Origin: an uncultured Maribacter sp.
GTDB taxonomy: Bacteria; Bacteroidota; Bacteroidia; Flavobacteriales; Flavobacteriaceae
Direction: 5' to 3'
DNA: 64,000 nt
NCBI GenBank assembly: GCA_947504045.1
Contig: CANNFY010000003.1
Coordinates: 310,001-374,000, forward strand
The first letter of the stretch is position 1. Each line of letters begins with the position of its first letter. The notes under the pieces were generated by a model, which had not been told where the DNA came from, ran no database searches, and saw only the letters and a program-made list of their open reading frames with translations. Shown in pieces: positions 1 to 64,000 of this stretch. The translations under genes were made by a program, and so were the position numbers.

Positions 1-63
1 TTAATTGTTGTTTGCTGTAAGTAAGATAGTACAGTTCCTATTAATTATACAGGAACATGAGCA

Positions 64-94
64 CTATTTTATATGTAAAGAATCATGATTTATA
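64..94 (+). promoter_or_regulatory. 21-bp-period direct repeat, putative PUL operator (site 1)
   Basis: Two ten-base half-sites, CTATTTTATA (64-73) and ATGATTTATA (85-94), begin exactly 21 bases apart. The same spacing and near-identical half-sites occur before six other transcription units in this window. It lies about 150 bp before the first gene of the ten-gene operon. The AraC-type binding role is inferred. Confidence 0.55.
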
Positions 95-184
95 CTTCTC
101 TAGACCTATAATTTTTACTATTGTATTTTATAGAATAAAAGGGCTTTGCTTTATAGAATAGTACTATAACAAACATTGTTAGTG

Positions 185-192
185 TAACTTTT
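185..192 (+). promoter_or_regulatory. Possible -7 promoter element
   Basis: TAACTTTT differs by one base from the Bacteroidota -7 consensus TAnnTTTG. It lies 54 bases before the ATG at 247 and downstream of operator site 1. The same octamer precedes the GH88 gene. No clear -33 box was seen. Confidence 0.35.
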
Positions 193-246
193 AGGCAATT
201 AATATCCTATCAACTTTAAAAAAATAACAGTAAAACCAATACAATA

Positions 247-1332
247 ATGAAATTGCTTTTTTTACTTTTTTTAGGAGCTATAAGCGTTTGTAACGCTCAA
301 AATTTTATTATAGATAATTTAAAGCAGGCTCCAGTAAATGGAGGTTTGCAAATGGAAGAATATTGGGTTTGGGGAAGTTCTGTAATAAAAGGAGAAGATG
401 ATAAATACCATATGTATGCTTCTAGATGGCCAAAAATGTTACCATTTCATCCGGGTTGGATGGTGGCTTCAGAAATTGTACATGCAGTGTCAGATACACC
501 AGAAGGGCCATATAAATTTAAAGATGTTGCATTAGGAGCAAGAGGCGCTCAATATTGGGACGGTAAGTCTTGTCATAACCCTAAAATAGTAAAATACAAA
601 GACACCTATATTATGTACTATATGGGCTCTACACATCCTTTTGAAGAAGTAACAAAAGAAAATGTAGCAAATTTTAATTTAAAAAGTAAATGGTGTATTG
701 CTGGCCGTTGGGGTAAACGCGTTGGTATGGCAACATCTAAAAGCCCTAACGGGCCTTGGAAACGTTTAGATAGTCCTATTTTAGAGGTAAAACCTAATTC
801 GTATTATAGTTATTTAACCTCAAATCCTTCACCATTAATAAAAGAAGACGGTTCTGTAATATTACTTTTTAAAGGAAGAAGTTATAAAAAAGATGCCATT
901 ACCCATAGCGATATGGCTATAGGAGTAGCTACAGCAAAATCTTTTGATAGTCACTATACTGTAGTAGGAGACAAGCCATTGTTTTCTATGGAGCATTTTG
1001 GAGAAATAGAAGACCCACATTTGTGGAGTGATGCTACTGGGTTTCATATGATAGCCAAAGACCAAAGAGGTTTGTTAACCGGAGGGCACGGCGATGGTGT
1101 TTTAGCACATTCTGAAGACGGAATCAATTGGGTGGTAGATAAAAATCCAAAAGCGTATACAAAAACTGTTAAATGGGATAATGGTAAAACCATAAAACAA
1201 GGACAGTTAGAACGTCCTTTTGTACTTGTAGAAAATAAAGAGCCTACGCATATCTTTTTTGCTACAATGGATGGTAGTGGCGGATTTGCTAACGGAACAA
1301 AAACATGGAATATGGTAATTCCTTTAAAGTAA
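247..1332 (+). CDS. Secreted GH43/GH117-like five-bladed propeller glycosidase
   Basis: This 361-residue protein starts with a clear signal peptide (MKLLFLLFLGAISVCNAQ), so it is periplasmic or exported. The body has the features of a five-bladed beta-propeller glycosidase: WVWGSSVIKGEDDKYHMYASRW near the N-terminus, a KYKDTYIMYYMGS blade strand around residue 120, and EDPHLW near residue 255, where GH43-clan enzymes carry acidic residues. It could be GH43-like or GH117-like; I cannot assign the exact family or substrate. It is the first gene of a ten-gene operon, 26 bp before the sugar permease, and follows operator site 1. By context it probably releases a monosaccharide from the target glycan. 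Confidence 0.7.
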   Translation: MKLLFLLFLGAISVCNAQNFIIDNLKQAPVNGGLQMEEYWVWGSSVIKGEDDKYHMYASRWPKMLPFHPGWMVASEIVHAVSDTPEGPYKFKDVALGARGAQYWDGKSCHNPKIVKYKDTYIMYYMGSTHPFEEVTKENVANFNLKSKWCIAGRWGKRVGMATSKSPNGPWKRLDSPILEVKPNSYYSYLTSNPSPLIKEDGSVILLFKGRSYKKDAITHSDMAIGVATAKSFDSHYTVVGDKPLFSMEHFGEIEDPHLWSDATGFHMIAKDQRGLLTGGHGDGVLAHSEDGINWVVDKNPKAYTKTVKWDNGKTIKQGQLERPFVLVENKEPTHIFFATMDGSGGFANGTKTWNMVIPLK

Positions 1333-1358
1333 GTAGAACAAACTAATATATAGGTAAA

Positions 1359-2684
1359 ATGAACAAAAAAATAGTATTATGGTCGATTACCGCTGCATTA
1401 GCAGGGTTTTTATTTGGTTTTGACGTTGTTGTTATTTCTGGCGCAGATAAAAAATTACAAACAATTTGGGAATCTTCAGATTCTTTTCATGGTTGGGTAG
1501 TAATGGGAGCTGCTCTCTGGGGAACAGTATTAGGTGCTATATTCGGAGGTTTTCCTACCAATAAATATGGACGAAAAAATACTTTAATTGTTATAGGTAT
1601 TTTATTTGCAGTATCTGCTGTAGGTTCTGCGTTATCTGACAATCCATATATTTTTGCTTTTGCTAGGTTTATTGGAGGTATAGGTGTGGGAGCTTCTACT
1701 ATTGCTGCACCTGCTTATATTTCAGAAATTGCTCCTGCAAAAGATAGGGGGCGTTTGGTAGCCATGTATCAATTTAATATTGTTTTTGGTATAATGATCG
1801 CTTTTCTATCCAATTACTTATTAAGTGGTATTGGAGAAAATGCATGGCGATGGATGCTTGGAGTAGAAGCTATTCCGGCTATTCTATATATATTATTTGC
1901 ACTTGGTGTTCCTAAAAGCCCAAGGTGGTTAGCATCTAAAGGTAAAATTGCAGAAGCAAAAAAAGTATTAAAAATAATAAACCCAGATGCAGATGTAGAA
2001 GACAAATTAAAAGAGCTTCAAAGTCATTCAGAAACAAGTAATAAAACAGAAACTATTTTTATGAAAAAATATAGATTTCCGTTAACCCTTGCTTTTTTAA
2101 TTGCATTTTTTAATCAATTATCAGGTATAAATGCGTTTTTATATTATGCGCCAAGAATTTTTGAAGAGGCAGGTTTGGGCGAAAGTACAGCCTTATTAAG
2201 TAGTGTGGGTATTGGTATAACGAATCTTATTTTTACCTTATTAGGAGTGTTTTTAATTGATAAACTAGGAAGAAAAACACTAATGTATTTTGGGTCCATA
2301 GGCTATATAGTTTCTTTAAGTTTAGTTGCAGCTGCTTTTTTCTTAGAATGGACAGGTATGGCTGTTCCTATTTTCTTGTTTTTGTTTATTGCAGCACATG
2401 CCATTGGGCAAGGGGCCGTAATATGGGTGTTTATATCAGAAATTTTCCCAAATCATTTACGAGCATCCGGACAAGCATTTGGTAGTTCTACACATTGGAT
2501 TTTAGCTGCAATTATACCTTCTTCTATACCTTTTCTTTTTAATCATCCTATGATAGGGCCAGGGGTTGTATTTATTGTATTTGCAGGAATGATGGTGTTA
2601 CAATTATTATTTGTTGCTCTTATGATGCCAGAAACAAAAGGTAAAACTCTAGAGGAGTTAGAAGATATTATTTTAAAAAAATAA
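1359..2684 (+). CDS. MFS sugar porter family permease
   Basis: This 441-residue inner-membrane protein has about 12 hydrophobic segments and the marks of the sugar porter branch of the major facilitator superfamily: GRKNTL after TM2, AKDRGRLVAMYQ, PKSPRWL (family consensus PESPRWL) before the central loop, GRKTLM after TM8, and PETKGKTLEELE at the C-terminus. It likely imports a monosaccharide by H+ symport into the cytoplasm after periplasmic enzymes have finished. Substrate cannot be read from sequence; fucose, galactose or a uronic acid would fit the context. It ends 5 bp before the next gene, so it is co-transcribed. Confidence 0.88.
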   Translation: MNKKIVLWSITAALAGFLFGFDVVVISGADKKLQTIWESSDSFHGWVVMGAALWGTVLGAIFGGFPTNKYGRKNTLIVIGILFAVSAVGSALSDNPYIFAFARFIGGIGVGASTIAAPAYISEIAPAKDRGRLVAMYQFNIVFGIMIAFLSNYLLSGIGENAWRWMLGVEAIPAILYILFALGVPKSPRWLASKGKIAEAKKVLKIINPDADVEDKLKELQSHSETSNKTETIFMKKYRFPLTLAFLIAFFNQLSGINAFLYYAPRIFEEAGLGESTALLSSVGIGITNLIFTLLGVFLIDKLGRKTLMYFGSIGYIVSLSLVAAAFFLEWTGMAVPIFLFLFIAAHAIGQGAVIWVFISEIFPNHLRASGQAFGSSTHWILAAIIPSSIPFLFNHPMIGPGVVFIVFAGMMVLQLLFVALMMPETKGKTLEELEDIILKK

Positions 2685-2688
2685 AAGA

Positions 2689-4215
2689 ATGAGAAGTAGC
2701 ATTTTTAATATAAACACCTCTAAGACATTTTTACTAATAAATAAATTAGTTAAAATATTTCTACTTGTATTAATTACTCTAAATTTTTCTTGTAAAGAAG
2801 AAAAAAAAGTAGGTGAAAATAAAAAGAATAATGCGCAAGAAAATACAGAACAACCCAATATAGTAGTACTGTTATGCGACGATTTAGGTTACGGCGATTT
2901 ATCGTCTTTTGGGCATCCAATAATAAAAACACCTAATCTAGATAAGTTAGCCGAAACAGGAATAAAACTTACGAATTTTTATTCTACCGCACCAGTGTGT
3001 TCGCCTTCAAGAGCGGGATTGTTAACTGGTAGAAGCCCAAATAAAGCAGGAATTTATGATTTTATTCCAGGCTTAAAAAAGAGTCCTGATAATCGTGATT
3101 TAGTGCATTTACAAGCGCACGAAAAGACCATTCCTGCCATGTTAAAATCTGTGGGGTATGCTACATGTTTAGTAGGTAAATGGCATTGCAGTTCTCGATT
3201 TAATTCTGAAGCACAACCACAACCAAACGATTTTGGTTTCGACCATTGGATGGCAACCCACAACAATGCAGGACCAAGTCATAAAAATCCTAAAAACTTT
3301 ATTAGAAATAGAAAAAAAGTAGGCGAAATAGAAGGGTTTAGTAGTCAAATTATAGTTAGTGAAGCTATAGACTGGTTAGAGAAAAAAGAAAATAAAAAAC
3401 CATTTTTTCTTGAAGTAGCTTTTCATGAGCCGCACGAACCTATTGCATCACCTGAAGATTTGGTGGAAAAGTATTTGCCACAAGCAAAAACTAGAGAGCA
3501 AGCCGAATATTTTGCAAATGTTGAAAATGTTGATATAGCTGTAGGTCGCTTGGTTAATTACTTTAAAGAGAATAATATGGAAAACACTTTAATTGTGTTT
3601 AGTTCAGATAACGGGCCAGAAACCTTATTGCGTTATGGCGAAAAAGCAAGACATTCTTACGGTTCGCCTGGCAATTTAAAAGGAATGAAATTGTGGACTA
3701 ACGAAGCTGGTTTTCGTGTGCCAGGAATCATCAATTGGTTAGGTAAAGAAACCTTTACCGGAACAACAAATAATGTGGTTTCTGCTTTAGATTATTTTCC
3801 AACTTTCGCAGTATTGGCTGGCGCCGAAACACCAAATAATTTAGATGGTGAATCCTTTACATCACTTTTACAAACGGGTGAGTTTAATAGAGAAAAACCA
3901 CTTATTTGGGCCTTTTACGATGCTATAAACGAGCGTCGTGTTGCGATGCGAAAAGGCAAATACAAAATTATGGCGCGTATTGAAGCTAACGGAGAAACCT
4001 TAGGGAAAATCCATAACCTTTACGATGGTAACGAAGCTTTAGTTAAAAACGCAGAGTTAGTAGATTTTGTGATGTTTAATTTAGAACAGGATATTAACGA
4101 ATCGGAAGATTTAAAAGATAAAGAACCTGAGGTTTTCAATACAATGAAATTGGCATTTCAAAAGGAATACAAAAAACTATTAGACGAAAGCCATATTTGG
4201 GTAAGAGCAGAATAA
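2689..4215 (+). CDS. Type I formylglycine sulfatase, lipoprotein
   Basis: This 508-residue S1-family sulfatase has an N-terminal hydrophobic stretch ending in a lipobox (LNFSC), so it is a lipid-anchored protein. Metal-binding NIVVLLCDDLGYGD follows at about residue 58. The formylglycine motif CSPSR has its Cys at residue 104, followed by the LLTGR helix. GKWHC lies near residue 164 and SSDNGPE near 305. The N-terminal leader before the hydrophobic core is long (about 20 residues) but there is no better downstream Met. It removes sulfate esters from the glycan after maturation by a sulfatase-activating enzyme that is not in this window. Sulfate position specificity is unknown. Base composition becomes visibly more GC-rich from early in this gene. 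Confidence 0.92.
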   Translation: MRSSIFNINTSKTFLLINKLVKIFLLVLITLNFSCKEEKKVGENKKNNAQENTEQPNIVVLLCDDLGYGDLSSFGHPIIKTPNLDKLAETGIKLTNFYSTAPVCSPSRAGLLTGRSPNKAGIYDFIPGLKKSPDNRDLVHLQAHEKTIPAMLKSVGYATCLVGKWHCSSRFNSEAQPQPNDFGFDHWMATHNNAGPSHKNPKNFIRNRKKVGEIEGFSSQIIVSEAIDWLEKKENKKPFFLEVAFHEPHEPIASPEDLVEKYLPQAKTREQAEYFANVENVDIAVGRLVNYFKENNMENTLIVFSSDNGPETLLRYGEKARHSYGSPGNLKGMKLWTNEAGFRVPGIINWLGKETFTGTTNNVVSALDYFPTFAVLAGAETPNNLDGESFTSLLQTGEFNREKPLIWAFYDAINERRVAMRKGKYKIMARIEANGETLGKIHNLYDGNEALVKNAELVDFVMFNLEQDINESEDLKDKEPEVFNTMKLAFQKEYKKLLDESHIWVRAE

Positions 4216-4219
4216 TTTT

Positions 4220-7030
4220 ATGATTAAAAAAGTTGCCATATTAATTTTCGTATTTACCGTCTTTTTTACTGAAGATGCCACGGCTCAATTTATTTTTCCA
4301 GATGAAATTAGCAGAGCGCATCCACGTTTAATTTCGTCGGAAGTTAATCGCGAGGCTATTCTTAAAGCTATAGACACTTCGCAGGCAATTAAAACCTCTT
4401 TTGAAGCTATTAAAAATGATGTTTCAAAATACGTAAATCAGTTTAAAACAGATAAAGATTGGTTGTCGTCTCGTCTGCAAATGTATTGGAAAAGTCATGC
4501 GACAAACGTATTTGTAAATGGGGAATTTTATGCCTATGCATCAGGAAAAGCACCAGTCCCAACAGTTCGGTTTACAGGACAACGCGATTATGTTACCGAT
4601 TATAAAACACCAAAAATTGAAGATGTAAAACCGTATTTAGAAGATAAACGCGGCCTATTTCTTCAAAATAAAAATACAGATAAATGGGAATGGGTAAGCC
4701 CTGAAAAAACCGGACGTGTTATAGAAAATACCAACGAAAATATTATGAAAATTGCCCGTAATGCGGCATTAGTTTATTTTGTTGAAGGCGATAAAGCGTA
4801 TGCTAAATTAGCGCAACATGTTTTTGATGTGTACATGCAAGGTTTGTATTTTAGAAATGAGCCTGTTGATTTAGAACATGGCAATATTCAAAACGTAATT
4901 GGCTTAACTTCTTTTCAAGTGATTAAAGAAAATATTGTTGATGAGTTAGCCGAAACGTATGACTTTCTGTATGATTACATACAAGAAAATCATAAAAGTA
5001 GAAACGATATTTACACGACCTCGTTAAAAAAACTTGCCGAAATCATCATCAAAAATGGCGTACCAGATAATAACTGGAATTTACATCAAGCCAATAAAGT
5101 AATTGAAATTGCTTTGGTTTTAGATAATAATAAGGCTTATGAAGATGGAAAAGGCTGTCAATATTATTTAAATCGTGTATTTAACGAATCGGAAGCAAGA
5201 CAATGGTCTGTTAACGATGTTTTAAATTATGGCTACGATCAAAACAATGGTGTTTGGAACGAAAGTGCCGGTTATGCTTTAAGCGTTGCCGAAGGTTTTA
5301 CACATTTAGCCGGTGTAATTGAGGAAGCTTTAGGTGTCGATATTATGCCAAATATGCCAGTAATTCCAAAGGCAGTAAAAGTAATGCCGCAATATTTATA
5401 TCCTAATAAAAGTATTGTTGCTTTTGGTGATTCGCATTATGGCGAATTAAAAAGCCAGCCTTTTTTAGATGTAATTAGTAACGCCCAAAAATTCAATAAA
5501 AAAACAGAAGAAACTACTTTTACTAGCATGCTTTTTATGCTGAAGGATAAACAGGAACTACTCACTAAAAAAGCACCAAAAAACGCATTTAATGCTTTTG
5601 TTTACAACACTAACGTAACATTAAATAAAACCATTGAAGCTGCAGATTTAACGGATTATGCAACGGCGTCGTTTTACGCGCCAAATGTAAGTTGGTTGGC
5701 TATGCGAAATGGCATGGATAAGCACAACGGATTAATGATTTCGCAAGCGGCATCTTTAGGAAACCATGCACATTCTAACGGAATTGCCATGGAATTGTAT
5801 GGTAAAGGCTATATTTTGGCTCCCGAAGGAGGTCGTGGTTCTAGTTATTTTAGAGATGATTATCGTCAATATTATTCGCAATTTCCTGCGCACAACACCG
5901 TATCGGTAAACGGGAAATCGCAGTACAATAAAATGCGTAGTTATTATGCCTTCGAAGTGAATACTATGTATCCGGCTTCCGAAAGAAAATCAGGTTATTA
6001 CCCAAATATTAATTTCTCCGATTTATACTTTAATGAGCCAAGTACCAACGCCGACCAAAATAGAGTAATGAGTATTGTAAGAACAGGAGAAACATCTGGT
6101 TATTACATCGATATTTTTAGGTCCAAAACTAAAGCAGATACTGCAAAATATCACGATTACTTCTATCATAATTTAGGACAAGAGTTAGAGTTTTCAACCT
6201 TAAATAATCCAACTATTTCTCTTAAACCATCGTCAAAGTTAAATTCTAAATCAGGAAATATTAAAGCTTATGATTTTTTGTATGATGAAACTTCAACACG
6301 CGTAGAAACACCATTTAAAGCTATTTATAATTTGTCGATTAATAAAGAAAATGTTCAGATGAATATGTGGATGAATGCGGATGAAAATAGAGAGCTTTTT
6401 AAAGTAAAGGCGCCACATTCTGAAGCCTTTCGTAAGATACTTCCCGAGAATATTGAAAAAGCACCATTGTTAACTACAGTAGTTCGACAATATGGAGAAG
6501 CTTGGAATAACCCTTTTGTAGCGGTTTACGAGCCTTCAACCAATAAAGAACCTGCCACAATTAAAGCTGTGGAAACCTTTAAAATAGATTCAAAACCTAG
6601 TTTTATTGGTGTAAAAATAGAAAGCAAAACAAACCGGGTAGATTATGTGTTTTCTTCCACTACTCAAGAAGTTTGTCAGCATCAATCTATTGATTTTACA
6701 GGAACGTTTGGCGTGTTAACACAAGAAGGTAATGAAACGACGTTGTTTATTGGCGCAGGTAAAAAAATAAGTTTTAACGGCTACACCATAAACATTCTTG
6801 GTAAAAAATCGAGTTCGGCCACATTGGTTACAGGCGAGCAGTTTAAACTAACATGCAATGATGCCATTTTACTTACCGTTCCAGACACTTTTAAAAAAGG
6901 TGCTATGGTTTTAAATATTGGATTTAAACAATTAAACGGAAGCAGAAAAACAATAGATGGAAAGAAAGTGGTTCAATTTAAAGTGCCACCTTCAAATTAT
7001 CAAAATATATCAATTAAACTAAAAGCATAA
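4220..7030 (+). CDS. Large heparinase II/III-fold polysaccharide lyase (paralogue 1)
   Basis: This 936-residue secreted protein has a signal peptide ending near ATAQ. It shows an N-terminal alpha/alpha-toroid and a C-terminal antiparallel beta-sheet domain of the heparinase II/III type. Candidate active-site elements are intact: NNWNLHQ near residue 284, a Tyr in NESAGY near 349, the His pair in GNHAHSNG near 514, and AHNTV near 557. Enzymes of this fold beta-eliminate next to uronic acids in GAGs, alginate or ulvan. The exact PL family is not assigned here. Three close paralogues lie in this window (at 10719, 13387 and 28496). It sits 5 bp after a sulfatase and 5 bp before GH97, so it is co-transcribed with both. 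Confidence 0.82.
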   Translation: MIKKVAILIFVFTVFFTEDATAQFIFPDEISRAHPRLISSEVNREAILKAIDTSQAIKTSFEAIKNDVSKYVNQFKTDKDWLSSRLQMYWKSHATNVFVNGEFYAYASGKAPVPTVRFTGQRDYVTDYKTPKIEDVKPYLEDKRGLFLQNKNTDKWEWVSPEKTGRVIENTNENIMKIARNAALVYFVEGDKAYAKLAQHVFDVYMQGLYFRNEPVDLEHGNIQNVIGLTSFQVIKENIVDELAETYDFLYDYIQENHKSRNDIYTTSLKKLAEIIIKNGVPDNNWNLHQANKVIEIALVLDNNKAYEDGKGCQYYLNRVFNESEARQWSVNDVLNYGYDQNNGVWNESAGYALSVAEGFTHLAGVIEEALGVDIMPNMPVIPKAVKVMPQYLYPNKSIVAFGDSHYGELKSQPFLDVISNAQKFNKKTEETTFTSMLFMLKDKQELLTKKAPKNAFNAFVYNTNVTLNKTIEAADLTDYATASFYAPNVSWLAMRNGMDKHNGLMISQAASLGNHAHSNGIAMELYGKGYILAPEGGRGSSYFRDDYRQYYSQFPAHNTVSVNGKSQYNKMRSYYAFEVNTMYPASERKSGYYPNINFSDLYFNEPSTNADQNRVMSIVRTGETSGYYIDIFRSKTKADTAKYHDYFYHNLGQELEFSTLNNPTISLKPSSKLNSKSGNIKAYDFLYDETSTRVETPFKAIYNLSINKENVQMNMWMNADENRELFKVKAPHSEAFRKILPENIEKAPLLTTVVRQYGEAWNNPFVAVYEPSTNKEPATIKAVETFKIDSKPSFIGVKIESKTNRVDYVFSSTTQEVCQHQSIDFTGTFGVLTQEGNETTLFIGAGKKISFNGYTINILGKKSSSATLVTGEQFKLTCNDAILLTVPDTFKKGAMVLNIGFKQLNGSRKTIDGKKVVQFKVPPSNYQNISIKLKA

Positions 7031-7034
7031 ACTA

Positions 7035-9026
7035 ATGAACCTAATTATGAAAAAAGTGGTGCTAGTCATTTGTGTGTTGTCAATTTTTAGTAGTTGCAAA
7101 ACACAGGAAACTATAGCGTTATTATCACCGGATGCCTCAAAAAAAATGGTGTTTTTGAATGGTGAAAATAAAAATGACATTACCTTTTCGGTGTTTTATG
7201 GTAACCAACAAGTAGTGGAAACCTCGGTATTGGAGTTAGTTGCAGATGCGCTTGATTTTAAAGGTGAAGTTGTTGTAGAAAATATCGAGCATACATCAGT
7301 TAATACCTCTTGGAAATCTAATTTTTCAGAATTAAGCAGTATTCCAGACCATTACAATCAAATAAAAATTTCTTTAAAACAAGGCGAAGCAAAATTAAAT
7401 ATTATTGCCAGAGCTTATAACGAAGGTGTGGCATTTGCTTATGAAATTCCGAAGCAGAATAATGTTGAAGACCTAAAATTAAGCGAAAACATCAATTATA
7501 ATTTTACGGAAGATTACTCAGTATGGTCAACTCCTAAAAGAGAAAAAGGGAAATTAACCGCACAAGGAGAGTACAAAAAAATACCGTTAAGCCAATTACA
7601 AGAAGGTTGCGAAAGACCATTGTTAATTGAAGTTGCTGATAGTGTAAAAATTGCCCTAGCCGAAGCTCGATTGGTAGATTATGCGCGCTTGAGTTATAAC
7701 AAAGGCACAGCATCAAAATTTAGCATTCAATCGTCTTTAGATGGAAAAATACAAGACACCAAACAAGACCTTGTAACGGGGGCTATTATTTCAGAACGCA
7801 ATGATAAGGGCTTCAAAATTCATCAAAAATTACCAATTATGTCGCCTTGGCGCGTGGTAATGATGGGGAATAGTTATGCCGATTTATTAGAGAAAAACTA
7901 CATCATTCAAAATTTAAATCCACCATCTGCAATCGATGATTCTTGGGTAGAGCCTGGTAAAGTGTTGCGTGAAACTACGCTAACAACCCAAGGCGGATTT
8001 GCGGCTATAGATTTTGTGGCAAGCCATAATATGCAATATGTGCATTTTGATGCCGGTTGGTATGGCAATGAAATGGATAACAAATCAGATGCGACAACCG
8101 TAACACTAGACCCAAAGCGTTCTAAAGGCCCTTTTGATATTGAAGCTATTTGTAAATATGCCAAAGAAAAAGGTGTAAAAGTAATGCTATACATAAACCG
8201 TAGAGCTTTAGAAGGAAAGGTTGATGAGGTTTTTCCTGTACTTAAAAAATGGGGCGTTTCTGGTGTAAAATATGGTTTTGTTCGTGTGGGCGATGAGAAC
8301 GCCACAGCTTGGATGCACGAAGCGGTTAAAAAAGCAGCAAAGTACAAGTTGGTTATAGATATTCATGATGAATACAGACCAACAGGGTTTTCAAGAACCT
8401 ATCCAAATTTATTAACGCAAGAAGGGATTCGTGGCGATGAAGAGTCTGTGCCTAACGAACATACGTTAATTACCATGTTTACAAGAATGTTGGCTGGTGC
8501 TGCCGATAATACCGTGTGTTATTACAACAAACGCGTGGATAAAATGGGGTCGCATGCCTCACAAATGGCAAAAACAGTATGCGTTTTTAGTCCGTTACAA
8601 TTTTTATACTGGTACGATAAAGCACCTGCGGCACCTGTAAAAGACGACGGACTTTGGGGCGATACTAAAACCATTGGTAACGAGCCAGAGCTAGAGTTTT
8701 TTAACAACGTACCAACCACTTGGGACGAAACTAAAGTACTGCAGGCCGAAATTGGTGAAATAGGTGTTATTGCAAGAAGAAAAGGAAACGACTGGTTTGT
8801 GGGTTGTATAAACGGAACAAAAGCACAACAAGTTACGGTAGATTTTTCATTTTTAGAGTCTAACCAAAATTACGATGCCAAGTTATATACCGATGACGAA
8901 ACGGTAAATACAAGAACCAAAGTAAAAATTACAGAATCAGAATTAACCAATCAATCAAAATTAAATTTATCGGTTAAAGCCAATAACGGTTTTGTAATGC
9001 ATATCAAAAAACAACAATCAAACTAA
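7035..9026 (+). CDS. GH97 glycosidase, lipoprotein (copy 1)
   Basis: This 663-residue GH97 family protein has a lipoprotein signal with Cys at residue 21 (IFSSC). An alternative start at 7047 (MKKVV) would give a shorter leader with the same lipobox. The N-terminal super-beta-sandwich covers about residues 25-290. A catalytic barrel follows, with VHFDAGWYGNEMD near 335, KYGFVRVGDE near 412 and IDIHDEYRPTG near 442, then a C-terminal beta domain. Asp445, after His in the last motif, is where I expect the nucleophile in retaining GH97 members (alpha-galactosidase branch); inverting alpha-glucosidases have Gly there. GH97 enzymes are Ca-dependent. It likely removes an alpha-linked hexose side group. 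Confidence 0.88.
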   Translation: MNLIMKKVVLVICVLSIFSSCKTQETIALLSPDASKKMVFLNGENKNDITFSVFYGNQQVVETSVLELVADALDFKGEVVVENIEHTSVNTSWKSNFSELSSIPDHYNQIKISLKQGEAKLNIIARAYNEGVAFAYEIPKQNNVEDLKLSENINYNFTEDYSVWSTPKREKGKLTAQGEYKKIPLSQLQEGCERPLLIEVADSVKIALAEARLVDYARLSYNKGTASKFSIQSSLDGKIQDTKQDLVTGAIISERNDKGFKIHQKLPIMSPWRVVMMGNSYADLLEKNYIIQNLNPPSAIDDSWVEPGKVLRETTLTTQGGFAAIDFVASHNMQYVHFDAGWYGNEMDNKSDATTVTLDPKRSKGPFDIEAICKYAKEKGVKVMLYINRRALEGKVDEVFPVLKKWGVSGVKYGFVRVGDENATAWMHEAVKKAAKYKLVIDIHDEYRPTGFSRTYPNLLTQEGIRGDEESVPNEHTLITMFTRMLAGAADNTVCYYNKRVDKMGSHASQMAKTVCVFSPLQFLYWYDKAPAAPVKDDGLWGDTKTIGNEPELEFFNNVPTTWDETKVLQAEIGEIGVIARRKGNDWFVGCINGTKAQQVTVDFSFLESNQNYDAKLYTDDETVNTRTKVKITESELTNQSKLNLSVKANNGFVMHIKKQQSN

Positions 9027-9035
9027 AAAAAGACT

Positions 9036-10703
9036 ATGAAACTAATATTAAAATGTGTTACTGTACTGCTTTGTTTTGCGGTAATAGCTTGTAAAAACAA
9101 AGAAACCAAACAAGAACCTGTTGTAAAAAAAGAACTTCCGGCTAAGCGACCAAACATCATTTTTATGATGTCTGACGATCATGCCTATCAAGCCATTAGC
9201 GCCTACAGCAATCATTTAATCGAAACACCAAATATAGATCGTATTGCAGACGAGGGTATAAAGTTTACCAACGCCTGTGTGTCTAACTCTATTTGTGCAC
9301 CGTCAAGAGCAACTATTTTAACAGGTAAGCATTGTCATATTCATGGTAAAGTAGATAATGTTTTTCCTTTTGATGAATCGCAAACCACCTTTCCGCAGTT
9401 AATGCAACAAGCCGGTTATAAAACCGCTATGTTTGGTAAATTACACTTTGGAAACAACCCGAAAGGTGTTGATGAATTTAAAATTTTACCAGGACAAGGC
9501 CGCTATTACAACCCTATTTTTAATACAAATGATGGACAAATTACGGTTGAAGGTTATGTAACCGATATTATTATGGACATGACCTTGGAGTGGTTAGAAG
9601 AAAATAAAGAAGACGACCAACCATTTATGTTGTTTTCTATGCAAAAAGCACCGCACAGAGAGTGGTTGCCTGCACCGCGCCATTTTAAAGAATATACCAA
9701 GAAAACCTTTGTAGAGCCAGAAACGTTATTCGATGATTATGAAGGTAGAGGAAGTGCTGCTAAAACTGCCGAAATGAATTTATTAAAACATATGAATTGG
9801 GCCGGAGATGCTAAAATTTATCCAGAACTTATGAAAGAACTCGGTTTAAAAGACGAGTCTGGTTGGGATTTAGAAGCTTTTGAACGCGAAGTTGGTGCCA
9901 TGAACGAAACACAACGTGCCGTTTGGGATTCTACTTACGGACCGGTAATGGAAGATTTTAAAAGCAAATTTCCTGAAATGGACGATAAAGCCCTCATGAA
10001 ATGGCGCTACCAACGTTACATGCAAGATTATTTAGGTTGCATTGCTTCGGTTGATGAAAACGTAGGGCGTTTACTAGATTATTTAGAGGATTCTGGTCTA
10101 GATGAAAATACCATGATTATTTATACATCCGATCAAGGATTTTACCTTGGTGAACACGGTTGGTTCGATAAGCGTTTTGTGTACGATGAATCATTTAAAA
10201 CTCCATTATTAATTAAATGGCCAAATGTTATCGAGCCAGGAATTACAAACACCGAAATGGTTCAAAATTTAGATTTTGCACAAACCATTTTAGAAGCTGC
10301 TAAAATTGAAGCGCCAAGCGACATGCAAGGCGAAAGTTTAATACCGTTGCTTTTAGGAAATCTGGAAGAGTGGACGCGCGATGCCGTGTATTACCATTAC
10401 TATGAGTATCCTGGAATACACATGGTGAAAAGACATTACGCTATAATTACACAAGAATACAAACTGGCACATTTTTATTATGATGTTGATGAGTGGGAAT
10501 TGTATGACCGTAAAAAAGACCCACAAGAAATGAAAAACGTTATTAACGATCCGGCCTATGCCGATGTGGTTGTGAAATTAAAAGAACAATTAAAAGAGAT
10601 GCGTGCGCATTATGGTGATAGCTCGGAGTTAGACCAAGAGATTCTAAGAAAGTATTTAGAAGCTAAAGACAATCCAGATATAGAAACTGTGCCGTTGCAC
10701 TAA
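9036..10703 (+). CDS. Sulfatase, N-acetylglucosamine-6-sulfatase-like (S1_11-like)
   Basis: This 555-residue lipoprotein (lipobox AVIAC, Cys19) has the type I sulfatase fold. The formylglycine motif is SICAPSRA with Cys87. The surrounding pattern (MSDDHAYQAISAY, TPNIDRIADEGIKF, FPQLMQQAGYKTAMFGKLHFG, then ILPGQGRYYNP) resembles the S1_11 group of GlcNAc-6-O-sulfatases and mucin-desulfating sulfatases. In those enzymes the following motif is usually GKWHL; here it is GKLHFG, so specificity may differ. TSDQGFYLGEHGWFDKRF near residue 365 is a typical second metal and substrate loop. The gene belongs to the first operon, between GH97 and a lyase-like protein. A hexosamine-6-sulfate target is possible but not proven. 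Confidence 0.88.
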   Translation: MKLILKCVTVLLCFAVIACKNKETKQEPVVKKELPAKRPNIIFMMSDDHAYQAISAYSNHLIETPNIDRIADEGIKFTNACVSNSICAPSRATILTGKHCHIHGKVDNVFPFDESQTTFPQLMQQAGYKTAMFGKLHFGNNPKGVDEFKILPGQGRYYNPIFNTNDGQITVEGYVTDIIMDMTLEWLEENKEDDQPFMLFSMQKAPHREWLPAPRHFKEYTKKTFVEPETLFDDYEGRGSAAKTAEMNLLKHMNWAGDAKIYPELMKELGLKDESGWDLEAFEREVGAMNETQRAVWDSTYGPVMEDFKSKFPEMDDKALMKWRYQRYMQDYLGCIASVDENVGRLLDYLEDSGLDENTMIIYTSDQGFYLGEHGWFDKRFVYDESFKTPLLIKWPNVIEPGITNTEMVQNLDFAQTILEAAKIEAPSDMQGESLIPLLLGNLEEWTRDAVYYHYYEYPGIHMVKRHYAIITQEYKLAHFYYDVDEWELYDRKKDPQEMKNVINDPAYADVVVKLKEQLKEMRAHYGDSSELDQEILRKYLEAKDNPDIETVPLH

Positions 10704-10718
10704 AACGCAATTTTATTT

Positions 10719-13382
10719 ATGAAGTTTAAAAATAGTGTAGTTGTTATTTTAACCTGTTGTTTAAATGTGGTTGTTGCCCAAAAAGCAGAACATCCTAGAA
10801 TTTATACAAAGGCAAGCGAGCGCACCAATATTATTAATAAAATTGAAACTGAAGCTTGGGCAAAAGCCTCTTGGGGAGCTTTGTTACAAGATGTTGATGT
10901 ACATGTAAATCGCCATGTAACCAATCCGGAATGGATGGTTTCTAGATTAGCCATGTATTGGAAAGAAGGCGAGCGCTACACACAATGTTATATTAAAAAT
11001 CAAGATTGGGATTATGGCGAGGGTAATGCCCCTTTACCAACGGTTCGCTTACCTGGTATGCGTCGCTGGAACGATTTTGTAAATGTACCTTTAGAAGATA
11101 GAATTCCTTACAACGAATCTGGAGATATGTTAGGTGTTAGCCGTTCTAGTGGAGATAAAACCCCTGTTTTAATTCCATATAAAGAGTCAGGGCATATGAT
11201 TCGTGCTAATAATATGGAAATTTTAAAACTAGCCGAAAAATCAGCTTTTGCCTATTACATTACGCAAGAAGAAAAATACGCTAAATTTTCGGCAGATATT
11301 TTTTGGACATGGATTTTAGGAATCTACTATATGCAACCACCTTTAGATCCTGAAAAATCTAGTAAAGGTACTGGGGGGTATGCACCTGGTGGTATTTTAG
11401 GGTATTACGATTATGAAGTAATACATGATGATAGGCAGATTCCGGCAGCAAGTATTTATGACTTTTTGTTTAATTACTTACTAGAGCATCCTCATACTCA
11501 CTTAAAAACAATAAATAAAAAACCGGTAGATATTGCCGGAACTGTGTTTAAACGTTTTATAGAAATAGGGTTAGTAAGAGGAGGAAAAAAAGGAAACTGG
11601 AATGTAAATAGGTATAAAAATTTACTAGGTAGTATGCTTGTATTAGAATCCAATACCTTTTATGAAGATGGAAAAGGACGAGAATATTATATTCCTTTTT
11701 ACACCGAAAAATCAGGAGAACATTTTGCTGGTTTACCAGAAATAATGGCTAACTATAATACAATAACTGGACTATGGCCAGAATCTCCGGGCTATGCCTC
11801 CGGTATGATACCGTATGTTTTAGATATGGGTTTAAAGCTTTATAAGTCTGATATTAATACACTTTCGGGTAACCCTATAGTAACCAAAGCAGCATTAGCA
11901 AATTTAGGTTGGTTAGATGCAAGAGGTAATTTGGTTCTTTTTGGAGATATGCGTGGCGGACCACCAAATATGTCTGCGTTTGAATCTTTGTTAACCTATG
12001 CAACATGGGAAAAGGATGAAGAAACGGCTAAAAAAATGGCAATGGTAATCCGAAAAAATATAACATCTGGTTATTATGATAGATCTAAATCGGACTGGCA
12101 AGGAATCATTTTTAATCAGCCTCTTCCAGAATCTGGGGATGAATTACCATATCATAAAGCAGCATATTCACCATTCCATAGACATTTAATTATGAAAAAT
12201 GGTAATGATGAAGAAAACGGGTTAATGTTTACATTATACGGTGGCCGTTATCAATCGCATTTAGGTAAAAACGGATTGGCTATGCAGTTTTATGGTAAAG
12301 GATGGGCCATGTCTCCAGATGCTTCTGGGTATGAGTCTTATTGGTCTAAAGATGCAGGTTATCATCGTGGAATTACAGGTTCCAATACCATTGTTCCTGG
12401 TTATAAAGATGGAGATATTACTATAAATGCTATGGAACCTTGGGTAGATACTAGTAAAAGTCTTTATAATAGTACTAGTATTTCAGAAAACGTGTCTTTT
12501 GCAGATGTTAGTGCCGATGAAAAACGTAGACTGGTAGCTATGGTTCGTACTTCTGACTCTACAGGGTATTATGTAGATATTTTTAGATCAGATCAAAATA
12601 ATAACGATTATATACACCATAATTTAGGTAATTCTATAGCTGTAAAAGATAAAAAGGGTAAAATGCTACAGGTACAACCAACTAAAGATTTGGGCATGGA
12701 GTATGATAAGAACTATTCTTTTTTTACCAATCAACATAAAATTAAATTTTCGGATGATTTTTATGCCACATGGAAAATAAGTAATACAAACCCAAGTCTA
12801 TTTACAGATATGTGGATGATGGGACAAAATAATCGTGAAATTTATACTGTTACAGCGCCTCCAACAACTTTAAGAAGCGATATTACACCTGAACAAGTAA
12901 ATAAAAGTCCAGAAAACACACCCACTTTAATTGTTCGCCAGAATGGTTTAAATGGTAAAGAGCATCCTTTTGTGTCCGTTTTTGAGTCGTATCAAGAAGG
13001 TGAAAAATCAATAAAGAAAATAGAGGCTAATTCGGTTTCTAAAAATTTTATAAGCCTGCATATTACTTCAGAAAATAGCAAACAACAAATTTTTAATGCT
13101 ATAGATGATGAAGTTTATAAGCCATCAAAAAAAATTAATTTTAAAGGGACTTTTGGTGTAATTTCAGAAACTGACCAAAATCTGGAATATATGTATTTAG
13201 GAAAAGGAAAGCTTCTTCAAAAAGGAGAAATAAAATTAGAAGCAATTGATGAAGCCGTTTCAGCAGAGTTATACTTTAAAGAAGGTAGTTATTTCTATTC
13301 TTCAGATAAACCCATTTATATAAAAATAGGAAAAGAAAAAGCTAAAATATACCCTGCAGGTAGCACTATGAAAATGGAATAA
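10719..13382 (+). CDS. Divergent heparinase II/III-like protein (paralogue 2, altered active site)
   Basis: This 887-residue secreted protein has a signal peptide (to VVVAQ) and starts its mature part like its paralogues (AEHPRIYTKASE, EWMVSRLAMYWK). The overall architecture is alpha/alpha toroid plus beta-sheet domain. Several motifs are changed compared with the three paralogues: NNWNLHQ becomes GNWNVNR (near residue 293), GNHAHANG becomes YQSHLGKNG (near 510), and AHNTV becomes GSNTIV (near 553). The Glu-x-x-Gly-Tyr motif (ESPGY, near 357) is kept. It could be a lyase with another mechanism or specificity, or a non-catalytic binding protein. The first roughly 450 bp share the GC-richer codon use of the preceding genes and the rest does not. 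Confidence 0.72.
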   Translation: MKFKNSVVVILTCCLNVVVAQKAEHPRIYTKASERTNIINKIETEAWAKASWGALLQDVDVHVNRHVTNPEWMVSRLAMYWKEGERYTQCYIKNQDWDYGEGNAPLPTVRLPGMRRWNDFVNVPLEDRIPYNESGDMLGVSRSSGDKTPVLIPYKESGHMIRANNMEILKLAEKSAFAYYITQEEKYAKFSADIFWTWILGIYYMQPPLDPEKSSKGTGGYAPGGILGYYDYEVIHDDRQIPAASIYDFLFNYLLEHPHTHLKTINKKPVDIAGTVFKRFIEIGLVRGGKKGNWNVNRYKNLLGSMLVLESNTFYEDGKGREYYIPFYTEKSGEHFAGLPEIMANYNTITGLWPESPGYASGMIPYVLDMGLKLYKSDINTLSGNPIVTKAALANLGWLDARGNLVLFGDMRGGPPNMSAFESLLTYATWEKDEETAKKMAMVIRKNITSGYYDRSKSDWQGIIFNQPLPESGDELPYHKAAYSPFHRHLIMKNGNDEENGLMFTLYGGRYQSHLGKNGLAMQFYGKGWAMSPDASGYESYWSKDAGYHRGITGSNTIVPGYKDGDITINAMEPWVDTSKSLYNSTSISENVSFADVSADEKRRLVAMVRTSDSTGYYVDIFRSDQNNNDYIHHNLGNSIAVKDKKGKMLQVQPTKDLGMEYDKNYSFFTNQHKIKFSDDFYATWKISNTNPSLFTDMWMMGQNNREIYTVTAPPTTLRSDITPEQVNKSPENTPTLIVRQNGLNGKEHPFVSVFESYQEGEKSIKKIEANSVSKNFISLHITSENSKQQIFNAIDDEVYKPSKKINFKGTFGVISETDQNLEYMYLGKGKLLQKGEIKLEAIDEAVSAELYFKEGSYFYSSDKPIYIKIGKEKAKIYPAGSTMKME

Positions 13383-13386
13383 GAAA

Positions 13387-16176
13387 ATGCAAAAAATACG
13401 ATTATATATTATTTATTTAATACTTGGGTTTTTAATTAACGCAACAACTTTACTTGGGCAAGAGTTAGGGCATCCTAGAATTTATACCACAAACCAAGAT
13501 AAAGAAGCTTTTGTACAAAGTTTAAAGAAAACAGAGTGGAAAAAGCAGTTAGTTGATGCTAAAAAGCAGCGCCTAAAAAAATATTTAAAGTTAGTTGCAA
13601 AAAATCCAGATTGGTTAGTTTCCAGATTACAAATGAATTGGAAAACAAAACACAATAAGGTATATTTAAATGGAGGGGATTTTTCGCACTCCGATGGTTC
13701 TGCTCCTGTGCCTACGGTTAGATATTCTGGTACTAGAGATTGGGCAACCGATTACAAAAGCCCCAAATTGGAAGATATAGAACCTTATTTTGATGACCCA
13801 AGAGGACTTTATTTAGAGCATAAAAAAACCGGTAAAAAAGAATGGATACACCCATCAGAAGCAGGTTTTACTGTAGAAAAAATAAATCAGCAAATAATGC
13901 AGTTGGTAGAAGATGCTGCTTTTTTATATTGGTTAACTGGTGAAGAAAAATATGCGAATTTTGCAGCGCCAGTATTTTTTAAATACATAGAAGGTATGTA
14001 TTATAGAGATGCGCCTATTGATTTAGCGAACTCAACACAGCAGCACATTTCTGGCTTAGCAACTTTTGAGGTTATACATGAAGGTATTATTGTATCTCTA
14101 GTTACTGCGTATGATTTTTTACACTCATATTTTACATCTAATAAAAAAGATTTATCTAATACAGCAGCAGTTTTTCAAAAATGGGGAGATCAAATAATTA
14201 AAAACGGAATACCAGATAACAACTGGAATTTGTTTCAAGCCAGATTTCTAACCTATATAGCTTTAGCTCTAGAACCTAATGCAACTTATGCAAATGGAAA
14301 AGGGAGAGAATATTTTTTAGATTATACGTTTAATATTTCTACAGATAGGCAAATTGCAGTTAGCGAGTCATTAATGGTTTATGATCAAGAAACAGGAATT
14401 TGGCCAGAAAATGCTACATATTCAGTACATGTAATTACCACTCTACTAAATATATTTACCTTGTTAGATCATGGTACAAATGCAAATGAAATTGCTAAAT
14501 ATCCAATTTTAGAAAAGGCGGTATTATCTTCTTTTCAATATTTATTTCCTTCAGGGTATATGGTTGGTTTTGGAGATGGAGGACATAAAATTTTACCTCC
14601 TGAAAATTTTGAACTGTTAATTTCTAATTACAGAAAGTACAATCAAACCGATAAAGAAGCCTTAATCTCTGGATTTTTGTCGGATTTTATAGCAAAAGAT
14701 TTGTATCACCGTAAGGCCAAAGATTTATTTCAGCTGTTTTTTTATGTTGATAAAGTATTAGATAGTAAGGCAGATTTAGATGCTTTAACAACACCAACAT
14801 TTTATGCTCCTAATGTAAGTATGTTTAATCAGCGGTTAGGAAAAGGTAATAATGCTGTTATGTTATCTACGGTTGGTTCTTACGGTAACCATGCTCATGC
14901 TAATGGTATATCTATAGAATTATATGCAAACAATTATGTTTTAGGGCCAGACTCAGGTAAAGGTCCAAGTTATTGGCATCCTACCTTTAAAAATTATTAT
15001 GCTAGAATGCCAGCTCATAATACGGTAATTGTAGATGGAAAATCTAATTACAATAATATGCGTACTTATCATCCATTTACATTGGATAATAGTTTTCCTA
15101 AGTCAGAAGAATATTCTAGTTTTAATAAAGTAACTTTTTCAAAAGTATCTTTCTTAGAGCCTAAAACTGTTTCGGATCAACAACGTTTTTCTGCACTTAT
15201 AAAGTCTACATCAAATAACACTTATGTTTTAGATGTATTTAGATCTAGAAAGCAAAAAGGGGGAAAACAAAAGCATGAATATTTATATAGAAATATAGGG
15301 CAATCTTTAGAAGTGTATAATAACAAAGATGCTAAATTAAAATTTACAGAAACCAAAGAATTAAGTTCAACCAAAGGCGATTTAATAGGGTACGATTTTT
15401 TCTCTAACAAAAGTAAAGCTACCGAGTCTAATAGCGTAAAGGCTTTGTTTACACTAAAAGAAGAAAACAAACCAAGTACAATAATGAAATTATGGATTAA
15501 GGGTAGTAATAACCAAACTTTTTATAAGGTTAAGTCTCCAAAATCTAATGCGTTAAGTGAAGGTACAGCCCCAAAAAATATATTAAAAGATTCTTTAAAT
15601 ACTTTAATCATAAAAAGAGAAGAAGCTGCTTGGAATAATCCTTTTGCTGTAGTATTTAATCCATATACATCAGATAAAAATAAGAGCCTTAAGAATGTTT
15701 CTTATTCGTCTTTAAAAGATTATCCAGTTGCACAAATAATTGATGTAACATTGGCAGATGGTGTAACTACAGATGAAATTATATTAAATACAAAAGAAAG
15801 TGATATTGCTCAAACACCAGACATTTATCAAAAAGGACTAGTATCTATTATAAGAACTTCGGGTAAGAATAAAACATTAGAGTTTATGTTTTTGTCTGGT
15901 GTAAACCGTTTTGATTATAAAGACTGGACCATTATTACATCTACAGAACCTTTAACGCTTTCTGTAGAAAAAAAGCAGGAAGGATATTTAGTGCAAAACG
16001 ATAAACCAGTTACTATTAATTTACCATATAAGAGTGGTGCAACTAGGGCTAAATTATTAATTTATGAAAATGAAAAAATAATGCATACTAGAAATGCGGT
16101 TTTGAATAGGAATAATGCTAATCAGCAATATTTTAAATTAGATAAGGCTTATAGTAAAGTAATAATTACCTTTTAA
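13387..16176 (+). CDS. Large heparinase II/III-fold polysaccharide lyase (paralogue 3)
   Basis: This 929-residue protein has a signal peptide ending near TTLLGQ. It is collinear with the protein at 4220: HPRIYTT, DWLVSRLQMNWK, APVPTVRYSGTRDW, then NNWNLFQ (near residue 277), a Tyr in PENATY (near 341), GNHAHANG (near 499) and AHNTV (near 542). All four candidate active-site positions are intact, though HQ after NNWNL is FQ. It is predicted to act as a secreted beta-eliminating lyase on a uronate-containing chain. It is separated by 4 bp from the altered paralogue and by 12 bp from the esterase/beta-helix fusion. Tandem placement suggests duplication followed by specialisation on different sulfation or branching patterns. 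Confidence 0.82.
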   Translation: MQKIRLYIIYLILGFLINATTLLGQELGHPRIYTTNQDKEAFVQSLKKTEWKKQLVDAKKQRLKKYLKLVAKNPDWLVSRLQMNWKTKHNKVYLNGGDFSHSDGSAPVPTVRYSGTRDWATDYKSPKLEDIEPYFDDPRGLYLEHKKTGKKEWIHPSEAGFTVEKINQQIMQLVEDAAFLYWLTGEEKYANFAAPVFFKYIEGMYYRDAPIDLANSTQQHISGLATFEVIHEGIIVSLVTAYDFLHSYFTSNKKDLSNTAAVFQKWGDQIIKNGIPDNNWNLFQARFLTYIALALEPNATYANGKGREYFLDYTFNISTDRQIAVSESLMVYDQETGIWPENATYSVHVITTLLNIFTLLDHGTNANEIAKYPILEKAVLSSFQYLFPSGYMVGFGDGGHKILPPENFELLISNYRKYNQTDKEALISGFLSDFIAKDLYHRKAKDLFQLFFYVDKVLDSKADLDALTTPTFYAPNVSMFNQRLGKGNNAVMLSTVGSYGNHAHANGISIELYANNYVLGPDSGKGPSYWHPTFKNYYARMPAHNTVIVDGKSNYNNMRTYHPFTLDNSFPKSEEYSSFNKVTFSKVSFLEPKTVSDQQRFSALIKSTSNNTYVLDVFRSRKQKGGKQKHEYLYRNIGQSLEVYNNKDAKLKFTETKELSSTKGDLIGYDFFSNKSKATESNSVKALFTLKEENKPSTIMKLWIKGSNNQTFYKVKSPKSNALSEGTAPKNILKDSLNTLIIKREEAAWNNPFAVVFNPYTSDKNKSLKNVSYSSLKDYPVAQIIDVTLADGVTTDEIILNTKESDIAQTPDIYQKGLVSIIRTSGKNKTLEFMFLSGVNRFDYKDWTIITSTEPLTLSVEKKQEGYLVQNDKPVTINLPYKSGATRAKLLIYENEKIMHTRNAVLNRNNANQQYFKLDKAYSKVIITF

Positions 16177-16188
16177 ATAAAAAGAAAA

Positions 16189-19100
16189 ATGATAAAGAAA
16201 ATGTACCTATTGTTTTTGTTTTTTTCTATAGTAGTAGTCTATGGACAAAAAGAGGAAATTGAAGTGGATTATTCGCATGAGTTAATTTATAAAGTTGTAA
16301 AAAAGGATACTTTAAAACTTCAAATTTATAACCCAGAAAATTTCAATTCTTCAAAAAAATACCCAACCATAGTTTTCTTTTTTGGAGGAGGGTGGAATGG
16401 AGGAAGCATGTATCAATTTAAAGATCAGGCTAAATATTTTTCTTCAAGAGGTATGATTTCTGTATTGGTAGATTATAGAGTAAGAAATAGGCATAAAACA
16501 ACACCTTTTGAGTCCGTTAAAGATGCAAAATCTGCTATTCGATTTTTAAGAGCCAATGCAAAAAAGTACAATATTAACCCTAAAAAAATAGTAGCTTCGG
16601 GTGGTTCAGCAGGAGGGCATTTGGCAGCAGCAACCACGCTCTTAGATGAAATTAATGAAGATACGGACGATTTGTCTATAAGCCCAAAAGCAAGTGCATT
16701 GGTACTTTATAACCCTGTTATAGATAACGGCCCAACAGGTTTTGAATATGAAAGAATAAATAGACGTTATCAAGAGTTTTCTCCAATGCACAATATTAAA
16801 AAAGGGGTACCTCCAACAATTTTCTTTTTAGGAGAAAAAGATAGGTTAATACCAGTTTCTACAGCTTATGAGTATAAAGATAGAATGGAAGCTGTAGGTG
16901 GTAGATGTGATGTGTTTATCTATAAAAATCAACCACACGGCTTTTTTAACAAAGGAAGGCAAGAGGCAGATAGATGCTACATAGAAACTACTAGAGAAGC
17001 AGATATATTTTTAGAATCTTTAGGGTACATAAAAGGAAAACCTACAATACATAAAGCAAAAGAACTTTTTGTTTCTAAACATAAGGTTTCAGATCCCGAT
17101 GGATCATTAGAAAAGCCATTTTCAACTTTAATAGATGCTGTTAATCAAGCTAAAACAATCAAATCTAAGAAGTTAAATCAGAGTGTTATAATAAATATGC
17201 AGCCTGGAGAATATAGTTTAGAGGAATCTATAACAATTACCCCCGAGTTAAATGGTTTAATTATTAAAGGCACAAAAGCTTCTGAAGTTACTATAAAAGG
17301 GTCAAAAAAAATAAAACCAAATTGGGAAAGTTATAACGAAAATATTTATAAAACAAAGGTAGATAGCACCTTATGTTTTGATCAACTGTTGGTTAATAAT
17401 AAGGCACAAATTTTAGCACGTTATCCAAATTATAATGAAGACGGACACTATTGGCAAGGGTATGCTGCAGACGCTATTTCAAAAGATAAATTAGCATCAT
17501 GGAAAAAACCAGAAGGGGCATTTTTTCATGTTATGCATGGTGGTAAATGGGGTGGTTTTCATTATAAAATTAATGGTGTAAATAAAGACGGAACCCCTAT
17601 TTTAATAGGAGGCCAACAGAATAATAGACCTTCTAAGCCACACGAAGAATATCGTATGGTAGAAAATGTTTTTGAAGAGTTGGATAGTCCTGGAGAGTGG
17701 TATTTAGATAAAGATAAGAATACACTATACTATTGGCCACAGGAAGAGGTAAATATAAATACAGCAACTTTTGAAGTATCTGTACTTAAAGATTTAATAC
17801 AAGTTGTTGGTACCAAAAAAAATCCAGTAAAAAATATAACTATAACAGATATTGCTTTTAAAAATACGAAGCGAACATTTATGGAAAAATTTGAACCTCT
17901 TTTACGTAGCGATTGGTCTATATATAGAGGAGCAGTTATTTTCTTTGAAGGAACCGAAAATTGTAGCATTAAAAATAGCGAATTTATCAACTTAGGCGGT
18001 AATGTTATTATGGCAAGTAAATACAATAAAGGATTAAATGTAAAAGGCAATCATATTTACAATTGTGGCGCAAGCGCGGTATCTTTTGTAGGAGATTCTT
18101 CTGCAGTAAGATCACCATCTTTTACGTATAAAGAATTTGTTCCTATGGCAGAAATGGATACTATTTCTGGACCTAAAAATGAAATGTACCCAAGGCAGTG
18201 TTTAGTTACAGATAATTTAATACACAGAATAGGACGTGTAGAAAAACAAACAGCAGGAGTACAAATTTCTATGGCTATGGATATTACAGTTAGTTATAAT
18301 AGTATTTATGATGTGCCAAGAGCAGGAATAAATATAGGAGATGGTACGTGGGGAGGTCATATTTTAGAGTTTAATGATGTGTTTAATACGGTATTAGAAA
18401 CACATGATCATGGTTCTTTTAATTCTTGGGGAAGAGACCGTTTTTGGCACCCAAACCGTAGGGTTATGGATAGTTTAACCACTGCAAACCCGAATATGCC
18501 AAAATGGGATGCTATAAAAACTACTATTATAAGAAATAACCGTTTTCGTTGTGATCATGGTTGGGATATAGATTTGGATGATGGCTCATCAAACTATCAT
18601 ATTTATAATAACTTATTATTAAATAATGGACTTAAATTAAGAGAAGGTTTTAATCGTATTGCAGAAAATAATATAATAGTAAACAACTCACTACATCCTC
18701 ATGTGTGGTTTGCTAAAAGTAAAGATGTTTTTAAACATAATATAGTAGCCGATACATACCAAGATGTAAGATTGTTAGGTTGGGGTAAAGAACTAGATTA
18801 TAATTTTTTCCCATCAGAAGAAGCTATGTTAAAATCTCAAATATATAACAGAGATAAAAATAGTGCTTTTGGAGACCCATTATTTAAAAACCCTGCTAAT
18901 CTAGATTTTACTGTAGCAGACAACTCACCAGCTTTAGCTATAGGCTTTAAAAATTTTCCTATGCATAAATTTGGAGTACAAAAGCCAGAGTTTAAAAAAA
19001 TAGCAAAAACTCCAGAAGTACCTGTTCTTAAAAAAATTGCTACAAAAACTAAAAGCCCAATTGTTTCTTGGTTACGAAATAATATTAAAAATATTGAATC

Positions 19101-19350
19101 TGAACAAGAACAATCTGCTTATGGTTTAAATACAGCTGAAGGTGTTGTAATTTTAAAAGTATGGAATGGTAGCCCAGCTGTAAAAGGAAATGGTATAAAA
19201 AAGGGAGACGTAATTCTTGAAGCTTCAGGAGAAAAAGTTAAAACCATAAAAGATTTTTTTAAAATAAACACCAAAAATAAGGCCGACAACTTAGATATAG
19301 TAGTTATGAGAAATCAATCAGAATTAAAATTGAACATTAAAGTAAAGTAA
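16189..19350 (+). CDS. Esterase - parallel beta-helix (GH141-like) - PDZ fusion protein
   Basis: This 1053-residue secreted protein (signal peptide to VVVYGQ) combines three modules. Residues about 25-275 form an alpha/beta hydrolase of the BD-FAE/acetyl-esterase type: FFGGGWNGG oxyanion region, nucleophile Ser140 in GGSAGGH, Asp218 in GEKDR and His250 in QPHGF. Residues about 285-960 are a right-handed parallel beta-helix with GEWYLDKDKNTLYYWP, CSIKNSEF and ETHDHGSFNSWGRDRFW; I associate this pattern with GH141 and related helix enzymes (fucosidase and xylanase activities known), but the family call is tentative. Residues about 985-1053 look like a PDZ domain (AYGLNTAEGVVILKVWNGSPA, IKKGDVILEASGEKV). 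It overlaps no neighbour and sits 1 bp before the GH29 gene. Coupled deacylation and glycosidic cleavage is inferred. Confidence 0.8.
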   Translation: MIKKMYLLFLFFSIVVVYGQKEEIEVDYSHELIYKVVKKDTLKLQIYNPENFNSSKKYPTIVFFFGGGWNGGSMYQFKDQAKYFSSRGMISVLVDYRVRNRHKTTPFESVKDAKSAIRFLRANAKKYNINPKKIVASGGSAGGHLAAATTLLDEINEDTDDLSISPKASALVLYNPVIDNGPTGFEYERINRRYQEFSPMHNIKKGVPPTIFFLGEKDRLIPVSTAYEYKDRMEAVGGRCDVFIYKNQPHGFFNKGRQEADRCYIETTREADIFLESLGYIKGKPTIHKAKELFVSKHKVSDPDGSLEKPFSTLIDAVNQAKTIKSKKLNQSVIINMQPGEYSLEESITITPELNGLIIKGTKASEVTIKGSKKIKPNWESYNENIYKTKVDSTLCFDQLLVNNKAQILARYPNYNEDGHYWQGYAADAISKDKLASWKKPEGAFFHVMHGGKWGGFHYKINGVNKDGTPILIGGQQNNRPSKPHEEYRMVENVFEELDSPGEWYLDKDKNTLYYWPQEEVNINTATFEVSVLKDLIQVVGTKKNPVKNITITDIAFKNTKRTFMEKFEPLLRSDWSIYRGAVIFFEGTENCSIKNSEFINLGGNVIMASKYNKGLNVKGNHIYNCGASAVSFVGDSSAVRSPSFTYKEFVPMAEMDTISGPKNEMYPRQCLVTDNLIHRIGRVEKQTAGVQISMAMDITVSYNSIYDVPRAGINIGDGTWGGHILEFNDVFNTVLETHDHGSFNSWGRDRFWHPNRRVMDSLTTANPNMPKWDAIKTTIIRNNRFRCDHGWDIDLDDGSSNYHIYNNLLLNNGLKLREGFNRIAENNIIVNNSLHPHVWFAKSKDVFKHNIVADTYQDVRLLGWGKELDYNFFPSEEAMLKSQIYNRDKNSAFGDPLFKNPANLDFTVADNSPALAIGFKNFPMHKFGVQKPEFKKIAKTPEVPVLKKIATKTKSPIVSWLRNNIKNIESEQEQSAYGLNTAEGVVILKVWNGSPAVKGNGIKKGDVILEASGEKVKTIKDFFKINTKNKADNLDIVVMRNQSELKLNIKVK

Positions 19351-19351
19351 T

Positions 19352-20716
19352 ATGAAAACAGTAAAAAGAATAACACTAATTGCATTAATTGCAATTCTAA
19401 ACTTTAATACAGGGTATGCTCAAGATACTCCTAAAGTAAAAAAACTATCAGACGATGAACGAATGGAATGGTGGAGAGATGCTAAATTTGGTATGTTTAT
19501 TCATTGGGGAGCTTACTCCATAATTGGAGGAGAAAGAGGAACAAAAATAGCAGGTGGTGGTGCCGAATGGGCCATGGATAAATTAGATTATACTGTTGAG
19601 GATTATGAAAAATTTCCTAAAATGTTTAATCCAACTATGTTTGATGCAGATGCGTGGGTAACAATGGCCAAAAATGCTGGAATGAAATATATAGTTATTA
19701 CATCTAAACACCATGAAGGTTTTTCTTTGTGGGACTCTAAAGTTTCAGATTATGATGTAATGGATGTATCACCTTTTAAAAGAGATGTTATAAAAGAAAT
19801 AGCTGAAGCTTGTAAAAAACAAGATATTAAATTCTGTTTTTATTATTCTATTGTAGATTGGCATCACCCACACGCACAAGGAAATTTATATCCGAATTAT
19901 AATATAGCACAACATGATGATCCTTCTGTAGTAAACCCTAAGTTTCCTAAATATTTTAAAAACTATATGAAACCTCAAGTAAAAGAATTACTTACTAATT
20001 ACGGAGATGTTGGCGTTGTATGGTTTGATGGAGATTGGATTTCGGATTATACTACAGAAATGGGAAAAGAATTGTATGACTTTATACGTGATATTCAACC
20101 AAATACCATTGTAAACAATAGAGTAGATAAAGGAAGAAATGGAATGGAAGGAATGGATAAAGAAGGAAATTTTGCAGGAGACTTTGGAACACCAGAACAA
20201 GAAATACCAGATACAGGTATAGATTCTGATTGGGAAGCTTGTATGACAATGAATGGTTCTTGGGGGTACAAACCATCGGATAATAATTGGAAAAGTAGTG
20301 AGGACTTAATTGAAAAATTAGTAGACATAGTATCCAAAGGAGGTAATTTTTTGTTAAATATAGGTCCTGATGGTTTTGGAAGATTTCCTTCTGAAAGTAT
20401 TAGACGTTTAAATGCTATGGGAGAATGGACTAAAGTAAATGGAGAAGCAATTTATGGAGCTTCTGCAAGTCCTTTTGAAAAACCAAAATGGGGACGTTAT
20501 ACCAAAAAAGGTAACGTAATTTATGCGCATGTTTTTAAATGGCCAAAAACAGGAACATTAAAATTGCATAAAGATATTAAGGTTAAAAAAGCAACGTTAT
20601 TAACCAACCCTAATACCGAATTAGAAACCCTAGCAACATCTAGAGAAGTTTTGGTAGAAGTGCCAGTTTTAGCACCAGATGCAACCGTTTCTGTGGTAAA
20701 AATTGAATTAAAATAA
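19352..20716 (+). CDS. GH29 alpha-L-fucosidase
   Basis: This 454-residue secreted enzyme (signal peptide to TGYAQ) is a clear GH29 family member: KFGMFIHWGAYS near residue 45, SKHHEGFSLWDSK near 119, and the catalytic strand VVWFDGDW, in which Asp226 is the expected nucleophile of this retaining family. The C-terminal part is a small beta-sandwich. It hydrolyses terminal alpha-L-fucose from periplasmic oligosaccharides. The acid/base residue varies in GH29 and I did not assign it. It is the last gene of the operon starting at 247 and is followed by a strong hairpin terminator. Together with GH95 it is the best evidence that the target glycan contains fucose. Confidence 0.93.
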   Translation: MKTVKRITLIALIAILNFNTGYAQDTPKVKKLSDDERMEWWRDAKFGMFIHWGAYSIIGGERGTKIAGGGAEWAMDKLDYTVEDYEKFPKMFNPTMFDADAWVTMAKNAGMKYIVITSKHHEGFSLWDSKVSDYDVMDVSPFKRDVIKEIAEACKKQDIKFCFYYSIVDWHHPHAQGNLYPNYNIAQHDDPSVVNPKFPKYFKNYMKPQVKELLTNYGDVGVVWFDGDWISDYTTEMGKELYDFIRDIQPNTIVNNRVDKGRNGMEGMDKEGNFAGDFGTPEQEIPDTGIDSDWEACMTMNGSWGYKPSDNNWKSSEDLIEKLVDIVSKGGNFLLNIGPDGFGRFPSESIRRLNAMGEWTKVNGEAIYGASASPFEKPKWGRYTKKGNVIYAHVFKWPKTGTLKLHKDIKVKKATLLTNPNTELETLATSREVLVEVPVLAPDATVSVVKIELK

Positions 20717-20756
20717 ATTACGATTACAGCTTAATAAAATAAGTTTTACTATAATA

Positions 20757-20788
20757 GAAAAAGCCTTGTAATTACAAGGCTTTTTTTG
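20757..20788 (+). terminator. Rho-independent terminator after first operon
   Basis: A perfect inverted repeat, GCCTTGTAATTACAAGGC (20763-20780), is flanked by A and T runs (AAAAA before, TTTTTTT after). It lies about 45 bp after the GH29 stop codon and would end the 20-kb transcript. Confidence 0.88.
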
Positions 20789-20850
20789 TGAGTTGCTTTG
20801 GCATATACTTCTTAAACTACAATGTAAATCTAATTGGATTGATATGGGTA

Positions 20851-20881
20851 ATAATTTTTAGAAAAGGGTTAATAATTTAAA
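20851..20881 (+). promoter_or_regulatory. Weak 21-bp-period direct repeat before GH116 (site 2)
   Basis: ATAATTTTTA (20851-20860) and ATAATTTAAA (20872-20881) begin 21 bases apart and share eight of ten bases. They lack the final TATA of the better sites, so this is the least certain copy. It lies 131 bp before the GH116 start. Confidence 0.3.
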
Positions 20882-21012
20882 CTAGATAGAAAAGGTGTTT
20901 AGTAGTATTGTAAGAATCTAATTTGTTTTAGCTAACTAAATGTTAGTACAATGAATGATTTAAAACAGATTGTTTTGTTTCTAAGAAAGCAAGTAGTTAA
21001 TATAAGTGATTT

Positions 21013-23814
21013 ATGAAAAATAGTTTGTTAGTAAGAATTTTTGAAAACCTCTTTAGTAAAAAAATAGAGCCAGAAAGTAATTGTTGTTCAGCTCTTTCTT
21101 GTTGCGATACCCAAGAACCCTCTGAAGGACGTAGAGATTTTATAAAGAACACTGGTTTAACAGCCGCAATGTTGGCCGTAGCGCCAATGGACATTATGGC
21201 TGGACCATTTACTAAAGAAGATTTTGTTCATGCAATACCTTTAGATAAAAAATTAAGTAAAGAGTGGATTGCCAGTTTGTATGCCCGTGGTGAAGCTTTA
21301 AACGCAAGAGGTGAAGATTTAAAATATATAGGAATGCCAATTAATGGTATTGGTACAGGGCAGATTTACTTAGGTGGAGATGGAAAACTTTGGTGTTGGA
21401 ATTTAGATGGTGAGCCAGACGAGCCCTGGAAAGATATGGGTTCAGGGCATAAGTATATGAAACCAATTACGCCTCATAGTCCAATAAATCAAGGGTTTGC
21501 TTTGCAAGTGGGTTCAGAGAATGATAAACGTGTTTTTAGACTAGATTCTACGGGTTTTAAAAATGTTTTATTTACCAATAAGTACCCGATGGGTGATGTA
21601 ACTTATCAAGATGATAATTGTCCTGTAAAAGTTAAGTTAGAAGCGTATACACCATTTGTTCCGTTGAATAGAGATGCTTCTAGTTATCCAGTAATAGTAA
21701 TGCGTTATACCATAGAAAATACTTCCGAAGAAGCACAAGATATAGCTATTGCTGGTTGGATAGAGAATTTTTCTAATCATAGAACCAGAAAAGAAAATAG
21801 CAATGGAATTCGTTTAAGCCAGTATCAAGAGTTTAATGATTTATCTGTTGTTGAATGCTGGGCAGAACCATTCCAGGACAATAAAACAACTAATACCAAA
21901 ACGGTGCCTTTTAATCTTGCCAATGATTTTGGAGCCGTTGCATTAGGGTTATTAGGAAGTGATAAGCCTGATTTTGTGGATACTATGCGTTCGCAACAAG
22001 GAGATATAGATTTATTTGATGCCAAAAAACTAAATAAAAAAGCAAAAAAAGTACAAAAACGCTCTTTTAGCGAAAAAGCGTATGCATCTTTAGGTAAGCG
22101 TGTGCAACTGCAACCAGGCAAGCAAAAAACTATTGCTTTCACCTTATCATGGCGTTTTCCAAACGCTAGACATGTAACAGGTTATGGGCAAACAGAATGG
22201 ACAAGAGATATTAATTATTACGCTACCCAGTGGCCAAATTCTAGAGAGTCCGCAAATGTAGTAGCCAAACAAGAAGAAGAGCTTAGAGAAAACACCAAAA
22301 AATGGGTAGATACGTGGTACGATTCTACTTTACCGTATTGGTTTTTAGAACGTACTTTTATTCCAGTAGACTGTATGCAAACCCAATTAGCGGGACGTAT
22401 GGGAATGCAAAATGCTAGGTATAGTTTAGATGAAGGTGTAACCTGTTGTGAAGGTAACTGTACCCATGTATGGCATTATGCGCAAGGATTGGCTCGTTTG
22501 TTTCCTGTTATAGAAAGAGAATGTCGAGAACAAGTAGATTTTGATTTGAGCTTTAAAAAGGATACTGGAGCCATGAATTTTCGTTGTTCTACAAAGGCAT
22601 TTAAAGAAGCCCCAGATGGCCAATGTGGAACCATTTTAAGAGTGCTTCGAGAAAGTCAAATGACCACAGATTATAGCTTTTTAGAAAGTATTTGGGAGCG
22701 TACTAAGTTGTCTATGGATTATGTTATTACTACTTGGGATAAAGATGAAGATGGTGTAATGACCGGGGCACAACATAATACCTTAGATGGCAATTGGTTT
22801 GGTAAAGTACATTGGCTTACCAATATGTATCATGCCGCGCTTAAAGCATCTGCAGTAATGGCAAAACAGATGAAAGAACCAAAAGTTGCAGAACGTTATG
22901 AAAATTTAGTGGCTTTAGGAGCTAAGAGCATGGTAGATTTAATGTGGAAAGAAGAGTTTGGTTATTTTATACATATTCCAGAATTAGAACCAGAAAAAAC
23001 ACGTGGTTCTACAACTGGATGTCATATAGATCAGGTATTAGGAGAATTTTGGCTCTATAATCTTGGTTTAGACCCAATTTTACCTAGAGACAAGGTTCGT
23101 AAAGCATTAGATTCTCTTTGGAAATATAATTTTTCTCCTAATATTGGCGATTTTAGAAAAAACAATCCCAAAGGACGTTGGTATGCTGCAGAAGGCGATG
23201 CCGGGCTAGTTATGTGTACATGGCCTTTTGGGAAAGAAAATGCTCAAAAGACTAATTTTCATAAATATTATAATGAGTGTATGTCTGGATTTGAATGGCA
23301 GGTATCGGCACATATGATTTGGGAAGGAATGTTAGAAAAAGGTTTAGCCATAGGTAAGGCTATTAGTGATCGTTACCAGCCCAAGCATCGCAATCCATAC
23401 AATGAGGTAGAGTGCGGAGACCACTATGCAAGAGCTTTAGCTAGTTATAGTGCTTTTATGGCAATCTGTGGTTATAAATACAATGGTCCTGAGGGAAAAT
23501 TGGCTTTTGGTCCGCGTATGCAAAAAGAAAATTTTAAAGCAGCATTTACCACAGCAGAAGGATGGGGGCAGTTTATACAAAAAGTAGAGAAGAACAAGCT
23601 TTTTGTTGCAATAAATTTGAGATATGGATTATTGAAAATAAAGGAGTTTAGCCTTGATAAAGTAAACGGAGTTGCATCTAAAAATGTAAATATTCAATTA
23701 GATGGAGTTTCCATTAAGGCACCATTAACCGTTCTAGAGGATAAATATAGTATTCATTTTGATTCTGATGTTGTTTTAAGAAAAGACTCTAAGTTAGAGT
23801 TATCGTTTGTCTAA
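21013..23814 (+). CDS. GH116 family glycoside hydrolase with Tat-type leader
   Basis: This 933-residue protein belongs to GH116 (DUF608; glucosylceramidase/beta-glucosidase family). An N-terminal beta domain (about residues 90-400) precedes an alpha/alpha barrel. By alignment with known members, the nucleophile is Glu480 in CCEGNCTHVWHYAQG and the acid/base is Asp592 in HNTLDGNWFG. The leader is unusual: a 40-residue N-terminal stretch with two Cys pairs (NCCSALSCCD) precedes a twin-arginine signal, GRRDFIKNTGLTAAMLA. Folded export by Tat is therefore likely. The family is known for beta-glucosidase, beta-xylosidase and GlcNAc-ase activity; substrate here is unknown. It is a single-gene unit after a terminator, with 107 bp before the next unit's own operator-like site begins. 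Confidence 0.88.
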   Translation: MKNSLLVRIFENLFSKKIEPESNCCSALSCCDTQEPSEGRRDFIKNTGLTAAMLAVAPMDIMAGPFTKEDFVHAIPLDKKLSKEWIASLYARGEALNARGEDLKYIGMPINGIGTGQIYLGGDGKLWCWNLDGEPDEPWKDMGSGHKYMKPITPHSPINQGFALQVGSENDKRVFRLDSTGFKNVLFTNKYPMGDVTYQDDNCPVKVKLEAYTPFVPLNRDASSYPVIVMRYTIENTSEEAQDIAIAGWIENFSNHRTRKENSNGIRLSQYQEFNDLSVVECWAEPFQDNKTTNTKTVPFNLANDFGAVALGLLGSDKPDFVDTMRSQQGDIDLFDAKKLNKKAKKVQKRSFSEKAYASLGKRVQLQPGKQKTIAFTLSWRFPNARHVTGYGQTEWTRDINYYATQWPNSRESANVVAKQEEELRENTKKWVDTWYDSTLPYWFLERTFIPVDCMQTQLAGRMGMQNARYSLDEGVTCCEGNCTHVWHYAQGLARLFPVIERECREQVDFDLSFKKDTGAMNFRCSTKAFKEAPDGQCGTILRVLRESQMTTDYSFLESIWERTKLSMDYVITTWDKDEDGVMTGAQHNTLDGNWFGKVHWLTNMYHAALKASAVMAKQMKEPKVAERYENLVALGAKSMVDLMWKEEFGYFIHIPELEPEKTRGSTTGCHIDQVLGEFWLYNLGLDPILPRDKVRKALDSLWKYNFSPNIGDFRKNNPKGRWYAAEGDAGLVMCTWPFGKENAQKTNFHKYYNECMSGFEWQVSAHMIWEGMLEKGLAIGKAISDRYQPKHRNPYNEVECGDHYARALASYSAFMAICGYKYNGPEGKLAFGPRMQKENFKAAFTTAEGWGQFIQKVEKNKLFVAINLRYGLLKIKEFSLDKVNGVASKNVNIQLDGVSIKAPLTVLEDKYSIHFDSDVVLRKDSKLELSFV

Positions 23815-23833
23815 AGTTTTTAATGTAGTCACC

Positions 23834-23864
23834 ATTATTTATATAGATTGAATAATAGTTTATA
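23834..23864 (+). promoter_or_regulatory. 21-bp-period direct repeat, putative PUL operator (site 3)
   Basis: ATTATTTATA (23834-23843) and ATAGTTTATA (23855-23864) begin 21 bases apart. The block TCACCATTATTTATATA around the first half-site is identical to that of site 4 at 25925, and both sites continue identically at the second half-site. It lies 75 bp before the GH97 start. Confidence 0.65.
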
Positions 23865-23939
23865 CAAACAATCTTCTAATTAATTTAATATTGTTGTTTA
23901 GTTTAACTAAAAAAAAATTATTTGAAATTTCTTAGTAGA

Positions 23940-25841
23940 ATGAATAAAAGAATATTTTTTATTGTAGCTGGTTTTATTTTTTTAATACAATCTTGTACAA
24001 AAAAGAACGATTACGTAGTTAGTTCACCAAATAATTTGGTTAAGTTAACTTTTAATGTTGACAATGGAAGTTTAAATTACAATGTTGATTTTAAAAATAA
24101 GGTAATTGTAGATATATCTTCACTTTCAATTTTGGAAAATGTTCCTGTTGAAATTATAAATGCAGAAATAAAATTTAATTCTTCATCTTGGGAACCTGTT
24201 TGGGGTCAATTTAGTGAAATTAAAGATGAACATAACCAGTTAGTTCTACACTTAAAATTAGACGATAAAACCAGTAAGTTAATTGTCAAAGTTTTTGATG
24301 ATGGAGTAGCTTTTAAATTTGAAGTAGATAATATTTTAAATACCGAAAATGTAAATTTGTTTTGCGAGTATAATATATCTAAAGACGATTTTTTTTATAC
24401 ACCAGCCGGTGAAAGCGAACCAAAAGGACCATTTACAATAACAGGTTTAGAAAATACTTCCGAAGAACTTCCTAAGTTGTTAATGCCATTAGTATTTGAA
24501 ACTGCTAATAATGTTCATGTAGCTATTTTAGAATCAGATTTGTTTGAGGCAAAAGGTTTTAACGCTATGACGTTAAATTTTGATAAAGAATCTAAAAAAC
24601 TTAGATCTACTAACAAGGGTAAGCTTGTAAAAGATAAATTAGTGTCGCCTTGGAAAGTAATACTTATAGGTGAAACAGCAGGTGATTTGGTTACAAATAC
24701 TATTCCGGTAAACATAGCAACACCTTGTAAGATTGAAAACACAGATTGGATTAAACCTGGTAAAACATTATGGGATTGGCGTGTTCACGGATATACAGCT
24801 CCTGATGGTTTTACTTACGGAATAGATAATGAAAGTTATAAACGATTTATTGATTTTGCTGCAGAAAAAGATATCGAATATTTTTTAATTGATGATTCTT
24901 GGTACAAACATGCTTCAAAAGGTCACTTTGAACTTTCCGATAAATTAGATTTAAATGAAATTAGTGAGTACGCAAAGAAAAAAGGTGTAGATCTTATTCT
25001 TTATTACGATAGAAAACATGGCGAATATGGTGATAAAGAACTTTTTCCATACTATCAAACATTAGGAATGAGTGGGATAAAGTATGGTTTTATGGGAAGA
25101 AATATTGAATTCTCAAGAGATGCTATTAAACAAAGTGCAGAGAGTGAATTGCTTATAGATTTTCATGACAATCCAGTTCCATTTACAGGTGTTAGCAGAA
25201 CGTATCCAAATGCTATTTCTAGAGAATATTGTCATGCACAACAAGATTCACGAAGAGCTTTTACACCTGAAGCATTTATTAAAATGGCACTTATAAATGC
25301 TATTCAAGGACCTTTGGATATGAATAACGGAAACTTTGATATTACAGGAATAAACTCAGGAATTAGAGAGAAAAGCCCAAGAAAAAAGAATAGTTATTTT
25401 TCAACAGTAGTTTCAGAAACTGCACGAACATTAATTATTTTTAGTGGTTTAGTTTGTATTCCTGATGCTCCAGAAGCTTATAATTCTAAAGCAGATTTAT
25501 TTGAGTTTATTCAAAAAATGCCTGTTGGTAAATGGGATGAAACTAGAATTCTAAATTCAAAAATGAGTGAATTTATTACTACTGCTCGTCGTTATAAAAA
25601 AGAGTGGTTTGTAGGTAGTGTAATTAATAGAAAAGGAGGAAGTGTAGATATAAACCTTGATTTTCTTGAAGAAGATATAGCTTATGAAATAACTTTTTAT
25701 GAAGATACTTCTGAAACTGATTGTGAAACCAATCCAGAAGCGTATCAAATTAGAAAAGATATAGTAAAAAAAGGAGCAGTAATTAATGCAAAAATGGCAA
25801 AAGGAGGCGGTCATTGTATGTGGATTAAACCAGTTGATTAG
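23940..25841 (+). CDS. GH97 glycosidase, lipoprotein (copy 2)
   Basis: This GH97 protein is 633 residues long when started at the ATG at 23940, which gives a normal lipoprotein leader (MNKRIFFIVAGF, lipobox IQSC). A TTG six codons upstream is possible but adds nothing useful. The N-terminal sandwich ends near residue 270. The barrel has EYFLIDDSWYKH, IKYGFMGRNIE and LIDFHDNPVPFTG. Asp410, after His in the last motif, is the position expected for the nucleophile of retaining GH97 enzymes, as in copy 1. The two copies differ greatly in sequence, so they probably act on different linkages. It is a single-gene unit with its own operator-like repeat. Confidence 0.87.
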   Translation: MNKRIFFIVAGFIFLIQSCTKKNDYVVSSPNNLVKLTFNVDNGSLNYNVDFKNKVIVDISSLSILENVPVEIINAEIKFNSSSWEPVWGQFSEIKDEHNQLVLHLKLDDKTSKLIVKVFDDGVAFKFEVDNILNTENVNLFCEYNISKDDFFYTPAGESEPKGPFTITGLENTSEELPKLLMPLVFETANNVHVAILESDLFEAKGFNAMTLNFDKESKKLRSTNKGKLVKDKLVSPWKVILIGETAGDLVTNTIPVNIATPCKIENTDWIKPGKTLWDWRVHGYTAPDGFTYGIDNESYKRFIDFAAEKDIEYFLIDDSWYKHASKGHFELSDKLDLNEISEYAKKKGVDLILYYDRKHGEYGDKELFPYYQTLGMSGIKYGFMGRNIEFSRDAIKQSAESELLIDFHDNPVPFTGVSRTYPNAISREYCHAQQDSRRAFTPEAFIKMALINAIQGPLDMNNGNFDITGINSGIREKSPRKKNSYFSTVVSETARTLIIFSGLVCIPDAPEAYNSKADLFEFIQKMPVGKWDETRILNSKMSEFITTARRYKKEWFVGSVINRKGGSVDINLDFLEEDIAYEITFYEDTSETDCETNPEAYQIRKDIVKKGAVINAKMAKGGGHCMWIKPVD

Positions 25842-25930
25842 ATATAGAAATTTTAAACAATTTGAATGTAGGATGAAATTAGTAAAGAATATTTATTGGG
25901 TGTTTTGTCTGTTGTTTTCATGCATTCACC

Positions 25931-25961
25931 ATTATTTATATACAATGCATAATAGTTTATA
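25931..25961 (+). promoter_or_regulatory. 21-bp-period direct repeat, putative PUL operator (site 4)
   Basis: ATTATTTATA (25931-25940) and ATAGTTTATA (25952-25961) are identical in both halves to site 3, with the same 21-base period but a different spacer. The second half ends 20 bases before a good -7 element, so a bound activator could contact RNA polymerase directly. Confidence 0.68.
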
Positions 25962-25981
25962 GATTCCTTTTTTTATATAAG

Positions 25982-25989
25982 TAACTTTG
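25982..25989 (+). promoter_or_regulatory. -7 promoter element before heparinase II/III gene
   Basis: TAACTTTG is an exact match to the Bacteroidota -7 consensus TAnnTTTG. It lies 24 bases before the ATG at 26014 and just downstream of operator site 4. No good -33 box is visible, as expected for an activator-dependent promoter. Confidence 0.6.
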
Positions 25990-26013
25990 AAGAACAGATA
26001 TAAATAAAACCAA

Positions 26014-28308
26014 ATGACAAGACTAGTATTTCTTTTAATTTTTTTACTCTCTTTAAATGTTAAAGCACAAAATAGAGATTATCTCCTATTTACAGAGGCT
26101 AATATTATAAAGTTAAAAAATAAAATAATTTCTAGTACTGAAGTTAAAGAGGAATGGAATAAGCAATACAAGAACGCCAAAAAATTACTAAAAAAAGACC
26201 GCTTAAAATCTAAAGATGCTCATCTTTTAGGATTGGTTTATAGAATGACAGGCGAAGAAAAGTTTGCAAATAAATTAAAAGAATTACTTTTTAATTATAC
26301 CTCTAAAACAACATGGGAAGGAAAAACGCTATTAAATAGAAATCCACCCTGGATAGGAGGTTTAGGAACTTCACATACAAGTTATGATATTGCTATTGGT
26401 TTTGATTGTATTTACAAGTATTTAAATTCTTCAGAAAAAGAAGAATTGGCTCAAGGTATAGTTCGCTTAGGTATACAACCAGCAAGACACGATTGGTTAG
26501 ATACAACTACAAATATGCATACGTATGACACTATGGGGCATAATTGGTGGAGTGCTTGTGTTTATATGTCTGGAATAGCTTCTTTAGCCGTTAGAAACGA
26601 AATTCCAGAGGCAACAAAATGGGCAAAAGAAGTAGAGGATTCAGCTTCAGAGTGGATTAATTATAGCGGAAGTTTATTACAAAATAAACCAACAACTTTT
26701 GATAGTGATGGAGGCTTTTATGAAAGTGTTTGGTACGGAACTTATGGTACATCGCAATATTTATTATTTAGGTATGCCTTTACCAATGTATGGCCTAATG
26801 CACCAAAGATTACGTCTCCTATAATTGAAAAAATTGCAGATTTTTTTATTAATACGACCTACTTTGTAAAAGGAGGTAAGGATCTTGCAGTTAATTTTGG
26901 AGATTCTAAAATAAACGCTCACGGAGACCGAATAGTTAGGCTATTATGGCATTTAGGATATAAAAGTCAAGAAAATGAGTGGTACATGAACCATATTACA
27001 AATGGAGAAAATAACGATTCTAATGCAGCAGAGGCTTTAATTTTACATCCAGATAAAAAAGAGCTTGCTTCAAATTTTTTAAACGATAGACCTAAATCAC
27101 ATCTTTATAAGGATATGGGCTGGGCAACATTACGAAACTCTTGGGAAGATAATGCTACTATGCTTGCTGTAAAATCTGGTTTTACTTGGAATCATGCTCA
27201 TGCAGATGCTGGTTCTTTTATTTTATTTCATAATGGAAAAAACTTAATTATAGATTCCGGAACAGGTAGTTACCTTAATCCTTTGTTTACGGAATATTAT
27301 TGCCAAAGCGAGGCACATAATGTAGTTATGTTTAATGGGCAAGGACAGAATAGAAATGATCCATATTTTGGAAATGTAAATGCCGGGTCTGTACATAATC
27401 TTATAGAAGGTGAAGATTTTAAATATGTATTAGCTAATGCTACAGGGCCATATTCGCATATTTTAGCAAGAAATTATCGTAATTTTATTTGGGTTGGTGA
27501 TGTTATTTTAGTCTTAGATGATCTATTAGCCTATGAGCCAGGACAGTTTGAGTGGCTTTTACATTATAATGGGGAATCTACATTAAAAGGAGGTATCGAT
27601 TTAACTATTAAAGACGGAAATTCTAAAATTAGAGTACGTCCATTATTTCCAGAAACTTTTCCTCCAGGAGGGGAACGTCCGCATGATTTTCCAGAGCATA
27701 TGCGACTAACAGAAAAAATTGGCTATGAGTCTCATCATCCTGAAAATAAAAAGCCATATTGGTCTATTAGTCATTTTGAAAAAACCACACGTACTAAGTT
27801 TGTATCTGCAATTATTCTAGAAACTGAAGAAAATGAGAACAACCTTCCTATAATAACCAAAGAGGAGGGAAAAGACTATTTAAAAGTTTCTATAACACAA
27901 AAAGGAGAAACAACCGTAATGTATTTTAATCTGTTAGCAGACGGACGTTTAAAGCATAGAAATAGTTTAATTACTATAGAAGGTTGGGAAACGGATGCTT
28001 ACCTAACTGTTTTTAAATTTAAAGAAGGTGCAGACCAAACAAAGATTAGTAATTTAGAAGAGTTGTTTATTGGTCATGGTAGTTATGTAAGACGTAATGG
28101 GCAAGTATTAATGCATTCTCTGTCTAAGTATACGGCATTAATTGAGGGTTTTAGTAAAACACCAAATGTAATTTTTGAGGGGCAATCTAATGCTACTATT
28201 AATTTATATTCCGAAAATCCTCTACAAAATGTAAACTTAAATACCATAAATACTAGTGGTGTTTATGATGCGGTTAAAAAACTAATTCAAATAAAAATTA
28301 GAGAATAG
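26014..28308 (+). CDS. Heparinase II/III family polysaccharide lyase
   Basis: This 764-residue secreted protein (signal peptide to NVKAQ) is a more canonical heparinase II/III family member than the 900-residue group. It has an alpha/alpha toroid with GHNWWSACVYMSG near residue 176 and DGGFYESVWYGTYG near 235. The beta domain has WNHAHADAGSF near 393, with the His pair and metal-binding Asp, and SEAHNVVMFNGQ near 433. These match the catalytic His and Tyr arrangement of GAG and alginate lyases of this fold. The exact PL family (for example PL12 or PL21) cannot be settled by eye. It forms a single-gene unit controlled by its own promoter and operator-like repeat. Confidence 0.85.
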   Translation: MTRLVFLLIFLLSLNVKAQNRDYLLFTEANIIKLKNKIISSTEVKEEWNKQYKNAKKLLKKDRLKSKDAHLLGLVYRMTGEEKFANKLKELLFNYTSKTTWEGKTLLNRNPPWIGGLGTSHTSYDIAIGFDCIYKYLNSSEKEELAQGIVRLGIQPARHDWLDTTTNMHTYDTMGHNWWSACVYMSGIASLAVRNEIPEATKWAKEVEDSASEWINYSGSLLQNKPTTFDSDGGFYESVWYGTYGTSQYLLFRYAFTNVWPNAPKITSPIIEKIADFFINTTYFVKGGKDLAVNFGDSKINAHGDRIVRLLWHLGYKSQENEWYMNHITNGENNDSNAAEALILHPDKKELASNFLNDRPKSHLYKDMGWATLRNSWEDNATMLAVKSGFTWNHAHADAGSFILFHNGKNLIIDSGTGSYLNPLFTEYYCQSEAHNVVMFNGQGQNRNDPYFGNVNAGSVHNLIEGEDFKYVLANATGPYSHILARNYRNFIWVGDVILVLDDLLAYEPGQFEWLLHYNGESTLKGGIDLTIKDGNSKIRVRPLFPETFPPGGERPHDFPEHMRLTEKIGYESHHPENKKPYWSISHFEKTTRTKFVSAIILETEENENNLPIITKEEGKDYLKVSITQKGETTVMYFNLLADGRLKHRNSLITIEGWETDAYLTVFKFKEGADQTKISNLEELFIGHGSYVRRNGQVLMHSLSKYTALIEGFSKTPNVIFEGQSNATINLYSENPLQNVNLNTINTSGVYDAVKKLIQIKIRE

Positions 28309-28374
28309 TAGTATAGGGTTTTCTTAAAAAAGCTATTACACAAGCCCTATGTTAAAAGGGGGATCTAAAGAATC

Positions 28375-28405
28375 ATAATTTATTTAAAATGAGTTATGAT
28401 TTATA
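28375..28405 (+). promoter_or_regulatory. 21-bp-period direct repeat, putative PUL operator (site 5)
   Basis: ATAATTTATT (28375-28384) and ATGATTTATA (28396-28405) begin 21 bases apart and share eight of ten bases. They lie 90 bp before the lyase gene at 28496. The second half is identical to the second half of site 1. Confidence 0.55.
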
Positions 28406-28495
28406 GATTTTGCAAATAAAATAGACAATATTGCATTGGCAGTTTCTTTGCTGCTGTATGCTTGCATTTAAAAAAATAATTACAACCCTATTAAT

Positions 28496-31237
28496 ATGGC
28501 AAAAGTACTATTGTTTCTTATTTTCATGTGCATCCCTTATTTGTCTTTTGCACAAGAAAGTAAAACTATACCTATTCCTAAAGTACAGGAGCAAGGTTAC
28601 CCTAGATTATACATAACACAGAAGGAAAAAAAATCGCTTCAAAAAACAATTAAGAAAGAAACTTGGGCTCAAGAAGTTTTAGCAGGAATTCATAATCGTA
28701 TTGATGGGCATGTAGAACGACATATAGGTGACCCTGAATGGATGGTTTCTCGGTTACAAATGTATTGGAAAACAAAATCTACTACTGTTTATGTAAACGG
28801 AATTAATTATTCGCATGCAGATGGTGAAGCACCAGTACCAACAGTCCGTTTTGTAGGCTCTCGCGATTATACAACTCCTTATGGAAAACCAAAATTAGAA
28901 GATATACTTCCTTATATGGATGACCCTCGTGGATTATACCTTCCAAATAGAAATAAAGAAGGTAACCCTTTTGAGTGGGTAGAAGTATCTAAAACAGGAA
29001 GAATAGTGTATTCCATTAATGAAGAAATAATGGGCTTGGCAAGAGATGCTGCATTTGTATATTGGTTAGAAAATAACAAAGAATTTGCAAAGTTTTCTTT
29101 TGATGTATTTCACACTTATTTAGAAGGAATGTCGTACCGTTCGGAACCTATAGACTTGCTTAATGGTCATATTCAAACACTTGTAGGTTTTACTAATTTT
29201 CAAGTAATACATGAAGGTATTTTACGTGATATTGCTGTTCTCTACGATTTTTTACATGGCTATATAGAAGAAAATCATCCAGAAAAAATGGGTATGTATG
29301 ATACTACTATTAAGCGTTGGACGGATCAAATTATTAAAAATGGTGTGCCGCAGAATAACTGGAACTTGCATCAGGCAAAAATTATTTTAAAAGCAGCAAT
29401 GGTTTTGCAGAATAATGAATATTATGAAGATGGAAAAGGACGCCAATATTATATCGATTATATTTTAAATGTAACTTCTGCCAGACAATGGTCTTTAACT
29501 AAATTTATAGATTATGGTTACGATAAAAATAATGGCGTTTGGGCAGAATGCCCCGGATATTCTCAGGGTGTAACCAAAGACCTTACTAATTTTATTAGAG
29601 ATTTCGACAATACTTTTAATCATAATATTTTGCCTTATACGCCAGTAATGAGTAAGGCTGTAAAAATGTTACCGCAGTATTTATTCCCTAATGGACAAAC
29701 AGTAGCGTTTGGAGATTCTAATTATGCTCCTTTGAGTACAGAGGCAATGAGTGATATGATACGCATAGCCCAAAAAAACAAAGATAAAGAGCTAGAAAAA
29801 GAGTTTACAGGTCTATATAGATTATTTGAGAAAAAAAAGGAAAATTCATCAAGTAAAAGAAAGAAGAGTAAAGCTAGTATTTCCTCTTTTTTTGCCAGTA
29901 AGCCGCTAGTTTTAAATCCAAATTACGGAGAAGGAAATGTAGAAGATTATATTACGCAAACTTTTTATGCTCCAAATGTGAGTTGGCATGTGCAGCGCAT
30001 GGGTAAAGGAAAAGACGGTTTAATGGTTTCTTTAAATGCTTCTTTAGGAAATCATATGCATGCCAATGGTATTAATATGGAATTGTACGGTAAAGGCTTT
30101 GTACAAGGAGCAGACCCAGGAAAAGGCGCGGGTTACCTTCAGCCAAAGTATTTGGAGTATTATTCGCAGTTTCCTGCGCATAATACTGTAATGGTAGATG
30201 GTGTTTCTTCGTATACAGAAATGTTAAGCTACCATGCTTTTGAGCTGTTAGGGGAATATCCTAAATCGGAACAAAAAGCGGGTTATTATAAAGATATAAC
30301 ATATTCCGATTTATATTTTTTAGAGCCAGAAACACAAAGTGATCAAAACCGATTAGTAAGTATTGTAAATACGGGGAATACAACGGGGTATTATGTTGAT
30401 ATTTTTCGTTCCAAAAAACAGCGTAAAGGAGATAAGTTTCATGATTATTTCTATCATAATTTAGGGCAAAGTATGCAGGTGACTGACGAAAATGGAAGCC
30501 CTTTAAATTTAACAACAAGCGAGGAAATGGGTTTTGCAGGAGGGCATTTATATGCTTTTGATTATATGTGGGATAAAAAATCTATAAAAACTAATAAAGA
30601 CTATCAAGCAGAATGGAAGATAGATATGCCAGAAGGGAAAGAAGATGTTTTTATGCATTTGTGGATGAAAGGAACCAAAGGTCGTGAAGTATTTTCTATA
30701 AAATCGCCACCCAATAAAGCTTTTAAAAAAGGGCACAATCTTCCGTATGAAGTGGATAAAGCGCCTTATTTAACCCTTGCCGCAAGACAACATGGTGAAG
30801 CTTGGGAACATCCTTTTGTTTCTGTGTTTGAACCTTTTACTTCTAAGCAAGGTAAGAGTATTGCAAGTATTTCAAGTTTTGAAGATGAAAATGGAAATAC
30901 AGATTTTGTAGGTGTAAACATAACACATAAATCCGGAAGAATAGATAAAGTTATGTCTTCTAAAAACGGAGCTATTGCAAAATATAAGGGAGTGTTAAGT
31001 AATGCATCTTATGCATTAATAGCTAATAAGAAAAATGGTGATTTAGTATTTTTTGTTGGTAATGGTACAACTCTTAAAAGTAATAATTTAGAAATTGTAG
31101 CAACCGAGAGCGGTAATATAGTACTAGAAAAAATAAATGGAAAATTTTATTTACATAATCAAGTGCCAATTGTAATTATTACGAATGGTACAGAAAAGAA
31201 GTTTGCTGCTGGTTTAAAACGTAGTATAGATTTATAG
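28496..31237 (+). CDS. Large heparinase II/III-fold polysaccharide lyase (paralogue 4)
   Basis: This 913-residue secreted protein (signal peptide to YLSFAQ) is collinear with the products at 4220 and 13387: GYPRLYITQKEK, EWMVSRLQMYWK, APVPTVRFVGSRDY, NNWNLHQ (near residue 288), a Tyr in AECPGY (near 355), GNHMHANG (near 518) and AHNTV (near 561). The middle of the His motif reads HMH instead of HAH. A Lys/Ser-rich insert (residues about 445-470) separates the toroid from the beta domain. It is the first gene of a second lyase operon, behind operator site 5, and is followed 33 bp later by an esterase gene. Confidence 0.82.
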   Translation: MAKVLLFLIFMCIPYLSFAQESKTIPIPKVQEQGYPRLYITQKEKKSLQKTIKKETWAQEVLAGIHNRIDGHVERHIGDPEWMVSRLQMYWKTKSTTVYVNGINYSHADGEAPVPTVRFVGSRDYTTPYGKPKLEDILPYMDDPRGLYLPNRNKEGNPFEWVEVSKTGRIVYSINEEIMGLARDAAFVYWLENNKEFAKFSFDVFHTYLEGMSYRSEPIDLLNGHIQTLVGFTNFQVIHEGILRDIAVLYDFLHGYIEENHPEKMGMYDTTIKRWTDQIIKNGVPQNNWNLHQAKIILKAAMVLQNNEYYEDGKGRQYYIDYILNVTSARQWSLTKFIDYGYDKNNGVWAECPGYSQGVTKDLTNFIRDFDNTFNHNILPYTPVMSKAVKMLPQYLFPNGQTVAFGDSNYAPLSTEAMSDMIRIAQKNKDKELEKEFTGLYRLFEKKKENSSSKRKKSKASISSFFASKPLVLNPNYGEGNVEDYITQTFYAPNVSWHVQRMGKGKDGLMVSLNASLGNHMHANGINMELYGKGFVQGADPGKGAGYLQPKYLEYYSQFPAHNTVMVDGVSSYTEMLSYHAFELLGEYPKSEQKAGYYKDITYSDLYFLEPETQSDQNRLVSIVNTGNTTGYYVDIFRSKKQRKGDKFHDYFYHNLGQSMQVTDENGSPLNLTTSEEMGFAGGHLYAFDYMWDKKSIKTNKDYQAEWKIDMPEGKEDVFMHLWMKGTKGREVFSIKSPPNKAFKKGHNLPYEVDKAPYLTLAARQHGEAWEHPFVSVFEPFTSKQGKSIASISSFEDENGNTDFVGVNITHKSGRIDKVMSSKNGAIAKYKGVLSNASYALIANKKNGDLVFFVGNGTTLKSNNLEIVATESGNIVLEKINGKFYLHNQVPIVIITNGTEKKFAAGLKRSIDL

Positions 31238-31270
31238 CTTGTTGCACCTTTTGAACTTAAAAAACAGGAA

Positions 31271-32251
31271 TTGAAAATAGAAAATACAATTGATTATAAA
31301 ATATATTTAAGATTAATACGTGTAGTATTTTTTGGATTATCATCTATTGTCTTAGGTCAAAAACCTAGTGATTTAAAGATTTTAGAAAGTTTTAATTACC
31401 AAAAAAATGTAGTTTATAAAGTGGTAGATGGTATGCATTTAGAAATGGATATTTATTACCCAGAACCAGATAAAATAAAAAAGAAAAACCCATGGATGCT
31501 ACACGTTCATGGCGGTGGATGGGCAGGAGGAGATAGGTATAAGGTTTTTAGAAAATCTTTTTTAGGAACATTAAAAGCTCTTTTGGATAAAGGAGTGGTA
31601 TGTGTAACTATTGAGTACAGAAGGGCTAGTAGAACTATTGGCGGCCCAACTGCTTATGATGCTGTTGTAGATGCTAAAGATGCAGCTAAGTATCTTTTAA
31701 AAAATGCGAATAAATATAAATTAGACAAAAAACAGTATGGTGTATGGGGAGGCTCAGCTGGAGGGCATTTAAGTTTATTAACAGCCTTAGGCAAAAATTC
31801 AATGTTTAAAGGAGACAAGCAATTAGTAGATTTTAACCCAAAGTTTAAATGTGTAGTGTCTTATTTTCCAGCAACTTCGCTACTTAATCCGGAATTGGTG
31901 CCAGGCTCTCTTTTTGAAAAACAAGATTCTTATAATAGAATTTTAGGAGATAGTTTAAAGAATAAAGTTGCGTTAGCAAAGCTACTTAGTCCCACGGAGC
32001 ATTTAAAAAAGAATAGTCTTCCTATTTTGTTAATTCATGGAGACAAGGATACCGTTTTGCCTATTATTAATTCTACCTATATGGTGGAAGTAGCTAAAGA
32101 AAAACAGGCAAATGTTCAATTGCTAACTATTAAAAATGCTGGCCATAGTTTTAGTGGCGAAAATATTTCACCATCATTTAAAGAGTTAAACCAATACGCT
32201 ACCAATTTTATTCTTTCGTATTTGAAAGATGAAAATATTAACACAAACTAG
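31271..32251 (+). CDS. Alpha/beta hydrolase, carbohydrate esterase-like
   Basis: This 326-residue protein begins at a TTG codon; the only in-frame ATGs lie well inside the fold. The TTG start yields a signal-like segment (LRLIRVVFFGLSSIVLGQ) and has CAGGA just upstream. The fold is that of BD-FAE/acetyl-xylan-esterase-type hydrolases: LHVHGGGWAGG oxyanion loop, nucleophile Ser162 in GGSAGGH, Asp258 in HGDKDT and His292 in AGHSF. It resembles the N-terminal module of the fusion protein at 16189. It probably removes acetyl or other acyl groups from the glycan so that lyases and glycosidases can act. It lies between a lyase and a sulfatase in the same operon. Confidence 0.82.
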   Translation: MKIENTIDYKIYLRLIRVVFFGLSSIVLGQKPSDLKILESFNYQKNVVYKVVDGMHLEMDIYYPEPDKIKKKNPWMLHVHGGGWAGGDRYKVFRKSFLGTLKALLDKGVVCVTIEYRRASRTIGGPTAYDAVVDAKDAAKYLLKNANKYKLDKKQYGVWGGSAGGHLSLLTALGKNSMFKGDKQLVDFNPKFKCVVSYFPATSLLNPELVPGSLFEKQDSYNRILGDSLKNKVALAKLLSPTEHLKKNSLPILLIHGDKDTVLPIINSTYMVEVAKEKQANVQLLTIKNAGHSFSGENISPSFKELNQYATNFILSYLKDENINTN

Positions 32252-32265
32252 CAACTATAATTAAG

Positions 32266-34008
32266 ATGAAAAAAGGAATATTAAATACAGTTTTAGCAGT
32301 TTTATTTTTAGTTCTAACATCAGTAGAAACCAAAGGGCAGTCTTCCGTTACTCAAAAACCAAATGTAATTTTAATACTTACAGATGACCAAGGGTATGGA
32401 GATACTTCTTTATATGGAAACCCTTTATTAAAGACCCCAGAAATAGATAAAATATCGCAAGAGTCTGTTCGTTTTACAGATTTTCATGTTGCACCTATGT
32501 GTACACCAACAAGAAGCCAATTATTATCTGGGTTAGATGCCATGCGTAATGGTGCAACAGCAGTGTGCCAAGGGCGTTCTATGCTGCGTAGTGATATTAA
32601 AATAATGCCACAGTATTTTGAAGATGCAGGTTATGCAACAGGTTTATTTGGTAAATGGCATTTAGGAGATAGTTATCCGTATAGACCTAGGTTTAGAGGG
32701 TTTCAAGAAACCATTTCTTTTCGTGCATTTGGTATAACCTCTTTGGCAGATTATTGGGGAAACACCTATTTTGACCCTTTTTTTATGCATAATGGAATTG
32801 ACACAAAATTTGAAGGCTATTGTACTGATATTTTTTTTGAGGAAGCTATTTCTTGGATGAAAAAATGTCAACAAGAACAAAAGCCCTTTTTTTTATATCT
32901 ACCTACCAATACTCCACATGAGCCAGATATTGTTGCAGATGAATATGCAGCACCTTATAAGGGCTCTTATAATGGAACTACAATTCCAGAAAATTTTTAT
33001 GGTATGATTGCTAATCTGGATGAAAATATAGGAAAGTTAGAGGCATTTTTAAAAGAAAGCGGATTACGAGATAATACTATTTTAATATTCATGACAGATA
33101 ATGGTACACAAAGTAAATATGCGCAAGCAATATTTAATGCCGGAATGCGTGGAAGAAAAAAAAGTGTATACGAAGGCGGTCATAGAGTTCCTTTATTTAT
33201 ACGTTGGATTAATGGGAAATTGCACCATGGAACAGATATTTCAGAATTAACCGAAGTGCAAGATGTATTACCAACATTAATGGAGCTATGTAAATTGAAT
33301 ACTAAAGAGGAAAACCTTGATGGAACAAGTTTGTCTGGTCTTTTAAAAGGAGACAAAGAAATAGAAGACCGTATGTTAGTTATACAATATAATATAAGTG
33401 GAGAAAAATGGGATTCAGCAGTAGTTCTTTGGGATAAATGGCGATTAACAAAAAAAGACGAACTATACAACATAGCAAATGATCCAGCGCAAGAAAATAA
33501 TGTAATTAAACAGTACCCAGACATTGCTAAAAAAATGGAACTACATTATGATGAATGGTATAAAAAAGTAACCTCAGATTTTAATAAAAAACGACACATA
33601 ATTATTGGGTCAGAAAAAGCCAATCCAGTCATGCTATATGCTAGTGATTGGAATGGAGACTATTGCGATAATCCAGGTCGTCTTATTAAAGCAAACGGAA
33701 ATGGCTATTGGGATATTATGGTAGAAAAAGCTGGAGTTTACGAAATTGAACTTTTTCGTTGGTCCGAAGAATCTCAAAAAACGCTTATTGATTCTTATGA
33801 TGGAAAAACAGAAAGAGGTAGTAGACCTATAGTTAAGGCGCAACTACTAGTGGGAGAATATGATAAAACTGTAGTAACAAATGCTAATGATAAGTCTGTA
33901 ACATTTAAAGTAAAATTGAACGCAGGTAAAACCACTATAAAAAGTAACCTGTTTGATAAGGATAATAACATATTATGCGGTGCAATGTATGTAAAAGTAA
34001 CATTGTAA
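32266..34008 (+). CDS. Type I sulfatase with C-terminal beta-sandwich extension
   Basis: This 580-residue secreted sulfatase (signal peptide to TKGQ) has LTDDQGYGDTSLYGNP near residue 45, the formylglycine motif MCTPTRSQ with Cys79, FGKWHLGDSYPYRPRFRGF near 128, and FMTDNGTQSKYA near 275. The sulfatase fold ends near residue 430. About 140 further residues follow (from HIIIGSEKANP), with GYWDIMVEKAGVYEIELFRW resembling a beta-sandwich or CBM-like module. A homologous tail is found on the sulfatase at 47521. It is predicted to remove sulfate esters in the periplasm; position specificity is unknown. It is co-transcribed with the esterase 14 bp upstream. Confidence 0.9.
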   Translation: MKKGILNTVLAVLFLVLTSVETKGQSSVTQKPNVILILTDDQGYGDTSLYGNPLLKTPEIDKISQESVRFTDFHVAPMCTPTRSQLLSGLDAMRNGATAVCQGRSMLRSDIKIMPQYFEDAGYATGLFGKWHLGDSYPYRPRFRGFQETISFRAFGITSLADYWGNTYFDPFFMHNGIDTKFEGYCTDIFFEEAISWMKKCQQEQKPFFLYLPTNTPHEPDIVADEYAAPYKGSYNGTTIPENFYGMIANLDENIGKLEAFLKESGLRDNTILIFMTDNGTQSKYAQAIFNAGMRGRKKSVYEGGHRVPLFIRWINGKLHHGTDISELTEVQDVLPTLMELCKLNTKEENLDGTSLSGLLKGDKEIEDRMLVIQYNISGEKWDSAVVLWDKWRLTKKDELYNIANDPAQENNVIKQYPDIAKKMELHYDEWYKKVTSDFNKKRHIIIGSEKANPVMLYASDWNGDYCDNPGRLIKANGNGYWDIMVEKAGVYEIELFRWSEESQKTLIDSYDGKTERGSRPIVKAQLLVGEYDKTVVTNANDKSVTFKVKLNAGKTTIKSNLFDKDNNILCGAMYVKVTL

Positions 34009-34110
34009 TTTATTAAGGCAAAATCCACAATTAGCTAAACATTATAAAAGTTTTTTTTAAAATTTATATATAAAATGTAGTTAGTGAAGAGCAAATTAAA
34101 TAGTTAAAAA

Positions 34111-35895
34111 ATGAATAAATTACTCCTCCATGCTGTATTTATAATAATTGTAGCTAATAATTTAATTGGGCAACAACCAAATTGTTCTAGCGCAAAAAAA
34201 TATTGGAACATTCAAACACCATTAATATCCTATCGTCTGCCACCACCGCCAATTAATTATAAACCAGAACAAAAGGATTTGGATGGAGATGGTGATCCAG
34301 ATATTATATATTCCATTACTATTAGAGACACGCCCATTATGTGGATTGATGATGATGACGATATGAAAGCGGGTGACTTTGAAGGAGATACGGATAGTGA
34401 CTGTTTGTTAATTGATATTAATAAAGATGGCAAATATTGTGATATTAACGACGCAGCATTTGATTGGATTGATACTGATGGAGATGGCTTGGCAAACATG
34501 CAAGTTTATATAGATAATACGCCTAAAGGTACAAGAAGAGGTCCGCATTACATGTGGATGATAGATGCAGATAAAGATAATATATTTAATTATTTTGATT
34601 GGAATACATTTCGTTTACGGGCATGGTTACATGATGGGACATCAAATTTTATCGAAGATTATTCCGGCAAGAGTACTTTTTTAAAGGCACATGCTTCTAC
34701 AGATCGTATAAATGATTTACGATTGAATTGGGAAAATCCTTTTTTATTTTGGGATCATGATAATGATGGACTTACAGAAATGACTCTTAGGGCTACAGAT
34801 AACCCTGTAGATCGTAATAAACAATATACCGAGGGGATAATCCGCTACATTGCTCTCGCATATGATTTAGATAATGATAATGCACCAGGAAATGAATTTG
34901 ACTACGATATGTCCATCAAATTTCAAGGTAAAGGATTTGATTATATGGATCAGGTTCACAAATTCAAGAATAAACGGGTAGAAGAAACAGATGAATATAT
35001 TAATGACCCTAGATGGAGACAACTTTCAGAACTTATTTATCCAGGCTTTGATACTGCTATAGATTTAACTTATAATAGAGGGAAGTGGGATAATGTTTTT
35101 TTTGTTTATGATGAAGATGATGATTGTGAACGTTGGGAACGAGTGGAATTTTACTATCCTATGGATCTTTTTAAAGTAGGAGCAAAAAATAAGCGCATTG
35201 CAGACGGTGAGAAACAAGGGGGCGGATTAGATAATCATATTCAGGCCGACGCCATTGGGGATCGCGGAGAATGGGATTTGGACAATAGTGGAAAAGGTAA
35301 TATCTATATTTCTAATTTTGATGGAAGAATACATCTTTATGGAGCTGAATGGGGAGCATGGAGAGTGGATCAATTGGCTTGGTCTTATCAGAGTTGGGGT
35401 GGGGTTGAAGATTTTTATGAGCCTAAAGATAAACGACTCCAAAAAGAATTTAGCCCTTTTAGTACTTTCAAATATGAAGACACAAATGGCAATGGATTTC
35501 TGGATCTAATTGAAATAGATATTAATGGGGATGCTATTTTTGATAAGAAGGTCTCCTTATTAAAACTTAAAATAGATGATGTATGCAAGATTATCAATAC
35601 ATCAGAAATGAGTTATGAAGATTATAGAGTCTTACACAAAACAATGTCTGATAATATTTGGAAAAGAGCGCAAATAGCATTAAAAGTAGCAAGTCAACAA
35701 GGGCTTAATACAAGTTGGTACGCTTTCATGAAAAATCCAAAATCAGAATACCAAAAATACAATTATGGTTATTGGATTCAATTTTATGTGTATATGGATT
35801 TGATTGATAATTACTATCGTATAAAAAAGGGGTTAAAACCTAGTCTAATAGATAAGGCATATTTCGGAGGTAATTGGAAGGCATTACTCAATTAA
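34111..35895 (+). CDS. Unrecognised secreted Asp-rich repeat protein
   Basis: This 594-residue protein has a signal peptide (to NNLIGQ). I do not recognise its family. It contains many short acidic loops of the calcium-binding DxDxDG type (DLDGDGDPD, DINKDGKYCD, DTDGDGLANM, DADKDNIFNY, DHDNDGLTEM, DLDNDNAPGN, DTNGNGFLDL), each followed by hydrophobic or aromatic strands. A repeated, calcium-stabilised fold is therefore likely. The C-terminal 100 residues are helical and Tyr/Trp-rich (SWYAFMKNP, YGYWIQFYVYMDLIDNYY). It follows a sulfatase after 102 bp and precedes another operon. A new carbohydrate-binding or lyase family is possible. No operator-like repeat precedes it, so it probably belongs to the 28496 transcript. 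Confidence 0.75.
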   Translation: MNKLLLHAVFIIIVANNLIGQQPNCSSAKKYWNIQTPLISYRLPPPPINYKPEQKDLDGDGDPDIIYSITIRDTPIMWIDDDDDMKAGDFEGDTDSDCLLIDINKDGKYCDINDAAFDWIDTDGDGLANMQVYIDNTPKGTRRGPHYMWMIDADKDNIFNYFDWNTFRLRAWLHDGTSNFIEDYSGKSTFLKAHASTDRINDLRLNWENPFLFWDHDNDGLTEMTLRATDNPVDRNKQYTEGIIRYIALAYDLDNDNAPGNEFDYDMSIKFQGKGFDYMDQVHKFKNKRVEETDEYINDPRWRQLSELIYPGFDTAIDLTYNRGKWDNVFFVYDEDDDCERWERVEFYYPMDLFKVGAKNKRIADGEKQGGGLDNHIQADAIGDRGEWDLDNSGKGNIYISNFDGRIHLYGAEWGAWRVDQLAWSYQSWGGVEDFYEPKDKRLQKEFSPFSTFKYEDTNGNGFLDLIEIDINGDAIFDKKVSLLKLKIDDVCKIINTSEMSYEDYRVLHKTMSDNIWKRAQIALKVASQQGLNTSWYAFMKNPKSEYQKYNYGYWIQFYVYMDLIDNYYRIKKGLKPSLIDKAYFGGNWKALLN

Positions 35896-35919
35896 CAGAT
35901 AGAAGTATTCAGTTAGTAT

Positions 35920-35950
35920 AATAATTATACTTTTTGAATCATAGTTTATA
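35920..35950 (+). promoter_or_regulatory. 21-bp-period direct repeat, putative PUL operator (site 6)
   Basis: AATAATTATA (35920-35929) and ATAGTTTATA (35941-35950) begin 21 bases apart. The second half is identical to those of sites 3 and 4. It lies 98 bp before the sulfatase gene at 36049. Confidence 0.6.
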
Positions 35951-36023
35951 TTATCCTTAAATCTCTATTTGTAATTTTAAGATTTATATTTCGCATTAGA
36001 GATATTTTTTATTAGCGCATAGT

Positions 36024-36031
36024 TTACTTTG
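36024..36031 (+). promoter_or_regulatory. Possible -7 promoter element
   Basis: TTACTTTG differs in one base from TAnnTTTG and ends 17 bases before the ATG at 36049. It is downstream of operator site 6. Confidence 0.4.
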
Positions 36032-36048
36032 AAAAATAATAATGTTAA

Positions 36049-37524
36049 ATGATTAAGATAGTTTTGAAAAAATTGTTCTTGTTTATAGTCATAATTACAT
36101 TTTCAGCATGTAATACAGTAAAAGAAAAAAAAGAGCCTCAAAAAGAAGTAGCTAAAAAGAATGTTTTGTTTATATGTGTAGACGATTTAAGACCAGAATT
36201 AAATTCCTTTGGCGTCTCCTATATTAAATCTCCAAACATTGATTATTTAGCATCCGTTGGTATGGCATTTACTCGGCATTACGTAAATGCGCCTAGTTGC
36301 GGACCTTCACGTTATACGCTTTTAACAGGGCAATACGGAGATCAATATAGAAGACATAATAATCAGACATTATTTTCTCGAGCAAATGAAGAGAAAAAGA
36401 ACTCGTATAATTTTCCCCCTAGTATGCCAGAATGGTTTAGAGCACAGGGTTATAAAACAGTATCTGTAGGAAAGGTTTCTCATCATCCAGGTGGAAGAGG
36501 AGGTAACCAGTGGAATAACGATAGTATACTAGAAATACCAAACGCATGGGACAAACATTTAATGCCAGTAGGTGCATGGAAAACTCCTCGTGGAGCAATG
36601 CATGGTTTAGCAAATGGAAAAGTAAGAACACCTAATACTAGAGATGTGCTAGAAGCTTTTGAAGGGGAAGACACTAGTTACCCAGATGGCTTAATTGTAA
36701 AACAGGGTTTACAACAACTAGAAGAATTAACATCTAGAAAACAACCATTTTTTTTAGCTATAGGGCTTATAAAACCACATTTGCCTTTTGGGGCTCCTAA
36801 AAAATATCTTGATTTATATAATGGAGTTACTATTCCATTACCAGCACATTCAGAAAAACCAAAAGGGAAAACAACTTGGCATAAGTCTAATGAATTTATG
36901 AGTTATGATCTTGGAGGAAAAGACCCAAGAGAAAATTCAGAATTTGCTTTGGAATTAAAGAAATATTATGCAGCCTGTGTTAGTTATGCCGATAAACATG
37001 TAGGAGATTTTTTAAATAAACTTAAAGCAACCGGTGCAGATAAAAATACAATAGTAATTTTATGGGGAGATCATGGGTGGAATTTAGGTGAACATGGAAT
37101 TTGGGGAAAGCATAGCCTTTTTGAAGAATCGTTACGTTCTCCTCTAATAGTGTATAATCCAGGAATGAAAAACGCTGGGGAGCAAAGTAGTGCTATAGTA
37201 GAATCTTTAGATGTATTTCCAACCTTATGTGATTTAATGGATTTGCCAAAACCAGAATTTACAGATGGCAGTTCTCTTATACCTTTTCTTAATAACCCAA
37301 AATCTGAAGGGCATAGCGCTGTAGCTTATATTTCAGAAGCTTCTACAATACGAACGGATTGCTACAGATTTATACAACATTGTGGTGGAGAATTGGAACT
37401 TTATGATCATATTTCTGACCCTTCAGAAACTATAAACATTGCAAGAGATAGACCCCATATAGTAAAACAATTACAACAACAATTAGAATCTAGGTTAGAT
37501 TATGCCTTTAATTATAATCCATAA
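36049..37524 (+). CDS. Iduronate-2-sulfatase-like sulfatase (S1_7-like), lipoprotein
   Basis: This 491-residue lipoprotein (lipobox TFSAC) resembles iduronate-2-sulfatases and the S1_7 group: [25 protein letters not shown] near residue 45, the formylglycine motif SCGPSR with Cys84, [15 protein letters not shown] near 140, [24 protein letters not shown] near 240, and [24 protein letters not shown] near 345. The VGKVxH form in place of GKWH is typical of that group. It is the first gene of a six-gene operon. If specificity follows the relatives it acts on a 2-O-sulfated uronic acid or a similar residue, but S1_7 members vary. Confidence 0.9.
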
Positions 37525-37551
37525 ATTTAAATTAGAAATTAAACTATTAAA

Positions 37552-38988
37552 ATGAAAATACAAGTAGTTCCTAAGTTTCATAAATACCATGTATATGTTA
37601 TACTGTTTTTTATGTTTGTAGCAGTTACATCTTATTCTCAAGTAACCGTAAAATCTTTAAAAGAGTTAATGCCTTATTTAAAGAAAAGTAATGTAGATGT
37701 AAAGTTACAACCAGGAGAGTATGTCATAACCGCAGAAGATGTTTCTAAAGGGGAATATGCAGAAGAGTTAAAGTTAAAGTCTATTAGTAAAATTCTTCTT
37801 CTTTTTCAAGGAAACAATAGTACTTACGATTTTACTGGGGTTACTCTAAAAATAAAAACGGAAGTACTACAGGCCTATGGTAATTACCAGGTTCACGAAC
37901 TGCAAATTATAGGAAACAATAACGTACTTAAAAATCTAACTCTTATAGATGATGGATCGGAGCATGATGCTCCTACAAGAAGAGCTTGTAATATTGTTAT
38001 GGATGGCTCTAATAATAGAATAGAAGGTTTTCATGTAACAACCAAAGGATCCTTTCCCTATGGTTATGGAGATGCTTTTGGAAAAGGAGGAAAGGCTGTT
38101 ATAAAACACCAAAAACATAGTGCGTGTTTAATTAGAGGAGAATCTAATCACTTAAAAAATTCAACATTTATTCATAAAAGCTATGGGCACTGCATATTTA
38201 TGCAAGCGGCAAATAATCCCCTTATTGAAGGCTGTGTTGTAGAAGGGGAAGTACGTAAAACAGATGATATGTTATTAGAAACTTCTGGCCCTGCTTTTAA
38301 TGTAGATTTTATGACTGTTTGGGGATATAAACTTCCTGCAGGGTATATGTTAAGTACTGGTGAAGCTGGTATTAGAGCTTATGACGGAGGAGAAACAATT
38401 ATTGATGGCCAATTTATAAAAAGAGGAACATCTAATCCTACCGTAAAAAACTGTACTGTTAAGTATATGCGAACAGGTGTAACTATTGCACATGCTACAG
38501 GAAAAAAATATGTTGAGGGTTGTACTGCAATCGGCTGCGAAAATGGATTTTCTTTGGGTTCTGGTGAAGTAGTAAATTGCTATGCAGATTGTTCTTATGG
38601 GCCGGTATATTCTTCTACCTATGAAAAAGATGAAAAATACAATGCAGATATTACCATTATACCACCAATTAATCCGTACTATAATGGCTCTAGAAATGTA
38701 GCTTATATTGGAGGAAGCAATCATAACATAACTTTACGCAGTAAAGACAATACTATTGGTAAAAATCTAGCCATTAGGGTTGGCGGCGAAAAGAATAATA
38801 TTCGCCTGTTATACGGTAATTTGCCAAATCAAAACAATTTTAAAGCTTCTGATATAAAATTAGAAAATAAAACAAATTACCCTGTTAGTTTATCTGACAA
38901 AAGTTCCAAAATTACGGTCAAATCTTTAGGTAATGTTACAGATTTAGGTGTAAACAACAAAATTGAAAAAGTGCAAAATAAAAAATAG
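37552..38988 (+). CDS. Secreted right-handed beta-helix protein of unknown activity
   Basis: This 478-residue secreted protein has an export signal ending near TSYSQ after a basic N-terminus. The body consists of parallel beta-helix coils (KLQPGEYVI, NNVLKNLTLIDDG, NNRIEGFHVTTKG, NHLKNSTFIHKSYGHCIFMQAANNPLIEGCVVEGE, NPTVKNCTVKYMRTGVTIAH, VEGCTAIGCENGFSLGSGEVVNC). The pectin-lyase fold is certain; the activity is not. HKSYGHCIFMQ, DDMLLETSG and GYMLSTGEAG are candidate active-site or ligand segments. Relatives of this fold include lyases, glycosidases and C5-epimerases. It lies 27 bp after an S1_7-like sulfatase and 60 bp before another sulfatase. Confidence 0.75.
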   Translation: MKIQVVPKFHKYHVYVILFFMFVAVTSYSQVTVKSLKELMPYLKKSNVDVKLQPGEYVITAEDVSKGEYAEELKLKSISKILLLFQGNNSTYDFTGVTLKIKTEVLQAYGNYQVHELQIIGNNNVLKNLTLIDDGSEHDAPTRRACNIVMDGSNNRIEGFHVTTKGSFPYGYGDAFGKGGKAVIKHQKHSACLIRGESNHLKNSTFIHKSYGHCIFMQAANNPLIEGCVVEGEVRKTDDMLLETSGPAFNVDFMTVWGYKLPAGYMLSTGEAGIRAYDGGETIIDGQFIKRGTSNPTVKNCTVKYMRTGVTIAHATGKKYVEGCTAIGCENGFSLGSGEVVNCYADCSYGPVYSSTYEKDEKYNADITIIPPINPYYNGSRNVAYIGGSNHNITLRSKDNTIGKNLAIRVGGEKNNIRLLYGNLPNQNNFKASDIKLENKTNYPVSLSDKSSKITVKSLGNVTDLGVNNKIEKVQNKK

Positions 38989-39048
38989 TAGTGTGTTAGC
39001 ACTATTGCCAACTTTTCTTACTGCTTGTGCCATTAAACGAATAAAAAA

Positions 39049-40578
39049 ATGAATTACAAAATTTTTATAGTTTTTCTACTATTAAGTAGTGTGTCTTGTA
39101 AAAAAAATAAGGAAGAACCAACACAACCTAATATTATCTTTTTAATGACAGACGATCAGCGTTGGGATAATATGGGATGTTATGGCAAGCCAGAATTTAA
39201 CACGCCCAATATAGATAATTTAGCATCTGAAGGAGTTGTTTTTGATAAAGCATACTATGCTGTAGCAATTTGTATGCCTAGTAGAGTAACTATGCTTACA
39301 GGCAGGTTTAACTCTAATCATAAAGTAGGTTTTGTAGCACCTACAGATTATACGTTGTCGCAAGATGATTTTAATAAAGGATACCCTGCAATTTTAAAAG
39401 AAGCGGGTTATCGTAACGGATTTATTGGAAAAGTAGGGTATACAGTTACCGAAAATGCAACACGCCCTAGCACTCCTAAAGAGCACTATTATAAAGAAAA
39501 TATGGGTAGTGTTTTTGATTTTTTTGCAGGTACAGAAACGCATGACCGTAATGGTATGGTATTATGGCCAGAAAACGATTTAAAGTTGCAGCAAATATAT
39601 GAAAAAGGAAGACCTAATTCCGGTAGAACCCTACGAACAGGAGAAGCAATGATACACTTTTTAGAAACCCAACCTAAAGACCAACCATTTTGTCTTTCAG
39701 TTAGTTTTTATGCTGTTAAGCATGATAATAATAAAGATATGTATATGCCGCATCACGATTTGTTTAAAGATAAACAACTATCTGTACCTGATAATTGGGT
39801 AGAAGGGGAGAATGATAAACTACCAAAAGTAGTTAAAGAAAACGCAAGAGGAGTTCGTTTACATAAACAAAGGTCTTCAACACCAGAATTACAACAAAAA
39901 TTAGTTCGTCGTTTTGCAACACAAGGGTATAGTGTAGATGATCAAGTTGGTCTTTTAGTAGATAAACTAAAAGAAAAAGGGATGCTTGATAATACGATAA
40001 TAATTTATACTAGCGATAATGGTCGTTTTCAAGGTTCTCATGGTCTTTTTGACAAATGTTTGCTTTATGAAGAATCTGTTAAAGCACCTTTAATTGTATA
40101 CGATGGTAGAAAACAAAAAGCAGAAAGAGGTTTTAGAGATAACTCTCTTATTTCATCGGTAGATATGGCTCCTACAATACTTTCTCTAGCAGGATTAGAG
40201 GCGCCCCAAAGTATGCAAGGAAAAGATTTTAGTCCAATACTAAACAAAACACAAGACAAGTCTAAATGGAGAGATGCCGTATTTATGGAAGATCTATTTA
40301 TTGCAGAAATGTTTCATAAACGATATAATAAAAATGTAGATGAAATTAATGCTACTCTTATAAAGGAGAATAAGTCTTACCGAAGTCATGGTGTTAGAAC
40401 CAACCGCTATAAATATTTTGTTTATTACGAGCATACTCCTAAAATAGAAGAATTATATGATTTAGAAAAGGACCCTCTAGAGCAAAACAACCTAGTAAAT
40501 AATATTGATTATAGCGAGGTTCTTAATGGGTTAAGAGATAAAACCGAAGAATTGTATTTAGAAGCCCTAGGAAAATAA
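39049..40578 (+). CDS. Type I sulfatase, lipoprotein
   Basis: This 509-residue lipoprotein (lipobox SSVSC) has FLMTDDQRWDNMGCYGKPEFNTPNID near residue 30, the formylglycine motif ICMPSRVTMLTGR with Cys75, and GFIGKVGYTV near 125, where most sulfatases have GKWH. YTSDNGRFQGSHGLFDKCLLYEES lies near residue 322. The GKVGY substitution and the long insert around residues 225-290 suggest an unusual substrate pocket. It is predicted to hydrolyse sulfate esters in the periplasm. It lies between a beta-helix protein and another sulfatase in the same operon. Confidence 0.88.
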   Translation: MNYKIFIVFLLLSSVSCKKNKEEPTQPNIIFLMTDDQRWDNMGCYGKPEFNTPNIDNLASEGVVFDKAYYAVAICMPSRVTMLTGRFNSNHKVGFVAPTDYTLSQDDFNKGYPAILKEAGYRNGFIGKVGYTVTENATRPSTPKEHYYKENMGSVFDFFAGTETHDRNGMVLWPENDLKLQQIYEKGRPNSGRTLRTGEAMIHFLETQPKDQPFCLSVSFYAVKHDNNKDMYMPHHDLFKDKQLSVPDNWVEGENDKLPKVVKENARGVRLHKQRSSTPELQQKLVRRFATQGYSVDDQVGLLVDKLKEKGMLDNTIIIYTSDNGRFQGSHGLFDKCLLYEESVKAPLIVYDGRKQKAERGFRDNSLISSVDMAPTILSLAGLEAPQSMQGKDFSPILNKTQDKSKWRDAVFMEDLFIAEMFHKRYNKNVDEINATLIKENKSYRSHGVRTNRYKYFVYYEHTPKIEELYDLEKDPLEQNNLVNNIDYSEVLNGLRDKTEELYLEALGK

Positions 40579-40620
40579 TATGTATTCTAACTAGCAATAC
40601 TAAAAGTAAAATTTTAAAAA

Positions 40621-41970
40621 ATGATTAAAATAAAGAACACGGTTCTAATAGGTATGCTTTTTCTGTTATGTGCTAATTTAAATGCCCAACAAAGCACTAC
40701 AGTACAACCAAATATTATACTAATAATGGCGGATGATTTAGGATATGGAGAGCTTTCTTGCTATGGCAGTAAAAAAGTAAAAACACCAAATCTAGATGCA
40801 CTTGCTAAAAAAGGAATAAAATTTTTAGATTTTCATGCAAACGGTCCTGTTTGTAGTCCGACAAGAGCCGCTTTAATGACGGGTAATTACCAACAACGTT
40901 CCGGTGTTGAAGGTGTAATTACAGCAGCCAACCATAGAGAGGTTGGGTTAAGTTTAAACGAATCTACACTTGCGGAGGAATTAAAGATTTTAGGTTATTC
41001 TACTGCCATGTATGGTAAATGGCATTTAGGTTATGCAGAACCTTTTAATCCTACGTACCAGGGTTTTGATCAATTTAAAGGTTTTGTAAGTGGTAATGTA
41101 GATTACCATTCGCACATTGATCAAGCAGGTTATTTAGATTGGTGGCAAAACAAAGAAATAAAAGATGAAAAGGGGTATACTACAGATCTTATTACAAATT
41201 ACGGAGTTGATTTTATCGTAAATAATAATCCAACAAAAACAGGAAAACCTTTTTTTCTATACCTAGCTCAAGAAGCACCACATTATCCAATTCAAGGTAG
41301 AGATGATAAGCCACTTAGAGAAGTTGGCAGTGGAAAGTTTATTAGAAAAGTACCCAAAGATAGTGTTGCAACAATTTACACCAAAATGATTGAAATTATG
41401 GACGAAGGTATTGGAGAGGTTGTAAAAACTGTTCAAAAACTAGGTTTAGAAGAGAACACTATTATTATCTTTTGTTCAGATAACGGTGCTGCAGGAAAAA
41501 GAGGAGATAACGGTGTGTTAAGAGATTCTAAAGCTTCTGTTTATGAAGGAGGACACAGAGTGCCAGCTATAATTTCATATCCTGAAAAAATTACTGCAAA
41601 CCAAGTAAGTAATGCCACAATTATGTCTATGGATTTTTATCCAACGCTTATTGATTTTGCAGAAGGAACCCCAAAAAAATCTTTAGATGGTATAAGCATT
41701 AAAAAGCATTTAGTATCAGGAAAAAAAATACCTAAAAGAGAACTTTATTGGAGTTTTGGAAACAAAAAAGCAATGCGAGATGGAAAATGGAAATTAGTAC
41801 AAAATAAGTCTGATGGTATTGAAAAAGTTGAGCTATTTGACCTTAAGAACGATTTAAGCGAGAAAAATGATTTATCAGCCAGTAACCCAAAAATGGTAAA
41901 AAAAATGCTTTTTAAAATAAATAGTTGGTATAAAGAGGTTAAAACTGGGGTTGAAGAAGTATCTAAATAA
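40621..41970 (+). CDS. Type I sulfatase, short arylsulfatase-like form
   Basis: This 449-residue secreted sulfatase (signal peptide to ANLNAQ) is compact. [25 protein letters not shown] lies near residue 36, the formylglycine motif [12 protein letters not shown] has Cys78, [22 protein letters not shown] lies near 135, [15 protein letters not shown] near 215, and [32 protein letters not shown] near 282. All expected metal-binding and catalytic positions are present. It resembles arylsulfatase A and galactosamine/galactose-type exo-sulfatases. Substrate unknown. It lies 39 bp before the GH95 gene and is co-transcribed with it, so it may unmask the residue that GH95 removes. Confidence 0.9.
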
Positions 41971-42008
41971 AATCAGATAAAATTTTGAGTAGGAATATTA
42001 AACTTAAT

Positions 42009-44564
42009 ATGAAATATATGTTATTAATAATTATAAGATTATTTAATTTCCAACCATCTTCTATTGGTATACTCTTTTTTATTGTTGTTACGCCTACTTT
42101 GGCTCAAACCAATTATAAAGAGCCAAGTAATAAAGATTTTAAGTTGTGGTATAATGCTCCAGCTAGTAATTGGAACGAGGCTTTGCCATTGGGTAATGGT
42201 CGTTTAGGAGCTATGGTTTTTGGTAATCCGGCACAAGAAAATATTCAATTAAACGAAGCTACTCTTTGGGCAGGCGGACCACACAAAAATGCTAATGCTA
42301 ATGCTAAAAATGTATTAGCAGAAATAAGAGCCTTAATTTTTAATAAAAAATATGAAGAGGCTCATGCTATGGCGAATAAAAATTTTATTTCAAAAATTTC
42401 ACATGGAATGCCATACGAAACTGTTGGTAACTTAAGATTAAACTTTTTTAATCATGATACTATAACCAATTATTATAGAGAATTAGATATTGCTAATGCA
42501 ATAAATACAACTACGTATAAGGTTAAAAATGTAATCTATAAAAGAGAAATCTTTACCTCTTTTTCTGATCAAGTAATTATTATGCGAATAACCGCAAATA
42601 AGAAAAATAAAATTACTTTCTCCGCAAGTATGGATCGTCCGGAACCAGCAAAGGTTTCGTATCGTATTAAAAATGATAGCGTATTGGTAATGACAGGTTT
42701 TGGTAGCGATAATAAAAATAAACGCCTGCCAGCAGAAGCTCCACCAATAAAAGGAGCTGTAGAATTTGATGCACGTGTAAAAATTGTGCCAGAAGGAGGT
42801 AAAGTATTAGCAGAAAATAATCAACTTAAAGTAACAGAAGCAACTAGTGTTACCTTATATATTTCTGTAGCTACTAATTTTGTAAACTATAAAAATGTTA
42901 GCGCAAATGCCCATAAAAAAGCAGAAGACTATATAAAAAATGCGGAAACAAAAAAGTATGACGAGTTAGTAAACAATCATTCTAATTTTTATAAAAAGTA
43001 TTTTAATAGAGTTTCTTTACATTTAGGTACATCGGAAGCAGAAAAAAAGCCCACAGATGTTAGAATTAAAGAATTTAGTTCAAATTACGACCCTGCTTTG
43101 GCAGCCTTATATTTTCAGTTTGGAAGATACTTGCTAATTTCTTCTTCACAACCAGGTGGGCAAGCAGCAAATTTGCAAGGTATTTGGAATAAAGATTTAA
43201 CGCCTCCTTGGAAAAGTGCTTATACCGTAAATATTAATACACAAATGAATTATTGGCCAGCTGAGGTTACTAATTTATCCGAAATGCATGAGCCTTTAAT
43301 TAATTTAGTAAAAGAGCTTTCAGAAACAGGACAAGAAACGGCTAAAGTTATGTATGGTGCTAATGGTTGGGTAACACACCACAATACCGATTTGTGGAGA
43401 ATATCGGGTCCTGTAGATGGTGCAACTTGGGGAATGTGGCCAACTGGTGGCACATGGTTAAGTCAGCATTTATGGGATAAATATATGTTTAGCGGTAATG
43501 TAGAATATTTAAAATCTGTTTATCCCGCAATGAAAGGTGCTGCAGAATTTTGTTTAAGCGTTTTAACACCTGAACCCGAAAATAAATGGTTGGTAATTTC
43601 TCCATCTATTTCGCCTGAGCATGGCCCTTCGGAACGTGCTAAAAATATAACAATAGCAGCAGGCACAACTATGGATAATCAGTTGGTTTTTGATATGTTG
43701 ACTAAAACCAGTATTGCAGCAAAAATATTAAAGGTAGATGCGGATTTAGTAAAAGAAATGGAACAAACACTATCTAAATTACCTCCAATGCAAATAGGTA
43801 AACATAATCAATTGCAAGAGTGGATGCAAGATTTAGATGACCCAGAAGATAAACATCGTCATGTATCTCATTTATATGGTTTATATCCGTCCAATCAAAT
43901 TTCTCCTTATAGAAATCCAGAATTATTTACAGGAGCAAAACAAACACTTATAGAAAGAGGCGACCCTTCTACTGGTTGGTCTATGAACTGGAAAATAAAT
44001 TTATGGGCACGCTTATTAGATGGTAACCACGCATATAAGTTAATGGGCGAACAAATTAAATTAGTAGGAAGGCCAGACTCTCCAAAAGGTGGTGGCACGT
44101 ATGCAAATATGCTAGATGCCCATCCACCATTTCAAATTGATGGAAATTTTGGATTTACGTCTGGGTTGGCAGAAATGCTAGTGCAGAGTCATGATGGAGC
44201 TATACATTTGTTACCAGCTTTACCAGATGTTTGGAAACAAGGTAAGGTTTCTGGTTTACGAGCAAGAGGAGGTTTTGAGATTGTATCTCTAAAATGGGAA
44301 GATGGGAAAATTGTAAAGGCAGTTATAAAATCTATGTTAGGAGGTAATTGCCGTATTAGATCTTATAATGAACTTAAAATTGAGAAAGGAAAAATCATAA
44401 CAATAGCAGAAGGACAAAATACCAATCTTTTTTATAACATGCCTTTAGTTAAGAAGCCTGTGGTTTCTAAATCAGCCAAATTAAAAGAGATTATTCTAAA
44501 AAAATCTTTTGTTTTTGACGTGGAAACCAAGGTAGGAGAAGTGTTTGTATTAGAAGGTAAATAA
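42009..44564 (+). CDS. GH95 alpha-L-fucosidase/alpha-L-galactosidase
   Basis: This protein is 851 residues long when started at the ATG at 42009, which gives a plausible signal peptide (to PTLAQ); a TTG at 41985 is the alternative. The N-terminal beta domain opens with [27 protein letters not shown], typical of GH95. In the (alpha/alpha)6 barrel, [13 protein letters not shown] carries Asn408 and Asn410, SPEHGP carries Glu537, and FQIDGNFG carries Asp711; these correspond to the catalytic Asn, Glu and Asp of characterised GH95 fucosidases. It is an inverting exo-enzyme releasing alpha-L-fucose or, in some members, L-galactose. It lies between a sulfatase and GH31. Confidence 0.93.
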
Positions 44565-44598
44565 GAAGCGTCTACTCTTTGTATTCTTACTAAAAAAC

Positions 44599-44628
44599 AT
44601 CAAAATAAATCAAAATAAATCAAAATAA
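44599..44628 (+). repeat. Short tandem repeat, three 10-bp units
   Basis: CAAAATAAAT is repeated twice and followed by CAAAATAATA, just before the GH31 start at 44635. It fills the ribosome-binding region with A-rich sequence and may keep the site unstructured; unit number could vary between strains. Confidence 0.7.
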
Positions 44629-44634
44629 TATATC

Positions 44635-47274
44635 ATGAAAAGTAGCATTAAAATTTCTGCTCTATATTTTTTTCTTCTGGCTTTTATTGTAGTAGGTTGT
44701 TCTTCTAAATATAAAAACACCTATGAGAAAACTGCGAACGGAATAACTGTACAGCAGGATAGTTTAGAAATTAATGTTACGGTAGTTAATAACTCTATTA
44801 TTCATGTTACTAAACATATAAAGGGAACAGAGCTATCTAATATTCCAGATTATGTAACTGTTTTAGAACCTCAAAATGTTTCATGGGAGGTAGAGGAAAC
44901 CGAAAATCGATTGCAAATACATACCGCTAATATTTCTGTTGTACTAAATAGCAATGGTACTATTTTGTATAAAACTAAAGGAAAAGAAGAATTATTAGCA
45001 GAAACAAATGAAAATACGTTTTTAAAATCAACTACAGCAGAAGAGCATACAGTATCGCAGGGTTTTATTGCAGGGGAAGAAGGTTTGTATGGTTTAGGGC
45101 AGTTCCAAAGTGGTATAATGAATTGGAAGAATGTGCCTATTCGGTTACAACAATACAACCAAGAAATAGCAATTCCTTTTATTGTTTCTACAAAAGGGTA
45201 TGGTATTTACTGGCATAATTATAGCCTTACCGATTTTAATACACCACAGAATGAAATAGAGTTTGCTTTTGAAGAAAATGCTGTTGCTACAAAAGAAGAG
45301 AAGGTTGTACCTGTAGATGGTGAAAAAGAAAATGTTGCAGCATATGCCGTTAAAGAAGCAAAAAAGAAGAATATTAGAGAAACCACTTTTACGCCAACAA
45401 AAACTGGTGAATATACTTTCATGGCGTTAAGCGATACAAAGGGTCGTATGCGTGGAGAAGTTAATGTTAGCATAGATGGGGATCCTATAATTAATTATGC
45501 TACTATTTGGATGCCTAGAAGATATTCGGGAAAAAAGCATTTAGAAGCTGGTAAAACTTATAATGTTGTTTTTAAAAATACAGGAGCTAAAATACCAGGA
45601 AAGCTTATTTATAACGAGCCAGATTATAATAAAACAGTGTTTAGTAGTACAAGAGGTAATGCCATAGATTATTATTTTGTGTATGGAGATAATCCTGGAA
45701 ATATAATAGCCAACTATCAAGAACTAACAGGAAAAGCACCTATGTTTCCTAAAAGCGCTTATGGTTTTTGGCAATGTAGAGAAAGGTACCATAACCAAGA
45801 AGAGCTGTTAGAGAATGCTCATGAAATGCGAAAAAGAGAAATACCTTTTGATAATATAGTACAAGATTGGTTTTATTGGCCAGTAAAAACAAAGGGTCCG
45901 GAGTGGGATCCTGCTAAATACCCAGACCCAGATGCAATGGTAAAAGAGTTAAAAGAGTTAAATCTTAAACTTATGGTATCTGTATGGCCAGAAGTAAAAA
46001 ACAAACCTTTAGAAGAAAAATATGGTCTTACAAAAATAGAAAGCAGCAATTATATAGATATTTATGATAAAGAAGTTGCTAAACAGTTTTATCATGTTTT
46101 AAGCGATTCTATGTTCCGTAAAGGGGTAAGTTCTATTTGGTTAGATGGTACAGAGCCAGAAGGAGTTAATAATACAGATGTTAGTACAGCAGTTGGCCCT
46201 TATGAACAAGTACGAAATCCGTATTCCTTAGAAGTAACAAGAGCTGTTTATGAAGGAAGACGACAAGAATTTACTAATGAGAGAGTATTTAATTTAACGC
46301 GTTCTGCTTATGCAGGACAGCAACGTTATGGCGCTACTTCTTGGTCAGGTGATGTAGAGGCTTCTTGGGAACAATTCTCTGAACAAATTTCTGCAGGATT
46401 AAATTTTACAATGGCAGGTGTACCATATTGGACGCATGATATAGGAGGATTTTTTAGAGATTCTAAATCTATAAATCCGCAATACGATAGTCAATATACA
46501 AATCCAGAATATATAGAGCTGCTAACACGTTGGTTTCAATTTGGAACATTTAGCCCAGTATTTAGAATACATGGTTATGTATCCGAAACAGAAATTTGGA
46601 GGTATAATGATGCTTTTGAAAACACCGCTCGTAAGTTTATAGATTTACGTTACCAATTAATGCCTTATATCTATTCACAAGCTTGGCAAATAACCGCAAA
46701 TAGTAGGCAGTTGATGAGTCCGTTAGTATATCATTTTCCTAAAGATAAAAATACATGGGGCATAAAAGACCAATTTTTGTTTGGAGAATCTATTATGGTT
46801 GGTTTTGCAACAGAATATAAACAACGCAAAAAAAACATGTACTTTCCAAAAGGAACTTGGTATAATTTCTGGACTAATAAAAAAATAGAAGGCGGTAAAC
46901 ATAAAATGATTAAGGCAGAATTAAATGAAACGCCAATGTTTGTTAAAGCAGGTAGCATTATTCCTATTGGTCCAAAAGTGCAGTATGCTACAGAGAAAAA
47001 TAATTCGCCTTTAGTAATCCGAATTTATCCAGGTACCGATGCAGAATACACACTTTATTCTGATGATAATGAAACGTATGATTATGAAAAAGGAGCGTAT
47101 TCGGAAATTAAATTTCATTATTCAGAAGCTAATAAAACGCTTAAAATAGAAAGAGGTAATGGGGATTATGTCAACTTTAAAAATAACCCTGCCAAATTGT
47201 TAATTCAATTAGTTGGAGCGGAGGATAAATTAGAAGTAATTTTTAATGGAGAAAAGCAACTTGTAAACCTTTAG
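44635..47274 (+). CDS. GH31 glycosidase with PA14 insert, lipoprotein
   Basis: This 879-residue lipoprotein (lipobox FIVVGC) is a GH31 enzyme. The N-terminal galactose-mutarotase-like sandwich (about residues 30-230) is followed by an inserted PA14-type module (about 245-335: TPTKTGEYTFMALSD, GKKHLEAGKTYNVVF). The catalytic barrel then begins (SAYGFWQCRERYHNQEELL). The nucleophile is Asp504 in WLDGTEPE and the acid/base is Asp573 in SWSGDVEASW. PA14-bearing GH31 proteins include alpha-xylosidases and related exo-enzymes; here an alpha-linked xylose, galactose or glucose side group is possible. It is the last gene of the operon starting at 36049. Confidence 0.92.
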   Translation: MKSSIKISALYFFLLAFIVVGCSSKYKNTYEKTANGITVQQDSLEINVTVVNNSIIHVTKHIKGTELSNIPDYVTVLEPQNVSWEVEETENRLQIHTANISVVLNSNGTILYKTKGKEELLAETNENTFLKSTTAEEHTVSQGFIAGEEGLYGLGQFQSGIMNWKNVPIRLQQYNQEIAIPFIVSTKGYGIYWHNYSLTDFNTPQNEIEFAFEENAVATKEEKVVPVDGEKENVAAYAVKEAKKKNIRETTFTPTKTGEYTFMALSDTKGRMRGEVNVSIDGDPIINYATIWMPRRYSGKKHLEAGKTYNVVFKNTGAKIPGKLIYNEPDYNKTVFSSTRGNAIDYYFVYGDNPGNIIANYQELTGKAPMFPKSAYGFWQCRERYHNQEELLENAHEMRKREIPFDNIVQDWFYWPVKTKGPEWDPAKYPDPDAMVKELKELNLKLMVSVWPEVKNKPLEEKYGLTKIESSNYIDIYDKEVAKQFYHVLSDSMFRKGVSSIWLDGTEPEGVNNTDVSTAVGPYEQVRNPYSLEVTRAVYEGRRQEFTNERVFNLTRSAYAGQQRYGATSWSGDVEASWEQFSEQISAGLNFTMAGVPYWTHDIGGFFRDSKSINPQYDSQYTNPEYIELLTRWFQFGTFSPVFRIHGYVSETEIWRYNDAFENTARKFIDLRYQLMPYIYSQAWQITANSRQLMSPLVYHFPKDKNTWGIKDQFLFGESIMVGFATEYKQRKKNMYFPKGTWYNFWTNKKIEGGKHKMIKAELNETPMFVKAGSIIPIGPKVQYATEKNNSPLVIRIYPGTDAEYTLYSDDNETYDYEKGAYSEIKFHYSEANKTLKIERGNGDYVNFKNNPAKLLIQLVGAEDKLEVIFNGEKQLVNL

Positions 47275-47413
47275 TTGTTTATATATTCTGACTTAAATTT
47301 ATTTATTTAAAACTTTTAGAGCAATTTCTTTTTAGAAACCCCTTTTCATCTCTTAGCATTAAGTATTTGCCCTATCTTATAGCTTTAAGAAAGCTGTGTT
47401 TTTAAAAAGGTTA

Positions 47414-47444
47414 ATTAGTTATATATAATGAACCATAAGTTATA
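47414..47444 (+). promoter_or_regulatory. 21-bp-period direct repeat, putative PUL operator (site 7)
   Basis: ATTAGTTATA (47414-47423) and ATAAGTTATA (47435-47444) begin 21 bases apart and share nine of ten bases, the best internal match of the set. They lie 76 bp before the sulfatase gene at 47521. The core is AGTTATA rather than GTTTATA. Confidence 0.6.
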
Positions 47445-47520
47445 TTATATAATACTACTTAATTCTTAATTTTCTCTCGGAAGAAATTAAATCAGAAATT
47501 AATATAAAGACCTAAGAGAA

Positions 47521-49365
47521 ATGTTGAAATTTATTTTTAATTATTTAAAAAAATACTCCTATTTATTATCCTTTATTTTTCTTTTTTCTTGTGCTTCAGA
47601 AAAGAAAAAAGAGGATGCCATAATAAAAGAAAAACCCAATGTTATTTTAGTAGTTGTAGATGACCAAGGGTATGGAGATATTGCTGCATTAGGTAATAAA
47701 CATATAAAAACACCTAATATAGATAAATTATATACGAAGAGTGCAAGGTTTACACAATACCATGTATCTCCAACATGTTCTCCAACAAGAGCCGCAATAA
47801 TGACGGGGCATCACTCTAATAGAACAGGAGTTTGGCATACAGTAAATGGACGTTCATTAATTTTAGAAAGAGAAACTACTATGGCCCAAATATTTAAAGA
47901 AAATGGGTATAGTACTGGTATTTTTGGAAAATGGCATCTAGGAGACAACTACCCATTTCGTCCACAAGATAAAGGTTTTGATGAGGTTTTTGTTCATGGA
48001 GGTGGAGGTGTAGAACAAACTATGGATTATTGGGATAATGACCTTTTTGATGATGTTTATTTACACAATGGAAAGCATGAAAAAGTAGAAGGTTATTGTA
48101 CCGATGTTTGGTTTAATAATGCAAAAAAATACATAGAAACCAATAAAGACAAACCTTTCTTTTGTTACCTATCTACCAATGCAGCACATTCGCCATATTT
48201 TGTGGCAGATAAATATTCTGACCCATATAAAAACAATGAAGATATACCAAATGCATCTTTTTATGGTATGATAGCTAATGTAGATGAGAACCTTGGAAAA
48301 TTAGTAACGTATTTAGAATCTATACATCTTATGGATAATACTATTCTAATTTTTACAACAGATAATGGTACAGCTAAAGGTGCAAAAATTGAAAAAGGAG
48401 GAGATAGGTTAGATGGCTTTATTGCAAAAGGGTATAATGCAGGTATGCGTGGAGTAAAAGCTAGTATGTATGAAGGAGGGCATAGAGTACCATTATTTAT
48501 ACATTGGAAAGATGGAGGTATTAATATTGGAAAAGATATAAATGAGTTAACTGCACATTATGATATTTTACCTACTCTTGTAGATTTATGTAAGTTAGAT
48601 ATTAAACCAGATTTAAAATTTGACGGTAAAACACTTACACCATTAATTAATGGTAATACCAATGGTTTTAAAGATCGTGTAATAATCACAAATTCGCAAC
48701 GAGTAGAAGTTCCAGAACCATGGAGAAGAACTGCATTTATGCAAGGAGATTGGAGACTAATAAATGGAACAGAATTATATAATTTAAAAAATGACCCAGA
48801 ACAAAGATCTAATATAGCAGAACAACATCCAGAAAAAGTAAAAACTTTTAAAGAAATATATGCTAAGTGGTGGGATGAAATTACACCTAGTTATAAGGAT
48901 CATCCCTATATAATTATTGGACATAAAAGTGAAAACCCAACTAAGTTATATTCTCATGATTGGCACACAGAAAGTGTTGCTAGTCCGTGGCATCAAAGGC
49001 ATATTAGAACTGCTTATGTAGATAATGGGTATTGGATGCTAAAAATAGCAGAAAGTGGAAATTATAGAGTAAGACTTCGTCGTTGGCCACAAGAAACTCA
49101 TTTGCCTTTAAACGCAAAGGCTCCTATACGCCCTGCTCGTAAAGGTACTAGTGTTAGAGAAAGTAGCAAGAGTAAATCTTTAACTATTAAAGAAGCAAAA
49201 ATTAATATTCAAGATATAGAATTAACTAAGAAGGTGGATCCTAATGCAGAGTATGTAGAGTTTACAATAGCATTAAAAAAAGGAAAAGCAAACCTTAATA
49301 CTTTATTTACTTTAGACACTAAAGAACAATTAGGAGCATATTTTGTAGATGTAGAAAGGTTGTAA
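47521..49365 (+). CDS. Type I sulfatase with C-terminal extension, lipoprotein
   Basis: This 614-residue lipoprotein (lipobox LFSC) has VVDDQGYGDIAALGNKHIKTPNID near residue 45, the formylglycine motif TCSPTRAAIMTGHHSNRTGVWHT with Cys86, FGKWHLGDNYPFRPQDKGFDEVFVHGGGG near 138, and FTTDNGTAKGAK near 280. It is the closest relative in this window of the sulfatase at 32266, and both share a C-terminal module (here from YIIIGHKSENP, about residue 461) with GYWMLKIAESGNYRVRLRRW. That tail looks like a beta-sandwich. It is the first gene of a six-gene operon behind operator site 7. Confidence 0.9.
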   Translation: MLKFIFNYLKKYSYLLSFIFLFSCASEKKKEDAIIKEKPNVILVVVDDQGYGDIAALGNKHIKTPNIDKLYTKSARFTQYHVSPTCSPTRAAIMTGHHSNRTGVWHTVNGRSLILERETTMAQIFKENGYSTGIFGKWHLGDNYPFRPQDKGFDEVFVHGGGGVEQTMDYWDNDLFDDVYLHNGKHEKVEGYCTDVWFNNAKKYIETNKDKPFFCYLSTNAAHSPYFVADKYSDPYKNNEDIPNASFYGMIANVDENLGKLVTYLESIHLMDNTILIFTTDNGTAKGAKIEKGGDRLDGFIAKGYNAGMRGVKASMYEGGHRVPLFIHWKDGGINIGKDINELTAHYDILPTLVDLCKLDIKPDLKFDGKTLTPLINGNTNGFKDRVIITNSQRVEVPEPWRRTAFMQGDWRLINGTELYNLKNDPEQRSNIAEQHPEKVKTFKEIYAKWWDEITPSYKDHPYIIIGHKSENPTKLYSHDWHTESVASPWHQRHIRTAYVDNGYWMLKIAESGNYRVRLRRWPQETHLPLNAKAPIRPARKGTSVRESSKSKSLTIKEAKINIQDIELTKKVDPNAEYVEFTIALKKGKANLNTLFTLDTKEQLGAYFVDVERL

Positions 49366-49399
49366 ATTAAAGTGTAATTAAAATTAATACTGTTTTATT

Positions 49400-50920
49400 A
49401 TGTATTTAAAAAAACTTCTTAAAAATATACTTTCTCTAATAATGGTGTGTTTTTGTATTGCATGCACCACAAAAAGTAGTAATAGTAAAATTAAAGAAGG
49501 TTTTGTGGTTTATACTGCACCTAAAGAAATTAAATTATCTAATACATTTAAAGTTACAGTAGAAGGGGAGCATAGTCCTGTTTATAATGCAAAAGTTCCT
49601 CCGGTAAAACCAATTCCTCGTTTAACAAGTAACCGTAGTGAGTTTGGTATAGCATCCTATACAACGTTTGATGTTTCTAAAAAAGTTACTGTTGAGGTAA
49701 CATATTCAGAACCAGTAAAAAATGTAAAAATATTACCAACCTCTTTTAATATAAAACCTAAAGTTGAGGGCAATAAAATTACTTTTACAATTAATAATCC
49801 TAAACATATAACTGTTGAAGTAAATGGAGATTGGCACGAGTCTTTACATATTTTTGCAAACCCAATGGAAGAGAATATTCCAAATCCAAGCGATCCAAAT
49901 GTACTTTATTACGGACCAGGAGTTCATGAAGTGTCTAATGTAGAAGTAAAAAATAATACAACAGTTTATATTGCTGGAGGAGCATATTTAATTGCAAAAA
50001 AAGACTCCGAAGAGGTACAGAAAAATGACAGAACAGGAAAAAAAAGAAATCCACCTACATTTCTTCTTCAAGGAAAAAATATAATAATTAGAGGAAGAGG
50101 AATTATTGATCAAGAAGCTATTGCAAGAGCAGATAGGAGATACTCAATTTTAGTGCAAGATTCTCAAAATGTTATAATAGAAGGTGTAATTATACACGAT
50201 CCAAGCCATTGGACAATACCAATAAAAAGATCTACTGATGTGCAAGTAAATAATATTAAAATTATTGGTAGACGTGGGAATTCTGACGGGGTTGATATTT
50301 CTAGTAGTACAGATATTTTAGTAGAAAATTGCTTTTTAAGAACCTTAGATGATCTTGTTGTAGTTAAATCTAGAACAGGACAAGGCGAAGCAAAAAATAT
50401 ACGCGTTCGTAAATGTGTTTTATGGAATGAATTAGCACATGCATTAAGTATAGGAGCAGAAGTAAGAGAAAACATAAGCAATGTTGTTTTTGAAAATTGT
50501 GATATTATACATGATGTAGGTAGAGAAACCGCTCTTAGAGTATACCATTGCGATGATGCCTTAATAAGTAATATTGTTTTTGAAAATATTCGAGTAGAAG
50601 AAGCGCGCAGACTTATATCAGTTTGGATAGGAAAAACTCGTTGGACAAAAACGAAAAATAGAGGTACTGTAAGAAACATTACATTTAAAGATATTAAAGC
50701 TATTTCTGCACCTATAGATACTACTTTAACTGGTTTTCAAGACGGAATAGATTGGAAGCCTTATGTTATTAGAGATCATGCAAGTATGGAACTTGTAGGG
50801 TATGATAAAGAACATACTGTAGAAGATATAAATTTTATTAATGTAGTGTTAGATGGCGCAAATATTACAAAAGAGCAAGTAAAAGTAAATACCCATGTTA
50901 AAAATGTAGTATTTAAATAA
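49400..50920 (+). CDS. GH28-like beta-helix glycosidase, lipoprotein
   Basis: This 506-residue lipoprotein (Cys22) has an N-terminal beta-sandwich (about residues 40-165) and a pectin-lyase-fold helix. Catalytic acids follow GH28 spacing: Asp296 in NSDGVD, then Asp317 and Asp318 in TLDDLV, 21 and 22 residues on, as in polygalacturonases. The GHG motif is AHALSIG (His347), and the RIK motif reads RVY, lacking the Lys that binds the uronate carboxylate in polygalacturonases. The N-terminal sandwich also recalls GH49 dextranases. The fold and three acids support an inverting endo- or exo-hydrolase, probably on a substrate other than polygalacturonate. It follows a sulfatase after 34 bp. Confidence 0.83.
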   Translation: MYLKKLLKNILSLIMVCFCIACTTKSSNSKIKEGFVVYTAPKEIKLSNTFKVTVEGEHSPVYNAKVPPVKPIPRLTSNRSEFGIASYTTFDVSKKVTVEVTYSEPVKNVKILPTSFNIKPKVEGNKITFTINNPKHITVEVNGDWHESLHIFANPMEENIPNPSDPNVLYYGPGVHEVSNVEVKNNTTVYIAGGAYLIAKKDSEEVQKNDRTGKKRNPPTFLLQGKNIIIRGRGIIDQEAIARADRRYSILVQDSQNVIIEGVIIHDPSHWTIPIKRSTDVQVNNIKIIGRRGNSDGVDISSSTDILVENCFLRTLDDLVVVKSRTGQGEAKNIRVRKCVLWNELAHALSIGAEVRENISNVVFENCDIIHDVGRETALRVYHCDDALISNIVFENIRVEEARRLISVWIGKTRWTKTKNRGTVRNITFKDIKAISAPIDTTLTGFQDGIDWKPYVIRDHASMELVGYDKEHTVEDINFINVVLDGANITKEQVKVNTHVKNVVFK

Positions 50921-50974
50921 TACTTAAAAATATATTGGTAATAATTAAGATAAGAATCAAGTAATTAATAAAAT

Positions 50975-53206
50975 ATGCAATTAAAACAACTATACTATCT
51001 ATTTCTATTCCTAATAATTTTAAGCTGTAAAGAAAAAGAATATTCAGAAAAAATTTACGTAAAACCCGAAATTGCAAAAGAAGCACCTTCAAATTTTCTA
51101 TCACCAGAAGAAAGTATGAAAACTTTTTATTTGCCAGAAGGGTATGAGGTAGAGTTGGTAGCAAGTGAACCTATGATAAATGAACCTGTTACTATTGCTT
51201 GGGATGGTAACGGAAGAATGTATGTAGCAGAGATGAATACTTATATGCAAGATGCAGATGGTACTGGAACTAACAACCCTATTAGTAAAATAAAATTATT
51301 AGAAGATACAGACGGAGATGGTAAAATGGATAAGAGTACCGTTTTTATAGATAGTCTTTTATTACCAAGAATGATACTTCCTTTAGAGAATGAACTAATA
51401 GTAAATGAAACTTTTTCTTATGATTTATGGAGTTATAAAGACACAAATAACGATGGTATTGCAGATAAAAAAGAACGTGTTTATTACAACTCTAAGCGTC
51501 GTGGAGGAAATTTAGAACACCAACAAAGTGGATTATTATGGAATTTAGATAATTGGGTGTATACCACATATAACCCTGTACGGTTTAAATTTAAAAATGG
51601 TAAAGTAATAGTAGACTCTTTAGATAATATGCCAAGAGGGCAATGGGGTTTAACGCAAGACGATATGGGTATAATGTACTATTCCTCGGCAGGGTCAGAA
51701 AACCCCGCTTATGGTTTTCAGCAACCCGCCGTTTACGGAGACTATAATCCAAAGGGTAGGTTGGCTAAAGGGTTTATGGAGCCTTGGCCAATTGTAGGTA
51801 CACCCGATGTACAAGGCGGAGTAAAAAAAATAAGAGAAGATAATACCCTAAACCATTTTACAGGTGTTGCCGGACAAGAAATTTTTCGCGGACATAAACT
51901 ACCGCCGTCTACTTATGGCGATTTATTTATACCAGAGCCAGTTGGCAGACTTATACGTAGAGCAAAAGTAAAAAACGAAAATGGTAAAAAGGTGCTTTAT
52001 AATGCTTATGAGAAGGCTGAGTTTATGGCATCAACCGATTTAAATTTTAGACCTATACAAGCCAAAACTGGCCCAGATGGGGCATTGTATGTGGTAGATA
52101 TGTATAGAGGAATAATTCAAGAAAGTAATTGGACAAAAAAAGGAAGCTTTATTCGCCCAGTAATTATCCGTAAAGGGTTAGATAAGAATGTTGGTAAAGG
52201 TAGAATTTATAGAATTGTACATAAAGATATTACCCCAGATAAAAAGCCTAACCTTTTAGGCAAAGAAGCATCTGATTTAATTCCGTATTTAGGTCATCCA
52301 AATGGATGGTATAGGAACACAGCACAAAAGTTACTTATTCTTAAAAATGATATGTCTATCGTAGAAGATTTAAAAGATATAGCTATGGATAATACATCTT
52401 TCTTAGATGGTATTTTTAATAGCGATAAGGATTTAGGGTTAGAAAGAATACATGCTTTATGGACCTTAGAGGGCCTTGGAGTTGTAGATAAAGAATTAAT
52501 AAAAGAAAAATTAAAAGATAAAGACGCAAGAGTAAGAGTAACCGCAATAAGACTCAGTGAAAACTTATTTAAGTGGGATGGTTATGAAATTTTAAATGCT
52601 TTGGAACAATTAACAACAGATACAGATTTAGAAGTAATTAAACAACTAGCATTAAGTCTGCGTTTTAGTAAGGATAAAAAAGCAACAGCATTACTAAAAA
52701 CCATTTCAGATAACTATGATGCTAATGAGATTGTAGCACACTCTGTAAAAGAAAGTCTTAAAAAAGATGATACTAAACTAGCAGAGCTTAAAAAAAGAAT
52801 ATCAGGAAGAGGCCCAGGAGACAAAAGTAGTGTGTTAAGAGGATACGATTCTTATAATTTAATATGTGCTATTTGCCATGGACCAGATTTAAAAGGATCA
52901 CAAACAGAAGCGGGTACTCTTATTGCCCCATCTTTAATAGGAAGTCCTAGAGTTAAGGGGAATAAAGATATTTTAAGTAAAATTTTATTAAATGGTTTAA
53001 TAGGACCAATAGATGGTAAAGAATATGGTATTATGATGCCTTTAAAAGGAAATAATGATCAATGGATAGCCGATGTTCTTAGTTATATAAGAGCAATGAA
53101 TAATGAGGATGGTGTTCATAAAAAATGGGTGCGAAACGCTCGAAAAGAAACAGAAGAAAGAGAGGATTATTGGACCCTAAAAGAACTAGAAAATCAAAAA
53201 AAATAA
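50975..53206 (+). CDS. PVC-type heme-binding CxxCH lipoprotein (propeller-HEAT-cytochrome c)
   Basis: This 743-residue lipoprotein (lipobox IILSC, Cys18) begins with a beta-propeller of the membrane-bound dehydrogenase type (PEGYEVELVASEPMINEPVTIAWDGNGRMYVAEMNTY, GPDGALYVVDMYRG). A helical HEAT-like region (about residues 430-610) and a C-terminal c-type cytochrome follow. The heme motif is CAICH with Cys631, Cys634 and axial His635; a downstream MMP is a candidate distal Met. The family is common in Planctomycetes and Verrucomicrobia. Its role in glycan breakdown is unproven; oxidation of a sugar or delivery of electrons to a partner are possibilities. It is embedded between a GH28-like gene and a sulfatase, so it is part of the PUL. 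Confidence 0.85.
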   Translation: MQLKQLYYLFLFLIILSCKEKEYSEKIYVKPEIAKEAPSNFLSPEESMKTFYLPEGYEVELVASEPMINEPVTIAWDGNGRMYVAEMNTYMQDADGTGTNNPISKIKLLEDTDGDGKMDKSTVFIDSLLLPRMILPLENELIVNETFSYDLWSYKDTNNDGIADKKERVYYNSKRRGGNLEHQQSGLLWNLDNWVYTTYNPVRFKFKNGKVIVDSLDNMPRGQWGLTQDDMGIMYYSSAGSENPAYGFQQPAVYGDYNPKGRLAKGFMEPWPIVGTPDVQGGVKKIREDNTLNHFTGVAGQEIFRGHKLPPSTYGDLFIPEPVGRLIRRAKVKNENGKKVLYNAYEKAEFMASTDLNFRPIQAKTGPDGALYVVDMYRGIIQESNWTKKGSFIRPVIIRKGLDKNVGKGRIYRIVHKDITPDKKPNLLGKEASDLIPYLGHPNGWYRNTAQKLLILKNDMSIVEDLKDIAMDNTSFLDGIFNSDKDLGLERIHALWTLEGLGVVDKELIKEKLKDKDARVRVTAIRLSENLFKWDGYEILNALEQLTTDTDLEVIKQLALSLRFSKDKKATALLKTISDNYDANEIVAHSVKESLKKDDTKLAELKKRISGRGPGDKSSVLRGYDSYNLICAICHGPDLKGSQTEAGTLIAPSLIGSPRVKGNKDILSKILLNGLIGPIDGKEYGIMMPLKGNNDQWIADVLSYIRAMNNEDGVHKKWVRNARKETEEREDYWTLKELENQKK

Positions 53207-53213
53207 ATATAAA

Positions 53214-54692
53214 ATGAAAAAGTATTTAAAAATAACTTTACTACTAGGGTTCCTGTTTTTAGTTTTTATAAGTTGTAAGGATACCTCAAAAGTAGTTGTA
53301 GAAAAAGAAAACAATCAAAAAAAGCCGAATTTTTTATTCATTTTGGTTGATGATCAATCTCCATTTGATTTGCAAACGTATGATTCTAATTCAATTTTAG
53401 AAACCCCTACAATAAGTAAATTAGCTAGTAACGGAATGGTGTTTGATCAGGCACATCATATGGGTTCTATGAACGGTGCGGTTTGTACACCATCTAGGCA
53501 TATGATTATGTCTGGTAGAACATTATGGAACCTACCCAAAAGTGCAGAATTTCAGAAAAATACAGAGCATAATATTATTGATGATTTTACTATGGGGGCT
53601 GTTTTTAATAATGCAGGATATAAAACCATGCGTACTTGTAAGAAAGGAAATTCTTATCCTAATGCCAATAAACAATTTACAGTTGTAAAAGATGCAACTA
53701 AACGTGGTGGTACAGAAGAAAGTGGTAGTGCATGGCATTCTAAACAAGTATTAAGTTACCTAGCAGAAAGAGAAAATAAGAAAGAGGAAGATCCCTTTTT
53801 AATTTATTTTGGCTTTTCTCATCCGCATGACACAAGAAATGGAACACCAGAGTTGCTAGAAAAATATGGAGCCGTTAACCACAAAGACCCTCTAACTTTA
53901 CCTAGTGCAAATAAAAAGCAACCAAAATTGCAAGACAATTATTTAGAAGAGCATCCTTTTTTTCATGGTCACCCAGAATTAAGAGATGAAGAACGCGTTA
54001 GCGGCGTTTGGAAAAACAGAGATGAGCAGACAGTACGTAATGAGTTAGGTAGAGAGTATGCTTGTTCTGAAAATATTGATATACAAATAAAAAAAGTTTT
54101 AGATAAGTTAGAAGCCATGGGCGAGCTAGATAATACTTATGTAATTTACACTTCGGATCACGGTATGGCTATAGGAAGACATGGTTTAATGGGAAAACAA
54201 AATTTATATGAACATACTTGGCGTGTACCTTTTATAATTAATGGCCCTGGAATTAAAGCAGGACAAAGAGTAAAAGGAAATATTTACCTTTTAGATATTT
54301 TTCCAACATTATGTGATTTAGCAGGAATTAGTATACCAGAAACCGTACAAGGAAAAAGCTTTGTTCCGGTAATTAATGGAGAAAAAGAAGTAATTAGAGA
54401 TGTTATGTATGGGGTATATGCAGGAGGAACAAAACCAGGAATGCGTACCGTTAAAAAAGGAGACTGGAAATTAATTAAATATGATGTTATGGATGGTGCT
54501 GTGCAAGAAACCCAACTATTTAATTTAGCAGAAAATCCGAACGAATATGTATTACAGCATAAAAAATCTGGAGATATGCAAACTGATTTAGCGGAAAACC
54601 CAATGTACGCAGCAAAACTAGAAGAAATGGAAGCATTACTTTTACAAGAAATGATAGCCCATAAAGATCCGTATCGTTTATGGAACCAATAA
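53214..54692 (+). CDS. Type I sulfatase, lipoprotein
   Basis: This 492-residue lipoprotein (lipobox VFISC) has FILVDDQSPFDLQTYDSN near residue 42, the formylglycine motif VCTPSRHMIMSGRTLWNL with Cys91, FLIYFGFSHPHDTRNGTPEL near 199 and YTSDHGMAIGRHGLMGKQNLYEHTWRVP near 312. The GKWH motif is replaced by TCKKGNSYP, near residue 142, so the substrate pocket differs from the other seven sulfatases. The RHGLMGKQNLYEH segment resembles choline-sulfatase and S1 exo-sulfatase groups. The predicted function is sulfate ester hydrolysis in the periplasm. It starts 7 bp after the cytochrome gene. Confidence 0.88.
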   Translation: MKKYLKITLLLGFLFLVFISCKDTSKVVVEKENNQKKPNFLFILVDDQSPFDLQTYDSNSILETPTISKLASNGMVFDQAHHMGSMNGAVCTPSRHMIMSGRTLWNLPKSAEFQKNTEHNIIDDFTMGAVFNNAGYKTMRTCKKGNSYPNANKQFTVVKDATKRGGTEESGSAWHSKQVLSYLAERENKKEEDPFLIYFGFSHPHDTRNGTPELLEKYGAVNHKDPLTLPSANKKQPKLQDNYLEEHPFFHGHPELRDEERVSGVWKNRDEQTVRNELGREYACSENIDIQIKKVLDKLEAMGELDNTYVIYTSDHGMAIGRHGLMGKQNLYEHTWRVPFIINGPGIKAGQRVKGNIYLLDIFPTLCDLAGISIPETVQGKSFVPVINGEKEVIRDVMYGVYAGGTKPGMRTVKKGDWKLIKYDVMDGAVQETQLFNLAENPNEYVLQHKKSGDMQTDLAENPMYAAKLEEMEALLLQEMIAHKDPYRLWNQ

Positions 54693-54725
54693 AATAAGTA
54701 TTTAATTTTTGAAAAAATATTTTTT

Positions 54726-56315
54726 ATGAAACAATTATTCTACCTATTAATAGTCCTTTTATTACCACAATTAGTACTAGCAGACGTTAAGTTAAATACA
54801 TTGTTTTCAGATCATATGGTGGTGCAACGTAATACAGAAATTCCTATTTGGGGTTGGGCAGATATTGGAGAAGAAGTTTCTGTTGTAGCTAGTTGGGGAG
54901 AAAAAGGAAAAGTTAGTACCGATGCAAATGGCACATGGAAATTAAAGTTAAAAACACCAAAAGCAGGAGGCCCTTATACAATTACCATATCGGGTAAAAA
55001 TACTATTGTAATTAATGATGTTTTATCTGGTGAAGTTTGGTTGTGTACAGGGCAATCTAATATGGATTTTACGCTAAATAGATTTGTAAACGATGCTAGA
55101 GAACCACAATACCAACCTTTGGTAGAACATATTAGAAAAGAAATACAAACTGCTAACGATACTTGGTTACGCCATATAGAAGTGCCACAAACTACTTCGT
55201 TATTTATTAAAAAAAATAATTTTAAAGATAATTGGAGAAAAGCTGTTCCTGGGCAAATAGAAAAAATTTCAGCAACAGGGTATTTTTTTGCTAAAGAATT
55301 AAGAGAGAAATTAAAAGTGCCAATTGGTTTGGTAGAATGTTCTTGGAGTGGAACAAGAATACAACCCTGGATTTCTGAAAATGCGTATCTAGAAAGTGAA
55401 AATCTAAGAGAATATTTTTTATCAACCAGAAAAGATATAGAGGCAACTATAGCTAAAATGGAAACCAAAAATTATAAAGACCTTGTTTATGAAAAAAGAT
55501 TGGCTTCTTGGAATAAAATGGGGCAGAAAGGCCGTAAACCAAAACCTGAAACTTATCCGAAAGATAATAAGCAGCTTCCTGCTACAAATTATAACGGAAT
55601 GCTGTCAGCTGTAATCCCTTATGCAATTAAAGGCGCAATTTGGTATCAAGGAGAGAGTAATGCTGTGTATATGCCTAATGAATATGAAGATTTTTTAACA
55701 GTAATGATTACTAGTTGGAGAAAAGAATGGGGGCAAGGAGATTTTCCTTTTTATATGGCACAACTTGCATCTTGTAAAAGAGGAAGTAATGAAGCGGATA
55801 ATGGCTGGGCAACCGTTAATGATAAGCTACGAAGAACATTAAAATTACCTAATACTGGTTTAGCTGTATTGCATGATATTGGTGAGGCAAAAGACATACA
55901 TCCGCATAATAAAATGGAAGTAGGTAAAAGGCTATCTCTTTGGGCATTAAAACACGATTATAATAAAGAGGTTTCTGCAGTTAGTGGTCCATTGTATAAT
56001 AATATGCAGATAAAAAATAATAAAATACAAGTAGAATTTTTAGAAGTAGGTTCTGGTTTAGTAACAGCTAATAAATTTTTGATGGATAAACCAGTAGAAG
56101 TAAATGAGGATTTAAAAACTTTTGAAATAGTAGGAGAAAATGGCGTTTGGAAACCAGCTAAAGCCAAAATTATTTCTAGCAATAAAATTGAAGTTTGGAA
56201 TGCATCTATAAAAAAACCAATAAATGTTAGATACGCTTGGTCTGGCACTCCAGATGGAGCAAATTTATATAATAAAGACGGCTTGCCAGCAGCTGTTTTT
56301 TCTACAGAAAATTAA
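54726..56315 (+). CDS. Sialate O-acetylesterase-like SGNH esterase
   Basis: This 529-residue protein has a signal peptide (to LVLAD) and belongs to the sialate O-acetylesterase/DUF303 group. An N-terminal beta domain (LFSDHMVVQRNTEIPIWGWADIGEEV) is typical of the group. The nucleophile is Ser111 in TGQSNMDF, AIWYQGESNA near residue 305 gives block III Gly/Asn positions, and HDIGEAKDIHPHNKMEVGKRLS near 380-398 carries the catalytic Asp-x-His. A DNA stretch between the blocks encodes a Lys-rich insert (residues about 240-285). Such enzymes remove O-acetyl groups from many glycans, not only sialic acid; here it is the third esterase-type protein of the locus. Confidence 0.88.
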   Translation: MKQLFYLLIVLLLPQLVLADVKLNTLFSDHMVVQRNTEIPIWGWADIGEEVSVVASWGEKGKVSTDANGTWKLKLKTPKAGGPYTITISGKNTIVINDVLSGEVWLCTGQSNMDFTLNRFVNDAREPQYQPLVEHIRKEIQTANDTWLRHIEVPQTTSLFIKKNNFKDNWRKAVPGQIEKISATGYFFAKELREKLKVPIGLVECSWSGTRIQPWISENAYLESENLREYFLSTRKDIEATIAKMETKNYKDLVYEKRLASWNKMGQKGRKPKPETYPKDNKQLPATNYNGMLSAVIPYAIKGAIWYQGESNAVYMPNEYEDFLTVMITSWRKEWGQGDFPFYMAQLASCKRGSNEADNGWATVNDKLRRTLKLPNTGLAVLHDIGEAKDIHPHNKMEVGKRLSLWALKHDYNKEVSAVSGPLYNNMQIKNNKIQVEFLEVGSGLVTANKFLMDKPVEVNEDLKTFEIVGENGVWKPAKAKIISSNKIEVWNASIKKPINVRYAWSGTPDGANLYNKDGLPAAVFSTEN

Positions 56316-56325
56316 ATATCAAAAT

Positions 56326-57057
56326 ATGTTACTTAAAAATACTTTATTCACATTATTATTAATTACTTGTTTTAGTAGTTGTTCTCAAAAATTAAAAACA
56401 TTTACATTAAATGACACTACTACGGTTTCTGCTAAAACAATTTATGAAAATAATTTTGACAAGAGCTTAGACGATTGGAAAGTGGAACAAATGCCTAAAG
56501 GGAAGGTAGAAATAGTAAATGATAAATTAGAGATAACAGATGTTTCTGGTTGTACTATTTGGTTAAAACAAAAATTTAAAGGGTCTATAATAATAACTTA
56601 TGATGTAGTTGTAATAGGGGAGAACGGTCCACAAGATAGAGTGTCAGATTTAAATTGTTTTTGGATGGCAACAGATCCAGAAAATCCAACAAATTTATTT
56701 GCGAATTCAGAAAAACGTGGCGGAAAGTTTACTAACTACAATTCTTTAAAGCTTTATTATATGGGAGTTGGAGGGCATTTTAATACCAAAACACGCTTTA
56801 GAAGATATGTTGGTAATGGAGAAAGACCTTTACTTCCGGAACATGATTTAACAGACACTACATATTTGTTAGAAGCTAATAAGCAGTACAGTATTAAAAT
56901 TGTTGCGCATAATGGTATTATTCAATATTATAGAGATGATAAGCTTTTTGTTAGTTTTTTAGATGAAAACCCTTATAACGAAGGTTTTTTTGGTTTTAGA
57001 ACAGTTAATAATCATATGACCGTAGATAATTTTAAAGTATACCAAATAGAAAAATAA
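56326..57057 (+). CDS. DUF6250-like lipoprotein with jelly-roll fold
   Basis: Started at the ATG at 56326, this 243-residue protein has a lipoprotein leader (MLLKNTLFTLLLITCF, lipobox FSSC). An upstream in-frame ATG at 56224 lies inside the esterase gene and would bury the signal, so it is rejected. The sequence resembles DUF6250 proteins of Bacteroidota PULs: DNLNCFW-like DLNCFWMATDPENP, YYMGVGGHFNTKTRFRRY, GNGERPLLPEHDLTD, and a closing FGFRTVNNHMTVDNFKVYQ. The fold looks like a concanavalin-type jelly roll, often used for binding or cleaving polysaccharides. The activity is unknown. It is the last gene of the operon starting at 47521. Confidence 0.72.
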   Translation: MLLKNTLFTLLLITCFSSCSQKLKTFTLNDTTTVSAKTIYENNFDKSLDDWKVEQMPKGKVEIVNDKLEITDVSGCTIWLKQKFKGSIIITYDVVVIGENGPQDRVSDLNCFWMATDPENPTNLFANSEKRGGKFTNYNSLKLYYMGVGGHFNTKTRFRRYVGNGERPLLPEHDLTDTTYLLEANKQYSIKIVAHNGIIQYYRDDKLFVSFLDENPYNEGFFGFRTVNNHMTVDNFKVYQIEK

Positions 57058-57068
57058 ATAGCAATTAT

Positions 57069-57110
57069 TAAAAAAAAAGCTGAGCAAGTTATTTTGCTCA
57101 GCTTTTTTTT
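57069..57110 (+). terminator. Rho-independent terminator after fourth large operon
   Basis: An 11-bp stem AAGCTGAGCAA (57077-57087) pairs with TTGCTCAGCTT (57094-57104) across a six-base loop and is followed by eight Ts. An A run before it makes it usable on both strands. Confidence 0.9.
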
Positions 57111-57362
57111 GTGTTTAAATGAGGTAATCTAAACGTATTTAAATTTAGTTAGATACCATTACTTTTATACTAAAGAATGGTTGTTTTTTTAGTTTATAAA
57201 AAGTTGTTATTTATATTCTATTCTTTTTAAGTAAAAAGAATGGAAATACTAGAAAAAGATAGTTAATACTAAGCCTGTAGAAATAATAAACACTATAATT
57301 TAATACGTTTAAAATAGTTTTTCATTAGCCTTTTAGTAATATTATTTTTAAATAATGTAGCA
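57111..57362. other. Convergent intergenic spacer
   Basis: AT-rich sequence between the terminators of the converging enzyme and susCD operons. I see no coding frame, RNA gene or conserved repeat. Confidence 0.6.
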
Positions 57363-57402
57363 TAAAAAAAGCGGCTATAAACATAAAGTTTATAACCGCT
57401 TA
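57363..57402 (-). terminator. Rho-independent terminator of the susCD operon
   Basis: AAGCGG-C-TATAAAC (57369-57382) pairs with GTTTATA-A-CCGCTT (57388-57401) across ATAAA, with one mismatch. Read on the minus strand it is followed by a T run, and it lies about 40 bp after the SusD stop codon. Confidence 0.85.
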
Positions 57403-57443
57403 AAACTAAAAAAAACTAACTCAATTTATGTTTACCTTCAATT

Positions 57444-59228
57444 TTAATATCCGGGATTTTGTAAAAGAGCTTCATTTAAACCTGTTTGTGATGTAGGTAA
57501 TGGGAATAAATAATTATCTCTAGAGAAATTACGAGTTGATGCAGGTTGTATAACTAAACACTCTCTAGTATCACCATTTCCTACTACTGTACTTTCCGTA
57601 CCATAATTATAATCTCCAGTAAATAAACTTGGATCGCTTTCGTATACTGTACCTTCAACTACAGCTCCATAAACAGCTTCTCCTAATACATCTTCAGCTA
57701 CTCCCCAACGTCTTAAATCAGCAAATCTTGAAGCGCCTTCAGCAAATAATTCAATAGCACGCTCTCTTCTAATTTCTTCACCAATATCCATGTTATTTGT
57801 AGTTAGAAAAGCATTGCTAATAGGAGGTAAACCTGCTCTAGCTTTAATTAAATTAATAGATGCATCCATTTCAGTATCTGTTAAGCTACCATTTAACTCA
57901 TATAATGCTTCTGCATACATTAAGTATACTTCAGCTAAACGTAGTAATGGAATGTCATAACTTTCGGTTTCTGTTGCTCTATATGCGTCAGCGGTACCCC
58001 AATTCCAACTCATGAATTTTGAATTGTCATATCCGTAATTAGTGCCTCCGTCTAAAACATAATCTCCAGTTTGTGGTATTACTCCTAAAGATGCTACATC
58101 TGTAAAGTAAGCAGTTAACCTATAGTCTCTATTCTGATATTCATCCTGTGTTTCAGTATAACCTTGGAATAAAGGTGATTGATTTATAGGCAGCCCGTCT
58201 GAGCACAAAAATAAATCCATCATTTTTCTACTTGGCTTAGTTCTTCCTGCGTATACGTGACTTACAAGTGTATTTGCTTGTCTAAAAGTAAAGTCATATT
58301 TACCATACAAAATAAATTCTTTGTTAGTGGCTTTGTCTAAACCTCCAGGGTTAGAACCTCCATCTTCCAAGTTAAATAAGAAATTTGAACTTAAGTTATT
58401 TAAAACATCATTATAATCCCATAACTCAAAAGTTCCAGAATTCATTACAGATTGTGTAAGTGTAACTACTTCTTGTAAATATGGTGTTATATTAGATGCA
58501 TCATATCCAGCACTACCAGCGCCAGTACTTGTTCCATCTCCATCTGTTGTGGTACCTACATATTTCATCCAGGTAGCTTCATGTAATAATACTTCCGCTT
58601 TAAAAGCCATAGCAGCTTCTTTACTAAATTTACCTTTGTCTTCTGAACCAATTGAAGTTTCGTTAGGTAATCCAGCAATAGCATCATCTAAATCTGCTAT
58701 AATTTGTGCTGTAACTTCATATCTACTATTACGAGCGTTATATAATTCTTCAGAATCTACATCTAATGGTCTAGTAACCAATGGCACTCCTCCATATCGT
58801 TGCAGTAAAAAGAAATATTGCCAAGCTCTATGCATTTTACTTGCAGCTACATATTCTACAATACTACCTTCTCCATTATAAGTTTCAGCTCTATCTAATA
58901 AAAGGTTTATATCTCTTATAGCTACGTAAGTATCTGTGTAATAGTCATCATCTACTGGTGCTAAAGTTTCTCCTCTTGCATACTCTTGCATGCCACTTCC
59001 TTCTTCGTAACCAATTAAATCGGATCCATGATCAGAAAAAATTCCTTGATCACCCCAACCCATTAAGTTGGTGTAAAATCTATTAGATCCTGTTAAAAAG
59101 TGCTCTGCTTCATTATAATACACATCATCTGTGATGGAAGCAGGTGGGGTTAGATCTATAAAATCATCTGTACAAGATGCAAAGCATACCATAATACATG
59201 GCAAAACTATATTTATTATTTTTTTCAT
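57444..59228 (-). CDS. susD: SusD-like outer-membrane glycan-binding lipoprotein
   Basis: This 594-residue lipoprotein (lipobox CFASC) is a SusD/RagB family member. The N-terminal part has DDFIDLTPPASITDDVYYNEAEHFLTGSNRFY, then VAIRDINLLLDRAETY and a TPR-like region (SKMHRAWQYFFLLQRYGGVPLVTRPL). The C-terminal part has the usual LRLAEVYLMYAEALYELNG and IRRERAIELFAEGASRFADLRRWG helices. SusD proteins form the lid of the SusC transporter and capture oligosaccharides at the cell surface. The gene starts 33 bp after susC and ends before a terminator. It is the only SusD in the window, so it is presumably the intake for the whole locus. Confidence 0.97.
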   Translation of the reverse strand: MKKIINIVLPCIMVCFASCTDDFIDLTPPASITDDVYYNEAEHFLTGSNRFYTNLMGWGDQGIFSDHGSDLIGYEEGSGMQEYARGETLAPVDDDYYTDTYVAIRDINLLLDRAETYNGEGSIVEYVAASKMHRAWQYFFLLQRYGGVPLVTRPLDVDSEELYNARNSRYEVTAQIIADLDDAIAGLPNETSIGSEDKGKFSKEAAMAFKAEVLLHEATWMKYVGTTTDGDGTSTGAGSAGYDASNITPYLQEVVTLTQSVMNSGTFELWDYNDVLNNLSSNFLFNLEDGGSNPGGLDKATNKEFILYGKYDFTFRQANTLVSHVYAGRTKPSRKMMDLFLCSDGLPINQSPLFQGYTETQDEYQNRDYRLTAYFTDVASLGVIPQTGDYVLDGGTNYGYDNSKFMSWNWGTADAYRATETESYDIPLLRLAEVYLMYAEALYELNGSLTDTEMDASINLIKARAGLPPISNAFLTTNNMDIGEEIRRERAIELFAEGASRFADLRRWGVAEDVLGEAVYGAVVEGTVYESDPSLFTGDYNYGTESTVVGNGDTRECLVIQPASTRNFSRDNYLFPLPTSQTGLNEALLQNPGY

Positions 59229-59261
59229 TTGTATATTTTTTTAATTTAAATATTGTATAAA

Positions 59262-62200
59262 TTATAAGGATATTTTTAGTCCAAGAGCCCATGTACGCAT
59301 AAATGGATAGGTTGCATTATTTGAACCTGAACCAGATTCTGGGTCATAACCATCTTTTACTTTTGTAAACTCAAATAAATCATTTCCAGAAAAGTAAACA
59401 CGAACCTTATCTATAGGAGTGTTTCCAATTTTTAAGTCATTAAAATTATATCCTAGAATTAATGATTTTAACCTTATGTATCTGTTGTTTTGTAACATAA
59501 AATCTTTATTCGTATAGTTCCAAGTAGTTACATTTCTTTGTGTTGTAGATCTTGGAAATTCTGCATCTGGGTTATCAGGTGTCCATGTAGTTCCTAACCA
59601 AGCGGTAGATTGGTTTTGCCATATTTGTTGAAAAGGAGATGCAAAATATCCTGTTCTAAGAATATTTTGATTAATTACACCTTGAAAGAAACTACTAAAA
59701 TCCCAATTTTTATATTTTAAATCTAAGTTAAAACCATACGTGTAGTGTGGAGAATTGTCTCCGTGGTATACTAAGTCATCTGTATCAATAATGCCATTTT
59801 CATCATAATCTACAATTCTTGTATCACCAGGAACTAAGCCAGCAGCGGTACCTTGATCAGGTACAATACCACTTCCTCCATAGGTTGCATAATATGCATC
59901 TACCTCTGCCTGTGTTTGGAAAAAACCATCGGTTTTGTATAGGTAGAATGAGTTAATAGGTTTTCCTTCAATTACTTCTTCAGCGTTATTATCACTAGAG
60001 TCTACTAAGTTTAAACCAGCTTGTATAGCTTCAGCTCCGTCATAGGAAACAACTTTGTTTCTAGAATCACTCATATTAGCTCCTATACTTAGGTCTAATT
60101 CTCCAATTTGTGTGTTGTATCCTAATTGTATTTCCCAACCTTTGGTTTCTAAAGTACCAGAGTTAGTTGTTGGCGCGTTAGTTCCAAGTATATCTGGATA
60201 AACCAATTGAACTAGCATATCACTATTTTTTTGTTCAAAAAGATCTACAGAACCGTATATTTTATTGTTAAAAAGTCTAAAATCTAGACCAACTTCTTTT
60301 GTTCCTACTCGTTCCCAAGTTGTTGTGTCACTAAATAAAGAACTTGCTCTAGTGGTTACTTGCTGTCCAGCGTTAGTTTGGCCAAAAACAGTTGTTCCAA
60401 AACCTACTGTAGACAAGTATCCAAAGTTACCAAACCCAGAAGTACTACCTAATTCTCCATAACCTCCACGTAGTTTTAAGAAAGATATAGTATTACTGTC
60501 TTTTAGAAAATCTTCTGCACTAATTACCCAACCACCAGAAGCACTAAAGTAATTAGACCATTTTTTTCCTTCTGCAAATCTTGAAGAACCATCTCTTCTA
60601 CCTTGTAATTCTAAAAGATATTTTTCTTTAAAGTTATAGTTTAAACGTCCAATATAACCAAAAGCACCCCAAGTGTTACCACCACCTTCTGTTACAATAG
60701 CTTGGTCTGTAGCTCCTAAATCTAAATCATAGACACCATAGTCTACAAAACCATTTCTTCTGGCTCTAAGCCCATTGCTTATATTTTTTTCAGCTTCAAT
60801 AGCTATTAACCCAGATACATTATGATTTCCAAAAGCATTATTATAATTTAAAGTAGTCTTATAGTTTTTATAAGTAACCGTTCCTGTTTCTTCTTCTATA
60901 TATGTGTTACTTGCATCGTTAATTGTTGTTGCAAAGTTTCCATCCCAATCATATAATGGAACAGATAGTTGATAAGCTTGATCTTCACTATTTTGTTTGC
61001 TTATCGCATATGAAGCAGTAATATTTAGTTTGTCAGTTAATTTATAGTCTAATAATGCAGCAATTTTAAATTGTTCATCAATTTGATTATCTCTACCACC
61101 ATCTATAACTTGTGCTACAGCATTTCTTCTACCTGCTATATTAACACCTCCAAAAACAGAATAGTATTGTCCTTGATCATTATAAGAAGGGAATAATGGT
61201 GCATCGTATGTTGCTGCATCTCTGGCTAAACCTCCAATAGGCCCAGAAATATTTCTATGAAAATAAGTTACGTTTGTGTTTAGACTTAATCTATCAGAAA
61301 CGTCAACATTGTAATTTAATGAGAAGTTATATCTTTCAGAAGAATCGTCAGCTATCTTTAATCCACCCACGTTTTCATCGTAACCAGCAGAAATTCTAAA
61401 ATTACTTTTTTCTGATCCACCAGATACACTAATGTTATGTTGACTAGAGTAAGAGTTGCCAAACATTTCATCAAATCTATTTCCTTCAGCTAACCAAACT
61501 CTTCCGTTAATAGGTAAATCATAATAACCTTCTTCTCCAGCTGCAATTCTTTCTAATGTTTCTCGATTATCCCAGAAGAAATATCTTGGACTCTTACCTG
61601 CTTCTATATCAGCGTCTACAGCTTCTAAATATAATTGACCGTATTGTTCCATTGTTGGAGATGGTGGACGTATACCAATTGTACCCATACGAGTAATAGT
61701 ACTAATATCAACCTTAACATCACCTTTTCCTTTTTTTGTTGTAACTAATATTACACCACCAGCTGCACGCGAACCGTATACAGATGCGGATCCACCTTTT
61801 AATACACTAATGTTTTCAATGTCATTAGGGTTCATGTCTGTAAATGAAGCTGTATTTATTGCAGGAATACCGTCTATAACAATAAGTGGATCTATACCGT
61901 TTACAGAAGAAACACCTCTAATAGCAAAGTCTAATTCTTCATTTCCTGGTCTAGAAGATGTTCTAGTAATAACTAACCCAGGAGTTCTACCTTGTAAAGC
62001 TAAAGCAGGACTACCAACAGCAATATCTTCAAAAACTTCAGACTTTACTTGTTCTACAGATCCAGTTAAGGTTTCCTTTTTAGAAGTACCATAACCAACA
62101 ACTACAACTTCATCAAGTGCAGTTAAATCGGATTCTAAGGTTACATTAATAGTACTTTGGTTTCCTACAGTAATTTCTTTAGTAACAAATCCTAAATAAG

Positions 62201-62489
62201 AAAAGACTAATACACCGTTAGTAGGAACCTTAATACTATAATTTCCATCAAAATCTGAAACAGTACCAGTAGAAGTTCCTTTTACTACTATGTTAACACC
62301 AGGTATAGGCAAGTTATCATCTGCACCTACGATTGTTCCTGTTACAGTTTTGTTTTGCTCCACTTTAATAGAAGTATTTAAAGGAGCCGCATGTAATTGC
62401 GATAAAGAGCCACAAATTAGAAAACCCACTATCCAAAATAGGCTTCCAAAGATTTTCAGATTAATCTGAATGTGTCTTAGTTTAGTCAT
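59262..62489 (-). CDS. susC: SusC-like TonB-dependent outer-membrane transporter
   Basis: This 1075-residue protein has a signal peptide (to LSQLHA), then a carboxypeptidase-regulatory-like domain (about residues 46-125: VTGTIVGADDNLPIPGVNIVVKGTSTGTVSDFDGNYSIKVP). The TonB box DEVVVVGYGTSKKETLTGSV follows, then the plug (GLVITRTSSRPGNEELDFAIRG, GSASVYGSRAAGGVILVTTKKG) and a 22-strand barrel ending in a final aromatic-rich strand (TWALGLKISL). It imports oligosaccharides with SusD using TonB energy. It is transcribed opposite to the enzyme operons. I could not find the 21-bp-period operator upstream of it. Confidence 0.97.
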   Translation of the reverse strand: MTKLRHIQINLKIFGSLFWIVGFLICGSLSQLHAAPLNTSIKVEQNKTVTGTIVGADDNLPIPGVNIVVKGTSTGTVSDFDGNYSIKVPTNGVLVFSYLGFVTKEITVGNQSTINVTLESDLTALDEVVVVGYGTSKKETLTGSVEQVKSEVFEDIAVGSPALALQGRTPGLVITRTSSRPGNEELDFAIRGVSSVNGIDPLIVIDGIPAINTASFTDMNPNDIENISVLKGGSASVYGSRAAGGVILVTTKKGKGDVKVDISTITRMGTIGIRPPSPTMEQYGQLYLEAVDADIEAGKSPRYFFWDNRETLERIAAGEEGYYDLPINGRVWLAEGNRFDEMFGNSYSSQHNISVSGGSEKSNFRISAGYDENVGGLKIADDSSERYNFSLNYNVDVSDRLSLNTNVTYFHRNISGPIGGLARDAATYDAPLFPSYNDQGQYYSVFGGVNIAGRRNAVAQVIDGGRDNQIDEQFKIAALLDYKLTDKLNITASYAISKQNSEDQAYQLSVPLYDWDGNFATTINDASNTYIEEETGTVTYKNYKTTLNYNNAFGNHNVSGLIAIEAEKNISNGLRARRNGFVDYGVYDLDLGATDQAIVTEGGGNTWGAFGYIGRLNYNFKEKYLLELQGRRDGSSRFAEGKKWSNYFSASGGWVISAEDFLKDSNTISFLKLRGGYGELGSTSGFGNFGYLSTVGFGTTVFGQTNAGQQVTTRASSLFSDTTTWERVGTKEVGLDFRLFNNKIYGSVDLFEQKNSDMLVQLVYPDILGTNAPTTNSGTLETKGWEIQLGYNTQIGELDLSIGANMSDSRNKVVSYDGAEAIQAGLNLVDSSDNNAEEVIEGKPINSFYLYKTDGFFQTQAEVDAYYATYGGSGIVPDQGTAAGLVPGDTRIVDYDENGIIDTDDLVYHGDNSPHYTYGFNLDLKYKNWDFSSFFQGVINQNILRTGYFASPFQQIWQNQSTAWLGTTWTPDNPDAEFPRSTTQRNVTTWNYTNKDFMLQNNRYIRLKSLILGYNFNDLKIGNTPIDKVRVYFSGNDLFEFTKVKDGYDPESGSGSNNATYPFMRTWALGLKISL

Positions 62490-63068
62490 AAAAATGTTGT
62501 TTTAAGTTAGTAATCATTAAATAGATTTCAATCACCCCGAAATCGTTAAAGCAATGTTAAAAACTATTAAGAGAAGGTATTGTAAATTATTATTCAAAGT
62601 GTATAAAATATAGTTCATATTAATAATTTATGCCTTAATTAATCATTAAATTCATTTTTATAGGGGTTTATAATTATTAAAAACATAAAATTGACTTAGT
62701 TGTAAATTAGTTAAAATCTATTAAAAAAACACTTATATATGGTTATATAATTAGGTGTAAATTGTACATGTATTTAGTAGCCTTTTTATAAAGTATAGTT
62801 TGTATTATTTTCTATTAAATGCTCTTAAGTACTATTTTAATTGACCTTATGGGTGTTTGGTAATAAATATTTTCGATTTTTTAATCTATTTTTTAGGTAT
62901 AATTAATAGGTATAAATCTTATGCTTTTATATGATACTGCTTTTTATTTTGGTTAATTTTTTAGAGACTAAAATTCTTTATCTACTATAAATACCATGTT
63001 AAACCATAATATCTCTTATTTGACCATTATTAGGCTTTAAAACCTATAAAAAAAAGCATAAAAGGATT

Positions 63069-63099
63069 ATGTTTTATAGTCTTTGAATGATAAGTTATT
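63069..63099 (+). promoter_or_regulatory. 21-bp-period direct repeat, putative PUL operator (site 8)
   Basis: ATGTTTTATA (63069-63078) and ATAAGTTATT (63090-63099) begin 21 bases apart. The first half fits sites 1 and 5 and the second fits site 7. It lies 107 bp before the GH88 gene. Confidence 0.5.
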
Positions 63100-63182
63100 A
63101 TTACTATTTGCCTTTCTCATTATAATTGTAATAGAAATGTCTTGGACTCTTTAACCAAGATTTATTGACTTAATAAATAACA

Positions 63183-63190
63183 TAACTTTT
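63183..63190 (+). promoter_or_regulatory. Possible -7 promoter element
   Basis: TAACTTTT ends 16 bases before the ATG at 63207 and matches TAnnTTTG except at the last base. The same octamer is found before the first gene of the window. Confidence 0.38.
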
Positions 63191-63206
63191 ACTTAAAATA
63201 AATTAA

Positions 63207-64000
63207 ATGAGTATAGCAAAACCATTCTTGTTGTTAGTAATAGTATTACTAGTTTCATGTAATTCTAATAAAAAACAGGTTCCTGTAAGTGAAACCCAAA
63301 AATTTGATGTAAAAACTGTTTTAGATTTAAACGCCTTAAAAGTAAAAGAGGTTGCTACCAGTATTTCTACTAAAGATAGTTTTCCTAGAAATGTAAAAAA
63401 AGGAGCTAAAGATTGGGATTTTGTAGATGTAAAAGATTGGTGTAGTGGTTTTTGGCCTGGTGTGTTGTGGTATTCTTATGAGCATTCTGGTGATAAAATT
63501 TTAAAAGATGAAGCTGAAAAATTTACATTACCTATTAAAAGTATAGCATATACAAAAGCAGATAACCATGATATTGGTTTTATGGTATACTGTAGTTATG
63601 GTAATGGATATAGAATTACTGGAAATGAAGAATATAAAAAAATATTGTTAGCTGCAGCAGATACTTTAGCTACCTTATATAATCCTAAAGTAGGTTCTAT
63701 ATTATCATGGCCAAGCCAAATGCATAAGTTTAAGCATAATACAATTATAGATAATATGATGAATTTAGAATTGTTGTTTTGGGCGGCTAAGAATGGAGGT
63801 GATAAAGAACTATATACTATAGCAAAAAGCCATGCAGAAGTAACCATGAAAAATATTGTGCGTAAAGATAGTGCGGTTTACCATGTTGGTTCTTTTGATG
63901 AAGTTACTGGAGATTTTTTAGCGGGTTATACACATCAAGGTTACGCAAAAGAATCTATGTGGGCAAGAGGACAAACTTGGGGTATTTATGGTTTTTCTAT
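63207..64000 (+). CDS. GH88 unsaturated uronyl hydrolase, lipoprotein (partial, runs off right edge)
   Basis: The reading frame is open from the ATG at 63207 to the window end (264 residues seen; the family is usually about 380-420). The leader MSIAKPFLLLVIVLLVSC carries a lipobox. The body is GH88: WCSGFWPGVLWYSYE near residue 80, Asp122 in NHDIGF, SWPSQMHKFKHNTIIDNMMNLELLFWAA with Asp182, and GYAKESMWARGQTWGIYG near the window end. Asp122 and Asp182 are 60 residues apart, close to the 61-residue gap of the catalytic Asp pair in characterised enzymes. It hydrates and releases 4,5-unsaturated uronic acids left by polysaccharide lyases, matching the five lyase-fold proteins of the locus. Confidence 0.92.
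   Translation, partial: MSIAKPFLLLVIVLLVSCNSNKKQVPVSETQKFDVKTVLDLNALKVKEVATSISTKDSFPRNVKKGAKDWDFVDVKDWCSGFWPGVLWYSYEHSGDKILKDEAEKFTLPIKSIAYTKADNHDIGFMVYCSYGNGYRITGNEEYKKILLAAADTLATLYNPKVGSILSWPSQMHKFKHNTIIDNMMNLELLFWAAKNGGDKELYTIAKSHAEVTMKNIVRKDSAVYHVGSFDEVTGDFLAGYTHQGYAKESMWARGQTWGIYGFS

What the first reader, a model, noticed from the sequence alone, without database searches (positions are those of the whole stretch)
64..63099. A 21-bp-period direct-repeat operator shared by the transcription units of the locus
Pairs of about 10-bp words (near ATnnTTTATA, with an AGTTATA variant) begin exactly 21 bp apart at 64/85, 23834/23855, 25931/25952, 28375/28396, 35920/35941, 47414/47435 and 63069/63090, plus a weak pair at 20851/20872. 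Each pair lies roughly 50-155 bp before the first gene of a transcription unit, on the sense strand. Spacers differ while half-sites and period are kept, as expected for a protein-binding site touching one DNA face over two helical turns. Established comparison: AraC of E. coli binds direct repeats araI1/araI2 with the same 21-bp period. Inference: one HTCS or AraC-type regulator controls the locus. The sequence is AT-rich, so single half-sites are weak evidence; the shared period and position carry the weight.
Basis: partly seen in the sequence, partly recalled or inferred. Interest (0 to 1): 0.85.

Follow-up and report, generated by a model that had tools for sequence, protein, structure and literature searches.

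The report
Shared activator site of an algal-sugar gene cluster
A marine bacterium uses one repeated DNA landing site, placed at a nearly set distance before each promoter, so that a single sugar-sensing membrane protein can probably switch on a large algal-sugar digestion cluster; this type of switch was already known, but this one and its spacing to the promoter are mapped here.

Summary
All eight 21-bp pairs exist, including the 'weak' one at 20851. The spacer is not free: it holds a conserved TGAAY box, so the operator is two 16-bp half-sites (TGAAYnATAATTTATA) with a 5-bp gap. The regulator is best assigned to a 1390-aa HTCS that ends 34 bp before the window. A matrix from this window scores 16 or more in 24 of 24 loci of HTCS orthologues and 0 of 56 other loci. 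A reverse search finds strong sites in exactly the 6 of 149 genomes that carry the orthologue. The neighbouring AraC gene fits less well. In 61 of 77 sites a sigma-A -7 box (TAnnTTTG, at most 1 mismatch) starts exactly 21 bp after the operator, which puts the operator at about -70 to -34, as in class II activation. HTCS operators as 21-bp direct repeats are known from Bacteroides (PMC3878776). This is a new, well-mapped member; I found no report of the operator-to--7 register. Binding and expression are untested.

The parts
58..94 (+). operator 1 (two 16-bp half-sites, 5-bp gap); -7 box TACTATTG at 116-123; before the operon starting at 247
   Evidence: score 26.5 with a model from other genomes
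23828..23864 (+). operator 3; -7 box TAATATTG at 23886-23893; before the GH97 gene at 23922
25925..25961 (+). operator 4; -7 box TAACTTTG at 25982-25989 (register 1 bp shorter); before the heparinase-II/III-like gene at 26014
   Evidence: the orthologous gene has a site in G008 and G009
28369..28405 (+). operator 5; poor -7 box CAATATTG (2 mismatches) at 28426-28433; before the gene at 28496
35914..35950 (+). operator 6; -7 box TAATTTTA at 35972-35979; before the sulfatase gene at 36049
47408..47444 (+). operator 7; -7 box TAATTTTC at 47467-47474 (register 1 bp longer); before the sulfatase gene at 47521
   Evidence: the orthologous gene has a site in G021 and G009
   Evidence: site at the same place before the syntenic susC of G008 and G018, weaker (16.1) in G009
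63063..63099 (+). operator 9; -7 box TATAATTG at 63121-63128; before the GH88-like gene at 63207
   Evidence: the orthologous gene has a site in G008, G018, G068, G009 and G021
247..20716 (+). ten-gene unit behind operator 1: unknown 361 aa, sugar transporter, two sulfatases, two heparinase-like proteins, GH97, unknown 887 aa, esterase/beta-helix protein, GH29 fucosidase
59262..62489 (-). susC-like TonB-dependent transporter gene behind operator 8
57444..59228 (-). susD-like gene, same unit

Best explanation
The repeats are the operators of one hybrid two-component system (HTCS) encoded directly upstream of the window (C3:305794-309966; Reg_prop/Y_Y_Y sensor, HisKA, HATPase, receiver, AraC-type HTH_18). 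Each operator is a direct repeat of a 16-bp half-site TGAAYnATAATTTATA with a 5-bp gap (period 21). Inferred mechanism: the periplasmic sensor detects an oligosaccharide from a sulfated, probably fucose-containing algal glycan; phosphotransfer frees the AraC-type domains; two of them bind the same DNA face two helical turns apart at about -70 to -34. The downstream half-site sits where the -33 element would be, and the protein recruits sigma-A polymerase to a mostly sub-consensus -7 box 21 bp further down. Shown by sequence: the anatomy, the co-occurrence with this HTCS, and the register to the -7 box. Inferred: binding, activation, ligand.
For: HTCS position and domains. Home-trained matrix: 24 of 24 loci of HTCS orthologues (44-72% identity over the sensor half, GC 26-44%) have a hit at 16 or more; 0 of 56 loci with sensor relatives of 34% identity or less do (5 of 56 have one at 13 or more). 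Five 80-kb orthologous regions: 14 hits at 18 or more against a summed mean of 0.08 from permuted columns, many before orthologous units. In G021 the orthologous cluster lies about 1.4 Mb from the HTCS and still has 8 sites of 17 or more, so control is in trans. Reverse test, not conditioned on the HTCS: operator plus -7 pattern at 2 mismatches or fewer in 6 of 149 genomes, exactly the 6 with an orthologue of 55% identity or more; the other 143 genomes have 22 hits, all at 3 mismatches, in 21 genomes, against 18 reversed-control hits in all 149 (1 in 1.4e10 for that split if genomes were independent). DNA-binding domains: orthologues 55-76% identical to the home one, paralogues 28-41%. Promoter register: TAnnTTTG with at most 1 mismatch starts at +52 in 61 of 77 sites, in at most 3 at any other position from +40 to +65. 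0 of 77 sites lie more than 30 bp inside an ORF of 90 aa or more. Period: pair sums of 18 or more in the 24 loci number 40 at 21 bp and at most 8 at any other spacing from 16 to 69. A test without any matrix also gives 21 in the 24 loci (29 against at most 6).
Against: No binding, footprint, start-site or expression data. Operators 4, 5 and 7, and in all 16 of the 77 sites, lack a -7 box (at most 1 mismatch) at exactly +52. One upstream gap (34009-34110) has no site, and the HTCS gene has no convincing site of its own. The L058 region of the same genome, beside another HTCS whose DNA-binding domain is only 33% identical, has a good hit (21.9; 25.8), so specificity between paralogues is not absolute or that gene belongs to the same regulon. 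The 24 loci were chosen by the HTCS, and the 56 controls differ in taxon and GC. The matrix-free test also had its highest sum over offsets at 21 bp in 160 kb of background (42, next 34 at 25 bp), so 21-bp repeats are not unique to this locus. A missing -33 box is weak evidence, since that element is faint in F. johnsoniae promoters in general (PMC6847099, passages). Activation rather than repression rests on position alone.
Confidence: 0.88

Rival explanations
1. The operator belongs to the separate AraC-type regulator (292 aa, cupin-like plus HTH_18) encoded divergently next to the HTCS (C3:304636-305514).
For: It is adjacent and of a family that binds direct repeats; clear orthologues (73-77%) exist in G009 and G068, which have the sites. 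The seven same-genus genomes that lack the sites do not count against it: in each, the gene that one search listed at 55-59% (in G005 one of two) matches the other AraC gene, on contig 1, at 77-84%.
Against: Of the 6 genomes with strong sites, its orthologue is clear in 3 (home, G009, G068), doubtful in 2 (G008 49%, G018 51-55%, about as close to the contig-1 AraC) and absent in G021, where no relative exceeds 37% although 12 composite hits were found; the HTCS orthologue is in 6 of 6. In the five orthologous 80-kb regions a relative near 50% lies in only two, G008 and G018. It sits beside a sugar-acid/fucose-type catabolic cluster of its own.
Confidence: 0.06
2. The repeats are a general AT-rich upstream element of flavobacterial promoters, not a specific operator.
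For: A -7 box follows at fixed distance; AT-rich motifs at -18 and -28 are reported for F. johnsoniae (PMC6847099, passages).
Against: No hit at 2 mismatches or fewer in 143 of 149 genomes; one hit in 200 kb elsewhere in the same genome; kept in regions of 45-48% GC; the best-conserved column is a G.
Confidence: 0.02
3. The operator is shared by several HTCS paralogues of this genome that cross-regulate the cluster.
For: A good hit lies just after the paralogous HTCS on contig 1, with a like direct repeat and a weak -7 box (2 mismatches) at the same distance.
Against: The HTH domains differ (33-34% identity to the home one); 11 of 12 paralogue loci have no hit of 17 or more; the seven same-genus genomes, which have other HTCS-like matches but no orthologue, have no site at 2 mismatches or fewer.
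Confidence: 0.04

Closest known systems
Predicted HTCS operators of Bacteroides (Ravcheev et al. 2013, PMC3878776; passages only)
   Same: Direct repeats, average distance 21 bp, read there as dimers on one DNA face two turns apart; the HTCS_Man motifs are given as two 16-bp sites with a 5-bp spacer, the same layout as here.
   Different: Different host family (Flavobacteriaceae here) and regulon; the half-site letters could not be compared (logos not held); the passages seen do not describe a fixed distance to the -7 box.
E. coli AraC at araI1/araI2
   Same: Direct repeat with 21-bp period; the downstream half-site abuts or overlaps the upstream core element, as in class II activation.
   Different: Soluble one-component regulator; sigma-70 -35/-10 promoter; no membrane HTCS.
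Bacteroides HTCS BT4124 and BT4663 (PMC11253607; passages only)
   Same: HTCS with measured DNA binding (EMSA) to susCD promoters; supports the proposed biochemistry.
   Different: Other promoters and hosts; that work concerns control of binding by the receiver domain.
SusR-type operators (PMC3878776)
   Same: Direct repeats before carbohydrate operons.
   Different: Repeat distance 67 or 77 bp, not 21.

Membership tests
HTCS direct-repeat operator | two like half-sites in direct orientation, about 21 bp apart | tested here: met
HTCS direct-repeat operator | cognate HTCS with AraC-type HTH encoded in or next to the locus | tested here: met
HTCS direct-repeat operator | motif conserved before orthologous units in genomes with the orthologous HTCS and not above control level elsewhere | tested here: met
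HTCS direct-repeat operator | binding by the HTCS response-regulator part | not testable with these tools
   needs EMSA or DAP-seq
One-component AraC operator (the neighbouring AraC gene) | site occurrence follows the AraC orthologue | tested here: inconclusive
   clear orthologue in 3 of 6 genomes with sites, doubtful in 2, absent in G021; the same-genus genomes do not discriminate
SusR operator | half-site distance 67 or 77 bp | tested here: not met
   distance is 21 bp; family figure
Bacteroidota sigma-A (-33/-7) promoter | -7 box TAnnTTTG downstream of the site | tested here: met
   61 of 77 at exactly +52 with at most 1 mismatch; only 7 of 77 perfect there
Bacteroidota sigma-A (-33/-7) promoter | -33 element (TTG/TTTG) | tested here: not met
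   no position from +20 to +44 has TTG in more than 5 of 77 sites; no column above 0.16 bits from +31 to +43

The most novel reading that the evidence does not exclude
HTCS proteins in general act as class II activators whose downstream half-site replaces the -33 element at a fixed 21-bp distance from a deliberately weak -7 box (often TAnnATTG). If so, a single composite pattern, half-site repeat + 21 bp + TAnnWTTG, could be used to read HTCS regulons straight from Bacteroidota genomes and to assign orphan gene units to their sensors.
Probability: 0.45. Interest if true: 0.55.

Novelty: new member of a known kind. Interest (0 to 1): 0.42.

Why it matters
It ties one sensor to nine transcription units of a large marine sulfated-glycan cluster and gives a motif that tracks that sensor across at least six genera of one family, even when cluster and sensor are 1.4 Mb apart. 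The near-fixed register to the -7 box is a simple, testable rule for how this HTCS, and perhaps others, activate transcription; it may help to predict regulons and to build inducible promoters in harmless laboratory Bacteroidota.

Tried and rejected
Bare 10-bp words at up to 3 mismatches as a genome-wide test: no enrichment; the TGAAY box is needed. Chance AT-richness: rejected. AraC neighbour as the regulator: disfavoured but not excluded. My first argument, that same-genus genomes have AraC relatives at 55-59% without sites, fell when one search showed that these genomes hold the orthologue (77-84%) of the other AraC gene on contig 1; I therefore raised this rival from 0.04 to 0.06 and lowered the main reading from 0.90 to 0.88. 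General promoter element: disfavoured. Triple half-site arrays as a rule: only 1 of 77 upstream and 2 of 77 downstream score 8 or more, control about 0.1. The excess at 47 bp consists mostly of one strong half-site of a real site and a weak partner near the core promoter, and was dropped. Whether other HTCS families show the same register: inconclusive. One gene of 1082 aa near a paralogue in G008 (L240, gene 15664) has a 10-of-16 self-match at 21 bp at the right distance from TAAATTTG, and one in home (L059, gene 4584) 11 of 16; no more can be said.

Rows dropped before counts: the 77 sites are those scoring 17 or more after removal of identical contexts (for example L125, the same contig as G009) and of hits within 60 bp of the 5' end or 200 bp of the 3' end of a stretch. 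The home matrix was trained on 8 sites (20851 left out). Close relatives remain among the 77 (for example two Maribacter loci), so the counts are not independent events. In one search only four candidates per genome were scored fully and the match list was cut; absence of the orthologue rests on the best E-value listed for each genome.

Papers: PMC3878776, PMC11253607, PMC12125979, PMC7366714, PMC10994844, PMC12596196, PMC9723704, PMC6847099, PMC5698469: only passages found by term were seen. Others were seen in search listings only. That the operator-to--7 register is unreported rests on searches of one open-access library and on those passages; most subscription papers and preprints are not in it.
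Full report
SETTING. The window (C3:310001-374000 of a 3.46-Mb genome, 33% GC in the window) is a carbohydrate cluster: sulfatases, GH29, GH95, GH97, GH31, GH28, GH116-like and GH88-like enzymes, heparinase-II/III-like proteins, esterases and a susCD pair. One 'same family' genome, G009, has a contig of the same length (295,433) as a Flavicella sediminum record, so the host is in that family (Flavobacteriaceae, name recalled); its species is not known to me. Fucosidases, sulfatases and a fucose/sugar-acid type catabolic cluster just upstream suggest a sulfated, fucose-containing glycan; this is inference.

OBSERVATION. All eight pairs are present with a 21-bp period. Leave-one-out scores place the seven good sites among the top four of 127,933 window positions. 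Aligning them with a ninth site found before susC on the minus strand shows that the so-called spacer has a conserved TGAAY box whose G is the best-conserved column of the logo (8 of 8; 73 of 77). The operator is two 16-bp half-sites TGAAYnATAATTTATA separated by 5 bp. Genome-wide at up to 3 mismatches, the 10-bp words alone give no excess (74 against 86 reversed); with TGAAY 9 hits, 8 in the locus, 1 in the control; with the -7 box 7 hits, all in the locus, 0 in the control.

REGULATOR. No regulator was seen among the window proteins scanned, and the genome-wide HTH_18 search has no hit inside the window. A 1390-aa HTCS ends 34 bp before the window on the same strand. Full-length orthologues at 55-65% exist in five genomes of five other genera; the next best listed matches are about 38% over the full length, or up to 43% over a part. 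In 80 kb around each, the window's matrix gives 14 hits of 18 or more against a summed mean of 0.08 with permuted columns. Sites lie before orthologous units: the divergent susC/GH88-like pair in G008 and G018, and the GH88-like gene in G068. In G021 the orthologous cluster lies about 1.4 Mb from the HTCS; most of its genes with a match in the home region are 60-85% identical, and it has 8 sites of 17 or more. In a named collection, 24 of 24 orthologue loci (44-72%) have a hit of 16 or more and 0 of 56 more distant relatives do. The 56 differ in taxon and GC, so the paralogue loci (11 of 12 without a hit of 17 or more) and the reverse test are the better controls. Reverse test: the composite pattern was sought in 149 genomes chosen by kinship only. 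Six have hits with 2 mismatches or fewer, and these are the 6 with the orthologue. The other 143 have 22 hits, all at 3 mismatches, in 21 genomes; the reversed pattern has 18 hits in all 149. With the TGAAY pattern without the -7 box, the seven same-genus genomes give 14 hits, all at 3 mismatches, against 13 reversed.

THE ARAC NEIGHBOUR. Its orthologue is clear in home, G009 and G068, doubtful in G008 and G018, and missing in G021, which has many sites. The HTCS orthologue is in all six. The seven same-genus genomes cannot be used against the AraC gene: each holds a 77-84% orthologue of another AraC gene on contig 1, which is what one search had picked up at 55-59% (in G005 besides one further gene at 59%). 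The AraC reading is therefore less likely but not excluded.

PROMOTER REGISTER. The columns downstream of the operator were not used in training. In 77 sites a box TAnnTTTG with at most one mismatch starts at +52 in 61; no other position from +40 to +65 has more than 3. Only 7 are perfect at +52, and at the -8 base 46 of 77 have A instead of T, so most boxes are sub-consensus. F. johnsoniae start-site data place the first T of this box at -12 (PMC6847099, passages), which puts the operator at about -70 to -34. No -33 element is seen between operator and box, but that element is reported to be faint in F. johnsoniae anyway. The arrangement is that expected of a class II activator; the comparison with araI2 is recalled, not tested. 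The 'weak' 20851 pair has a box in exact register and is probably functional. In the home locus operators 4 and 7 are off by 1 bp and operator 5 has a poor box.

INDEPENDENCE. In 200 kb of background it returns one, L058:10843(-), just after another HTCS and before a dehydrogenase gene. A test without any matrix finds period 21 at the right distance from a -7 box in the 24 orthologue loci (29 against at most 6), but its sum over offsets is also highest at 21 in 160 kb of background (42, next 34), and it is unclear in 12 paralogue loci.

NOVELTY. Direct repeats at an average of 21 bp, including two 16-bp sites with a 5-bp spacer, are published as predicted HTCS motifs in Bacteroides (PMC3878776, passages), and HTCS binding to susCD promoters has been measured (PMC11253607, passages). 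This is therefore a new member of a known kind. I found no description of the fixed operator-to--7 register in the searches named, within one open-access library. Whether it is general is open.

LIMITS. Everything is sequence evidence; binding, direction of control and ligand are inferred.

Noticed in passing
L058:10843-10879 (-), home contig C1 near 390843: A strong operator-like direct repeat just downstream of another HTCS (C1:390953-395020, HTH only 33% identical) and upstream of a dehydrogenase gene, near GH29 and GH92 genes; either a second HTCS operator of like design or a distant member of this regulon.
   Followed up: partly
-7 boxes, +52 to +59 of the 77 sites: Most -7 boxes differ from TAnnTTTG; 46 of 77 have A at -8 (TAnnATTG type), perhaps a built-in need for the activator.
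   Followed up: partly
window 247-1332, 10719-13382, 34111-35895: Three proteins of the cluster (361, 887, 594 aa) without a Pfam hit; the first two have close relatives (about 70-78%) in the orthologous clusters of G021 and G009. Candidate unknown glycan-active proteins.
   Followed up: no
window 50975-53206: A DUF7133/HEAT protein with a weak cytochrome-c match inside a sulfatase-rich cluster; unexpected company for a glycan cluster.
   Followed up: no
home genome C3:299755-305514 (L055:9755-15514): A sugar-acid catabolic cluster (altronate-dehydratase-like, FAA hydrolase, SDR, FMN-dependent dehydrogenase) with its own AraC gene lies divergently beside the HTCS, fitting a non-phosphorylating fucose-type pathway (pathway recalled).
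   Followed up: partly
G001-G007 compared with G000: The seven same-genus genomes searched show no HTCS orthologue and no strong sites, while other genera of the family have both: the cluster is patchy, as if gained by transfer.
   Followed up: partly
L120:14592-14613, L124:4455-4476, G021 C1 near 3707103: A few loci have three tandem half-sites at 21-bp steps.
   Followed up: partly
home contig C1:381801-382658 (L058:1801-2670): A second AraC gene, 55% identical to the one beside the HTCS and conserved at 77-84% in all seven same-genus genomes searched; easily mistaken for an orthologue of the first.
   Followed up: yes
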